From contig JAFCMP010000521.1 in the NCBI GenBank assembly GCA_017506865.1, positions 310,001 through 374,000 of the forward strand: DNA of 64,000 bases, read 5' to 3'. The notes under the pieces were generated by a model. The model ran no database searches. It was not told the DNA's origin and saw only the letters and a program-made list of their open reading frames with translations. Positions 1 through 64,000 of the stretch are shown one piece after another; the first letter of the stretch is position 1; the number at the start of each line of letters is the position of its first letter. This DNA is from Tribonema minus (taxonomy: Eukaryota; Sar; Xanthophyceae; Tribonematales; Tribonemataceae). A program made the position numbers and the translations under genes.

Positions 1-1172
1 GCTGCTGCTGCCGCTGCTGCTGCCGCTGCCGCCGCTGCTGCTGCCGCGGCGCGCGCTGCCGCCGCCGTCGCCACGGTCATTCGAGCTCGCCGCCGCCGCC
101 GCCGTCGCCGCGGCGCGCATCGCGCGCGCGTGGCGCAGCAGCGGCCAGCAGAACGCTGTCGCGAAGGCTACGTGGCACGCCGTCTCGAGCACCCACATCG
201 GGACGAAGGCGGCGCTCGGAAACGTGTTGACGCACGCGAGCGCGGCGACGCGGCGGCGGAACGCCGCGGCGTCTGCATGAAGAGCGACGGCGTGAGCGCG
301 AGGGGCACGGCGCACAGCGCGAGCAGCGCTGCGCACGCGGCGCGCCAGCGCGGCCAGCGCGGGTTGAGCACGTTCGCCGCGTCCGCGCGCAGCAGCAGGT
401 GGAGGAACGCGAGGCCCGTACTCAGGTTGCGGAGGACGCCCCAGGCCTGTCGGGGGGGGGGGGGGGGGGGGGGGGGGGCAGGGGAGTGATTGCGCGAAGG
501 CGGTGCGGTCTCAGACTAGACTCAGCGGGAGGTCTGGCGGCACTTGACAAGCGTCGGCAGACGTGCGGGTGGTGTATAGCCGCATTTGGGGGTTGCCGCG
601 CTGGGTGCGGCGGAACTTGCGCGCGCAGCGTAGAGGGCCCCGCAGCTCGTGCATTGCGGGTATCGCTGCGGCTGACCTCGCGCGCCAAGGGGGCGCAGAC
701 GCGCGCACCGACAATCAGCGCGCCGCGACAGCGGTTTGCGTATGCGCCGCCGCAAAAGTGACTCTGAGTGCGGAGCGCGCCGCCGCACCGCAAGGCAATA
801 ATCGCCTGCTCACTGGCGTAGACAAGGTGATTGCGCGCGAAGAGGGGTCGAAGATGCGGTCTACCGGGAAGTAAGCGATTCACTCACGCTCTCACTGTCG
901 CAGTAACTCAATGACTCACCATGGCTGATCGTGCTCAAAGATGCGGTTCTGCCGGGAAGTGAGCGAGCCACTCAATCACACACTCACCCACTCACTCAAC
1001 GACTCACATAGCTGATCTTGCACACGGAGGGGTCGAAGATGCGGCCCGCCAGGAAGTACGAGATCTCCCAGACCGAGCTGATGACCGTCAGCAGCGCCGC
1101 GACCGCCGCCGTCGCCATGAGCGGCGTGCGCTTCCCATAGATGAAGATGCGCTCCGCAAAGAAGAAGAGCGC
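1..1172 (-). CDS. Multi-span membrane protein, partial, with an apparent frameshift
   Basis: Two exons are visible: 1008-1172 (acceptor CAG before 1172, donor GTGAGT after 1008, phase 0) and 446 down to the window edge, whose acceptor follows a run of about 27 C on the sense strand. The joined reading gives several hydrophobic segments (MATAAVAALLTVISSVWEI, LSTGLAFLHLLL, AACAALLALCAVPLAL, AFVPMWVLETACHVAFATAF), so it is an integral membrane protein. I do not recognise the family. Near 255-275 the frame with strong GC3 bias changes by one base; a lost G in a CAGGAC context would explain it, by mutation or assembly error. The 3' end lies outside the window and the 5' exons were not found. After the first exon the intron carries two decayed copies of that exon's donor edge (about 847-885 and 933-965). 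Confidence 0.6.
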
Positions 1173-2596
1173 CTGCGCGTGCAACGGCGGAGACGCACGG
1201 CGTGGCGGTTCAAGGTTGAGATTGGGAGGACGTGTCAGTGCGCGCAGTGGCGCAGGCGTTGGGGTTTAGCATCAGCCTGAGGGCTGGAGCTTTGTCCGCA
1301 AAAGCGCGAGGGAGCGGTGGCGGCGTCGCATGCATTGGCTCTGAGTGGCGGCGCGGGGGAGCGTGTGTCGAGCGCTGCTGGGGACTCCTGACCCGTGCTG
1401 TCACGCGCGCCCGTGCTACTGCGCACCGTAGTTGACCCCAATCAGTGATTTCGTTTTTTTACTGCAGCAGCCACTGTCCGCAGAGCCCAGCCAGATTTCA
1501 CGATACAGGGTCTGAAGGCAGAAAGTGCTAAAAAAGAGGTATGCCGTCCCTCGAGAGAGTGGTTTCACTGGTACAATACAGCATGCAGCGACGCTAGAGC
1601 TGACTTTCAAGATAGGTAATTCGACGGCATAGGTGACACCGTGCACTTCCAATGGTGAGGAATTGGCCTTGCTGCGCTGAAGCAACTGAACAGCCGGTGG
1701 TCCATAGCTGATCACTGAGCAGCGACTGCTACTTTGTGCCAACCTACTGTGCCACCCCCTTCAAGTGGCATGTTTCTGTTTTTAATATGATGCGCCTTTA
1801 TATTTGCACGAGCGTGCTTCATTCATGGCTGCGGCGACGCATGCATGCACTCACTTCTTTTGCAGTGGGTGGTCACACGCAAGTGAGCACGTCACACCAG
1901 GGAAAGGGAAAAGCAATGGCACACCGAAGAAGCAGAAGTTGTGATAGACAATTTGTGGCACTTGCCTGGGCCGCAAACAGCAGTGTGATGGTCGTGGTGA
2001 ACACGCCGGCATTGACAGAGACCTTGACGATGACATTGCTGGGACAGGAGGCAGAGCAAGCCATCACACAATGAAAGCAAGCCATCACAAAATCAGTCAA
2101 TCCCGTCAAGTTCAACAGCGAGGTGCGGTCGCAGATGCATGCACAATGCACTCATGATTCGTACACGGCCCGCGTCAAAACTTCACTGTGATGGTGCAAT
2201 GCGAGCGCACAGTCACAACTGTGTCCGCAATGGCGAAAAACATTCGGTCTGTCGTCTCCGCGATTTCGTGATCCCAAACGCAGAATTTAAGCAGCGCTGG
2301 TGCCCGTGCGCGTCAAAGCTGCGCCAGGCTGCAGCAGCTGCTGGTCTCAATGCATTTATTGCTGACCAGCACATTCAGGCGCACGAGGCAGCAACGCTGC
2401 CCGCTGCAACGTCAATACAGAGTGATGCAGTCGCTGAATTATGTACCTTTCACAGGGTGGGGGTGTGGCCATGTCGCCTGTGTCTCATCCTCAGGCACTA
2501 GGCCTCTGCAGCCGCTCCCAAAGCTCGTCCAGCCACACGCAGCCTTCAGATCGCAGCTGTAAGTAAGTCCGCTTGCAGGGGTGATTTCGGTTCTGT
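1173..2596. other. Stretch without a recognised gene
   Basis: This holds the 5' part of the membrane-protein locus and the left flank of the inverted-repeat element. Several short open frames exist on both strands, but none shows clear codon bias, a recognisable domain and matching splice sites. A possible donor (GTGAGT on the minus strand near 1855) could belong to an upstream exon of the membrane-protein gene, but nothing confirms it. Confidence 0.4.
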
Positions 2597-3230
2597 CAGA
2601 GAGAGAAAGAGAAGTGGCACACATTTATTTCACTCCTTTAAGGCAATTTTCACCAGCCAAAACTGGCAATTTTGGGGATTTTCTGCCTCACATGTTGGGT
2701 CTCCAACACGAAAGCGAACAACATCTAAGAACAAGAAGGCCTCAGTGGCATAGGTCACAACGCTGCTTTTATACCATCATTGACTTCTCTGCCACCCACC
2801 AGATTATGTGACAATGGTAGGAATGCAGCACTCACCTCATGGCAACTAATCAGTTCGCTTCAATGCACAATGCACGATGTACACAAGTGGCACTGTCGGC
2901 AGCGCTCCACATGGCGTACTCTGGCCGTGTCATGACACACATGGCAGAATCCAGGGGGGGGGGGCACATGGAGGAGGACGTAGGGGAGGACCCCGAGATG
3001 CCATTTGGCGGCGGCGGCGTTTGAGTGGTTGTCGTTGCGACACTTTCAGACTGTCATACGACATGTAGATTCCTTACAGCTAGATGCCAATTATCTGGGC
3101 TTTTTCGCGCCCTGAGCGAGAATTAATAAAAAGTACACAAGTGGCTGTTAAGCCACCACAGAACATGATGGTTGTGGTCAACCAGCACCATGTCACCATC
3201 AGCAGGCAGCGCATGTGGCATGTAAGGGCA
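2597..3230 (+). repeat. Left terminal inverted repeat
   Basis: It pairs with the reverse complement of 12400-12777. The best-conserved part is about 2597-2880. A roughly 250-bp stretch (about 2885-3130) is present here and absent from the right repeat, and the inner block at 3160-3215 then resumes the match. The outer match stops sharply near 2597. Confidence 0.75.
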
Positions 3231-3287
3231 AATGGACACAATGCACCCAATGAGTGCACACCTTTGGTGGCTTTAGTGCCACGTTGC

Positions 3288-3400
3288 AGTTGTGAAAGCA
3301 CCAACTGCCATGGCACAGAGGTGACAGCCGGGCGTACCAGACAGTTGTGAAAGCACCAATTGCCATGGCACAGAGGTGACAGCCGGGCGTACCAGACAGT
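3288..3400. repeat. Tandem duplication, 55-bp unit, two copies
   Basis: The unit starting AGTTGTGAAAGCACCAA at 3288 recurs at 3343 with almost no change and runs through GACAGCCGGGCGTACCAGAC in both copies. It lies just inside the left inverted repeat. It has no visible coding role. Confidence 0.85.
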
Positions 3401-3619
3401 GCGACACTGGCACCTGATAGGGTGTGGCATTGGCACCACAGTGAAGGCCACCACCTGGGCAGTTATAATATTGAATGCAGTTGATCGACAACATGTTCTA
3501 CATTGTCAGCAGCAAGCGCAGGCCTTCCCCCTCACTGCTGAGAGCACGTTGCCCCTACATCTCATGCATGCGCGTGCCAGACAATGTCATGTTGAGTCTC
3601 AGCACACTCAATTGCAGCA

Positions 3620-4285
3620 GTGGTGCGTGGCGATGCACCCGGGTCCAGATGGCTGTTGCTACACAGTCTGCCAATGCTCATAGCTGCTGCTGCACGTACT
3701 AGCTACACAAGCTGCATACAGCAGCCACCACCTGCAGCACAGCCTTGCACAGTCCAGGCAGCAGCAGCTGTATCAGCGACCTGTGAACGTACATCCGATT
3801 CCACACCCAGCACCGTACCAAGCGATGATCACGTGACAACTATGTTGGCCATCATCAAGTATCCCAGGCCCAAGCCATTTGAGCTGCTGTGTGCTCTTGC
3901 CTTCATGTCTGGCAGAAGCCTAAGTGAAGTGCTTGGCGCCGGGCAGTTTTACATATGCTGTCTGGGGCAACCACAGATGACCATTGCTTTCAAGGCATCA
4001 GCAGGGGACAGAAGCAAAGTCATCCCTCTGCTATGTGACCCCCTTGCATTTCTGGCAGCACTCTGGAGACTGAGAGCCAGCAAGCCAGCAATGGCAGCAG
4101 CTGCTGCTGGCAACAGCATTGCTGGCATCCACAACAGCCATTGCAAGACAGCCAATGCTGCTGCCAAAGCACTACTAGGGGGCAGGCATCATGTTTTCAG
4201 TGACCTGAGGGCCGCCTACGCAGCATTGACTTTCAGACGTGATGGCTGCTGCAGTACGCAAGCATTATCTCAAACGCAGCAGTAG
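3620..4285 (+). CDS. Protelomerase (telomere resolvase)-like tyrosine recombinase, probably truncated
   Basis: The open frame has a low-complexity start and then, from about 3840, a segment resembling the catalytic core of TelK/TelN-type telomere resolvases, a branch of the tyrosine recombinases. Visible landmarks are PFELLCALAFMSGRSLSEVL, with the first catalytic Arg in MSGR near 3904-3915; a Lys in the following strand region (AFKAS); PLLCDPLAFLAALWRLR; and SDLRAAYAAL near 4200-4220, where the second catalytic Arg is expected. The frame ends soon after at 4285, before a clear His and nucleophile Tyr. The remainder may lie in a spliced exon, be frame-shifted, or be lost. As the only recombinase-like gene in the element it is the best candidate for its mobility. 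The family call is by motif recognition only; a generic phage-type integrase is the alternative. Confidence 0.55.
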   Translation: MVRGDAPGSRWLLLHSLPMLIAAAARTSYTSCIQQPPPAAQPCTVQAAAAVSATCERTSDSTPSTVPSDDHVTTMLAIIKYPRPKPFELLCALAFMSGRSLSEVLGAGQFYICCLGQPQMTIAFKASAGDRSKVIPLLCDPLAFLAALWRLRASKPAMAAAAAGNSIAGIHNSHCKTANAAAKALLGGRHHVFSDLRAAYAALTFRRDGCCSTQALSQTQQ

Positions 4286-5577
4286 CGGCTGATGATGTGG
4301 TTGGAGCAGTGTAGCCTTCCTCGTACTGCCAATTTGGTGGCCAGCGTGCAACGGCAACTGGCATACATGGCCACGGCTGAATGACAATTCTGCCGTTGAT
4401 GGACTATTGGTGCAATATCTGGTGTCACTGATCGGCAAACATCCCTTACATAGATCAAGTTGGCAGCAGTGTATCAAGTGCGGTTACTGAACGCTGCACA
4501 TGTGCAGAATGGACAGCATTGGCAGCATCAACGGCAAAGCGACAACCACGTATCATGACGGCAGCGCATAATGATGAGTGGGCCGAACACAATCGATCGG
4601 CAATATGCCGTACACACTGTCACGTACATTCAAGGGCACGTCCATTGTGATGTTGTGAAGCCCTACATCAGCTCAAGTTTAATTGGCTCCCCCCTGCCAC
4701 TCAGCCCATACCTATATATGGTTCTCCCTGCTTGAACCGCTTCTTCAGGATCGTCAGCCCTCGGGTCTTTGTGGCGCTGCCGACGGGAGCTTCTGCCAGT
4801 GGTCTGCCACTTTCGTCAACCAGCATGTCGCGAATGTGTGCAGGGGGCTGTGCCACAGACTTTTGGTGTCGCCGAGAATACGGTAGCGTTGCGCCCATGC
4901 CACCACCTCTGGCTCCAGCTGCCTCAGCCCTGAATGACAAAAAAGATGACCCAGTCATTTACAACGAAACTTGCACATCAGCTGCTTGCTGAGATCAGCA
5001 ACCTAGGAAGGCAGCTAAGCACTGTGATTGATCTGAACCTCAGGTGCTGCAGGTGAAGCATTGTGCACCCGATTGCGCTTGTGATTTCTGTTTCTGTTTC
5101 AACTATGGCGCCGGACAACATTGTTGTTCGTCAAGCTTCGCAGTGCCACCGCACTTGTAGATGCCTGTGTGGGCAGGAAAACCAGACGCAGACAGTGAGG
5201 CGCAAATGCCGGCGTGTGCTAACAGACATGATATGTACCACGCCACACAATGGCCAAACAGCACACTGGAACAGGCAGAATGTACACGAGGGCGTGAGCG
5301 ACTGGAGCCTGACACTGCAGCTGGCCAATGCTCACGCACACCTCCAGTACCAACATGTACATGCCCTGGCACTGAGGGCCGAAGCTACGTGAAGTTCCTT
5401 CAAGTCCAAGGCCCAGCACGCCCATTTGATATGCTGGTTTACCACGCGCCATCAGACATGTGCATAGAATATACAGTGTGCTGATGCAGCAACAGACGTT
5501 GCTGCCAATATGTCGGGACCATGCGCGGTGAACGGCAACATTGAACGTAGACAGACAGCTCAGAAAGTATCATGACG
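4286..5577. other. Element interior without a firm gene
   Basis: A minus-strand open stretch at 4701-4958 contains a protein-like passage (HIRDMLVDESGRPLAEAP, then RGLTILKKRFKQGEPYI) and could be the end of a gene, but it has no recognisable domain and no clear partner exon. Plus-strand open stretches at 5063-5484 look less convincing. The sequence is otherwise unassigned. Confidence 0.3.
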
Positions 5578-8500
5578 TCATGCAGCAGAGCCAGGCGAAC
5601 CAGTGCGCACCGCTGCTGCACCAGCAGGCGCAGGCGGGGAGTGTGGACCCACTGCAGCAACAGACGCAGCAGCAGCAAGCACCTGGTATGGCTCATGAAG
5701 CCTGCGCACTGCGGCACTGCGGCGCCAACGGGATCATGGCATGCATTAAGTTTAGCAGCACAACCCAGCAGCCAAAGGTCAAGAGCGAGAGACACATCAA
5801 CAGCTGCAGCAGCAGCGTACATCACTTGCGCAACTGCAGGAATGGAATGAAATGTACAATCCGCAGTTACTGTTACCGCAACTGACTGCTAAACTCTAGG
5901 ACTAAGTCTATTGGGACTCACCGCCTTCGCCCTTGAGCTGCGACGTAGACTTGTCTGAGTTGGGTAGGTTCCTAGCCGCACGCTCCGCTGCAGTGAACAG
6001 TGTAGACCCTGTGAGGCACGGGAAAGTGGGTCAGCAATGTACGCCCTGGCATACCAGGTGCCTTTGGTGCCAATATACGACATGCTGCAAGCCACGACAA
6101 TTTCACAAATGGCATCACTGCAAGGAGTTGTCGCCGAAGCAGCTGGCGCACGCATGTGACCACAATGCATGCGGAGCACGGTGCCGCAGCAGTGCTGAGC
6201 AGCAGCGGTCAAGCGCACAGTGCCAAGGAGGGGCAAATGTAGATGGCTGACAAAGTATTGCATGTCATCACGTGATGCAGCAGAGCCAGGCGAACCAGTG
6301 TGCACCGCTGCTGCACCAGCAGGCGCAGGCGGGGAGTGTGGACCCACTGCGGCAACAGATGCAGCAGCTGCAGTCATTTGGGCGCAATGAATGAGGCCTG
6401 CGCACTGCGGCGCCGATGGAATCCTGGCATGCATTTCCTGCACAACCCCGCAGCAAAGGTCCAGAGCAGGAGGCACATCATTTGGGACTCCCACTTAGCA
6501 ATGCAATGCAAACACTGAAAGCCAGACAGCACAGCTGAACACAAGACTCAATACCACTGCCACTCTTGAAAGTGTGCGTGTTTAAGCTGGTTCACTGCTG
6601 GAGTGAACCGGCAAGCAAATCAGTCCCAAAGTGTAACTTCCACCAGCTCAGCATGCCAACCTCTAAAGTGGGTTTCATCGTGTCCAACAAGCCCTGTTGC
6701 ACACTTGCATAGCAAGATCAGCTGACACAACTCAGGACATTGGCAAACAACTGCTCAGCAGAATGTCTCAGCAGGGTGACGCACCCAGTGTCACCACTTG
6801 GCAGCTGCAGCAGCAGCGTAACATCACCTGTGCAACCGCAGGAACGGCAATGAGGTGTACGACACACAGTTATTGTTACCGCAACTGACTGCTGTACTCT
6901 TGGACAAACCTAACGAGAGACTCACCGCCTTCGGCCTTGAGCTGCGACGTAGACTTGTCAGCGTTGGGCAGCTTCTGAGCTGCGCGTTCCGCCGCAGTGA
7001 GCAGTGTAGACCCTGCGAGGCACAGAGAGGAGTCAGCAAGGTAAGCCCTGGCATTCCAACTTAAGTGCCTTTGGTGCCAAATACACAGCATGCTGCATGT
7101 CATGCCGGTTTCACGAATGGCATCACAGCGAGGAGTCGTCATCAAAGCAGCTAGTGCACGCATGTGAGGACAACGCATGTGAAGCACGGTGCCGCAGCAG
7201 TGCTGCGCAGTGGCGGTCAAGCACACTGTGCGCAATGAGGGGCAAATGTAGCTGGCTGATATATATTTTTCACGACGTGATGCAGCAGAGCCAGGCGAAC
7301 CAGTGTGCACCGCTGCTGCACCAGCAGGCGCAGGCGGGGAGTGTGGACCCACTGCGGCAACAGACGCAGCAGCAGTCAATTGGGCGCAAGAAATGATGCC
7401 TGCGCATGAAGCAACGAGGTGAATGACTACGTGCTGCGCACCTGGCAACATAGAATGCATGGCCTGACTTGTTGAGTCTGTTCAGCTGGCGAGACTGCAG
7501 GACAGTCATGATGGAGTCCGATGGACGCATGGTGAGGCGCCCAGTGTTGCTGCACTGGGAAGGCGGCACTCTAGCACAGCAAAATACCAATGGTGCAGCT
7601 CACCTCCTTTGCTCTGGTCCTTGCGGGCTTGTTCTGTCAGCGCCACTAGCTGCGTCTGTTGCTGCGCCACAAACTGACCCACGTGAATGGCGGCCGTCCG
7701 CTGGCGCGTCACAGCGCCAGCAGCCAGTTGCAGCTCCCCAACAGCCTGCTGGATGTCAGCTAAGGCTGCAGTCTCCTCCTGGACAATGACTCCCGCTGTG
7801 AGGCCGAACGGGCTCAGGGCACCTGTAAGCATCGACTTCGTTGCTTGCAGTTGCATTGGCTGAGCGTAGCACCAGATTGATGAATCATCGTCCGCCAGCA
7901 TGCTTGCATTGAACACGTACGCAGTGCATGTAAACAGCACCAGCAGTATGTCAGAGAGATGCTGCTGTTCACACCACGATGTCGTCCACCCTGATGTCTG
8001 CAGCACAATGCAAGCCACGCGCAAATGGTGGAACACATAGGGCCCGGGAGCGGATCATACTTTTGTGTACACACCTTTGATACTGAGCCCACCATTGATG
8101 TGTCTGACAGCATCCGGGGTTCCGGTGGGCACTACCTCCCCGGCTGGCTCGTACCATATGGCACCTGTGATCACGATGTGCAGCAGGGTGCAAGTGGTGA
8201 GATGAGTATCTGCGCGTGATCAACTGCCAACAACATGAGCGTCATTCGTCACTGCCTCATGAAAATTGCAGCGATCAACTTACCAATCTTGCAAGCTCGC
8301 TTCACCCTGCCTGCGCTGGGATCATCTTCATCCACCAGCACCATAGCATTCATGACCCTCTTGCCGTTCTCCACAAGTGCGCTGTACGGAATATCGTGGC
8401 CATGGGGGTTGAAAACCACTCGCTCCGCTGGATTGGCAGCGCACATGCTGAGCAGCTCCATCGTCGCAGGTGGGAGGGCTGGTACCCGGACAAGGTCGAA

Positions 8501-10961
8501 GGCGTAGGGGTCTTCCAGAGCCATGTGTTGAGCGGGGCGATGAGCAGCAAGCACGAGGTCTGCCACGATTACCACGGAGGTGCGAGCGCTGGTGGTGGGA
8601 GGCGCGCCGTGATGTATGTTGCTGTCGCCCTTGCCTGCTGCGTGTCCGTTCATCATGTAGGCCTCGTTGGCCTGCAGGGGAACAGTGACACTGCTGTCCT
8701 GACCATGACCGGCGCGGAAGGTGATGCTGCCGCCATCGCCGATCTGGACACTCACCCGGATGACAAAGTCGTCTCTGCCGCCACCGTCCATGTAGAAATG
8801 CATGCTGTCCCCCTCACCGCGTATCATCAGGTACCAGTTGTTTACCTGCGTGCCGACGGCGGCTGCGAGGGCGGCACAGCGTCCTTTCACATGGCGAAGG
8901 GTAGCAACTGCCACCGGGTCCGCAGCTGTGCCGTCTACGGACGTGCCTGCCAATAGCATGTCGAGCTGATGGCCCTGTACCACGACATACCTGGTAAGCG
9001 ACAGGCATGACGGCAAGCGCAGCAGCAGAATATGGTGTCCGGTGCACGAACTTCACAGTCTGAGAAGGTGAAGTTGGTTCAATAGCAGGCAGAGACAGCA
9101 CAGCAAGCAGCAGCGCCGCAGCAGCACCAGCGCGGCAGCAGCAGTGGCAGCAACGGCAGGAGCACAGCAGCAGCGGCAGCTGCACAGCAGCAGCAGCAGC
9201 AGCAGCAGACAGCAGGAGGAGGAGGCGGATCAAATGGCTGCCTGGTGGCGCAGCGGCGGCAGACGGGATGAGAAGGAGCACCTGGCAGCTGCTGCAACAG
9301 CGATCAGCGGCAGCACAGCTGATGGATGGAAAATGCAGTTGCCACAGCGGCGGCGGGGCAGATCAGGAGCGCAGGCCGAGATGAAATTCTGCCTACATGG
9401 CTCACGGAGAAGAAAAGCGCCAGCAGCAGCAGCGGCAGCAACAGGCGATGGTGCATGATATCTGACCGCGAGCGACGACCTTCGTAAAAGGTGAAAGTGC
9501 TTGCTTGCAAAATTGTCCGACCATGCTGTGAACACACGACAAATCTGAATTTAAACCTACGATCAATGATGCGTCGCATGCATGTCGCCTTCAGCGCTGG
9601 AGAAAACTGCTGATCCGCCTGGTCACAGCGTCAGTGGGTCTGCACAAACACCGCAATCATATGCTGGTGTGGCAAGTTTATCAACAGGCGAGTCCATGCA
9701 ACGTGACCTTGAGCTAGCGCGCAGTAGTGTGCAGTGCTGGCCAATGGTGTCATCACCGAGCAGGGGTGCGTCAAATTGATCAACCGTACACGGCATTGAT
9801 TCGCAACTTCTAGGCCGCACAGTGTGTGCATGGAGGTTGTCTTGTTCAATACAGCACTGTCAAGGTTTGCTTAGACAGGCATGCACAATATATACAGCTG
9901 CTGCACATAGCGCATAGATGTCAATCGATGACCGCACGGGGCTTGAACAGTCATGCACTATTTATGCAGCTGCTGCACACAGCGCAGGAATATCAATTGA
10001 TGACCGCAAGCTACCATACTTGTCTATCATAAGCCTGAATGATTTCAACCAGCAGTCAGTTTGTTGACTCGAACATGGGCTTTTTCACTTTCCGCTTAAA
10101 AACATATTGACAAAGCAGCAGCGGCAGCATAGATGCGAATATGTTACGCTGTTCTCATCGATCAGCGCCTTGAGGGCGCAAGCGCCTTCCACCAGCGGTG
10201 GTGACTCGGTCGCATTACACATCCCTGCTCAAGTTGAACAGTAGTTTGCAGAGAACACGTGTTTTGCGCGTGCTAGAGCTCGCTGTTGAGCAACGGCGGC
10301 GACGAAACAATACTTCACTGTTGGGCTTGTCAGGTGCTTGTGTTCTGCTATTGGTCTGCCTTTTGCACACTACCGTGCCGCTCTGTTACGCAACAACCCT
10401 AGCAGGGTCACAACATACGGCCAGGTCTGCTGTGGACAGCCTCGCAGTCGAAGGCATTTCACGCTGGCAGGAGACACGCACAGTAGACTTCGATCACAGC
10501 TACTCAGAGATTGTTGCTTAATACTGGCGCACACCACCCTTGTCACATAATGCAGTTGCCGTGCTATCCCCGGTCAGTGTTGTGGCTCACATCAGACTGT
10601 GGCTTCATCTGACATGTCACATGCATGCAGTGCTGACTTACCGGTTGGGCTCGCCCTTGCTGTCCATCTCGCGGGCCGTGGGTTTCCCCTCCCCATCCTG
10701 TTTGTCCACAAATTCCGACAGTAGCGCATTCGTGGCGGCGGGTGGGACGCTCACGAAGCTTGGAAGGGCACGCATGGCTGCGCCATCTCGCAGTGCAGCG
10801 AGGGGCGTCCCTGCAGGCAGGGATTGGAGCTGCTGGGGACACAGGGACATCACCCGGCCCATGGCTTCCATGCTAAGCTTGGCGCCAACTGCTGTCAGAG
10901 CAGGTGCGTGCAAGGAGGCAATGTGTGAGGTGGGGCATGGCTGTGCCATCGCCGAGAACAT
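5578..10961 (-). CDS. Element gene: 2OG-Fe(II) oxygenase-like protein with duplicated C-terminal exons
   Basis: Eight exons read 10642-10961, 8284-8990, 7604-7822, 7277-7351, 6926-7012, 6272-6346, 5922-6008 and 5578-5651. They start at an ATG (10959-10961), end at TGA (5578-5580) and total exactly 548 codons, with most junctions in phase 1. The 236-codon exon has a beta-rich core: YLMIRGEGDSMHFYMDGGG, a strand pair VIRVSVQIGDGGSITFRAGH, then NEAYMMNGHAAGKG, SNIHHGAPP and ARTSVVIV. The His-then-Arg spacing and glycine-bounded strands resemble the double-stranded beta-helix of AlkB or prolyl-hydroxylase dioxygenases, which use 2-oxoglutarate and Fe(II). A clear HxD motif is not obvious, so activity is uncertain. 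A helical, Gln-rich exon follows, then a 25-residue and a 29-residue exon occurring as 25-29-25-29-25. Many giant viruses and algal mobile elements carry such oxygenases. Confidence 0.6.
5660..7400. repeat. Tandem duplication of about 1 kb carrying two exons
   Basis: The block around 5660-6400 matches 6660-7400 throughout, exons and introns alike. Equivalent exon starts are 1005 and 1004 bp apart (7351/6346 and 7012/6008). A third copy of the first exon lies at 5578-5651. Both duplicated exons are phase 1 at both ends, so duplication kept the frame. The third copy of the first exon has a TGA in place of a serine codon, and this ends the protein. Confidence 0.85.
9100..9320. repeat. CAG/CTG-rich low-complexity stretch in an intron
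   Basis: Dense CAG, GCAGCA and GGCAGC triplets lie in the long intron between the first two exons of the oxygenase-like gene. Both strands are open in several frames for this reason alone. A similar stretch sits at 11005-11115. Confidence 0.7.
9878..10010. repeat. Tandem repeat, about 71-bp unit, two diverged copies
   Basis: Both copies read CATGCAC, a TATTTATGCAG or TATATACAG variant, CTGCTGCACA, AGCGCA, ATGTCAATCGATGACCGCA or its near match. They start near 9881 and 9952. They lie in the first intron of the oxygenase-like gene. Confidence 0.7.
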
Positions 10962-11530
10962 CGCAGTATATTTGAGAACATTTGACGCTCACCTGCTCAG
11001 GGATGATGGCTGCTGCTGCTGCTGCTGCTGCTGCTGTGCAGCTGCCGCTTTCACCCCTCCTGTCGCCGCTGCAGCTGCTGCTGCTGTTGACGGTGCTGCT
11101 GCCGCGCTGCTGCTGCTGCCTCGCCCCGTTCTCGCTCACGGGCCTGTTAAGTCCTGTCACTCACGCCTCTCTCACATTATTCTGCTGGAACTTTCCTGAT
11201 TCCGCGGAATGATCTGTAACTTCAAGAACAGTGAGCAGCAAACAACGCCAGCAGCAGCAACTTGCCAGCAGCAACTTGCCAGCAGCGACCTGATGGTCGG
11301 CGGGCGGCGGCATGACTGTTCATGTCTGTGTGCTAACCCAGGGCAACAGCACGAGCAGGTGCGGCAATTTGCTTCCTCAAAACAGCAGGCACCACAACCA
11401 TCAGCAGCAGCAGCAGCAGCACAACAGCCGGCAGCTTAATTATGCCTATGCCTGTGGCTAGGATCCCCGGCAATCAGCGTATCGTCAATGAATGCAAGAG
11501 AATGGAGGCTCTGCTGCTCCTCGCCACGCA
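10962..11530. other. CAG-rich spacer upstream of the oxygenase-like gene
   Basis: It holds the probable promoter side of the minus-strand oxygenase-like gene, a CTG/CAG-rich block at 11005-11115 and Gln/Ala-rich open frames on the plus strand (11209-11439). A CAG followed by GTGAGC on the minus strand near 10995 looks like a splice donor, but its phase does not join the first exon assigned here. No gene is called. Confidence 0.3.
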
Positions 11531-12030
11531 GCTGCCGAACCCTCCCCCAAACTCGGTGCCCTGGTGACACCGGCTATCCCAACGCTGATGGCGTACCACA
11601 ACGCTCCTCTAACAGGGAGGATACACGGCTACCACAACGGTGCGAAGGCCATCGCCGAGCTGCCATACCTGATTACGGTAAGGGATGCCCACACTCGTGA
11701 CATGCAACGCGTTGAGACACATTGTCAACAACTGTGTTAGGTGAGCAGGGCACTGATGCTTGTCCTCGATGCCTTCGCTGCCGCTTTTCGCAGGTGGCGA
11801 ACTGCCCTACGGACTTGCCTGGGCACGTCAAGGTCAACGCCGCCGCTGCCCTGCCAAATCAGCGCATGAAGTTTTTGGCAGTGGAGCACGTGCGCTGAAT
11901 CGGCGAGTTCCTCGGTGGTGGAAGGTTTCTGGAGGCCGACATGTTGGAGGCATGGCTGATGGCGCGGGTTGCCGCGCTGGCCGCGGCGGGCGTGGCATTC
12001 GCATTCGCGTACCAGGAGATTTGAGGACTT
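11531..12030 (+). pseudogene. Broken plus-strand gene at the right end of the element
   Basis: An exon-like segment 11531-11680 (acceptor CAG before it, donor GTAAGG after it) reads KLGALVTPAIPTLMAYHN and continues to AIAELPYLIT. A second begins at 11794 after TTTTCGCAG in phase 0 and reads VANCPTDLPGHVKVNAAAAL, then MKFLAVEHVR, where a TGA stops it near 11896. The same frame reopens at once with IGEFLGGGRFLEADMLEAW and continues to about 12020. The coding-like text on both sides suggests a nonsense change in a once longer protein; a genuine end at the TGA is also possible. I do not recognise the family. Confidence 0.4.
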
Positions 12031-12399
12031 GCAGCCGCTGGGGGGGTGAGGTGGACAAGGTGCGGCGAGGGCTGGCGTTGTACGCTTCTGCGCAAGCGGT
12101 CAGCGGACGATGCGAACACGCACTCCGCCACAGTTACAGCACAGCTATGATAATCTGACGCACGGTTTCTGAACGAGATATACATGCTGTCCACCTGCCC
12201 TCCTGCTGATGTTGCAGACTTGCTGGCTTTGCGGACAACTTTGCATGCTGCAACGCTGACTTTGGTTTGCTGTTGTGGGCGGTGGTTGCGTTGCACTGCC
12301 ATGCATCAACAGTCGCAGCATTAGTGCCCTTCGCACACGATACACAGTCTTGGTTTAGTGGTGTTTAGGCTTTGCTGTGCCCAGCTGATGGATGCAGGC

Positions 12400-12777
12400 A
12401 GCAGATCTTACATGCCACATGCACTGCCTGCTGATGGCGACATGGTGCTGGTTTACCACAACCATCATGTGTGCTGAGTGGTGGCTTATCAGCCACTGTG
12501 TACGTTGTGCATTGAATGGGAACTGGTTGCTGCCATGAGGTGAGTGCTGCATTCCTGCCATTGTCACTTCATCTGGTGGGTGGCGGAGAAGCCACTGGTC
12601 ATATAAAGTCAGGGGTGTCACATTTGCCACTGAGGCCTTCATGTTCTTACATGTTGTTCGCTTTTGTGTTGGAGACCCAACATGTGAGGCAAAACAGCCC
12701 CCAAATTGCCAGTTTTGCCTGGCGAAAAATGGCTTTAGGGAGAGAAAATAAATGTGTGCTTTCTCTCTCTCCGAGAG
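12400..12777 (-). repeat. Right terminal inverted repeat
   Basis: This is the inverted partner of the left repeat at 2597-3230. It lacks the roughly 250-bp segment present in the left copy. Matching ends at about 12777, where CTCTCTCT meets CCGAGAG. Confidence 0.75.
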
Positions 12778-13333
12778 TCAACTTCCCGCCTCAACTTCAA
12801 CTACCTGAATCATCATTGCAACGTGACTACTGTATCGACGGGTGATCTCACATGTGCGAGTTTGCCATGCTTCTCTCTGCTCGTCGCCCTACACGATGGC
12901 TTCTCAGAACACTTGAATGCGACTGTGAGCGCCAAATGGCGCTGCAGGCCTGCCAATGGCATGCAAATCTCTCATGAGCAGAGCAGCAGACATCACAAGA
13001 GAAACTCCAACGCCTGCCGTCTGCGTGGTGCTTGCGTGTAATTTGATGCGAAGGTATCCACAAACGCGCTGTGGCCCGCTTCGTCCACCGCCACGCGGGA
13101 CCGTTCACCGCTTGTGACGGGGGGTTCGGGGGGGGGGGTCATCCGTGGGTTACTTGGTGTTGGGGACGGGAGGGGGGGGGGGGGGGGAGGCCCACAACAC
13201 ACCTCCCATTTCAGAAACTACAGGAACGTGGGGGAAGTGCAGGGGGCAGGCGGGGCTGCGTCGGCGGCGTTCACAAAGAACAGCTCGCAGCAGCAGCAGC
13301 GCAGCGCTCGACCGCCACCGCCGCCGCCGCTTA
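12778..13333. other. Spacer between the element and the TBL1-type gene
   Basis: No gene is seen. It contains the 3' flank of the minus-strand TBL1-type gene and a G-rich block at 13121-13188 with runs of 9 to 15 G. Open frames here are shadows of that gene or of the G and CGG repeats. Confidence 0.5.
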
Positions 13334-16300
13334 CTACAATCGCAGGTCGACGACCGCGACGGTGCTCGTGGAGAAGCACGCCGCGACGCGGTCCTCGCGG
13401 TGGTTCCACGCGACCTCGAAGATGTCGCCCTCGCCCTGGTACGACTTGACGAGCGCGCCGTCGGCAACGCGCCACACGTACAGGTGCCCCGCGAAACTGC
13501 CGCTCGCGAGGTACTCGCCGCTGCCAAGCGGGGGGTGGGAAGGCGGTGGGAGAGTGTCAGTGCTCGGGGTTCATCAAATGATTGACAAGCGCGCCGTCGG
13601 CGACGCGCCACACGTACAGGTGCCCCGCGAAACTGCCGCTCGCCAGGTACTCGCCGCTGCAATGTGGCGGCGAGGGCATGTCAGCGCTTGGGGTTCAGCT
13701 CAATCTTCTTGGCGAAACTACTCAAGGGCGACTTTGACTCTGGAGTAATGATTGAGTCAGCGACGCGCCATACGTACAGGTGCCCCGCGAAACTGCCGCT
13801 TGCAAGGTACTCGCCGCTGCAAAGCGCGGGCAGGGCGGTGAGGCGGTGGGGGAATGTCGGTGCTAAGACGTGGCGGATCGGAGGGTAATGTGAAGCTCAA
13901 GTCTTGAAGGCGTGCATACAGAACAATTCAAGAATGGAGAAGTATGAGCTGACATCAGTGCATCAAGGGTGACACGCCACGTGAGCCAAGTGTCAGAACA
14001 CACCGCCGCTGACACGAGGCGCCGCAGCAGAGCGGCGAACGGCAGCACTCCACGGCCGACCGCCCCGGTGACACCATCCTGAAAGCGCAAGGGGGCGCTG
14101 GCGCTGGCAGCAGCGTGCAATGGATTGCAAACGCGCCCTTGCAAAGCAGCAGCGGACAGAATCCGCGTCTGACTGACCCTGTGACGTCCTGCAACAGGCA
14201 CAGCTTGACCTACTCCGCTGCACGTTGTTTTTCGGCAGAGTATCGCATACACGAGTATTCAACAGCTACAGGGCTATAGGGCTCCGCAACATTTGTTTTG
14301 CTGCACGTTGTACCAGCGGTCCGAAGCGCGCATCACAACTGACCGCTTAAAATGCCAACCGCGCACGACAGGACCTCCCAGCGCACTTGTGCAGCGGAGA
14401 AGCAGAGCAGTCCACGACTGACCAACCCGGACAGAGAGGCACAGCCCGCTGGCGCTGCGGCACAACCTCCACTGCTGCTGCGCACTGTCTTCTGGCAGAG
14501 TGTCGCATACATCAACTTTCAACAGTGAGAGGGCTGCGCGCGCTCTGCTGACCTGGGGCTGAACGCGACGCTGTACACAGGATCTTCGTGCCGCGTCAGC
14601 GTCGATACGACGCTCCCCGCCTCCACGTCCCACAGCTGTGCAGCGACACGGAGCATTCAGAAAAGGGTCAGAGGAGCAGCGCATGTACGCTTGTGGCACT
14701 CGCGGTGCGCCGCACGGCTGCGGAGAGCACCGCGCTGCCACGCAGCGAGTTTGCGTCGGAGCCCTGAAAATGGTATGATGATATGTGTATACAAACGGCA
14801 AACATGAGCAGAAAAGAAGCACATGAAGGTTGCAGCGCTGTGCAAGCCAGTGCAAGTGCCTTGAACTGTTGTACACATGCAGGGACGCAGGCACAGAGGC
14901 GTGCGGCCTGCAAAAGCACAGCGGCCGTGCCGTCACGGCTGCTGAAAAGCATGCCAGCGAAGTCGCCATAGCAGTGCATACTGTATGACTGCACGGCCAA
15001 TGCTGCAGGTTCAAATTTCATTACTGCCGGCCTGCGCCGCTGCTGCTCTCGCTTGTAGTGAGATGGCATACATCAGATCATACAGGTTGTTGGTCGTGAG
15101 AAGGTAGCAGTGAGGTTGTGGCCGTGCATCTCTGTAAGGGACGTGTGCGAGTTTCACCAGCACGTGATGCCATCACAGTCCGAGCACCGGTTCGCCGCAT
15201 TGCCCATGCGCGCACAATTACACACACTTCTGAGTGTACAAGCCCTAATATATGCACTTCAGAGAATATGCGCTATTGTGATACGCACCTTGACGGTGGC
15301 GTCGAAGCTCGCCGACGCCAGCAGCATGCGCTTGCCCGCCACCGGGCTCCATTTGATGGTGTAGATCTGAACGGCGGCGGCGACACAGAAAGCAAGTTTG
15401 AGCATATGAGTCGGGCATCAGCAACTTGCGGGCGGTGGCATTCCGGATCTCAATGTGCTGCTAAAACACATGCGCCCGCCGCTGATGTCCAGTTTGGCAA
15501 TCGCATTTTTCTGGTCAGTGTGCTGCCAGAAATACGGGTTTCCTCTGCTAAGCCGAGGGGAACGGCGCGACGGCATGCGTCCGCGGACGGCTGGTGAAGG
15601 TGCAACGGCGACGACTGCCCCACCTTGTTTGCGCTGCGCAGGGTCTGCAAGTAATCACCGCCCTCATGCCTCCACTCTGAGATCAGCGCACGGCTGTCAG
15701 GCACTCTAGCGTGAACATTTCAGAGGTTTCGGAACGCCGTGACTAGCCCAGGGGTTGCGTGACCCCCGGAATTTGCAATAAGCGTTCCGCGTGCTCCTGC
15801 GCTGAGCATCGCTGTCGCGCACTGAAGTGCAAAAACGGCTCACCTCTTTTGTATGCTCCCGCAGGTCGTGCACGCACTTGGCGCTGTTGGGCTTCCATAT
15901 CTTGGCCGTGTAGTCGTCGCTGCACGAGGCCAGCAGGCGCCCTGTGGGGTCCCACTTGATGGCGTTCACCTGATCGAGGGGGGGGGGGGCACAGCAGCAG
16001 CGGCGGACGCGGGTAACGTAAATACTGAGGCAGGACTAGGATGGCGAAATGCGCCTGCAAACTTCGATTCGATATAGCGTTCACCTGATCAGAGGGGGGC
16101 GGGGTGACAGCGGCAGCGGTGAACGCGGGCAATGTAAATGGTGGTGCAGGCACCAGGATGATGAAATGTGGATGCGGGTGATGAAAATGCAGAGGCAGGA
16201 CTACGGCGATGAAATGCGCCTGCAAACTTCAATACGCGGCGTTCACCTGATCAAAGGGGGGTGGGGTGACAGCGGCAGCGGGTAGTGTGGATGGTCTCAG

Positions 16301-18822
16301 CGCTCAAGCAAGACCAGAATGGCGAGTTACGCCAGCAAACTTCAACTTTGTTTCACTGACGCAGCAGTTGATGCGGACGATGTAAATACTGAGGCAGGAC
16401 CGGGACAGCGCAATGTGCCTGCAAACTACCATCCGAAACTTCACGGTATGACCGCGGTGACACTCCCACAAATCGGGCGCGTGAGTAGCACTGATGTTGA
16501 TGAGTGATACATCACGGCCTGTGTACTTTAGACAACACCATACCGATGGACGCGCAGCGGTCAGCAGCCAGCCACGATGAAAGTAGCATCATTGAGTGAA
16601 CTGCTGGCTGTGCACTGAGCGGACTGAGTTGCACTGAGCGGACTGAGTTGGGCCACAAAATCAGCAGCAAAGATGATTCAACTCCGCCGCAGTTGATTGT
16701 GTCTACAAGCAAGCCGGTTGGCGAGCCTTTGAGCCGGTCGGCGTATGGTGGTGTGAAAGCGAATACACATGCGCATGGTATCTGATGACCAGCGTCCGAT
16801 TACAGCCACCAATGGTCACAGATGCCGCACTTTGGGCTGTATGTGATTTGATTCCATGCATGACCATTGCTCACCTCGTCCGTGTGTCCGGTGAACGTCT
16901 GCTTTGGGAACGCTTCGCCGACGGCGAGTATATTAATCGCCTGCAGGGGCACCACAACAGACGACGACACTGTCAGACTGTAGGCTTGGAGATCCGACGG
17001 ATGCTCAGCAGCGGCTGTTGCGATCCGAACGCCGCAAATCGCTGGTGTTCATCCAATGCAGCAGTGCAGACCGCCCAGTACTGCTCCTGCGCAAGTCATC
17101 TGCGCACGCCCATGCAAGGGTGCGCAACGCAGCGCTGTCAGCATACAGTGAGGGTCACGCCGCAGTGTTCGCAAGGCTGGCTCGCCTCGTTGACCGAACG
17201 CGTTGCGCGCGCCTGCATTGTCTTAATGGTTCACGTAGAGCGTGGCGGCGAAGCTATGCACGCAATGTCGACGCACGCTGACCACGTGAAACGCAACCGC
17301 CATCGCCGAGATTGGCGAACGTCGGACGAGGTGCGCTGACGAATACAAATGCATACGCACGAATCATCTCTACATCAAGAAGCGTGTGCGCGTCGCCTGC
17401 GGCGCTGCGTCGGCAGTCTCGCCTTGAATCAAGTTGAATGTGCAGCAACGAGACTGCCCTTACCAATATTCTGGACCATCAGATGCGGTAACGCACATGC
17501 TACGCGTCGACACATCAAGCAGCATATGCGCACTGCCTGCGACATCGCGTTGGTGGCCTTGCCTTGTCGGTGGAGCACGTCGCGAAGGTGACGTTGTCCT
17601 TCCAGTCGACGTCGAGCGTGGGCGCCTCGTGGAACTCAAAACGCTGCTGCACGCGCCCCGCGGCGACGTCCCAGACGATGGCGCTCTTGTCGGAGCTGCC
17701 GCTCAGCACGTAGTTGCCCGCGTTGTTCCACTTGAGGCTGAAGATGGGGCCCTCGTGCGCCTGCGACGGACGGCACGGCGCGCCATAAACGAGGGTGACA
17801 TGTGAGCGATGACTTCTCAACAGACCTCAGAGGCGCGCAGCTGGCGTCAAAAAGCAGCCAAACTTCAAGTTCAAGATCAGGGCCTCGTGCGGTGCGTCGT
17901 CGACGGCACGGTGAGGCATCGGCGAGGGCAGCGGCACATGAGCCATGGCACATGGAGAGGCCTGCAGGGCCCACGGCCGATGTCAGAAAGCAGCTGAACT
18001 TCAAGTTCAAGATCAGGCCCTCGCACGGTGCGCCGTCGACGAGGGCAACGACACCTGAGCCATCGAGAGGCCTCGCAAGGCACGGCTGGTATGAAATAAC
18101 GGCTGACCTCGACAAGCAAGACAGATAGTGTGCCGCTCTGAACTCCAAATTGCCCTCGTGCGCCTGCGACGAGCGCCGTCAATTGGGGCAGCGACGAGTG
18201 GGCAACGACTTCCCTACGGGTGAGGCGCACGGCTGGGTGAGGAGGCTGCTAAACTCGACAAGCAAGACTATACCATGCCATTCTGAGCTTTCATTGAAGG
18301 CGGGGCCCTGCAGTGGCGCAGTACGGACGGCACGCCGCGGGCTAGAGGGCGGAAAGGGCGATTGACATGAGTATCAGAGCGCTTCTGTCCGCACCAGCAT
18401 CCACTACGAGCGCATGTCTGGGCCACGCCCGGGTCGCCTCGCGATAAATGATTGCGGCAGTTTCTTAATGCCTGCCATACGCAAGCGATGGAGCTGGCGA
18501 CACAGCGGACGCACGCGCGCCGCCATAGCACCTGGCATACTCGCTCGGCCAATGAGCGCTGACGCAGTCGATCCGTGCCAGGTGTCAGCGCTGCGGTCAC
18601 TGCAGCTGCGCGTGGCTCGCGGCTACGGCTGTGCGCGCCCGCAAGCTGCCACCAGACGCCGGCCCAGTTTGCGCGTGAGGCCAGCAGCGCAGCGCTGACG
18701 CTGGTAATGGCAGCAGCGGCGCCTGAGATAAGCAGCCCTCAGAGCGCCGCGGCGGCGGCTGCGCGCAGCAGCAGCGGTCGCCGAGAGCGCAGGCTGTCCA
18801 CGAGCATTGTCCTTGTCCGCAA

Positions 18823-18867
<45 letters not shown>

Positions 18868-21832
18868 GCGGAACGGAGACGCACATCGCCAACCCTAACC
18901 CTAAGCTAGAACGACCGGTCTGCCGCACGCCTCGCCCGCCTCCGGCAAGCTCTGCAACCCCTACCCCAGACCCGAAACCCCATCCGCAGGTACCACCCCC
19001 CCACCCCCCACCCCCCACTCCCCCCCCCCCTCCAGCATGTGCAGCAGCGAGCCCTTCTTAGACCCTGTTTCGAACCCTAGCCCCCCCACCCACCTCCAGC
19101 ATGTGCAGCAGCGAGCCCTCCTTGGACCAGATGCGCGCGACGCCGTCGTAGCTGCCCGTCGCCAGCAGCGCGCCCTCGCGGTTCCACTCCAGCGTCGTCA
19201 CGTCCTTGTTCTTGTCGCCAACTTCCGCGCTGTGCTTCAGGACGACGCTCCCCTCCGCGCCGCGCGCGCCCGACCCCACCGGCGGCATGCGCCAGATGCG
19301 CGCCGTGCTGTCGCCGCTGCCGCTCGCCAGCAGGTCGTGCGCGGGGTTCCACGCACACATGAAGACCTGGCGGCGGCGGCGGCGGCGGCGCGGCGTGCGC
19401 AGCGGTCCAGGGGAAGGGGGGGGGGGGGGTGGGGGGGTAAAACCGGGAGAGAGGGGGGTCAGGTGGGGGGGGGGTGACGCAGTGCGGCAGCGGGGTTTTG
19501 GGGGGGGGGCTGAGTGCAAGAGAGAGGGGGGTCAGGTGGGGGGGTATGACGCTGCCGCCGCGCTACAAAAGCGTTATGTGGCACGAGCATCGCGATGACA
19601 TGCGCCGGGAGCGCACACAGCATGTCGGTTGAGCGGTGAGGAGTAGGGGGTCTGGGGTGTGCTTGTCGTCCCGGTACCCCGCTGCACAACGCGCATGCGA
19701 CGCTTCTGGAGTGGCGTAGACACCACAGCTCTCCGTTCGCGCTGTGCAAACAACTCCAGGCCAGATGCCGGTGAAGGCTCAGCCGCCGCCGCCGCTGCCG
19801 CCGCCACCGCCGCCGCCGCCCCTGCCGCCGCTGCCGCCGCCGTCGCCGCTGCTGTCGCAGCGTGAGCTGAATGCTGGCGGCGCGCCGCGCGCCGTGACAA
19901 AAGTACGCTGCCGAGAGGCCGCATGCTCTCTGCAAATGTACATGTGTACACAAATCAGGTCCCGCACCCCACTTATCGCAGCGCACCTCGCTGGAGTGGC
20001 TGGTGAGCAGCGCCACGTCCTCCGGCGCGACGTCCGTGTCCAGCCGCGCCGCCGCCGCTGCTGCCGGCGGCGGCGGCGGCGGCGGCGGCGGCTGCTGATG
20101 CTGCTGGTGCGCGCCTCCGCCTCCGCCGCTGCCGCTGCTGCCGCCACCATCCATCTGCACGTCCATGTCGTCGTGATGTTGTTGCTGCTGCGGCGGCGCG
20201 GCGGGCTGCGCGGCGGCGGCAGCGGCGGCGGCGGCTGCAGCGGCGGCTGCCGCGGCGTGCCTGCCGCCGCGCGCGCCGCCGCCGCCGCCGCCGCCGCCGC
20301 CCCTGTGCTGACACACGTGCTTGGTGAGCAGCGAGTAGTCCTCGTCGCACATGCGCTCCGTGCCGTCGTCGTCGAGGTGGTCCTCTATCGTGGAGTACGC
20401 GAGGCCCTTCTGGATGTACGTGATGAGCGCGCCGGTCGGCACGTCGCGCGGGTCGACCGCCGACTTGGCGACGAGCGACTCGTACGCGAACGTGAAGGCC
20501 GAGTGGACGAAGCCTGCGGCGGGCGGCGGGCGGCGGCGGCGGCGTGCAGCAGTGTTGGACGACACGCCTTCACCCTCTTCTGTTCATTGGCACGGATGCT
20601 GTACGTCCTAGGGGCTGTGCTCGAGAAACGCCGGTTGGGGCATGCATGTGTGCACTCGTCGTAGAGAGTGGCGCGATTGCTCAGAGGTGGAAGGCGAGCA
20701 AAGGAAGGCTGCTGGCGTGGCGGATGAGGTGGGCAGCTATTGATCATGGTGCTTGCAGCAAACTTCAATGTTGAAGTTATGGCCCTCAGGCGCACGCCCC
20801 ATGTACTGCACTGTCCAGGCAGTTGTGGGTGTGACGACAGGTGGCTAGAGCCTCATGCAGGATGAGGCACGGCCGTCAAGTACCAAGGTGGACGCCTATA
20901 GCAGCTCAGAGCATTGACTGCAACATGCAGGAAGAACCGCCGATGCAGCAGCATTCGTCCAGATCTCGCATCCACGCCATTTACACTGTATAGCGTGCAA
21001 ATGTAGATGGGTGAGATGGGCAGCGGCAACAGCTGCTGCTGCGAAGGGCGTCCATGCCAAATGCCGGCAAGCACGGGAGTGCGCTTCAGAGCTCCCGAAA
21101 GTGCGAGATCAGTACACCACGCGAGAGGTAATGGTGACTGCTCTTGCTGAAGAGCGTCTGCCAGGCAGAAAATGCGAATATGATAGCAGGCAGGCAGCGC
21201 GCAGCAGCCCAGCACAAGCGCACCGTGTTGGCAGGGTGTTTGTTGAACTTGCTTGCTTGCTTTGGAGCAGATTATTTATTCAATGTAAGCAGGGCCTTCC
21301 GAAGCATAGCTCGGTTGGTTAATGAGCGCATGAGCACTGAGAAGTGTACAAACAATTCGGCATATAATGCTGTAAGATGCAAGAGCTCGAGGAGCGACAT
21401 ATGAGAGATGTCTCGCTCGCACTTCGGGTGGTGGTCGCTTGCAGGGCAGCTAGAGTGTTGTCAGGGATCGTAGAGGCCGTACAGGTGCACACCACCCATT
21501 GTGCTTGGCTCAAAAGCCGCATGAGCCGCAGACTAACAAGCGCTGACTGTTGGTGCGAAAACTGTGAAGCACTCTCCGCAACCCAACTTGGTGAGGGAAG
21601 GAGAACTTTTTTTCTCACACGCCGGTGCCCTCCGACTTGCGTGCTCCCTTGACAGGCAAACTACTCTTACAGCCGCGGGCTCTACTGAAAACGATGCTGG
21701 CTAACAACTCCGATGCTTTCGGCTCCGAGACTTGCGCTGCACCAGCATTGAAGGACCAAATGCCGGATCCTCACCTGATTCTTGCAGGTATCTATACACC
21801 AGTATATTAATCTCCTCGCTGGAGACCACCAT
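13334..21832 (-). CDS. TBL1: TBL1/TBL1XR1-type LisH-WD40 corepressor subunit, complete
   Basis: Nine exons: 21775-21832, 19987-20513, 19094-19366, 17563-17760, 16875-16940, 15844-15969, 15289-15366, 14553-14635 and 13334-13520. They total 532 codons from ATG to TAG with every phase consistent. The start reads [15 protein letters not shown] and joins [13 protein letters not shown], the LisH motif; [20 protein letters not shown] follows as in TBL1. A long Ala/Gly/Gln linker holds a DMDVQMDGG segment matching the family. WD repeats then run in order: [118 protein letters not shown] and the C-terminal blade ending VAVVDLRL. In animals TBL1 bridges histone deacetylase corepressors and ubiquitin-dependent exchange in the nucleus. 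The intron after 17563 has a GC donor (AAG|GCAAGG). Several introns hold copies of the adjacent exon edge. Confidence 0.93.
13600..13825. repeat. Two extra copies of the TBL1 last-exon acceptor edge
   Basis: The first 45-50 bp of the last exon with its CAG acceptor (13475-13523) recur at about 13604-13655 and 13763-13820 in the upstream intron. Each keeps CGCGAAACTGCCGCTCGC-type text, GTACTCGCCGCTGC and so an intact AG. Only the 13520 copy continues into the full exon. Confidence 0.9.
16070..16275. repeat. Copies of the TBL1 exon-6 acceptor edge
   Basis: GCGTTCACCTGATC followed by a G-rich tract marks the true acceptor at 15964-15985. It recurs at 16078-16100 and 16229-16260, each followed by GGGGTGACAGCGGCAGCG. 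The flanking stretch GGCAGGAC with CGCCTGCAAACTTC also repeats several times between 16027 and 16430. Confidence 0.8.
17850..18335. repeat. Decayed copies of the TBL1 exon-4 acceptor edge
   Basis: The true edge (about 17730-17775) reads TTGAGGCTGAAGATGGGGCC, CTCGTGCGCCTGCGACGG. Related segments follow near 17857-17905, 17990-18045, 18135-18175 and 18283-18330. The copies share TCAAGATCAGG or its variants, CCTCGTGCG or CCTCGCACG, and GACGGCACG or GACGAGGG. Divergence varies between copies. Confidence 0.7.
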
Positions 21833-22463
21833 GGCTGACTGCCCTTCTCAGAGGGCGCAACGCAGTTCCGAAGGTTTCCAGCCCTGGGCGACGCCTAGCT
21901 CCCGCTGCTGTGTTGGTGTTGTCGAGATTTTACAAACTTCGACAGCCTTGGCGACTGGAAGCTAGAACTGCCCTATCAATGCGCTGTCACTTGCATAATG
22001 GCAGCGTGGCAGACATCTGTGGATCCAGTGGACAGAGGACGGTGGAATTCAAACTATACTCCACATTGTGTGCCACCATGGCTGTGTGCATCATCACACG
22101 CAGACTTGTGCCCGTCTGTGCAGAACCATATGCGCATGCTCAATGAAGTCACCAACACGCGCTTGCGCAACAGAGCAAACAAGCTGGGGCTGGCTCCCCG
22201 CAGAGAGCAGCAGCAACAGGCACTCGCACCCCAAATGCGCATTCACCATGGAGCGTGGCAACGCCTTACAGATTGCTATTTCGTGTGATGTGATGTTGCA
22301 ACGTGTGTGCATCGGTCGCGGCACTGACACTGCAGTAGTCAACGTGCATGCTAATGTGCATTGTCACTTCCACACCAGTACGGCTCCCCCCGCAATGAGA
22401 GCGAATCTCAAATCCCTCTATAAGCAAAAGTTTCATACAAGGCAGCTGCAGGCCGCTTTGACT
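21833..22463. other. Intergenic stretch between TBL1-type and TerC genes
   Basis: Both neighbours are on the minus strand, so this holds the TBL1-type promoter and the TerC 3' end. No gene is called; short open frames on the plus strand (21998-22505) lack domains and splice logic. No TATA or CCAAT box stands out. Confidence 0.4.
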
Positions 22464-25283
22464 TCAAAGCGGATCCCCATCCCCCACCGCATCCACCCCC
22501 TCTGAGTTTCGCCTCTCGTAGAGGCTCAACCCCACGCCCCCGGCGAGGATTGTCGATATGATGCCTAAACTCAACACCGTGTCCACAGTCACAGAGAAGT
22601 ACTCCGCTCCGAGCTTCAGCCCCACCTGCGCAGACAGATGCAAATGGGGAGAGTCACATGAGTCAACGGATTGTAGTAAAGTGTCATATCAGAAGGCGGC
22701 TATGGTACAAGGGGAGCGTCACATGAGTCAACGGAATGTAGTAAAGTGTCACATCAGGAAGGCGGCTCTCAAATGGTGCAAGCTATCAGCGCTCTTCACG
22801 ATATGCGGCAACGCTGAGCCTCTTGACGGCTATGGCCCCCTTGTACTGTAGGTAAGCCCAGAGTCCGCGGCCCAACAGGGGGCCACGGCCTGCAACACTC
22901 TGTGCAGCATTAAACGCACAAAGCAAGCCGAGCTGCAGGCATGCACACAAGAGGATGACAGGACATTGCAGCGGGCCCTGCTGCGACGCTGAAAGCGCCG
23001 ATTAAACTACTAAACCTGGAGGTGCATGCATGAAGCGCCTACACTGCAGTACCTGAGTGCTTCGAGGCACGTGCTTCGAAGAACATACATATGGCGCGCA
23101 GCACTCAGCTTCTGTGCGACGAGACACATACGCAGCAGCTGGCTGAGCCACACGCGATGCAAAGGAATGGCGGGCGCGCTGCGCCAGTGCACAGGCATGT
23201 ACCAGCCACTTCAACTTATGCATGTCCACTTCAACTTATGCGTGTACACTTCAACTTATTTAAAAATGTCCACTACAACTTACAAATGCCAGCACGAGCG
23301 CCACCGCCGGCCGCAGGTAGACCAGGTCGCCGACGGCGGTGGACAGCACCGTGTACAGCGACCGCAGGTTCAGGATCGCAAAGATGTTGCTGGAGTACAC
23401 AATCAGCGGATCCTTCGTCACTGTCAAGAGCGGGCAGACACGTGGCAGGCGCAGAGGCGGTGAAAAATCAGAGGGTGCGCAGAGGGCGCAGCTTGGCGTC
23501 ACGCGAGCTGCCGCAGTTGCCGCAGTTTGAAGTTATCAGGAATGTTGATGAAGCGGCACCTCAGCGCAGACTCTCTGCACTGTCAAACTGGAGGCCCGAG
23601 AGCGCGTCTGTGCTTGCCCACGTCGCATCGGCGCTCGCTACGCTGCGCAGAGAATGCATCTACTTGTGGCATTTTCTGACAGTCCTGGCACACTCAGGCA
23701 CGCTGTCACTGGGACGATACTCCCCAATTGATGCCTCTGGTTTATGTGCTATCCTGCCACTTTTCTAACTCTCCTGGCACACTCAGGCACGCTGTCGCTG
23801 TGACGACATCCCCCAACGGATGCCTCTGGTTGATGTGCTACTTCAAAGCATCATGCCACTCTTTTATATAGCTCCAGGTCCCTAAGGGGCGGCCTCTGCC
23901 CCAGTGCTGCAGCGAGCCATGGCAGCGCTCCTCGGTCTGCGTGCACGGACGTTCCAGCACTCTCAATGCCAGGTGACTCACCGCCAAAGACGGCTGGTAT
24001 GGAGTCCACCGCAAACACGAGGTCGCTCGCCTCCACGCACACCAGCACGAGGAGCAGGGGCGTCGCGCGCCGCATGCCGTCCACCTGCGTCAGGAGGCAG
24101 CGCGCACCAGAGCGATAGACTTTGTGTAGTGATTGTCATCAGCGGCATTCTCTTCAGTATGAAGAAGTCCATACAGTGATGCGGCATGTGCAGCGGGCGA
24201 AGCGCACCGGGGTCACGTCGGGGCACGTCACAAGAGCAGTGACGTAGAGATGCAAGCAGAGCATCGGCAGCAGCGTGGATGTCGTGCGTCGCATTCAGCA
24301 GGCTGCTTACCCTATCGCCACTCGCCAACATGCAACGCATGTACTATACACGCAAGACACATGCTGACTGGCACAGTGCACATGCCGTCTTGTTGCAGCC
24401 ATCCCCACACAATGCCGGCTACACCAGACTCCACAAGTGCGGAGACAGCAAGCCGCACACGCACTGCAGCAAATGTAAACTGCTTTGTGAAGGTCGCAGC
24501 ATTCCGCTTGGGCATGTGAGACAAGCACTACACACGTTGACATGGACTCACCATGGTGAAGAATCTATCGCCGTCGTACTCCTCCGTGGCGCGCAGGAGC
24601 CGCTTGCTGACCTGCACAATCTTGTTGTTGTGCAGGCTCTCCTCCTCACCATCCCCTCCCTCGGTCAACAGCTTGTATGACGAGACGAGCAGTATGCCGG
24701 CAAAGATCAGCAGCACAGGCTGGAAGCTCTCTAGTGCCGCCTGCCCGAGCGCCACGAAGATGCCCCTCAGAATGACTGCGCCGATGATGCCCCACTGTAG
24801 TACTCTTCCTTGGTATGCGACAGGCACACTGAAGTATTCAAACAGCAGCAGAAAGACGAAGAGGTTGTCTACGCTAAGGGACTGCTCCACGATGTAGCCT
24901 GCAAAGTACTCGAGCGCCAGCTCTGTGCCTTTGACGTACGTGATGCCTGCGCCGAATAGGGCTGCGCCTGCGATCGAAAGTAGGGTGTTTCTCAGGGCCG
25001 TGGCATATCTATTGGGGTCCGGCGGCTCTTCTAGAGGCGCGCACATGCGGTAGCAGGTGCGGCTGCTGCTATGTCTGCTGACTGTAGCCACATGTCTATT
25101 TTGCAGCGCGGTGGGCACCGCTGGCGGTGTTCGCTGCAGTGCATCACATCTGCTTGTATAGCTGTAGCGTGCTACGTGATGACTCCGGGTTGCTAAACTG
25201 AATGCAGCTGCCGATGGACCTCCGAGCAGTCCGGCTATTAGGGCGAGTTGGTACCACCGTCGCCAACGCGAAAACAATGTCAT
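22464..25283 (-). CDS. terC: TerC-family integral membrane protein, plastid-type, complete
   Basis: Four exons, 24552-25283, 23982-24084, 23284-23420 and 22464-22625, give 377 residues with consistent phases. Residues 1-28 form a signal peptide ([12 protein letters not shown]) with an AAAF-type cleavage site, then a Ser/Arg-rich transit region, which indicates import into a complex red plastid. The body shows the family hallmarks: [20 protein letters not shown], then [17 protein letters not shown] near residues 262-276, then [20 protein letters not shown], and a final exon reading [10 protein letters not shown]. Acidic residues in these motifs sit in membrane segments. In plants the thylakoid TerC homologue supports insertion of thylakoid membrane proteins, and bacterial relatives handle tellurite resistance or Mn2+ export; either role could apply. 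The gene diverges from the plastid-targeted gene at 25546, leaving a short shared promoter region. Confidence 0.93.
22645..22770. repeat. Tandem repeat in TerC intron 3, two copies
   Basis: GTCACATGAGTCAACGGA, TGTAGTAAAGTGTCA and AAGGCGGCT occur in this order from about 22652 and again from about 22718, a 66-bp period. It lies just upstream, in transcript terms, of the last TerC exon's acceptor. Confidence 0.85.
23205..23283. repeat. 20-bp repeats of the TerC exon-3 splice-donor region
   Basis: CCACTTCAACTTATGCATGT-like units recur three times next to the true donor, which on the plus strand reads CCACTACAACTTAC. On the sense strand the real site is GTAAGTTGTAGTGG and the copies read ATAAGTTGAAGTG, so the repeats carry the donor context with the first G changed to A. 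Confidence 0.8.
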
Positions 25284-25545
25284 CGCGCTCTGTTGACGGA
25301 TCTAAGATTTAATTGGCTCGTGGCCAATGACTGCAGCAGAGGCGACCACGGTTATTAGTGGTAGGCACTTGCGGTTAACCACTCCTTGTCACCTCGATCT
25401 TTTCCCATCGAAACTTCAAGTGTTGGTTGCCAAACTTCAGCGTGAACTTCTTGAAGATCTGGATCCATCAAAAATCCTGCACAAATTTGCATCAGCACTG
25501 AGTGACAGCCAGCAGCAGCGGCACAGACATCTCTGCAGTACAGCC
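25284..25545. promoter_or_regulatory. Shared promoter region of two divergent plastid-protein genes
   Basis: Only 262 bp separate the start codons of the TerC gene (minus) and the plastid-targeted gene (plus). It holds an inverted CCAAT pair, ATTGG at about 25312 and CCAAT at about 25323, and then one copy of a dispersed repeat (25316-25405). Co-regulation of the two genes is an inference from the arrangement. Confidence 0.45.
25316..25405 (+). repeat. Dispersed repeat, copy 1
   Basis: The segment starting CTCGTGGCCAATGACTGCAG and running past GGCACTTGCGG and CCTTGTCACCT matches the reverse complement of about 35915-36000, and more weakly 45248-45330. Read in one frame it gives GRHLRLTTPCHLDL. 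Confidence 0.75.
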
Positions 25546-27179
25546 ATGAGAACTTGCAGCTGCGTAGCCGTGGTCACAACCCTGTGCGCGCGTCATGCAT
25601 CCGCCTTCATTCAACCTGTGGCGCTGCGACACACTAGCTTGCAGCCTGCAGCTGTTCACAGCAGGCGTACTGCTCCAGCGACGGCGCTGTCTATGGGAAT
25701 AAAGGCGGTCAGGGACTACGACTCGTCCTTCACGTTGTCGGAGGAGTGCACCGCTCTGCTGACGGCCTATCTGCAGCACCCCGACATGGCCAAGGAGGTC
25801 TGCAAGCAGTTCGACCTGACCTCAGCGGAGTACGTGGATGGGGAGATCTTTCAGCCGGTGCCCTACAGCCCCAACACCCCGCACGGCATGCCTCTGGCGT
25901 TCGAGCGATATCTGAACCACGATGATGTAAGTCAAAATATTTGATGTTGAAGTTAAATTCGAATTGCGGCGTGGCGTTGGTGTTGCGGCGGAAGAGACGT
26001 GATACATCACCATCTGATCATGAACAGTTTGAGCAATTTCATAGTCATTACAGCTACCTTTGAAACTGACCCAACAGCATCCAAGCGCGGACGAACCAAT
26101 GTCGCAGTTGTCGTCGAGAGATGAGTAGTTGTGGCAGCAGCAAGTGCGTGGTGCAGGGGCTTATGATCGTGTATGTTGCTGTTGTTGCGGCTGTAACAGC
26201 AGCAGTGCCGCCTTCTGACGCGCACTCACCTTGTGTGCAGCGATCGGTCTTCGCCCCTGCCTAGGTGTACAGTCCAGGCAACGCTATACAAAGGCATGCG
26301 GTTCAGGCTCATCCTGATGTGTCCAGACGTAATGATGAAGCACCATTGCCGTACCGGTTCAGTGCATGGCGTCGCGGCTTACGCTGCTGTGGCATGGCTC
26401 AATCTGCCGCAGCAGGAGCTCATGTCGTACTTGATCTTCGCGTCCCCAGGGGTGTTCACGACAGGCTGCGCTGAACTCAGCTGGGGCCGCGACTTGCAGG
26501 AACGCGACAGCGGCATAAAAACTGCCTGTCTGTGCCAATAGCAAAAGCCCACTGTCCGCAGCTTTAACCCAGCCTCGCTCGTGCCGGTGGCAGTGTGGAG
26601 ACATTATGTCTCCAACATATCGAGGACCGCCCCGGGCTCAGTCACAGGTTGGCGTAGCCGGCGCTCAATCATCCACCTACTTGCACCACTGCAGCAGCCC
26701 CCCTCCCCGGCATCCGCTGCAGTACAGCACGTAATTGCCGACGTGCAGCCACTCGCACACCTCACAGCGCCTCCGACATCAGGCCAGACTTCGACTCTGA
26801 CTCTTCCCGCTCCCTCTCACCATCCCCCATCCCTGCGCTCCCCCCCATGCCCCCCGCTGCCCCTCAGTACGTCATCGCCAACGTCCCGCCCGTCGTCATG
26901 TTCAAGGCCAAGATCTTCAAGCCGAGCCGCCTGTGCGCGGTCTTCCGCGTCGCCGGCCGCAGCGCCGCGGCGGTGGCGGCGCTCCGCGAGGCGCGCGAGC
27001 ACGCGCAGAACAACGCCGTGCCGCGCGGCGCGGCGGACCAATCAGAGGGCTCCGCTGGCGCCGGCCAATCAGACAGCGGCGAGGTGTGGGAGGGGCTGGG
27101 GGACGTGATCCGCGCGTCGTTCGAGGAGGGGGACGGGGACTATGACGACGACGACGAGCTCGACGCTCTGGTGCTGTAG
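25546..27179 (+). CDS. Unrecognised plastid-targeted protein; internal exons uncertain
   Basis: The first exon, 25546-25926, starts at ATG and ends at a GTAAGT donor in phase 0. It encodes a signal peptide ending in ARHASAFIQP, a textbook ASAF motif of complex red plastids, then a mature start near MGIKAVRDYDSSFTLSEECT and a passage CKQFDLTSAEYVDGEIFQPV. A phase-0 acceptor at 26264 offers a second exon beginning VYSPGNAIQRHAVQ, but its donor is unclear and its GC3 is low. The last exon, 26868-27179, is strongly coding by GC3, begins YVIANVPPVVMFKAKIFKPS in phase 0, and ends with an acidic tail and TAG. An alternative internal exon lies at 26560-26648. Whether all parts belong to one gene is not proven. 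I do not recognise the family. An acceptor-edge copy of the last exon lies at 26706-26745. Confidence 0.5.
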
Positions 27180-29241
27180 AGGGGATTGGGGTGTGAAAGG
27201 AGAGTTGCGTTGAAGAACGGTTTACTGGAGGGGGGGGGGGGGGGGGTTACAGAGAGTTGCTGGTAGTGGGCGATGGGAGGCGGCCTTGACAGTGCTCTGG
27301 CTCGCACTGGAAGGGGTGGGTGGGTGGGGAGGGGGGGGAGCCATTGACAGGCGTTGAGGTTGGTACACCAGCGCTCCGCCTCGCTCTGCCACACCGCTCT
27401 GCGGGGTGTGGAACGGAAAGCGCGCAGAAGCACGGCGCGGGTGGGCGCAGCAGGCCGCGAGCTGTTGCACACACATGTTTGTGGTTTGGGGGCGGGGGGG
27501 GGGGGGGGGGGGAAGTTTTGTCAGGAGCAGGCAGCAGTCATCTCAATACGGCTGAGAGTCTCGCATTACTCCTTTGTGTTTACCCAGGCATACAAAGCGA
27601 CAAGCTTGCTGCATACTGTCCGTTTCTTCGTCATAGATAGACATGCATGATATACCACGGCCTAGCGCTGCTGACACTGCCTCTTTCCAGTCTTGTTGTA
27701 CTGCTCCGTCTGTTTCTGATGCACGAGATTGCATGTACGCAACAAACTGTAGACTATGCATAGGCTTTTTCCTGTCGTGTCATGCGCAATGTACATGGAG
27801 GTGTATAGGGACCACAGAGCATGTGATTGCCTGCTCAGAGAACACGCGTCACCCTGCCTGCAGCATGACTGCGCTGGGTGCCTCTGTCTCGCATCAACTG
27901 CGCCTGGCACAAAGTGTTGTGCATGGACTATATGCATCAAGCAGTGCACAGACGTCAGAGCCCTGACAAGCGACAATTGGAGAGCCAACAAGGATGAGAT
28001 AACTTCTGTGCATGCTTTGATTGATGCCATCGTGTGTAGCCAATGCCATTGCAACTTGGCAAACTGGAACTGTTCACGTGATGGCGTACGAGAAAACATT
28101 TGCAACCACCTGCAGAGCTGAGCTGTCAGCATTGAAGACACTGTGCATATTGTCGGATGCAAGAGTCAGGCAATTCAAATGAGCTGAAGGAGTGTCCGCA
28201 TCGAGAGTCACAGAATGATATGCTTGCATTGACAGCAGTAATGCATATATATGCACATGCTGCTGCTGGCGACAACGCAAGCGGCGCCAGACACAGCATC
28301 AGAAATGCCTTGTTAACACCCCAAAAGACATGACAGCAGAAAGGGGTAGCGTCTTGGCAGCAGCCTGCGTGTCGCTGACCGCTGTCAGTGCATACTGCAT
28401 GTGGCACACATACATGCGGGCGCATCGCACAACGCTCAGCAATGCTTTAAAGCGGCAGACATACAAAGCAGCAAAAGCAGGGCACACCGAGCTCAATCGT
28501 CTGCATTGTGCGACTTGAGTAATGTTATCCTTTGTGTCGGTGCTGGTATGGTGACGGTTCTGGGGCTTCGACGGGTGGGGCGCGGTGACCTTGACTCCTG
28601 CGCAGCAGTCATGACTGTCGGTCCTTTCGATGCCGCAAGGCCCTCAGGGTCTGGGCGCGCATGGCGCAGGCGGGCGCTCGCGCTCGCTACTTCAAGTTGA
28701 AGTATATCGTACAAGAATTGGGGGAGGTGGGGGGGGCAAGAAAAATGCTGGCACGCGATGCAAGACCGCGTGCCGAGAGCGATGGCGAATATGTAAAACA
28801 TGCAACACAGGCACAGCTAGCGTAACTTGCGTACTCCTGTGGAGAGGGGAGGGGTGCGCGGGGGCACCCGAGCCCTCGCTAAACCGTAGCCCTAGGAAAA
28901 AAACCCTACCCCTAGGAAACACATGTAAGACATGAAATATGTAAACCCCGTTGCCGATGCCGTGACATGAACCGGCGTACGAGAGAGAGGGCCCTGATGT
29001 ATACCGATACCAATGTGCCGTGCACATACGCGCAGCACATGCGCTCCTCGCCGCTCGCCGCTGCTTTCCAACCAAAATCCGTAGTCCTAGGCGCCAATGC
29101 GCTTCCCTCCATAGCTGCCTCTCTCTCGATCCTCTCCTCGGTGCCTCTGCTGTGCGCTCTTGCTCTTCTCTGACTTTCTCCCCCCCTCAAAGGCCTGTGA
29201 ACCGTCTGGCCCATGTACAACTGTCTTCCACTTGTGGCCTA
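27180..29241. other. Intergenic stretch between convergent genes
   Basis: The plus-strand plastid-protein gene and the minus-strand kinase gene end here. It contains poly(G) runs at about 27230-27247 and 27496-27512, a CTAGGG-type degenerate telomere-like patch near 28875-28915 and a small inverted repeat ACTTCAAGTTGAAGT at about 28689. Open frames on both strands lack recognisable domains; no gene is called. Confidence 0.4.
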
Positions 29242-29631
29242 CTAGTGCGCGGGCGCCAGACTCAGGTCCCACGACACGCACGGGCGCCTGTCCAGCTCGA
29301 TGCCGCTGCCGCTGCTGCCAGAGGCAGCCCGCAAAGCGCTGCCACAGGCGCGCGCCCCCTCAATGACGCAGTCGCTGCTGCTGCGTGTAAAACCGTCACT
29401 CTCTCCGCTGGCGCCGCCACCGCCGCCATTGTCGCCACTACATGGAGCAGCGCCGCTTCCAAACCCTTTGCCGGCGCCGCCGACGTTGCTGCTGCTGCTG
29501 CCAACGGCGCTGCTGCCGCTGCTGCTGCTGCCGGCCGCGCTCAGCGCGTGCAGGGCCTTGGCGGTGACGCCCTGAGCACGTCTGGCGCCGCCACTGCTGC
29601 CGTAGTCTCTGGAAATGTCACCGCTACTGAA

Positions 29632-29668
<37 letters not shown>

Positions 29669-32600
29669 GTGCTGCCGCTGTGCAAGATGTTGGCGCTATT
29701 GGTATGGCTGCTGGTATCGAAGGCGCCGCTGCTGCTGCACGCTGCGCCTGAACTACTCTGGGCGCCGGCGCCGGCGGCGGCGGCGGCGGCAGCGCTGCGC
29801 GCAAGGAGCGGGTTGAAGGGGCTGGCGACCCGCCGCTTGGACAGTGCCTGCCACTCAATGCCTGCGTGCAAACCAGGAGCAGCACATTACATATCATCAG
29901 GGCAATGAACGCCTCATCACACTCAGTTCGACACACAATAAAACTGAAATGTTGCATTGCAAGACCGAGCCTCACAGTCAGCGAAGCGGGGTGCGCAGCG
30001 TTCATTCCTCATGCAGCATCACCAGCGGCGGCAACAGCAGCAGCAGCAGCAGCGCCCCTCACCGGCGAAGAACTCGTGCGCCGTCACCTCGCGCGACGCC
30101 CACGCGCCGAGCCGCAGCGCCGGCAGCGGCTCCAGCAGCGCGCCAATGAGGTCCGCGGCGTGGCGCGAGATGTACGGCGGCACGCGCAGCGGCGGCGGCG
30201 GCGGCGGCGGCAGCAGCGCCGCCGCCGCCGGCTCGTTGGGCTGCTCGGGGCGGTAGTGCGGGTCGGCGGCGGCGTTCCATGGCAGCGCTCCGGTGAGTGA
30301 CTCGTAGAGGACGACGCCGAGGCTCCACCTGCGGCAGGCGGTTGTTGGGGGGGTGAAGGGGGGTTGGTTGGGGTGAGGAGCTGATGAGGGGGGGGGGTGG
30401 GGGGGGGGGGGGGGGAGTTCAGCCTGGGGGGGGGGTCTCCACCTGCAGCTGTCGGGAGGCGGGGCGAGGGGGAAGAGATACGCTCTTCGACCATGACTTC
30501 AAAGGTGCTGGTACCTGCAACTCTGATTCATCGGGTCGCTCGTAGCGGCAGTGGAGGTTCCGCATCGCTGCCCCATGACAGCCAGCCGCTTGCGGAGCCC
30601 CATGCCGCACCCCCTGCGCCGCCGCCGCGGCCACCGTAGCCGCCGCCGCCATACTCGCTCGCCGCACACGCACTCCGCTGCGCACCAAGAGCTCATGCAC
30701 AACTCGCCCTGGAGGTGTTCACTTCAGATTTGTTTAAATGCAATCTCCGCCACGCACTGCGCACGCGCACGGCGCAGTGGACTCACCAGCCGACGGCCAT
30801 GCCGTATCCGCCGCCGCCGCACCTAGAGCGCATGCACAACTCGTCTCATTGTTTACTGCTACACCCGTCCCGAATTGCACACTCAGCCACGACAGCGCGC
30901 GATGCGCTCAACTCACCAGTCGACGGCCATGCCGTAGCCGCCGCCGCCGTACGCGCTCGCCGCACGACGCGCTCCGCCGCGCACTGACACAGCTCCTCTA
31001 ACTGTGTTACCCCCGTCTTTAAATGCGAACTCCAGTGCGGACTCGGCGTGACCTTGAGTGCGTGACTCGCCAGTCAACGGCCATGCCGCAGCCGCCGCCG
31101 CCGCACCGAGAGTTTACGCACGACTCGCCTTGGTGTTCGCGCTGTGCCCGTTCTATCCTGCAAACTCCGCCACGCACAGCAAGCGCGCAGTCAACTCACC
31201 AGTCGACGGCCATGTCGCAACCGCCGCCGCCGTACGCGCTCGCCGCACGACGCACACCGCAGCGCACCGGGCTCATGCGCAGCTCGTCCAACTATTCACC
31301 CCCATCCCAAAATGCGCACTTGACTTGACTTGACTTGACTTGGCTTGACGTGGTGTGGCCGTGAGTGACTCACCAGTCGACGGCCATGCCGTAGCCGCCG
31401 CCGCCGTACGCGCTCGCCGCATAGACCTCCGGCGCGGTGTACGGCGGCGTGCCGCACAGCGTGCGCAGCCCGCGCAGGCCGTCCACTGCGCCGCTGCCGC
31501 CGCTGATGCCGCGCCGCGCGCTGCAGAGCCCAAAGTCGCACAGCTTCACGTGCCCCTGCGCGTCGATGAGGATGTTCTCTGCGGGGGGGGGGGGGGGGGG
31601 GCAAGGGCGGGGCGGTCAGCTACCCGCTGTGCAAGCTTTGGGGGGGGGGGGAGGGGGTAGCAGTGGCAGGGCTGGGGGGGGGGCAGCCAGCAGTAGAGGG
31701 CTGGAGGGGGGGCGACGGGGTGCCACCAGCAGTAGTGGGCAGAGCTGTTGAGTTGATGAAGATTGACAGCAACTGTGCCGGCGACCTCAGCAATGCAGGC
31801 GAGCGACAGGGGCTGCATCTGGGCGTAGCCTGCCGCTCCACATTGAGCACTGCTGACGCCAAAGCCGTGTGCCCTTGGGCCGACGCTACAGCTTCACAAG
31901 GCGTACGCTCTCGCCGCCGTGCGTGCGTGATGCCGTCGAGCCACGCATGCGCACGCAGGCACAGGGGCGCATGAACACGCCCGAGAGGGGGGCTTGCTCA
32001 GTAGACGTACTCGAGCTGCCACTGCCCGCAGACGTGGTGTGTCTCCTCACCTGGCTTGACGTCGCGGTGCGCAAGTCCCTGTTGGTGCAGGTACGACAGC
32101 GCCGACGCCAGCTCCGCCGCGTACAGCTGCAGAGGGCGCGCAGACGTGGGGGGGGGTGACACGAGTTGAGGCGCGCTGCAGGAAATGCTTGTGTTGTGAT
32201 ATTGTTTCTACAAATCAGTCAATTGATGAACTGACATGCTGGTCTTCTTGATGAAGGCGTCATGAGCGACCGTCATCGCAGTAAACATGCTGTCATGAAA
32301 GCTCCGCTGGGCACAGCTCTGACACATACGCGGAGCACGCCGCAAATTGAGTCGCGCTGCAGAAAGCGCTGCGGTTCAGCGGTCTCGGGGCAAACGCACA
32401 GCCCATCGCTCAAGCGAACGCCTCGATGTCCCATACGGCGACCCCGCCTGCAAGAGCTCCATTGACTGACGCAGTTTATCACGCCCGTGTCTCACAAAGC
32501 TCTGCGGTCCCTGCACACACTCGCGCCTTGCAGCAACGCGCGCGCAGTCATCACAGACCGGGGGGAGGGGGAGGGGACCAACTGCTTGCCAAACGAAAGC

Positions 32601-33887
32601 GCGTGGCGCATGCACGCGACGGGCGGGCGGGAGGAGAAGGGCGAAACGGGAGGGCGCATGGCGCGCGCATGCAATGACAGGCAGCAGCGCTCAGCGGCAG
32701 CGCTCACCCGCATGCAGCGCTCCGGCAGCGAGCCGAGGTCGCGCAGGACCTCAAAGAGGTCGCCGCCGGGCGCGTACTCGAGGCGCAGGTGCACCGCCGC
32801 GGGCGTCTGCGCGCTGCCACGCAGCTGCACGACGTACGGGTGCGCGAGGCGCCGCAGCACGGCACGCTCGCGCTCCGCGTTCGCGAGCGCGCGTTCGTTC
32901 TTGCCCTTCTTGACGACCTGCGGGTTGGGGGTTCAGTAGGTGGGGCGGGGGGGGTGGTGATGATCAGATTGGATGATGTATTCAAAGGGGGGGTGGCAGG
33001 CACTTGCCAGCGGTGTTGTGGGCGCGCGGTTTGAGAGCTTGAGGTCAACGGCTAGCGACTAGAGGAGCGCTGAGACGGCTCGGGTGCGGCGCGCTCCACG
33101 GGCGTCAGCGCCGTGTTGCAGTTGCCCTTCCTGACAAACTGCGCACTGCCGAAAAGTGGAGCAGCAACTCTGACTATTGAGGTGCACGCGCTCCCAGCCG
33201 CCTGGTGTTGTGTTTCTGGCCCGATAAATCATTTTGTCAAGATCAGGGTTGAACTGCGAGACGCGTCACAAGACCGCAGATGGCGGCGTGGGTTTGGTGT
33301 AAAAAAGGCTGCATGAGCGCTGCTTCAGTCCCGCACAGCATGATTCAAAAATAGCAGTGGACATTTGAAGTTTGTGCTGACTTGAACTCAGGATCAGGGT
33401 AGCTCGTATACTGCTGTGCTCCGCAACACAGCAAGCAGGCCTTCACCATGCCGCATAACTGCATGATCACGTCTTTCTGCCACACTGCTGCAGCTGCTGC
33501 TAGGACCAGCAGACACGATGCATCAGGCGACATAAGCTTCTGTTTCTGATAATAGATTTGCTCTCATCCAACACTACCAGACACACCGAAGATGTATTGT
33601 GCAGACGCACCCTATGTCATGATATCTTGCACTGCCAGTTACAGGAACCACATCTGACAGACAGACTAAGCATCTGATGTCGCATCAACCTGGGAATTTT
33701 TTGTGATTTGATTGACACCTACTGCGCACCGGACACCCACCTTGATGACCTCCATGCAAGACATATCCAGGTACACGGTGGACTGCTTGGAGCGCACTAG
33801 CAGTTTCCATCTCTGCTCTGCAAGACCGCTGGGTTGCTGCTGATGCTGATGTTGCTGCTGCTGCTGCTGAGGCGCGACGGCCGGCAT
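29242..33887 (-). CDS. AGC-family Ser/Thr protein kinase with Ser-rich tail, complete
   Basis: Six exons, 33741-33887, 32708-32917, 32051-32126, 31374-31578, 30063-30328 and 29242-29861, total 508 codons from ATG to TAG with consistent phases. A Gln-rich start leads to a short N-lobe (STVYLDMSCMEVIKVVKKGK), then LAHPYVVQLRG, LEYAPGGDLFEVL, the catalytic loop HRDVKPEN at about 139-146, DFG at 159-161, the activation segment TLCGTPPYTAPE (184-195) and VDWWSLGVVLYESLTGALPW. The tail begins IEWQALSKRRVASPFNP, the hallmark C-terminal extension of AGC kinases such as S6K, SGK and AKT. About 180 Ser/Gly/Ala-rich residues follow, with no clear hydrophobic motif. The glycine-rich loop is not recognisable. 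The gene could still have an unseen upstream exon that supplies it. Substrates and pathway are unknown. Confidence 0.88.
30625..31240. repeat. Array of copies of a kinase exon donor edge
   Basis: The true donor edge at 31368-31420 reads ACTCACCAGTCGACGGCCAT, followed by GCCGTAGCCGCCGCCGCCGT. Copies start near 30780, 30911, 31065 and 31195, and a partial copy lacking the splice site lies near 30635. Three full copies keep the GT donor; the one near 31065 reads as a GC donor. All lie in the intron downstream of the exon. Confidence 0.9.
33095..33150. repeat. Decayed copy of a kinase exon acceptor edge
   Basis: TTGCCCTTCCTGACAAACTG here parallels TTGCCCTTCTTGACGACCTG at the true acceptor (32899-32920). 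The copy lies 200 bp upstream in the same intron and keeps part of the exon context. Confidence 0.65.
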
Positions 33888-35063
33888 GCCGCTATGGTGG
33901 CCGATGACTGCTGCGCTAAGTCGAGACACTACACAGCTTTTGCTCAGTGTGATGGTATCACGTTCTTATCATGTGTAGCGCTCGAGCTGGTTGCTCCACA
34001 TCAAAGATGTGCCTCCATTTCAGAACACACTGAGTTTTCACGCTCCTGTCGCCTCCTTCACGCCCAGCCGCTGGCGCACTTCACCTCTCACCACAGGGTC
34101 ACAGGTGTAGGCACAGCGCTAGGTGCTGTGTACTCGCAGGTTCAGTGAGTCGGGGACGATGCCTGTCATGGGTACGTCTGCGATTACGTTCTCTCGGTGT
34201 ATTTCGGACGGAAGTTCTCAGACGTCAAAAGCAATCGGTATCGGTGCAGGATGAGCAGGACGAGCGCCACTTCGTTTCCAGAGCGTTGTATGTCACACGC
34301 AGGGGGCAACGCCCGCGCACACACGCACACACCAACTGTAAAAATTCGTCACGATGATGCTCAAACGCGGTGAAATAAAACTTCAACTTTTGCACGCCTC
34401 AACATTCTTCAACTTTGAAAATGCACTGGCACCAAACACCCAGTGCATGGTGTGCCGACTCCTTTCCTGGAGAATCAGCCAAGGGCACGCCTTTGGCGGT
34501 GAAAGTCGTGTACACGTGCGACTTTCTAAACCAATCAGCAGAGCACTGTCACATGAGAAGTGCGGCAACCGAACGGTTTTCAGCAGCACTGGACACCACA
34601 GTTTGGGAACCGCTGACGCGTCAGCGCCAGAGTGTACAATGTAGCGATGCTTGCTCGTGCTCGGTGCAGGGCCCTTCTGTGATCACTAACTGTGATGTTC
34701 ATGCTGCTCATTACCTGACGACGACGACACACAACGAGCCCCCCCCCCCCAGCCTGAGTGCAGCTCCGCACTGAGGGCAGCGCAGTTACTTCTGCCTTGC
34801 CTACTTGCATGCACGCGCCTGGTGCGCACCACGATCACCACACGTCACATCAACCTAGACACAAATACTGACAGTCTAGCACACATCACTACAAAGCGCG
34901 ATCCGCGTGTTGTCAACAGAAACGCAGTGCGCGCATCGCAGTACCTGTGTGTCGTGTGACATACAGGTACCGGCACAACGTGCACTGCGCTTGCGTTGGG
35001 AACACCGGGGCGCACACCAACATCAAGACAGTCGCCTGCTTCCTCCACGCCACCAGGCTCTGA
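33888..35063. other. Intergenic stretch between kinase and myosin-like genes
   Basis: It holds the kinase 5' flank and the myosin-like 3' flank. Open frames on both strands are short and without domains, and no gene is called. Confidence 0.4.
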
Positions 35064-35408
35064 TCACTCTACGCGCCGCGACTTGATCGCCGCCAGCATG
35101 CCGTTTAGCGGCGGCGGCGGCGGCGGCAGCGGCGGCGACAGTGGCGCAGCGGCAGAACCGCCGCCTGCGCCCTCTCGCATGCCCTCCGTGCTGCTGCGCG
35201 GCAGCACGGGGCTGCGGCTGCGAGACGACGCCGCTGCGCGCAGCTGCGGCATCTGCGGCGGCAGCGGCGCCGCTCGTCCCCCGCTTGCGCTGCTGCTACC
35301 GCCCTCCGCCCCGTTCACCGCCAGCGCCGCAGGAGTGCTGCCGTCGTTGAATGAGTTGCGCGCGCGGATCGCCGCCAGCAGCTGCCCCGCATTCCCTGCC
35401 GGCGCCGC

Positions 35409-35441
<33 letters not shown>

Positions 35442-35818
35442 CGCCGCGCCGGCCCGCCCCCCCACCTCACCCCCCGCGCTGCGCGCCCGGATCGCGTCCA
35501 TGAGCCCCGGGCCCGCCGGCGCCGCTGCCGCTGCCGGCGCCGCCGCCGCCGCCGCCGCCGCATTGCGTGCCTTGATGGCGTCCATGAGTCCTGCCGGCGC
35601 GCCCGCTTTCGCCCCCGCAACGTCACCGCTGCGCAGCGCTCTGGTCGCCGCATCCGCGGGACCTGCTGGCGATGACACACTGCCTGCCGCGGCGGCCTTG
35701 GCGGCGCTGCGCAGTTTGATGGCGTCCATGAGGCCCGCCGCCGCGGCGCCGCCGCCAGGCAGGCCGCTGCTGCGCTGGGCAGATGGGGGCGGCGACAGCG
35801 CTCCGCGCGGGGCTTCGC
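35064..35818 (-). other. C-terminal exon with five WH2-like repeats
   Basis: Five short motifs, GLMDAIKLRSA, GLMDAIKARNA, GLMDAIRARSA, LLAAIRARNSF and MLAAIKSRRVE, are spaced by Ala/Gly/Pro/Ser-rich linkers, and PPPPPPLNG precedes the last. The L-x-x-I-[KR] core matches the amphipathic helix of actin-binding WH2 motifs, but the usual LKKV-like part is weak. The protein ends directly after the fifth motif. Confidence 0.55.
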
Positions 35819-38800
35819 CTGCAGCGGACGTCACGGTCACGACACGTTGAGGGGGGTGTCTTGTCAAGGGTTTCTGTTGGATGAAAAAAGAATCAATAAG
35901 ATCGTTGAGCTCTAGGTGACAAGGGATGGTTAGCCGCAAGTGCCTTCCACCAATAATCGTGGTCGCCGCTGCTGCAGTCATTGGCCACGAGTCAAACAGT
36001 GCCACCATAACCACAGTAGGCAAAAAGACTTCTGTGTGCAAGCTTTTTAGCGTTCGAGGCATGGGTGTTCAGTATGGACAGGTCTCACGTGTTTGGTAGG
36101 CCAGCTCCAGCCGGCAGCCCAACACAGAGGTTCAGCAGCTAGTGACAGCGCTCTTGAATGCGCGTAGTGCAGAAGGTGATGAGCGGGTTTTGAACCGTTT
36201 TGATGGTGAGAGTCATGCAAACGCAGTGGTCCACTATGATGCTCTCATCGAGATGCACTGCTGCAGGGCCCCCCCCCACCCCCACCCCCCCACACACACA
36301 CTCCTTCGCTGGTTGGTCTGGGTTCCTCAACTGCAATGAGTTCTCACACACAATGAATCAATCACTAGCAACACCGTGGACCAGCAAGCCAGAACCCCGC
36401 ATGATCTGTAGGGCCGCCGCCGCCCACTGCGCACTCACCGTTGCTGCCGCCGCCCAAGGACGGCGGCGCCTGCAGCAGCGGCGCCGGCGGCGGCGGGTGC
36501 GTGGGCGGCGACAGCCTGCGCGCCCGCTCGCGCTGCTTCTCCTTGGCAACCGTCGCAGCGAGTGTCGCCAGCCACTCGCGCGCCAGCGCCTCGCTCGGCA
36601 GCGCCAGCAGCACCTCCGGCGCGCTGCTGCCGCTGCTGCTGCTGCTGCCGGCGACGGCGTCGCCGCTGCCGCCGCCGCGCACGCGCACGCCGAAGCGCGG
36701 CGGGCAGCGCGGGTCTTGTGGCGCCGCCGCCGCCACGACGGAGGCATCCTGTTGAGCGTGGTGGCGGGGTCAGGTACAGCCACGGCTCAGGTGAAGTGGA
36801 GGACGAAGTTGAGTTTTGTGGTGATCGGCGTAGAAATCCGAGCAGCGATACAAGAGTGGAAAGGCGAGGAGGCGCGCACGTGCGAGCGCTGCACCGCGTT
36901 CAAGAGCAGCCTCGCATGGACCGAGCCTCAGCAACGGCTGCAGCACGTGCAACGGAGCTTTGTCACCTGCTTCACTGAGCGCGCGTTTGATGTCGTGTAT
37001 CGCTGCGTGGTTCAGCATGTTCTCGTACCACCTGGGTCTGCATACAGATTTATATAAACGCACACGTGTGGCGAGCGACACGGGTACGCATGTACGCACG
37101 GCAAGTTGCATCTGTCATACAAACGCATTGTTGCTGTTAATATCTTTACAACACGAGTGGGTCGTTGCGTAGTGTTACGGGCCGCTACCTGGTTTCAAAC
37201 GTATTCAAGCATCGCCTGGATCAGCATACATAAAGGCACATTGTTGTCATTATGTGTTGCTACCTGGCTAAGATGCATTCTAGCATCACCTGACTGAGCT
37301 TAATTGTAGGCACATCGATGTCGTTATGTGTCGTTACCTGATTCAACACGTATTCTAGCGTGTTGTTGTCGGGCGGCCCCGATGGGCCCCCCTGCTGCTC
37401 CTCCATGCGCCCCTCCATCTCGCTGCGGTACAGCAGAAGCCTGCGCGGCAGGGGAGGGACAGAGCAGCATATTACACCGATGGGTTTGGGAGTTGAGGAT
37501 GCAGTGACACGAGGGGCGCAGTGAGTGCCGATGGTGCAAGCAGGCAAGGCACTCAGAGCTCAAGGACTGTGCTTCAGGTGTTTGTCTCAGCTCCTGCCCT
37601 AGCAGCGCGCACAAGTGCCACACATGCCAGACGACCAAGTTCACATGTCGAGAGGCTCAGCGCTTTGATATTGAAGATGCAAGAGCGCGGCGTAGCTGCT
37701 GCTGGCACTACAGTGTTGAGCGCTGCTGCTGCGCCACCAGCAACAGCGTGCTGCCCCCCCTCCCTGCCCCCTTGCCGGTGAACCTGCGCCCACCAGCAGC
37801 GGCGATGAGACGACGCATGCCGCCTCCTCCTCCGCTCGCAGCGCCGCTCCTCTGCCGCCAGCGACCGCGTGCCCGACACCACTATGCTGCCACTTACTGG
37901 TCGCAATAGCAGGCACTCATTGCGTGCTGTCAATTCGGTCATGCAGGGTCATGACTGGCTACAGTTATGCAGTGCAGGGTCACAGCAGCGGCAATGAGAC
38001 GACGCACGCCGCCGCCCCCTCCCCTCGCAGCGCCACTCCTCTGCCGCCAACCACCACATGTGGAGCTCCTGTCTACCAGCACTACGCTGCCACCAAATAC
38101 TTCCGCAGCGAGCCTCCGTGCGCGCACCTGATGCCGTACACTGCCGCGTAGACCTCGCCTCGCAGCGCCGCTCCTGCCACCAACCACCACATATGTATGG
38201 AGGTCCTGCCATATGTGTTGTCGCAAGCGGTTATACATGGAGGCCCCTGCACGCACCTGATGCCGTACACCGCCGCGTACACCTTGACGGGCTGCCGCCC
38301 CGCCTCGAGCACTGCCTCCACGACGCCGCTGATCTTGGGCTTGGCGGCGGCGGCGGCGGCGGCGGCGGCGGTCGGCGACGGGGCCGCATTGGCCAGCAGC
38401 GACGACGCGAGGCCCGCGGGCGGCTTCTCGGTGGGGTCAAAGGCGGTGCTGCGCGCGAGCGCCTTGCGGATCAGGGGGGCGTCTGGGTCGTAGGCCTGCG
38501 AGTGAACGGAGATATTTAGAATTAGGATTGGGGGTGAGCCTTGTATCAGGGTTGGGGTCAGGGGTGGGGTCGAAGGTTAGGGTTAGGGTTTGGGGTAGGT
38601 TCAGGGTTAGGGTTGAGGTCAAAGGCGGTGCTGCGCGCGAGCGCCTTGCGGATCAGGGAGGCGTCCGGGTCGTAGGCCTGCGCGGAAGGAGTACGGTTAG
38701 GGTTAGGGTTAGGGTCTAGGCTGGGGTTAGGATCAGGGTTGCGATTAGGGTTGGGGTCAGGTGCTGCGCATGAGCGAACTGCGGACCAAGGGCGCATCCG

Positions 38801-41800
38801 CGTTGCACGCCTGCGTGTGCAGAAGAAGGCGCCGCCCGTGAGCGCACGACCGGTACACCGGTATAGGGGGCAGCAGGGGTGGCGCTTTCACTGACGTGAG
38901 GACACGGTGCACTGTTGTAGCCGTGGCACCTGGGCAGGGCATGCATGTGCGATCCCAGCACACGATAAGCTTCTGGAGGGTCAGGTCTCCCATACTGGTG
39001 TTCTGGCATGCTGATATGGTTCAAGTGAGGTGCGTGTGGAATGTACTTCAAGTACTGTTTGATACTTGTTGCTCAGGGCGCAAAACAAAAACAATATATG
39101 TACTTCTATTTTGAGTTGATACGTAGGGGTCAGACCCACCTGCCCGTCCTCGCAGCCCTTCCACGCGGGGTTGCGGCGCTCGTTGCGCGAGAGCATCCCC
39201 GACGCCTCCTTGGTGGTCAGCTCCTGCGCGGCGCGGAGCACGGCGGGGGCGGTGTCAGCTCCGGCGACGTTTTGCGCAGCGCATCGGCGATCAGCGCACG
39301 TGTACAGCAACTGTAACAATGTCGCCCCCTGCGGGGGGCGCGCTCCATGTGCAGACATGCATAGACAGGGCCGCTGCCTTTGTGCCTCGCAAGATGCTCA
39401 GAGTCATGGACCGCGCCGGCGGTTGCCGTCACTGCAATCACTGGCAGAGAAACGTGAGCAAGCGGGTCTCCAGCACTCGAGGACGCGTGCAGCGGCAGGA
39501 AAAAGCCGGCTTTGTCTTTCACAATCATGGCAGTGCTGCGCGCACTCAACAGGCGCGCATTGCAGCACGCTGCGCAGTCGCCGTATCCGCTGCATGCCGC
39601 GCTGCCGGCATCGCGCTTCAAAAGGCGCATGACTCAATCCGACCATGTGCGGGTGTGGCCTTCCTCGCACAGGGCCGCTGCCTTTGTGCCTCGCAAGATG
39701 CTCAGAGTCATGGACCGCGCCGGCGGTTGCCGTCACTGCAATCACTGGCAGAGAAACGTGAGCAAGCGGGTCTCCAGCACTCGAGGACGCGTGCAGCGGC
39801 AGGAAAAAGCCGGCTTTGTCTTTCACAATCATGGCAGTGCTGCGCGCACTCAACAGGCGCGCATTGCAGCACGCTGCGCAGTCGCTGTATCCGCTGCATG
39901 CCGCGCTGCCGGCATCGCGCTTCAAAAGGCGCATGAATCAATCCGACCATGTGCGGGTGTGGCCTTCCTCGCACACGAATTCATCCATCGGCGTGCGCAG
40001 CGCGACCCCCTCGCGCGTGGATTCATGCATCATCATCGTGACAGCAGCGGCGCACCTGGAGCTTCTGGCAGAAGAAGAGGCGCCACTGCGCCTTCTTGGC
40101 GTCCGAGTCGAGGTCGAACTCCTGCGGCATGGCCGCCCACACGGCACGCATCTCCACCACATCTAGCCCCTGATTGGAGTACGTGGTCTGCAGGTCGGCG
40201 ATGTGGACCTGCGGCAAGGGTGAGGGCGCGGGCGACGTGCATTCATTTGAATAATATTCATTCATTTATTCGTTCATTCATTCATTCATCCAGTTGCCCG
40301 CACGGGGCGCATCTCCACCACGTCCAGCCCTGGTTGGAGTACCGGGTCTACAGGTCGGCGATGTGGACCTGCGGCGAGTGCGCGCGCGCGGGCGATGCGT
40401 GTTCATTCATGAATCCATTCACGTGTGCATTCATGAATGCGTTGAAGAGGAGCGGTGGTCGGTCTGCGATACACTGGTCTCAACCGCTGCTTGAGACGCC
40501 CCCGTGCGGGCAACGTGATGCGTTGAACCATGCCAGCATAAGACATGAAAAGAATCATCAGAACATACGCTTGATGGTGTTGGATGTGGTATGAACTGCA
40601 CCCGACCCTGACCACTACCGGTCCCAGCAGGGCAGCTAGACCAGTCAAACGACGAGTCAAACACGGTCGCATGTACCTGACATAAGCGCTTCTGCATTTA
40701 TACTTGTGTATACAAAGCATTGACTTGTCATCCTTCATTGTGAGATGCAAGCATGTGTAAGGAATCATACCCCGGGGCCAGTGCAATCTGGGCGGACTCC
40801 CGAGTGTGAAGTGCTGCACGTACTTCCGCTCGAGGGGCGGATCCTTTGTGAAACATGCCAGACATTCAGCTCTCGCACGCGTGCACTGCGTGCTTGCGGC
40901 TTTGAGTACCCACAGCCGACCATTGACCGGCCCTGCAACACAGGGTTAGGGCTGGGGTTGGACCTTGTGCACTCCTGCGATGAACACATGCAGCCCGCTA
41001 TCAGCAGACGGATGCGTGGCGGGCGTACCTTCTTGATGTCGTCGGGGTGCCAGCGCACCCAGTGCAGCACCTTGACCTTCCAGATGCGCTTCGCGGCCAC
41101 CGCGGGCACGCCCTCGGCCGCCATCTGCAGCACGGCAAACAACGCCGCAGTGTGTCAGCACGTGACTCTTGAAGTACGCAGCCAAGTTCACGTGCAAGCC
41201 TGCTGCGTGCTGGAGGCTCACGACAGAGAGGCGCACCGCCGGCGCTGCTGCGGCGGGTCTCGGCGCTGCTGGCGCTGCGGCGGCGAGTGCGCGCAGCGGG
41301 CGCAGTGCCGTGCTGGCTGCGCGGCGCTGGCTGGCGCGCGGGGGCAGCGAAGCGACAAGCGACGTACCTCCAGAGCACTGGCGCTTTCTTGCCCATGAGC
41401 GTCTCCCGCCTGTACACAATGAGGACATGGACAGTACACACACCGGTACGCATGTACTGCGGGGTAGGTACGCACCTTGTACTTGGCCAGTGTCACGCTC
41501 GACGCGCGCGCTCTATGCAAGTGATGTTGAACTGCACGAGCCTCGGCAAAACGCCTATGCCACGCCGCTCGGGCTCGGCAAGCGTTGTGTGCGTCATGCA
41601 GTCTCGGTGTGTTGTCCTTACCCTTTGCATGCAGATGCTACTGCGCCTGTTGCGCGCAACGATGGCATTGACACTGCTAGTAAATGTCCTGATTCCCCCC
41701 CCCCCCCCCCCGCGTTCCCTCCCCTTCCATCGGCTCCAGCCACACACCTCTGCGCAGTGACTGATCCCAGTAAACGCATTGCGGCTCTGGACTCTCAACT

Positions 41801-44582
41801 TGCGACTCTTGACTCTCTGCCAACGCCAACGGCGCCGCTCATCCGCTGACCTTTGCGATGCTGGAGGCGCCAATGTCGGGCGGCACGAATTTGCGCATGA
41901 GCGCCAGCGCCTGCTGGTTGGCGGCCAGATTGTCCGCCTCCCACTGCTTGGCGCGCTCCTCCTGCTCCTTGGCGTAGTCGGGGTGCATGCGGATCGTCTT
42001 GTCCCAGCGGTCAATGTCCTGCACGGCGGTGTGACGAACGGAGGACGATTGGTGAGGGTTTGTACCTGCACCCTAACCCCTGACCCTGACCCTAGCTGAA
42101 ACGCTGACCCTAACCCTGACCGTACCCGACCCTGACCCTAACCCTAATTGTAGGGTGCAACCCTAACTCCAACCCTAACACTTACCCTAACGCTAGCCCG
42201 TGTTCAGGCGCGCGCCGCATCGTCTTGTCCCAGCGGTCTGTATCCTGTTCGTCATGTGATGTAGCGTGTTGCGAGCAAGACTCCTTGCGCGCAAGCTTTG
42301 TGTTGTGCGTGTGCTGCGCGCCTGCATGGCGACTACATGGCCATGTGCCGCCACGTGAACGTCTTATGTACGGCCGACAAGAGTCTCGCCGCAATGCGCA
42401 TAATGACCAAACGGTGATTTTGAAAATCCATCTCAAACCCTGGCTTATGACCAGGTGCACTTCAACTTGGAGTATGATTCAAGTAGAGGTCACTACTCAC
42501 CGCCGCCAGTCATAAGACCTCCCAATGATTGAACTGCCAACGCTGTTTTTTGTGGTGCTGTTCATCACAATGAGCTTGCAAAGAGTGCGGCGGCTGACAC
42601 CAGATGCGAGTTGGCTGAACACGCTACGCAGCATTGTTTGAGTGTTCTTGAGGGAAGTCAAAAGCTTCATCCGTGTATCTTGAATCATGTACTTCGAAGT
42701 ATATCATGAATCATGTCAAGCCTGAAAAGCACTGCAGCACACAAATGTACACTTCTACAGGCCCAGTCATCAGCTTGGTCGCAACTTTCACTGCATGTCG
42801 TGCAAAAGGGTTTGAGCTCCTTTGTGAGGGTTACCAACTGGGGCGAGCTGCATCATATCTCTCCACGACCAGCTTGGTATGGCTGCAAGAATAATAGTGT
42901 GACATAGCTGTGCAGCAGCTGTGTTGAGAGGGTTAGCGTTAGGGTTAAAGTGACGTTGGCAGCCTTGACGCTGCTGCGCTCGCATCTCAGAGGATGTTGC
43001 AAGCGCTAGAGCTGGGGGAACGGCTCAGTATGGCTGCAGAAAGGACGTTATGACATGGCTGCACCGCTGCTGTGTCGCAACGCTTCACCTTGGGGTCGGG
43101 TCAGCAGCATCCACTACGCTGGGCTCACATTCCAGAGAATATTACAAGTGTTATAGCTAGGGGGGAAGGGCGGTGATCTGAGGGTAGTGCGTGGGTCACA
43201 GCCAGGGTTTGAGGTAGGGCTGGGGGCGTCAACTTCTGCGCGCTGCCGTTCTCCGAGCGTATCGCAAGGGTAACGGCAAGGGGTATAGGGGCACAGGGGG
43301 GTAAGTTAGGGTGGGAGCGTCACCTTCTCGGCGCTCTCGTCGCCCGCCATTAGCTTGGTGACGGCCTGCTGCATGCGCTCCTTGGCGGTCTCGAGGCTGA
43401 CGAACTCGAGCGCGACCTGGCCCGTGGACGCCAGCTGCTTCTTCAGCAGCGCTATCTGGTTGTACAGGTTGGCGGTGGCGGAGTCGGGCTCCTCCTGCCG
43501 TCGCGAGAATTGGGATTAGGGGCGGGATCAGGTGGTGCGCCACTTTTAAGTTTGTATGGACAGAATAACCGCACATTGTCTGACAATGATGGCATCTTTT
43601 GCCATTGTGTGCGCCCAGGTGTTGTCAATGCAACGCATCTTGGCGCCTGTACGTGCGTTGCATCGAAACCCCCTGCACGCACAATTGCAAGGGTGAGGGT
43701 CATGGCTGGGGTTGGGTTCAGCTGCTGCTGACGTTGCAGAAGTGAGGTGCCGCAGGGCGCGGGGAAGGATAAACCGACTGCACACTGTCGAAGATAGTTG
43801 TAACTTTGCTCCCTGTTTCAACGAAGCCAAGCCAACTGCTGCCCTTCGTCGGCGAGCCATCCGAAGATTCCAGCGTGTTTGCAAACGTGACGTATGCACA
43901 GCGCGCAACTACGAGTTTCTTTGCGCCCTGCCTGAACTCCTTATAGTAGTGGTTCCGTTGCCATCATTCATCAGGATTCATTCATCATTGAATCATCATC
44001 AATCACAAGTTCATGCGTGAACTGACCTTGTCTTTGGGCGCCATGACCTGCCTGAACTCCTTGTAGTGGTCCTCGCAGAAGCGGATCGTCACGCCGTGCG
44101 TCGCAGGCCGGCCGCAGCTCTTGATGGCGCATTCGCGGTTGCCGCCGCCGCCTCCGATGCCGCGCCAGTGCTGCGCCTCCTGCTTCTTCTGTCGCGCGGC
44201 GCAGCGCAGCGCACACAAGGGGGTAAGGGGGGGGGAGCGCAGCGCGCTCTCAGCAGAGCATTCATCAGATGGCCTGCTTCGTTGTAAGCATCACCACGAC
44301 GCCTAATTTTCTTCAGCCATTATAAACATATTTCTTCAATGCGGGATGTGACAGATGCCACGTTAGTGCTGGCCCGGCATGCCCACCGATGACGCCGTAA
44401 CCAAAAAGCACAACAGCAACTGCACCGCCAAGACGAGCACTGCCGCGGCGGCCTCACCTTGCGCTTCGCGCGCGGCGGCCCCCCCGCCGCCGCCGCCAGC
44501 ACCCCCGCACCCGGCGCCACGCGCGGCGGCGGCGGCGCCAGCCGCAGCGACGACCCGGAGCGCGTCAGCGCTCTGCCGCCGC

Positions 44583-44613
<31 letters not shown>

Positions 44614-47600
44614 GCGGCGCGACGGCGACAGCGCGGAGCGCTTGCGCGTGAGCGACGAGCCACTGCCCTGTGATACAGAGCTGTCGCGGCGGGCAAGCGC
44701 TGCCGTGGGCGATGAGCACTGAGGGGCGTCCGTGTTGAAGTTGCACTCGGCGGCGGTGAGGGGGGGCGGCGAGCCTGCGCCGCCGTTCGCCGCCGCCGCT
44801 GCTGCTGTCGTCGGAGACGCCGGCGCAGTAGCGGCGCACGGCGAGAGCGCCGCCGCGGCGCTGCTGCTGCTTGCGGTTGCGGGCTGCGGCGTCAGGCACG
44901 CGCACAGACATTGGTTCAGAGTGGGAGTGGTGGTGTGACAGGGGCATGGTAGCCGAGACAGCGACGCTGTGCGCGGTGCTGTGGCCATGAGGGAAGGCAC
45001 AGAAAAGCGGCTCTACTTGGGCTGATCTGCTGCAGAATTGCTCAGCAGGGGCCGACGCGGAACGCAAGCAAGTACCGCGCGCAACGAGCGGTCCACGCTG
45101 CAAATGGCTTGCGGCTACCGCCATGTGCTACCGGCATGTGGCCTCGTCTGAAGAACTTGAAGCCTCAGCACGGCGTAGCGGCCGGTCCGCACGATGCGCA
45201 AACGGCGTGCGTACCTGTGCAATTCTGCGCCATTTTTACAATGGAAACGAATCAGAAGATCGTAGAGCTCTAAGTAGGTGACGACGTGTGGTTGGCCGTT
45301 AAATTGAATGCCTTCCACCATCATAGTACACTTTGTGAATGGTTGACATGTGACCCAGGATCAGCCAGCTGGGAAATGCAGTGCTTTAATCAGGCTCACC
45401 GCATAATCTGCGTCGTCGAGGTCATCGATGGGCTTGGGCGCGTGGCGGCGCATGACGCGACAGCTGTTGTGCACAAACGCGCTGCACAGCGAGCAGTAGC
45501 TGGAGGGGCACTGCGGGCACCAGATGGCCACGCGGCGCGCGCCCTCGCACTCCAGGCACGGCTCCTCGTCGTCGCCGCTGGTGTCTTCCTCGGAGCCTGC
45601 GCCGCAACACGCCGCCGTCATGGTAAATTGCGTCAGTGCTCGATGTGTGCACGGCGCCCTCTGATTGCGCCTGTGCAGGGGGCATGATGCTTGTGACCAC
45701 ACTGTCAAGTGTCAATTGCGCACTCCAGGCATGGTTCCTCGGCGTCGCCGCTGATGTCGTCCTCCGACCTGCACCGGAACGTGTTGCCGTCACGTCACAT
45801 CGTGTTCGTGCTCAATGTGTGGAAGGCGCCGGCCGATCAGAGCAGGTGGCGCCCCCATTCAAGCGGGTGTCCACGAGCCCCTGGAGTAGACGCACCCGCA
45901 CGTGCATACATTGCACCAGTCTCTTTCTGCAGTATCTATTCATCTACAAAATGAAATCTACAATACCTACATACCTGTGGCCATGCCCGCCGCCCCCATG
46001 CGGTCGGGGTCCATGAGGCGCTGAAACGGACGAACGAACGCACCCGCACGTGCATACATGCACCAGTCTTTTGCTGCAGTACCTATTCATTGATAAACGT
46101 GCAGAATGCAATATCTACGTACCTGTGGCCATGCCTGTTGCCCCCATGCGGTCAGGGTCCATGAGGCGCTGGAACGGGCGCACCGCCGTGCCGCCCTCGA
46201 GCCACTTCTCAAATGCTGCGAAGAGCTTGACGCGCTGCCAGCGGAAGATGCACGCCGTTACGGTGCTCGCCGCCGCCGTCGCGCGCAGCTCGCGCACCGT
46301 CTTCTTCATCTCCATGTCCGCCTGCTCATTCATGCAATTCAAGGTGTTCATGAATGAATCCACTGATGTGGTGCCGCGCAGGCAGTGTCTGTAATGGTGC
46401 TCGCCGCCGCCGTCGCGCGCAGCTCGCGCACGGTTTTCTTCATCTCCATGTCTGCCTGCTCATTCATTCAGTTCAAGGCATTCATGGATGAATGAATTGA
46501 ACAAGTGGTGCGGCACGAGATCTGTGACAGTGCTAGCTGCCGCCGTCGCGCGCAGCTCGCGCACCGTCTTCTTCATCTCCATGTCCGCCTGCTCATTCGT
46601 CCAATTCCAGGCATTCACGGGTGAATTCATGAATGCAGGAATTGAGTATGTGGTGCCGCACAGGAGCTGTGACGGTGCTCGCCGCCGCCGTCACGCGCAG
46701 CTTGCACACCTCTTCATCTCCATGTCCGCCTGCTCATTCAAGTCAAGGCATTCATGAATGAATAGATTCAACATATGCGATGCCGTGCAGTATCTGTGAC
46801 AGTGCTCGCCGCCGCCGTCGCGCGCAGCCCACGCACCGTCTTCTTCATCTCCATGTCCGCCTGCTCATTCATGCATGCCTTGCCCTGCTCATTCATTCAA
46901 CGCAAGGCACGCATGAATGAATGAGTGAGTAAATGATCCAAATAACTTGCGGTATCTGTGACAGTGCTCACCGCCGCCATTACGCGCGCAGCCCGCGCAC
47001 CATCGCCTTCATTACCATGTCCGCCTGCTCACTCATTTAATTCAAGGAATCTATGAATGAATTCACAGATGAATGATTTTGGTATGTTGCCACGCGGTAT
47101 CTGTGACAGTGCTCGCCGCCGCTGTCGCGCACTGTCTTCTTCATCTCCATGTCCGCCTGCTCAATCATTCAACTGAAGGCATTCATGAATGAATGAATTG
47201 AATATGTGTGATGCCGCACGGTATCTTTGACAATGCTCGCCGCAGCATCACGCGCAGCTCGCGCACCGTCTGCTTCATCTATGTCCGCCTGCTCATTCAG
47301 TGGATTCAAAGCTTGATCGAGTGAATGAATGAACGAACTTGTGACGCCTGCAACACTGTGCGCCGCCGCTGTCGCACGCAGGTCGCGCACCAGCTTCGTC
47401 AGTCTCCATGCCCGGTGCATGGGCACATTAAAACCACAAGTATGTACTGAGATAGGCATGAATGAGTATGTGGCAGTGCCTGAAGTCTGTCCAAGCGTGT
47501 GCCACATCTCACGTGGCGGCCTTTTTCATCTCCATGCCCGGCTGTCTTATCCCTGACTGAATGATCGGATATGTGGTGGTATTTGTGATGATGCACGCCA

Positions 47601-50600
47601 CCTGAACACCTCTTTCAACATGTTGCGCTGCTTTCCCTCTACCATCTGCAAAACTGCTACAGGTCCTCTTTCCTCGTCTCGGTCGCACCACCTTGACTTG
47701 CGGGCTCCTCACACCCTCCAGCGCCAAGGACTTCAACTTCAATGCCACGTATAACAACATCTTCAACTGACGACGCATGCACTTTTTCCCGCTTCTTGGC
47801 CTCCTTGCCCTCCCCTGCCACTTCGCCTCCTCGCACCCTCCAGCGCCAACCACTTCAACTTGAAAAATAAAATATTTGACTGTGTACGCACCTTGATCGT
47901 GCGCACTTTCTCCCGCTTCTTGGCCTCCTTAGCCTCCCTGGCCTCCTTCGCCTCTGCACTGGGGCTCCGCACGCCCTCTAGCGCGAACGCCAGCACTGCC
48001 CCCCCCGCCGCCCCCCCCACCCCCCGCGTCATCGCTCCGCCGCTTTCGACCCCCGCCAGAGGGGAACTGGGGGGGAGGGGGGCGGCGGCGGCGGCGGCGG
48101 GGGCGGGGACGGTGGCCAGCGCTGCCGAGGGGGTGCTCGCTGCGTTCTCCCCCTGTTCATGAAGCAGGAGAGTGGCGCGTGCAGGCAGGAAGGTTACATC
48201 GAAACATGCACAGGACTTGACTGCGCTGGACGGAGGTGTTGCGCTGCCGCCGCTGCCTCACGGGCAATGGAGACACCGTGCGTCCTGAGAATGCAGGCAC
48301 ACTTGATTTGGAGTGGGCTGAGTCGAAGTTGAGAAACCGCAACGATGTTGGCCCGACTCTCACGTTCAGTAAAACTCTGTCTGTTCCACCCTCTAGGCAA
48401 AACCGTCATGTCTGCGCCTGTGCTGACCGACAACTGCGTTATTCTAATCGACTTGTGTTCTATGCCAATGCTGGCGCTTGTGCACCTGACAACCTCAGAG
48501 AGACCACTGCACTGGTCACGCTGTCCTTGGCGAGGTTGCTGCCGCTGTGGAGCGTCACCCGTGCCGCAACGTTCAGTTGCCAACAGATCCACCACATCAG
48601 CACCCGACATCCATTCACCACAGACACAGGGCACCACAATCATGTCCGCTGGGTCATCTCCTGCGCCGTCACTTGACCACAAACACAGCGCACCAAAGAC
48701 TCCGCGTCTCCACTTCAACAGTCACTTCACCTTCTGCGCCGTCGCGCTGCCGTCCCCATCACCCTCAGCAGCGCTCAGCTGTCGTGGAGTGTCACCCACC
48801 GCGCCCGGCTGCCACTGTGCCCCGCCCGTGAGCGCCGCGAAGAGGTTGGTGTTGCTGCGCCGCAGCGGTGACGTAAGTGGCGGGCTGGAGCTGGTAGCGG
48901 CGCCGCTGCCGCCACCGCCGCCGCCGCCGCGCAGCAGATCGAGGCTGCTGTCGGAGCGCTCAAGGCGCTTGAGCATCTCCACCTCCCTCTCCTCCGCCTG
49001 GAGGCGTCACATGACGGCACCAATGTTCAACAGTGCATTTGTGGCATTGCCCAAAGTATGACAACACAGCTACGGATATTTCTGGATGATCTATGTTGAG
49101 CAGCGGGGCAACTGGCGGGCTCGTGGCGGCGCCGCCGCCGCCGCCACCGCGCAGCAGATCAAGGCTGCATGGAATTGTGTGCATGTACTTGAAGTGCGTA
49201 CGTCAATGTACGAGACCACGGTCGGAGCAGCGCCCGCATGGGACAGACGCTCCACGCACCTGTTTGGCAGTGGTGTCCTGCGCGTCCTGCTGTGGCATTG
49301 CAATTTATTGACATGTACAGCAGCAGTCGCAGCAGCAGCGCCTGCACATAGGAGACTTGGCGCACCGTCCTAGCGGAGTCCTGGGCGTCCTGCCGTATGC
49401 TTGGTGTGTTTATGCCTGTACTTCAAGCGCGGTATATGTATATTCTCGTTGAATCCTAGGCGTCCTGCTGTATACTTGGTGTGTATGTATGTACCTGATT
49501 TATTCTCGCTTAAAGCGCGATACTTCAAGCGTGTGCATATATGTACTCGGCGCACCTTTCTGGCGGAGTCCTGGGCGTCCTGCTGTATGCGGCGCGCGCC
49601 AGCGACGAGCGCCACCTCCTGCTGGAACATGCGCACCGCCAGCACCGCGAGTATCGCGACGCGCCACCTGCGCGCGCGCACGAGGGCACGAGCACCCAGG
49701 GTCAGTGCTCAGTTCCTCGCAAGTGCCACAGTGTGCGCTGCCGCACATGCGCACGACCACGTCATTGCAGTACCGTACGCAAACTCTCAGGACAAATCAT
49801 CTCGCGCCGCTGCTGCGCGGCCCGCTATGGCTCCGCCACAGTCGCACTCTCCCCTACATGCACACCCCAAGCGCAGTCCTTTCAGTTCGGAGGCGGCAGC
49901 ACTCACTTTCTGCGCAGCCCCCGCCGCCGCGACGCGTCGTCGCGCCCCACCGCGGCGGCGCGCCACAGCGCCGCGAGGCGCCGCCGCGTGAGCGTGCGCA
50001 GCGCGCGCCGCCGCCCGCGCGCCGCCGCCAGCAGGCAGATGAGCGCTGTGCGCGCGCGCGCCGCGGCGAGGCCTGTGCGCGCGAGCGACTTCACATGTTG
50101 AGTCGTGCTTCGATTTGAAACTCAGGAGTGAAGGGCTTTCCTGCTAGTTTAAGTAGAGCTCAGTATCTTTTGCAGATTTCTCCTGGAAGCACTGGTTGAA
50201 ACCAGGCATTTCTTGGGTGCATCTTTGCAGCGAGGCCTGCGCGCGTGAGCGACTTCACGCGTTGAGTCGCACTTCAAGTGGAAGTATGCGTCGACAGCAG
50301 CTCTATTGTTGGGTGTTTCGGCGGCTGTGATGTGCTGAAGCAAGCCGTGCCACGTCCGTTTCATAGGCGGAATGATTACGCAGTCAGAGTCGCAGTGTCC
50401 TGCGGTGCTGAGAAGCCCTGTGAGCGCTGCCCCACCCCGACCGTCAATGATGCGCTGACACAATGTAGCATTGCGTGTCACGTACCCGGGTGTAGCCTCT
50501 TCTACAGAAACAGACAGCGAAGCCCTGCGCGGAGCGCCACCCCCTCCCTCCGACACCAATGTACTCACCGAGATGCAGGGGTCCTCCTCAGCCCTGGGAG

Positions 50601-53600
50601 GTACTTAGGGTTAGGGTTACGCCCTTCCGTCACCGCTCACCGCGAGTGTAGCCTACAGTAGCCTCCTGTGTCGCAAGACAGTCCTGCGCGATTCGCCACA
50701 CCCTAAACCGACAGCAGTTCACTCACCCAGTCGCAGGGTCCTCCACACGGCCCACCGCGACACGCCCGCGAGCGCGTGCGCGCGCTGCGCAGGCCCCGCT
50801 GCCGTCAGCCTGCGATGCGCAGCGGACGCGGGCGCGGTGGCGTCGGCAGCAGTATGCGCTCGTGCAGTGCAGAGACGCGGACGTACTGCAAGCGCAGGTG
50901 ACTGTTCGGGTTACGGTGGTTTAGGTTAGGGCAAGGGGCGGGGTTAGGGTTAGGCCCGCCGCGGCGGGGGGGGGGGGGGGGAGGGGGGGGTCAAGAGCCA
51001 TATTTGCCAAGGCAAGCGTGCTGCTCCTGCCCAGCTGTGGCCATCTAACAGCGGCCGGGGGGAGCGAGCACCTGCGCCACTGGGGTCGGGTTTGGGGCAG
51101 GGTTTCTACTCCGTGCTGCCTTTCAGGTTGTGTCAGACTTTCTGGTGGTGCAAAAAGGCACATCTGCTCATCAGTGCTAGTGTATGGCGCGGTGCGTCGC
51201 CGCATGCGCTGATGCGGTTGAGGTTGAGGTGGGCGTGCAGAGCGTTGCTGCGTCATAGGATGACACTCAGCAGCAGAGAGTGCTGCCGCACCTGCAATGC
51301 CACGCGCGCAGGAGAGAAGTTAACCGCTATGTATATGTGCCATGTACTCGCCCGACCACCTAGGGAAATGAGATCTCATGTGCACGCTCACCCACACCAG
51401 TAAGACAGAAACTACTGCCACACTTGGTATGTAACACGTATGCGCCCAACCAGCCTAAAAAAGATGTTCATGGCGCATGGTCACCTGAGTAGGCGCAGCA
51501 GCGGAGCGCTGCCGCCTTGTATGAAGAGCCATACTTCGAAATACACTACAAACACACATCTAATGAAGATGAAACAGTTGTGAGTGGGTGTGCACACCTG
51601 AGCAGGCGCAGCCGGAGCGCTGCCGCCCCGTACCAAGAGCCATACTTTCAAGTACTTCAAGAAGTATGCATCAAGTACGTACCCAACCAACATGAAGGTG
51701 TTCATGCGCATTGTTACCTGAGCAGGCGCAGCAGCGGAGCGCTGCTGCCCCTTATGAAGAGCCATACTTCGAAATACATTACGAATGCATACCTGATGAA
51801 GATGAAACAGTTGTTGGTGAGTGTGTACACCTGAGGAGGCGCAGCAGCGGAGCGCTGGCGCCTCGTCGTATGAAGAGCCGTACTTCGAAATAAATTACGA
51901 ATACATACTCGATGAAGATGAAACATTTTTTTTTGTGGGTGCGGTCACCTGAGGAGGCGCAGCAGCGGAGCGCTGCCGCCCCGTACAAAGAGGCGCGTCT
52001 CGCCCCACGCCACGTCCGCGGGCGGCACGTCCAGCGCCCACAGCACCGCCTGCAAGCAAAAGTGGGCAAGCGGATTGGATTGGTGATTGATTGACAATGG
52101 GCTTCGCAGTACGCAACACAGCACCGCCTGCGGGCGGGCAAGTGGACCGCATCGGTGACCGACGATGGGCTTTGCACTACGCGAAGCGAGTGGGCAAGTG
52201 GATCGGTGCGGCCGCCGATGACTGACGTTGCACTGCACGACAAGCAGTGCCTGTCAGACTGTGCCAGTGCTCAATACGTATGCCTCATGTAACTGCAGCG
52301 CTCAGCCTTGTGGCGCCCAGCGTCCACAGCACCGCCTGCGGGGAGAAGCAGGCAAAAGGACTGAATCGGGCACCGACGATGGGCTTTGCAGTACGCGGCG
52401 CGAGTGGGCAAGCAGATCAAATCAATTGCTGACGACAGATTGTGCAGTGCACGACCAGCTGTGCCTGTGTCGGTGCTGTATACGGTATGCATTCTCATGT
52501 GACCGCAGAGCTCAGCCTTCCAGCGTCAAAAGTATCCAAGCCGATCGAGTCAACTGTATTGGAACTCGCGCTGCTCATACAGAAGTCAAGCATAGCAGAA
52601 GGAAGCCCCATCAAGTTGCGTAACGCGCCGCAGCCGCTGTGCGTGCTCAAAGACCGCGGACGGCACAGCGTGCTTCCAGCACCGTAGGAGGCACTTGCGC
52701 AGAGTACAAAGTTTTGCAAAGGGATGACAGTACCTGAAGCGGCTATGCAACCGAGCTGCCGCTTGCCGCGCGGTGACTTTATTCTGAAGAGGCGGTGGAG
52801 GTGCTATCAAGCGAGACATATGGAGCGCGCGCACCGGCAAGGCACTGCAGAGCATACTCGTATAGAGTACAAAGGTTCCGCAACAGGACACTGGCACCCG
52901 CAGTAGTTGCGCACATGACCTCCTGGAGTTGCTTCATGCTCGAAATAAAGCAAGGCCTGCGGCATCAGGCGCGGCGTGCACAGCGCGCACGGCGGCAGCC
53001 GCGGCCGGCACAGTGCCGCAGAGTGCGCTTGCGTACAGCACAAAGGTTCTGCTATGCCACACCGACACCTGAGGAAGTAGTGCGTTATAGATTGTAGACG
53101 TACTTCAAGTTTGAAGTACGCTCATAGTTTGGTCATACCTGCACCATGAGACACGGCGTGCGCAGCGCGCGCAGCCGCCGCGCCCACGGCGGCAGCCGTG
53201 ACTGTGCTGTAGAGTGCGCTTGCGTACAGTACAGTGTTTCTGCAATGCGGCACCGACGCCTGAGGATGTAGTGCACTGTAAGGTGTTCCGTCATACCTGA
53301 ACCATGAGGCGCGGCGTGCGCAGCGCGCGCAGCCGCCGCGCCCACGGCGGCAGCCTCGGCCGGTACAGCGCATCCAGCTCAGCGTACGCAACGTGCGTCG
53401 CCGCGCCGACGTGCATCGTCTGGCACAGCGGTATGAGGTCGAGCCCCCTGCGCGGCCAGGCGGGCGCGGGGGGGGGGGGGGGGGGGGGGGGGCGGTGGCG
53501 TTGGGGTGAGGGCTAGGTCTAGGATTCGGCTAGGTGCGTGTGGCTGAGGTTTGAAGTGAAGGCCACACCATGTGCGTGGTGGCAGTGACGCGCCCTCTGC

Positions 53601-54953
53601 AACATCAGTTCGGCGGCAGCAGGCATAGTTGCGGTAGGGGCGCAGGGGGGAGGAGTCGGTCTAAGGGGATGTGGCTAGGGCGCGTGGCTCAGAGTTAGAG
53701 TATTACCGTTGAAAGTCAGTGCGACACGCGCAGTCATGCACGTCAACGTCTCTGTTGGCGCCGAGGCGGTCGGCCAAAGCACGGTCGGCAGCGAGGCATT
53801 TGAAGTACAATCAACAATCAGCCTCACCCGTGTGGATGCATCGACCAGAATGCATTGACGTCAGAGCCCCGCGCACCTGATCTGGTCGACGACGCAGCGG
53901 TGGTCGAACACGCCGAAGCTGAGGTTGCGGTTCGGCGCCACGCACAGCGCAAACGTCACGGCGCCAGGGCGCAGCTGCGCGAGGAGCGCCGTCACGACGC
54001 GCTGGCACGCCGCCGCCGTGCCGCCGTCGTCCGGCTGCAGGCCGCCGCCCTGTGCGGTCGCGTGCGTGCGCAAGCGGCAGCGGCGCCGCGGGGAGGGGGG
54101 GGGGGGGGGGGGGTTGAGCGCTGCTGCACACGCGTGTGCTGCGTCCGTAAATTTTGTGTCTGCGCTTTTGGGCGACATGCGTGCTGAAGTGCTGCAGTGT
54201 TTCTTAATCAACATGCGCAACTGACCGGGTGCGCATTGTAGCGTTGTCGCTCGCATCCCGCAATGCACATCGTGCTGCACTTCAGGCGCCTCTTCCTACC
54301 CCGAGTTGCGCGCCATTCCGCGGCTGCTCTGCGTCAGCCGGGGGCGAGCGCTGCCTCCCCCCCCCCCCCCGACGCTGCTGCTCCATCACCGCGCAAACCT
54401 CAACAATCACTCTCACTCAACCCACGCGCAGACCAGGGCACGACTCGAACCGCAGCGCGCCCCGCGCGCACACCTGCAGTAGGAGCATTGCTGCTGCTCC
54501 ACCATCAGCACCCTGCCTGAGCTAAATTCCTTCCACGCAGCAGACACCCCTGATGGCAATCTAGAGCACGGCCTGTCCCCACAAGCACGCCTGCAGGGTG
54601 AGCGCTGCTGCTCCATTCTTACCGTGATGCTATCCCTGACGCTCTCTCACGCGACAGACATGCCGGCGCGACCGCGATGCGGAGCGTGGCGTGCCCCGCA
54701 CGCAGACCCCCAGGTCACGCGCTCTGCTGCTCCACTATCACCCTAATACTGCCTGCTGCAAATGCTGTGGGGAACGGTGGTGGCAGCCGTGGTCACCCCA
54801 CAGCTGGCCCTTCAGGGGAGGACCAAAACCCCACATTTTGCCCCTCTCTCCCTACTCCCCTTACGCCCTCTGCATACAGCCCCGACCAAACACCCCCCGC
54901 GCCACCCGCCTGCCCCCCCCCGCACCTGCAGCACGTAGCTCTCCTCCTCCTCC

Positions 54954-54997
<44 letters not shown>

Positions 54998-55967
54998 GTC
55001 GCCGCCGCCGCCGCCGTCGCGCCGCAGCACGCCCGCGCGCGAGCTGCCCTGCAGCAGCTCCGCGACCTCGCGCGGCGCGCGGCCGTCGCTGCGCCAGCGC
55101 GCCTGAGCGTTGGCGTCGCGCAGGCCGCGCGCGTCGTACTCCACGACGCCCGCGTAGTGGCGCACGGCGAAGCGCGCCGCCGCACCCGGCGCCGACGGGT
55201 GCTCGCACTCCGGCAGGTACAGCGTTTCCGTGCGGTGCGCCTAGGGGGTGTATGTGTGTGGGGGGGGGGGGGCGAGGGGAGGGCGGGGTGGCGGGGGGTA
55301 GTTGATGGTGAGTGCTGCGCGCGTGTTGCTGTGCGCTGCTGTGCCTTGCTGCGCGGCTGCGTGCAGTGTGCGAGCGCTCGAGGGAGCAACGTGAATGTTG
55401 GGTGGGTGTTGAGTGGTGGGCGCAGGGGGTGCTTGCACTTCGGCAGGTACCGCGTCTCCGTGCAGTGCGCCTGCGGCGGCGGCGGGGTTTGAGACGTCAA
55501 GGGAGATAGAATCATAAACACGTTGCGCGGGGGGCAGCAATAGTTGCATCGAGCTGGTGAGCATGTACGAGGCTTTGCACGATCGACGCAGGGGAGCCGT
55601 GCAGCCGCCGTAATCGAGCGCGCTGCGCGACAGAGGAGTGCCGGCCTGCTGTTGCGCGTGCCATGGTGTGCGCAGGCAATACGTGAGCGAAATCCGTAAG
55701 CACAAAGCTCGTGATGCATCCTGCGCAGCGACTGAGCACTGCACCCATGTAGGTAGGTATGCCTGGCGGCGCGGCCAGGGTCAGACTCGGGCGACGCATC
55801 AGCACTTCGTTTACTCTCGCTGCACCATGAGCTCGCCGGCTACAAGTGCGTTCTTGCCACCATGCTTATGCCCACTGTGCTCTACTGCCTCACCCTGTAG
55901 AGGGCCGCTGCAAAAGCGGCGCCAGAATCCTCGCCGGCATCGCCGCCGCTGCTGCCGCCGCCGCTGC

Positions 55968-55999
<32 letters not shown>

Positions 56000-58900
56000 C
56001 CCGACCCACTGCTGCGTGCCTCCAGCAGCGACATGACGCCGTCCGGGGACCCCTCCAGGATGCGGAGCACTGCCGCGGAGGAGTGGACCCCCCCCACGCC
56101 CCCCCCCGGGGTGCCAGGGGGGTCGAGGAGGACCCCCTCCTGGCGCGCCAGCGCGCGCGCGTCGCGCAGCAGCAGGTCGCTCATGGCTGCCTTCAGCCGC
56201 TCGCACGCCGCGTTGCGCAGCAGCTGCGGGAGGCCGGCGGCGGCGGCGGCGCCGGCGGCAGCGGCGCCCGGCGTCGCGTGCGGCCTCTCGAACCCGGGGA
56301 ACTCCATCACGCCGATGGTCTGGGGGAGCGCGGCCGAGGCGGCGGCGGCGGTGGCGGCGGGGTTGTCGGCTGCGACGGCAGCGCTCAGCACGGCGTTGCA
56401 ACGGCTCAGCAGCCACGAGACGACGCGCGCGTACGCGACCGTGGCGATGCAGTCGCGCATGCTGCGGAGGGGGGGGGCGGGGGAGGGGGCAGGGCGGAGC
56501 GATGTCAGTCCTTGCTGTCAACAGAGCGCTGCTGTGGCAAACTGAAGCGTGACAGCCAGTTCATGGCGCGTGCTTCTTCCGCTGGTGTGACATAGAGGTT
56601 CTGCTGCAAATGCGCACTCCGCGTGGTACAGGAGCGATGCGGTGTTACAACGGCTCCGCAGCCCTGCTCCGGCGCGTGTGCGCAGGGGAGCTAGCGACGC
56701 GACCACGCTAGCTGCTGTGGGCACAGGCGAGCGTGTACGGTCAAGTACCGCTCGAGGTTCTAGTCAGCAGATGTCAGGGCCTGCCTCCAACAAGTACACT
56801 GCGCCATTCAGCAAGCACGATGACGAGGTGTGTCCGCTGCAACCGCTGAGCAGCGGTGTCACCGCTCGCGTGCGTGCAGCAGCGGCAACGTGGGAATCCA
56901 CGCTGCGCAACATCATAACCCTGCTCAGGGAGCCTCACTTCTCTGCGGCCGCCACGCCCTGCGCGCCGCCGCTGCCGCCGCAGCGCACCATCACCCTCTC
57001 CAGGTCGCCGGCCTTGACCCCCATAAGCAGCGCCGCCAGGTCCAGTGGCCCCCTGTTTGCCACCGCCGCGCACGCGCTCTCCCTGCTGCTGCGCCGCCCC
57101 ATGAGCCCGCCGAAGCTGAATTTGCGCGACGACGGCGAGAGCTGTTCGGGCGGCGCTGCGGCCGCTGCCGCCGCTGCCGCCGACACGTCGCCGCTGCTGC
57201 CGCCGCTGGCGCTGCCGCCGCTGCCCTTCCGCCCGCCCGCACGCATGCTGCCGCCGAGGAAGCTCATGCGGCGCGCCGGCGAGGTTACCGGGGACGTGGC
57301 GGCGGCGCCGGCGCTGTCCGCTGCTGCTGCGTCGGAGGCGGTGTCGCCGCTGCCGCTGCTGCTGCGCTTGCGCCCACTGCTGCTGGCGCCGCGCATGCTG
57401 CTGCTGAAGAAGTGCCGCGCCGGGGAGCTGGACGGCGAAGGCGCCGGGTCAGCGGCTGCTGCTGCGTACAAGCCGGGAGCATGGACGCGATTTGCAACAT
57501 ACATGAGCTCCATGGGAGTCGGCAATTGACCGCTGATAACAACTCTTAGCCCCGCCGTAGTTCAAGGATGAATTGGAACCACAAACGATGATGATCGCTC
57601 CAGAGGAAGTAGCAACACTTCTTGAACGTTGCAGCTGTGTGCATGTATGTACGTGTACTGCGCGGGGGCGCCGCGTCACCTACGAGCCTGATTTCTCACT
57701 GGCGATCACATGCACGCACGCTGGAGCACTTCAAGTGATCCATGTAGCAGAGGCAAAGCGGTCAGCGCCGCTCATTACACTTGCCGCCAAAAGACGACCA
57801 AGCACTTGCGGTCAGGAGATGACAAAAATCACGGTACGGGCATGCGCGCGCATTGGAGCGCACTGCGGTGCGCACGCGCAGACATCACATTGAGCACCGC
57901 ATCTCACACATCTGCATGCACCGGCTGCGCCGCTCGTGGCGGATAACGGGGCGTGGCAAGCGCCGCGTTATTCGCCCGCAGGCGGCGGTACGGCTGTCTG
58001 GCGGTTACACACTTGAAGTACAATATTGAAGTACACGGTTGAAGGGGCCGACGCTGTACAGTACCTGGCGCGCCGCTGGCGGAGGTGCCGCTGTCGCGCC
58101 GCGCGGTGAACGTCACATTGCCCAGGTGCAGGCATGCGGCGACCACCTTAAACAGCGAGCGCTGCTGCACGGCATCCACGCCAATCGCGGCGAGCGCCGC
58201 GCCAAGGGCGGCGTAGTTGGCGGCGTCGTCAACCTGGGGGCAGCGCTCAGTCCACAGAGCAGTCCAATTGAGTGCAGATCAACTTAAAGAACGAGTCAGC
58301 TGCTGATTTAGCTGGTGACAGTGAACGCAAGGGTGCGCTGAGGCTTATGTTTCGCAATGCATGCTACTGCAGGGCTATGCGCGGAGGGGAGCAGCAGGTA
58401 GTGGATTCTGATTTTTCAACACTGAGCGCTGCTGCTGCGCATCGACGCTGTCCGGCCGCAGCGTCGCGTGCACAGCGTCGTCTGCGCGCACCATAGAACG
58501 GAGAACGCACACGCGTCCGTAGCAGTCTGTAAACCAGCGCAGGCCAAAGCATTCACGATCGTGCTAATGCGCTGCTGAAGCGCACATGCCGCATTTCTTA
58601 GTGCGAGCGGTGCAGCTCGCGACAGCCAATGACGTGTGCGAGTTGAGCGCCGCTTCTTGGTGGCAGCAGCCGGCTGTCACCTTGCAAACAGCAAAGTACA
58701 ACGCCCCCAGGGTCGTGGATGGGCCAAGTGCTCCTGCTACAGCGCCTCACACAAGCAGCCATCAACTCCACACTTGACTGTAGCGCACGACACAACTGAT
58801 ACTATCACGCTCGATACATCAGGGCACGGTGCTTCAGGGCACAGCGCATCAGGACACAGTTCATTGGGGGTACAACGCATCAGTGCACAGTACAGTCAGA

Positions 58901-59687
58901 GCGCCCCCCGCTGACCTCGTCCAGCGCGCCGACGCTCGTCCGCCGCAGGTACGCGTAGTAGTCCAGAGGCAGCACGGTGATGGCCTTGCGCAGCTCGCGG
59001 TCCGCGCCCGCCAGCAGCGCGTACAGGACGTTGAAGTTGCGCGCGCCGTCGCGCACCGCTGTCAGCCGCGCAAACTCCGGCAGGAACACCTCTACGGTGG
59101 CGCCGGTCAGCACGTGCCTGCCGTCGCCGCCGCCGCCGCCGCCGCCACCGCCGCCGCTGCCGCCGCCGCCGCCGCTGCCGCTGCTGCCGCCGCGCCCCGC
59201 ATCACTGTAGCTGAGCCGTGTCAGGCGCCCGTAACGGCTGCTGGCGTGGTTGCAGGGCTCCGCCGCGCCGAGGAACATGTGAAGTACGGTATCGACCGCC
59301 GCCAGGCAGGCGCTCACGGCCGCGGGGGGCACGGCGACCGTGCCACGCCGCAGCTGACTGGACGGCGGCGGCGCCGCTGCCGCTGCCGCTGCCGCCGCCG
59401 CCGCCGCGGCGCCCGCGCGCGGCAGCGCTCTCCCCGCGTCCGACCGCCCCCCCCCGAACGGGAGCGCTGCGCCGAGGAGGTGCGCGTCCACGCCCGCCGT
59501 GCCGCGCCACCCCAGGTACGCGACGACCTTGGACGCCGCGTCGGAGACGCCGCTGCCGCTGACGCCCGTCACGACCACCCACCGCGACCGCGCCTCCGAC
59601 GCCCAGAGACTTGGCACCTTCAGGCGCAGGTACTCCTCCTCCGCCAGCGCGTACGGGTGCGGCGGCGCGCCGGGCGCTCTGCGCGCC

Positions 59688-59718
<31 letters not shown>

Positions 59719-60386
59719 TGGCGTGCGGCGAAGGATCGGCGGCGCCGCCTCCGCGCCGCAGAGGGTTCAAGCAGAGTAGGACATCGCCGATGGTGGCGTA
59801 CGGATGGCGTGACTCCATCTTTGAGCGTGCTTCCAGTAATGTGAGCAGGGCGGGCTCGTTGAGCGCAGCCGCGGCTGCGGCGGCAGCAGTGCCGGTTGCT
59901 GCTGCGGATATGCCAGCGGCAGCAGCGCTCGTGCACTGCGCCAGGTTGTGCATGTCGCCGTCGCACAGCGGGTGCATTGGCGTGAGCGCGCATTCACGTA
60001 AGTCGATGTCCATCTCGCTGCCGTCATCTAGGACGCGCACGCGGCAGCGATGCAAGTCCGAGGGCCTGTCTATCACCATGACGGACGCCCATACTCGCTG
60101 GGGGTGAGGCAGGTAGTAGCAGCCCCCTTTTGTGACCTGCTCGGGCGGCACACGCTCCACCGCCGAGGATCTGCGTCGTGGACAAGGCCAAGTTTATGGC
60201 CATGAGCTCTTCAAAAGGTCTAATTCTGCGAAATATCTTACATAGAACTTGCTCGCCGAAGCAGGATTTCAACAAGCGTTGGTAATAACGATCTGAGCAC
60301 GAGATGACGCGCGTGATGAGTCCAGCAGGGACACGAGATCCGTAATGTGGCAGCAGCAATCTTACCTCCAGCCTGCAATCACCATC
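35064..60386 (-). CDS. Giant divergent myosin with zinc-binding, PH and WH2-like modules, complete
   Basis: Twenty-seven exons: 60367-60386, 58916-60170, 58065-58233, 56939-57461, 55894-56461, 54926-55240, 53877-54049, 53297-53447, 51949-52049, 50727-50809, 49907-50072, 49556-49667, 48731-48997, 47892-48152, 46123-46321, 45400-45596, 44458-44883, 44027-44188, 43324-43494, 41851-42018, 41029-41124, 40056-40208, 39140-39223, 38257-38495, 37338-37440, 36439-36748 and 35064-35818. They sum to 7,227 nt, or 2,408 residues plus stop, with all phases agreeing. Order: SH3-like start, myosin motor (about 1-1090), neck helices (1090-1215), Ser/Ala/Lys linkers, B-box-like finger (about 1465-1505), a second Cys/His cluster, coiled segments, a conserved-looking 130-residue module of unknown type, PH domain (about 1990-2120), proline-rich tail with WH2-like repeats. 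It probably links actin to membranes or signalling. The 20-nt first exon is the least certain part. Splitting into two genes is possible but no in-frame stop or promoter break favours it. Confidence 0.82.
35915..36000 (-). repeat. Dispersed repeat, copy 2
   Basis: This lies in the last intron of the myosin-like gene and is inverted relative to copy 1 at 25316-25405. On the minus strand it reads GRHLRLTIPCHLEL followed by NDLIDSF. Confidence 0.75.
37180..37300. repeat. Copies of a myosin exon donor edge (near 37338)
   Basis: The true edge reads TTACCTGATTCAACACGTAT, then TCTAGCGTG. Related stretches lie at 37184-37215 and 37256-37293, each with CTACCTGG and an ATTC(A/T)AGCATC core. They retain the GT donor. 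Confidence 0.65.
37797..38160. repeat. Intron repeats including a copy of the 38257 donor edge
   Basis: CAGCAGCGGC, ATGAGACGACGCA and CGCAGCGCC with CTCCTCTGCCGCCA occur in the same order at 37797-37860 and 37983-38050. CGCACCTGATGCCGTACAC at 38127-38145 copies the true donor edge at 38252-38272. Confidence 0.75.
38520..38765. repeat. Telomere-like TTAGGG array mixed with exon-edge copies
   Basis: GGTTAGGGTTAGGG and its variants (GTTTGGGG, GGTTCAGG, GGTCTAGG) occur at 38575-38610 and 38695-38755. Between and after them lie copies of the exon acceptor edge at 38440-38500, one at 38615-38690 and a more diverged one at 38757-38815. Confidence 0.8.
39366..39972. repeat. Near-perfect tandem duplication, 304-bp unit
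   Basis: The unit starting CAGGGCCGCTGCCTTTGTGC at 39367 recurs at 39671 and runs to GTGTGGCCTTCCTCGCAC. I see only about two differences between the copies. It lies in the intron between exons 40056-40208 and 39140-39223 and has no convincing coding role. Confidence 0.93.
40290..40385. repeat. Copy of a myosin exon acceptor edge (near 40208)
   Basis: GGGCGCATCTCCACCACGTC, then AGGTCGGCGATGTGGACCTG, parallels 40143-40211. The copy keeps the AG acceptor and sits just upstream in the intron. ATTCATTCATT-type simple repeats lie between. Confidence 0.8.
42060..42255. repeat. CCCTAA/CCCTGA telomere-like tract with an exon-edge copy
   Basis: About 130 bp (42065-42195) is built of CCCTAACCCTGACC-like hexamers. 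It is followed at 42220-42245 by CGTCTTGTCCCAGCGGTCTG, a copy of the acceptor edge of exon 41851-42018. Confidence 0.85.
44027..44188 (-). other. Second Cys/His cluster exon of the myosin-like gene
   Basis: The exon contains RECAIKSCGRPATHGVTIRF followed by CEDHYKEF. Three Cys and one His in a C-x4-C ... C-x2-H pattern suggest a small zinc ribbon-like fold. The family is not recognised. Confidence 0.45.
45248..45330 (-). repeat. Dispersed repeat, copy 3 (diverged)
   Basis: This intronic segment shares AGATCGTAGAGCTC, GTGACGA and ATGCCTTCCACCA blocks with copy 2, in the same orientation. On the minus strand it reads NGQPHVVTYLELYDLLIRF. Confidence 0.6.
45400..45596 (-). other. B-box-like zinc finger exon of the myosin-like gene
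   Basis: The exon encodes EPCLECEGARRVAIWCPQC, then SSYCSLCSAFVHNSCRVMRR and a final His. Cys and His spacing, C-x2-C-x9-C-x2-C-x4-C-x2-C-x4-H and a later H, is that of a B-box-type finger that binds two zinc ions and mediates protein contacts. An acidic N-terminal stretch (SEEDTSGDDEE) precedes it. Confidence 0.65.
45718..46030. repeat. Exon-edge copies on both sides of one myosin intron
   Basis: ACTCCAGGCATGGTTCCTCG at 45720 copies the inner edge of exon 45400-45596 (from 45549). CCATGCGGTCGGGGTCCATG at 45999-46018 copies the donor edge of exon 46123-46321 (from 46145). So this one intron carries copies of both its flanking exons. Confidence 0.8.
46390..47535. repeat. Array of about eight copies of one exon acceptor edge
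   Basis: The true edge (46265-46332) reads CGCGCAGCTCGCGCACCGTC, TTCTTCATCTCCATGTCCGC, CTGCTCATTCA. Copies follow with a 120-150 bp period near 46400, 46540, 46680, 46810, 46970, 47115, 47232 and 47360, with a fragment near 47513. They are separated by ATTCAATGAATGAATTGAA-like spacers. Most keep the sense-strand CAG|GCGGACATGGAGATGAAG, so they keep a usable acceptor and frame. Confidence 0.92.
47690..47865. repeat. Copies of exon 47892-48152 sequence in its downstream intron
   Basis: TTTTTCCCGCTTCTTGGCCT at 47779 matches TTTCTCCCGCTTCTTGGCCT at 47907, and CGCACCCTCCAGCGCCAA matches CGCACGCCCTCTAGCGCGAA. A third, shorter copy lies at 47699-47730. Confidence 0.8.
49255..49480. repeat. Copies of the donor edge of exon 49556-49667
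   Basis: GGAGTCCTGGGCGTCCTGC, present at the true edge (49566-49584), recurs at 49374-49392. Weaker copies lie at 49455-49475 and 49270-49295. Confidence 0.8.
49556..50809 (-). other. Neck region with basic, IQ-like helices
   Basis: Three short exons follow the converter and are strongly helical and basic: RAHALAGVSRWAVWRTLRLG, ARTALICLLAAARGRRRALR, then LAALWRAAA, and WRVAILAVLAVRMFQQEVAL. Spacing of hydrophobic and Arg residues resembles degenerate IQ motifs that bind calmodulin-type light chains, but no perfect IQxxxRGxxxR match is present. Confidence 0.5.
51480..51870. repeat. Four extra splice-donor edges of exon 51949-52049
   Basis: CACCTGAG(C/G)AGGCGCAGC, then GGAGCGCTGCCGCC and GAAGAGCCATACTTCGAAAT-like text, occurs at about 51483, 51598, 51718 and 51829, next to the true edge at 51946. 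Each keeps a sense-strand CAG|GT donor. The period is about 115 bp. Confidence 0.92.
52105..52350. repeat. Copies of the acceptor edge of exon 51949-52049
   Basis: CACAGCACCGCCTGC at the true acceptor (52039-52053) recurs at about 52119 and 52327, each followed by GGGCAAGTGGA-like or GGCAAAAGGA-like text. The AG dinucleotide is retained. Confidence 0.75.
52965..53205. repeat. Copies of the donor edge of exon 53297-53447
   Basis: ATGAGGCGCGGCGTGCGCAG, then CCGCCGCGCCCACGGCGGCA, at the true edge (53301-53355) recurs near 53145-53200 and, more degraded, near 52970-53005. The nearer copy keeps the donor. Confidence 0.85.
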
Positions 60387-60841
60387 GTTGACGTCCGCCT
60401 TCCGCCACTGCCTGGAAGCTTAAGAGCCGGGCTAGCCCTCTTCCCGCTTCTGCCGCCAGGGCTGCTATCCCCGGCACCATTGGCGGCAGCAGCATGCATA
60501 GTGCTGCACTGCACCGTCTCAAATGGTCTTCACACAGCTCATGGTCGTTTGTGCGAGCTCGCCTATGATCAAAACGATATTAAAAGAAACAGTTTCATCC
60601 ACACTTCAACTCCCGGAAGATCCAAAGTGTGTGCATGCAATGCACACAGAGAAGAAGCCACTTTACTTTTCACGGAAAAATGCTTTTGCATTAGTGAGGC
60701 CACCTAGCAGCCTACAGCAAACCCGGCACATGGGTCCGGCAAAGCAGCAGGGCTGAGCACGCTGTTCATTCTTCGCGTGTCCTGATTGAAGTTGAAGGAG
60801 GCCTAGGCTGAGAAGGATCGCGCTGCCCCGCAGGCCAGCGG
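60387..60841. promoter_or_regulatory. Divergent promoter region, myosin-like and HFM1-type genes
   Basis: The two start codons face away from each other across about 455 bp. It contains small open frames without domains and a TTGAAGTTGAAGG motif at about 60787. No TATA or CCAAT box is obvious. Confidence 0.4.
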
Positions 60842-63800
60842 ATGAGCAATCCTTACGGCTCTCCTGCGTCGCACGATGGGCCCTCCCACCCTGCTCCACG
60901 TGCGAGAACTGCTTTGTCTCTGGACCTGGGGTCGGATTCAGAACCTGAGGATCTCACCAACAGTGCTGATGCCGGAGGCGGCGAGGCGCGATTGTCACTA
61001 AACATCGCCAGACGTCGGTCCGGAACCTTGCCCGCTCGCCACAACAGCAGCGAAACATGGCAGCCACACAGCAGGGACGATGGCAACGGCGGTTGTGAAG
61101 GAGACGAGGAGCACTACGACGACAGCTATCTAGATGACAACGTCGGCCATGACGGCAATAATGGCCACCACCGGCAGCAGACACAGCCTCAGGGCCACCC
61201 CTACGCAAACACAGTCAATCCCTACTCAGGTCGCCTGGTGAACACGGCCAGCATCTTCAAGACACCTCCGGAGGGAAGGCAGCCCCACGGCCATGACGAC
61301 ATCTCCCCTGCTGTCAACAAGACCGCCAGGGGCTTCGCTGCCAACGGCCCTCAGAACTCGCGAGCTGCCTTTCACACTCAGCAAGAGGACATTGAGGAGT
61401 GGGAAGAGCCTGAAGATGCACATATGGCGGAGGCACTGGCGTCTGGGTACCAGCACCACAACTACCAGCAGCGGCAGCAGCAGCAGCAGCAGCAGCCGCA
61501 GCAGCAACAGTGGCAGCAGCAGCAGCAGCAGCCGCCGGCTTGGCAGCAGCAGGACACCCAGCAGACGGGCCCGCGCGGCGAGCGCCTTGTGAGTGTCGCC
61601 GACGCCTTCCCGCCCGCCATCGCGCGGCTCTGGCAGTTCGAGCACTTCAACGCCATGCAGAGCGCCGTCCTCGCCGCCGCGGCCGGCAGCGACGAGAACC
61701 TGGTCATCTCCGCGCCGACCGGCTGCGGCAAGACGGTCGTCTTCGAGATGGCCATCGCGCGCCTGCTTCAGCAGCAGCAAGAGCAGCAGCAGGCGGGCGG
61801 TCGCGGCGGCGGCGGCGGCCACCGCCTCGGCAATCAGCGCGTCATCTACATTGCGCCGCTCAAGGCGCTGTGCCAGCAGACGCTCGACCAGTGGACAGCA
61901 AAATTCGCGCCGCTGGGGCTGCGGCTGGCGGAGGTGACGGGCGACTCGGCGGGCCCGATAGGCGCCGCCGCGCTGCGCGACATCGCCGCCGCCGACATCA
62001 TCCTCACGACGCCGGAGAAGTGGGACAGCGCGACGCGCATGTCGCACGAGCGCGCGTTCCTCATCGGCTCCGTGCGGCTGCTGCTGGTGGACGAGGTGCA
62101 CATGCTCAGCGAGGACGGGCGCGGCGCGACGCTGGAGATGATCATCACGCGCATGAAGGTGCGAGTGGAGTCGCGCACACGAAATCGCCGCCTGCACCCG
62201 AATGCAATCACAGTATTGATGAGGCCGGCATGCGCGTGTCATCGCCAGTGAGGGCAGACGCGCTTGAGCGATGGGCATCGTCGCCATGCGCCTGAGCACG
62301 GGTGCCCATGTACACGAGCTCACCTCACGCCAGTCGCATAACCGCACTCTGCAACTTACCCTCCCCCCCCCTCCCCCCCCCCCCCCCCCCCCCCCCCACT
62401 GCTTCCGCAGGCGCTGCGCAGCCTGCCGCACATCCGCGGCGCCAACCTGCCCGCGGCGCGCATGCGCATGGTCGCGCTGTCCGCGACGCTGCCGAACGTC
62501 GCCGACATCGCGGCGTTCTTCGAGGCGCCGCGCCCCTTCGCGTTCCCGGACGCATACCGCCCGGTGCCGCTCACCGTGCACGTGGACGGGTTCGCGGGGG
62601 GGGGCGCGCAGGGGGGCAACGCGTTCCTGTTCGACCGCGCGCTGACGCGGCACGTCGCGGGGGTGGTGCGGCGCTTCTCGGGGGGCATGCCCGCGCTGGT
62701 GTTCTGCGGCAGCCGGCGCGACGCGGAGGGCGTCGCGAAGGCGGTGGCGGAGGCGCGCGACTGGAGCGCGGACATGGGCCGCAGCGGCAAGGTATGTAGG
62801 TAGCGCACCTGCAAAGCGGTTCAGTGGTGTCTTGGTGTTTGGCATATTTCGCGGTGTGCTTTATAACACTTCGTGGCACCTTACGCGAAGGCGGCAGCGG
62901 AGGCGCGCGACTGGAGCGCGGACGTGGGCCGCAGCGGCAAGGTATGTTGGTAGCGTACCTGCGGAGCGAATGCGTTTGTCTTGTCACTTGGCGTGTCCAG
63001 GGCGTGCTTTGCAGCACTTGATGGCAGCTTATGCGAAGGCGGTGGCGGAGGCGTGCGATTGCAGCGGTGACGTGGGCTGCAGGGGCACGGTAGCGTACTT
63101 TGCATGGATCGATTCTCGCTGAAGGCACGAAGAGGCCTGGATGAATCATGTCGAGCTTGCTGCACAGAATGTGCATGTACATACTGTCAAACTGTCTTGA
63201 TGCGAATCGACGATCACTTTTAAACGACATCACCAATTGAGGTGTACCTGCTCCGACATGGATGTGTTCGTCGCTCGACGTATTGAGGCGTGCCTTGCAG
63301 AACTTCACGATTCATTATGATTCACGAAAAGTGTTATAACGAAGCAACTTCAATGTACTTCAACTACTTCAAAAGATGCAGGTTGGAGCTGAACGTGCAA
63401 AAGTGTGCAACAGGAACTTCCTGATTAAACCGCAGTCTTGGGCCAGGGGACCAAAATGAGCTTCACGTTCGTGAGATGTACTTGCACAGTTTAAGGCACA
63501 TAAAGTACCGTGCACAGTGCAATGATTCCACTGACTTTACATGAAATGTTGGCACAGCAGCACATGATGTAATTGATGCCCTGCTCCGCTTGTCCACCAT
63601 ATTGACATCCGATGCGGGTTGTGAAGTCGTATGCCATTGGCGCTATGGCAGACAATGCCTATGGACGCGATGTGAACTGCAGGAAAAGTGAGGGGCTAAA
63701 GCCACATGCTAGCATTTCAGCCAATTTGTGGCTTGCCGTGCAATGCCGTTTGATGTTCATACATGCGCTCACATAGTGAGCGTCAACCAATAAAAGCCAA

Positions 63801-64000
63801 TGAGCTGTAACCATCAGTCTCGCAATGGCAAGTGATATTGGGTGTAAAGTTGTCACCAAATACCATAACATTCCTGCGTACATAAGGTTATGGTGCCTTC
63901 ATTCTTCCAAAAATGACTTGCGATGTACCTGCAGGACGTCTATCACACACCATCTTCTTCCGTGTCGTCACGGTTCTGAGCTCTGTCAGCTTCTGAGCGG
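60842..64000 (+). CDS. HFM1: HFM1/MER3-type DExH helicase, 5' part
   Basis: Exon 1 (60842-62158, ATG start, donor ATGAAG|GTGCGA) and exon 2 (62411-62791, donor AAG|GTATGT) join in phase 0 and give 566 residues; later exons lie beyond 64000. A 240-residue acidic, Gln-rich leader precedes the Ski2-like core: a Q-type motif FEHFNAMQSAVL, Walker A APTGCGKT (291-298), YIAPLKALCQQ, TTPEKWDS, DEVH (417-420), MVALSATLPNVADIAAFF and ALVFCGSRRDAEGVAKA. The spacing TPEKWD, DEVH, SATLPN and the order match HFM1/MER3, which unwinds recombination intermediates to promote meiotic crossovers; ASCC3 and Brr2 are relatives but have a second helicase cassette and different surroundings. Exon 2's acceptor follows a run of about 25 C. 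Two donor-edge copies follow exon 2. Confidence 0.85.
62880..63095. repeat. Two copies of the HFM1-type exon-2 donor edge
   Basis: The end of exon 2, GCGAAGGCGGTGGCGGAGGC, then GGAGCGCGGACATGGGCCGC, recurs at 62885-62953 with the GGTATGT donor intact. It recurs again, more degraded, at 63034-63092 with GGGCACGGTAGCG in place of the donor. Confidence 0.9.
63096..64000. other. Intron remainder to the window edge
   Basis: No exon of the helicase gene or other gene was recognised here. AT content is higher than in the exons. CAACTTCAATGTACTTCAAC at 63345-63364 is one of many ACTTCAA-type motifs in the window. Confidence 0.4.

Follow-up and report, generated by a model that had tools for sequence, protein, structure and literature searches.

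Many exon-intron junctions in this genome are accompanied by decayed copies of themselves lying within the adjoining intron, and we consider their probable cause to be local tandem duplication that is frequent, mostly untargeted and subsequently filtered by selection. The window, the whole stretch of 64,000 nucleotides analysed here, corresponds to C518:310001-374000 of a 158-Mb assembly. Pooled with conserved genes elsewhere in the assembly, it yields 64 junction copies at 31 of 165 exon edges (93 in the window, 70 fixed by protein profiles and two kinesin donors that were added since copies were already known there; without these two, 29 of 163).

Exon edges were set independently of the gene models of an earlier note on this DNA. 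Whole-genome Pfam profile searches gave exon-by-exon matches to the actin, chaperonin and kinesin families, of which only the best candidates were scored, and 37 introns were placed to the base by splice signals, reading frame and profile continuity; 35 were kept, and two (one on C97 and one at C279 354-441) were left out for poor fit. The donors of these profile-anchored introns are AG/GTRNGT-like and the acceptors GCAG/G-like (slash, splice site), and the genes have a coding GC3 of 84% and an intron GC of 56%. The exons of the window are predictions of a small gene finder trained on the profile-anchored genes: 47 exons with a score of at least 30 provided the 93 edges, with exons below 30 and single-exon predictions left out. 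Minus-strand genes of the window were not separated by the gene finder, and gene number was estimated by reading. The predicted exons include those of a WD40 gene, a TerC gene, a protein kinase, a myosin and an SLH1/ASCC3-like helicase; no tRNA and no Rfam match at the gathering score was found in the window.

Under a looser criterion, in which a copy covers 12 exon and 3 intron bases, an intron-side copy is present at 18 of the 93 window edges and an exon-side copy at one. The latter, at 7012, and the intron-side case at 6926 are both parts of a duplication of about 1 kb at 5.6-7.4 kb. When 6 intron bases are required, 17 edges carry copies including 6926, or 16 of 93 without it; edge 42018 passes the looser criterion only, and the edges at 15969, 50072 and 55240 fall short by 1-2 bases though arrays overlap them. 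With 16 + 1 + 3 = 20 window edges, in about seven genes by reading, the earlier note's figure of at least 20 boundaries with edge copies is borne out (Table 1). The kinase profile runs continuously across the inferred splice of the protein-kinase exon listed there. At the largest array, the acceptor had been predicted at 46362 and was corrected to 46321 after the array was read.

Table 1. Arrays and single copies at predicted exon edges of the window, in order of position.
Feature	Position in window	Strand
Donor-edge copies after exon 1008-1172	842..1064	-
Acceptor-edge array, two copies, upstream of WD40-gene exon 13382-13520	13446..13864	-
Array upstream of WD40-gene exon 15844-15969; one base short of the looser criterion	15959..16436	-
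Acceptor edge of WD40-gene exon 17563-17760 copied upstream; AG lost in one of two copies	17730..18171	-
Array in which the donor edge of protein-kinase exon 31374-31578 is copied four times in the intron, with GT or GC	30628..31421	-
Donor-edge copy after exon 37338-37440	37184..37359	-
Donor-edge array after exon 38257-38495	37794..38284	-
Acceptor-edge array upstream of exon 38257-38495 (copies at both ends of this exon)	38432..38819	-
Acceptor-edge copy upstream of exon 40056-40208	40135..40414	-
Weak copy (32 bp) of the acceptor edge of exon 41851-42018, lying upstream; looser criterion only	41990..42247	-
Acceptor-edge copy upstream of exon 45400-45596	45546..45830	-
Largest array (unit of about 134 bp); acceptor edge of exon 46184-46321 copied seven times upstream	46254..47414	-
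Donor-edge copy after exon 47837-48152	47705..47954	-
Donor-edge copies after exon 49556-49667	49255..49590	-
Acceptor-side copy at exon 49907-50072; two bases short of the criterion	50063..50283	-
Donor-edge array after exon 51949-52049, four copies, GT in all; genome match at its own place only	51427..51992	-
Acceptor-edge copy upstream of exon 51949-52049	52028..52519	-
Donor-edge copy after exon 53297-53447, beside myosin exons	52963..53371	-
Acceptor-edge copy upstream of exon 54926-55240; AG kept; one base short of the looser criterion	55197..55472	-
Donor-edge array, unit of about 150 bp, after SLH1/ASCC3-like helicase exon 62411-62791; more copies downstream in the intron	62734..63092	+

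Several other features of the window were recorded. Its most similar duplication is a 304-bp tandem duplication at 39365-39975, 99.3% identical with a 3-bp overlap at the joint, which sits between the predicted exons 39140-39223 and 40056-40208. The region at 5570-7406 holds two units about 1 kb apart, in pieces 82-96% identical, and has few strong exon predictions. Degenerate telomere-like repeats (AGGGTT / CCTGACCCTAAC) occur among predicted exons at 38546-38761 and 42065-42147, and an open reading frame at 3596-4285 (+) matches the telomere-resolvase catalytic profile PF16684 weakly, with a score below the cut-off.

The same kind of copy occurs in conserved genes outside the window, at junctions fixed by protein profiles. 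Under the stricter criterion, copies cross the junction at 12 of 70 such edges. Scored by coverage, edges with copies number 10 of 70 under a stricter rule and 14 of 70 under a laxer one, and by the stricter rule repeats also cover 235 of 1000 intron-interior and 38 of 628 exon-interior points. Profile pieces that overlap by at least 12 positions form 22 pairs, of which eight represent seven partial copies at six boundaries (actin C538; CCT C5, C51 (twice) and C135; kinesin C246 and C511), all of which share the outer exon edge within 2 residues; the other 14 pairs have no common edge and are taken as profile matches extending past splice sites. One chaperonin intron, on C5, repeats the exon end together with its donor seven times.

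Separate observations on these families concern the chaperonin locus L054 (C279), where the exon end reads AAG/GCGAGT, a string that recurs in downstream copies and resembles a putative GC donor; L013, where the actin-family match is preceded by CCCTAACCC-type repeats; and L017/L018 (C80, at about 96 kb and 82 kb), where an actin-family region occurs as two oppositely oriented copies with 98.6% identity over 2.26 kb.

Direct repeats adjacent to each other or closely spaced inside a gene, the arrangement by which internal duplication is recognised, are present in excess over controls. The window contains 45 direct HSPs, every one within 3 kb, versus 7 inverted ones. At score 40 there are 74 direct repeats (duplicates removed) versus 10 on the reversed sequence (duplicates kept), and the margin is smaller at the laxest setting, with 93 direct repeats versus 45 reversed and 38 inverted. 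Merged actin, chaperonin and kinesin segments give 90 local direct repeats versus 4. The size of the excess over chance varies with the threshold. Repeats in an unselected 40-kb sample cover 13 of 38 predicted edges, very unevenly: its 10-kb pieces, all with predicted exons, hold 62 (L069), 43 (L070), 0 (L068) and 2 HSPs (L071). This gene-to-gene heterogeneity is conspicuous by eye, yet it is not significant in the profile set (p=0.19).

The distance from an edge to its nearest copy is 120-200 bp at 19 of 29 edges, and the spacings over all arrays peak in the same range (95 of 234). This is approximately the nucleosome repeat or the size of an Okazaki fragment, a correspondence that we treat as a lead only. 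Modulo 3, the nearest-copy distances fall into classes of 6, 12 and 11 (the 6 being multiples of 3), and the spacings over all arrays into classes of 85, 75 and 74. The proposal in the earlier note that the duplicates create alternative splice sites in frame was not upheld, since the frame-keeping spacing by which an array of alternative sites is recognised occurs at 6 of the 29 edges and 20 of the 64 copies carry a frameshift. Its further proposal, that the copies lengthen introns, agrees with a median of about 940 bp for introns with edge copies (n=10) versus 507 bp for those without (n=25; p=0.003), but this difference is partly true by definition. Stripping the recognisable extra copies, both at junctions and within introns, shortens the 35 profile-checked introns from 23,914 to 19,943 bp, so that extra copies make up about 17% of intron length in these genes. 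Introns probably lengthen at their ends, where near-identical, decaying copies accompany the true splice sites. Adjacent repeats at least 88% identical number only four in 256 kb, with overlaps of -9, 3, 5 and 1 bases, too few for a pattern of microhomology at the breakpoints; they document continuing activity only weakly, and most of the exact breakpoints have been lost.

The origin of the copies is local. Each of four arrays queried against the 158-Mb assembly, in a search that skips very common words, matched its own locus only, and the arrays carry exon sequence of their own gene. A dispersed element was considered and is ruled out for the four arrays queried by these own-locus-only matches. 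The duplicated state can be polarised in one pair of light-harvesting paralogues, L065 and L066, which are 90.5% identical over 770 bp. The same acceptor is represented by one CAG junction in L065 and by three in L066, 136 and 176 bp apart, and the two upstream junctions of L066 lie outside the exon. Over the first 40 exon bases, the L066 junctions match one another at 37 of 40 positions and L065 at 31-32 of 40. Since the L066 junctions are closer to each other than to L065, the duplication postdates the split of the paralogues, and on this sequence comparison the paralogue with a single junction represents the unduplicated and L066 the derived state. Locus-specific arrays and the derived state in this pair both favour the interpretation in the earlier note of the copies as local duplications of exon-intron junctions. 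Two light-harvesting proteins match solved structures, including fucoxanthin chlorophyll a/c proteins, distantly only, a result that points to an alga with a red plastid.

Once formed, the copies decay in a neutral-like manner. They are usually 70-95% identical; with gaps left out and before the acceptor correction, identity to the exon is 90.3% (3556/3936) in exon-derived sequence, and intron-derived sequence is 80.3% identical (8294/10333). Mismatches in the exon part amount to 6.6, 7.1 and 13.6% at codon positions 1, 2 and 3 (86/1310, 93/1305 and 176/1293), which is as expected if an unconstrained copy is compared with a constrained exon. The exon part is gap-free and open in 40 of the 64 copies; copies in one array share their history, and copy counts are not independent. 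Greater divergence with distance, previously noticed in several arrays, is seen at all seven edges with at least three copies, one of which has an uncorrected acceptor: the identity of the exon part drops with distance from the exon. This suggests that new copies arise beside the working junction. Splice dinucleotides are kept in 62 of 64 copies when the alignment must cross the junction and in 47 of 56 copies found via exon sequence alone, and dinucleotide bases are lost at 3 of 128 positions versus 34 of 384 at exon positions -6 to -1 (p about 0.01). The acceptor correction at the largest array turned seven copies from lost to kept and thereby changed the retention from 52/61 to 62/64. Selection on the copied splice sites was considered but is not claimed, since the criterion favoured intact sites and seeding with exon sequence alone erased most of the signal.

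The position of the copies relative to exons is informative to different degrees. Their one-sided placement, donor copies downstream and acceptor copies upstream, stands as described earlier but is trivial as evidence, because it is built into junction duplication: with the first of two duplicated donors still in use, the other can only fall downstream of it, and the extra copy of an acceptor can only fall upstream. Beyond the use of exon-proximal sites, one-sidedness thus shows nothing. The rule may be broken at two light-harvesting paralogues (C1:1236836-1237042 and C79:1261050-1261277), each with a second, start-aligned and stop-bearing profile piece downstream of the exon, which may be a separate gene, a pseudogene or an older duplication.

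An enrichment at exon ends shows in the array counts; it is not significant in the edge counts or against a null that takes intron lengths before duplication and a slower loss of exon-bearing copies into account. When edges are shifted at random, 20 of 34 arrays touch an edge versus 10.9 expected (p=0.0004), and 14 of 28 versus 9.3 in a second array set (p=0.017). The corresponding edge counts are 21 of 93 versus 15.8 (p=0.09) and 14 of 70 versus 10.6 (p=0.10). A rejection null gives 15/24 versus 5.0, 17/27 versus 8.3 and 10/20 versus 3.0 in three data sets; it excluded arrays inside exons or spanning whole exons (10, 8 and 2), makes large arrays hard to place and is less relied on than a placement null. 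The latter, using the intron lengths before duplication, expects 9.4 of 23 arrays on a junction versus 13 observed, and 11.2 (sd 2.3) if exon-bearing copies stay detectable 1.4-fold longer, as simulated. Duplication by a mechanism that acts preferentially at splice junctions, such as breaks at exon-intron boundaries linked to transcription or R-loops, would fit the array counts above the shift and rejection nulls and the 11 of 22 arrays that touch a predicted edge in the unselected 40-kb sample. However, the edge counts in the shift test are not significant, the placement null with its detection advantage comes close to the observed number, and 10 of the 23 intronic arrays touch no junction. 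We regard such a process as unlikely, and on this mixed evidence junction targeting is not needed to explain the placement.

Maintenance of the copied sites because they serve alternative splicing or act as regulatory decoys is less probable still. The retention of dinucleotides in junction-crossing alignments, their low loss relative to nearby exon positions and the share of gap-free, open exon parts could be read in its favour; against this, the retention among exon-seeded copies is about what one unconstrained branch would yield, frameshifts are common, the spacing is not in multiples of 3 and the codon-position pattern fits an unconstrained copy. We also see little room for an artefact of assembly or gene prediction. 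Window edges are predictions, one of which needed correction of its acceptor, but identities of 70-95% are too diverged for misassembly, and profile-anchored genes with independently set edges show the same copies. Introners, which have created introns in many eukaryotes (PMC9860276), or another dispersed transposon with splice sites at its ends, are the least credible source: near-identical units at many unrelated genes, the hallmark of introners, were not seen for the four arrays queried, and the arrays hold exon sequence of their own gene. A dispersed family, named in the earlier note as the finding that would speak against local duplication, is thus contradicted for these arrays.

Based on these findings, we propose that the copies result from local tandem duplication filtered by selection, in which (i) segments of some 70-300 bp would often be duplicated in tandem at their own locus, by a molecular route that might be slippage or a switch of template during replication or the repair of breaks; (ii) where a segment spans a junction, the exon-proximal site would stay in use and the protein would remain unchanged; (iii) the second copy, consisting of an exon edge, a splice site and an intron stub, would become intron and decay as unconstrained DNA; (iv) repeated rounds beside the exon would push older copies outward, generating arrays and a longer intron; and (v) duplications within exons or of whole exons would mostly be purged by selection, so that the survivors would look one-sided and junction-centred. 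The copies and their spacing, the local origin of the arrays queried, one derived case, the neutral-like decay and the outward divergence are observed, and to these we add by inference the continued use of the exon-proximal site, the role of selection and the molecular route. A stronger version, in which local duplication of approximately nucleosome- or Okazaki-sized segments is the dominant and continuing form of intron growth, recopying the working junction and leaving decayed copies at about one in 5-6 edges, with the spliceosome choosing the exon-proximal site among near-identical neighbours, is possible but rather doubtful. If true, it would reflect an unusual rate of replication- or repair-linked duplication.

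Duplications of this kind are marked by the exon sequence left behind in introns, which allows them to be dated and oriented, and the rate of intron growth as well as the choice among near-identical competing splice sites would become measurable in one genome. Gene prediction is at risk in such a genome from near-perfect decoy splice sites with coding-like flanks. To our knowledge, intron lengthening is far less documented than intron origin. No title among the literature matches listed, which are no proof of absence, describes pervasive junction copies in one genome. The type of mutation is known; its density and visible outcome are, we believe, the unusual part.

Tandem genomic or internal gene duplication has, as cited in PMC3443670 and PMC4974935, been treated by Rogers in 1989, Gao and Lynch in 2009 and Hellsten et al. 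in 2011. Intronic minisatellites are likewise tandem arrays of degenerate units; in contrast, the units here are about 70-300 bp long, the copies are few and each array is tied to a splice junction. Tandem duplication inside genes is a well-described source of new introns (PMC3443670, PMC4974935), and resembles the present case in being local, acting within genes and altering exon-intron structure. The example of the potato RdRp gene, where a single duplication of the upstream intron-exon structure gave a new intron, involves a duplicated segment of the same kind as the acceptor copies found here (PMC4974935). In these published cases, however, the duplication made a new intron, whereas the duplications described here lengthen introns that already existed, leave copies with no apparent use and affect numerous edges across many genes. 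Introners share with the arrays that both enlarge intron content genome-wide; they are dispersed and similar to one another (PMC9860276), whereas the queried arrays are each confined to one locus and contain the exon edge of their own gene.
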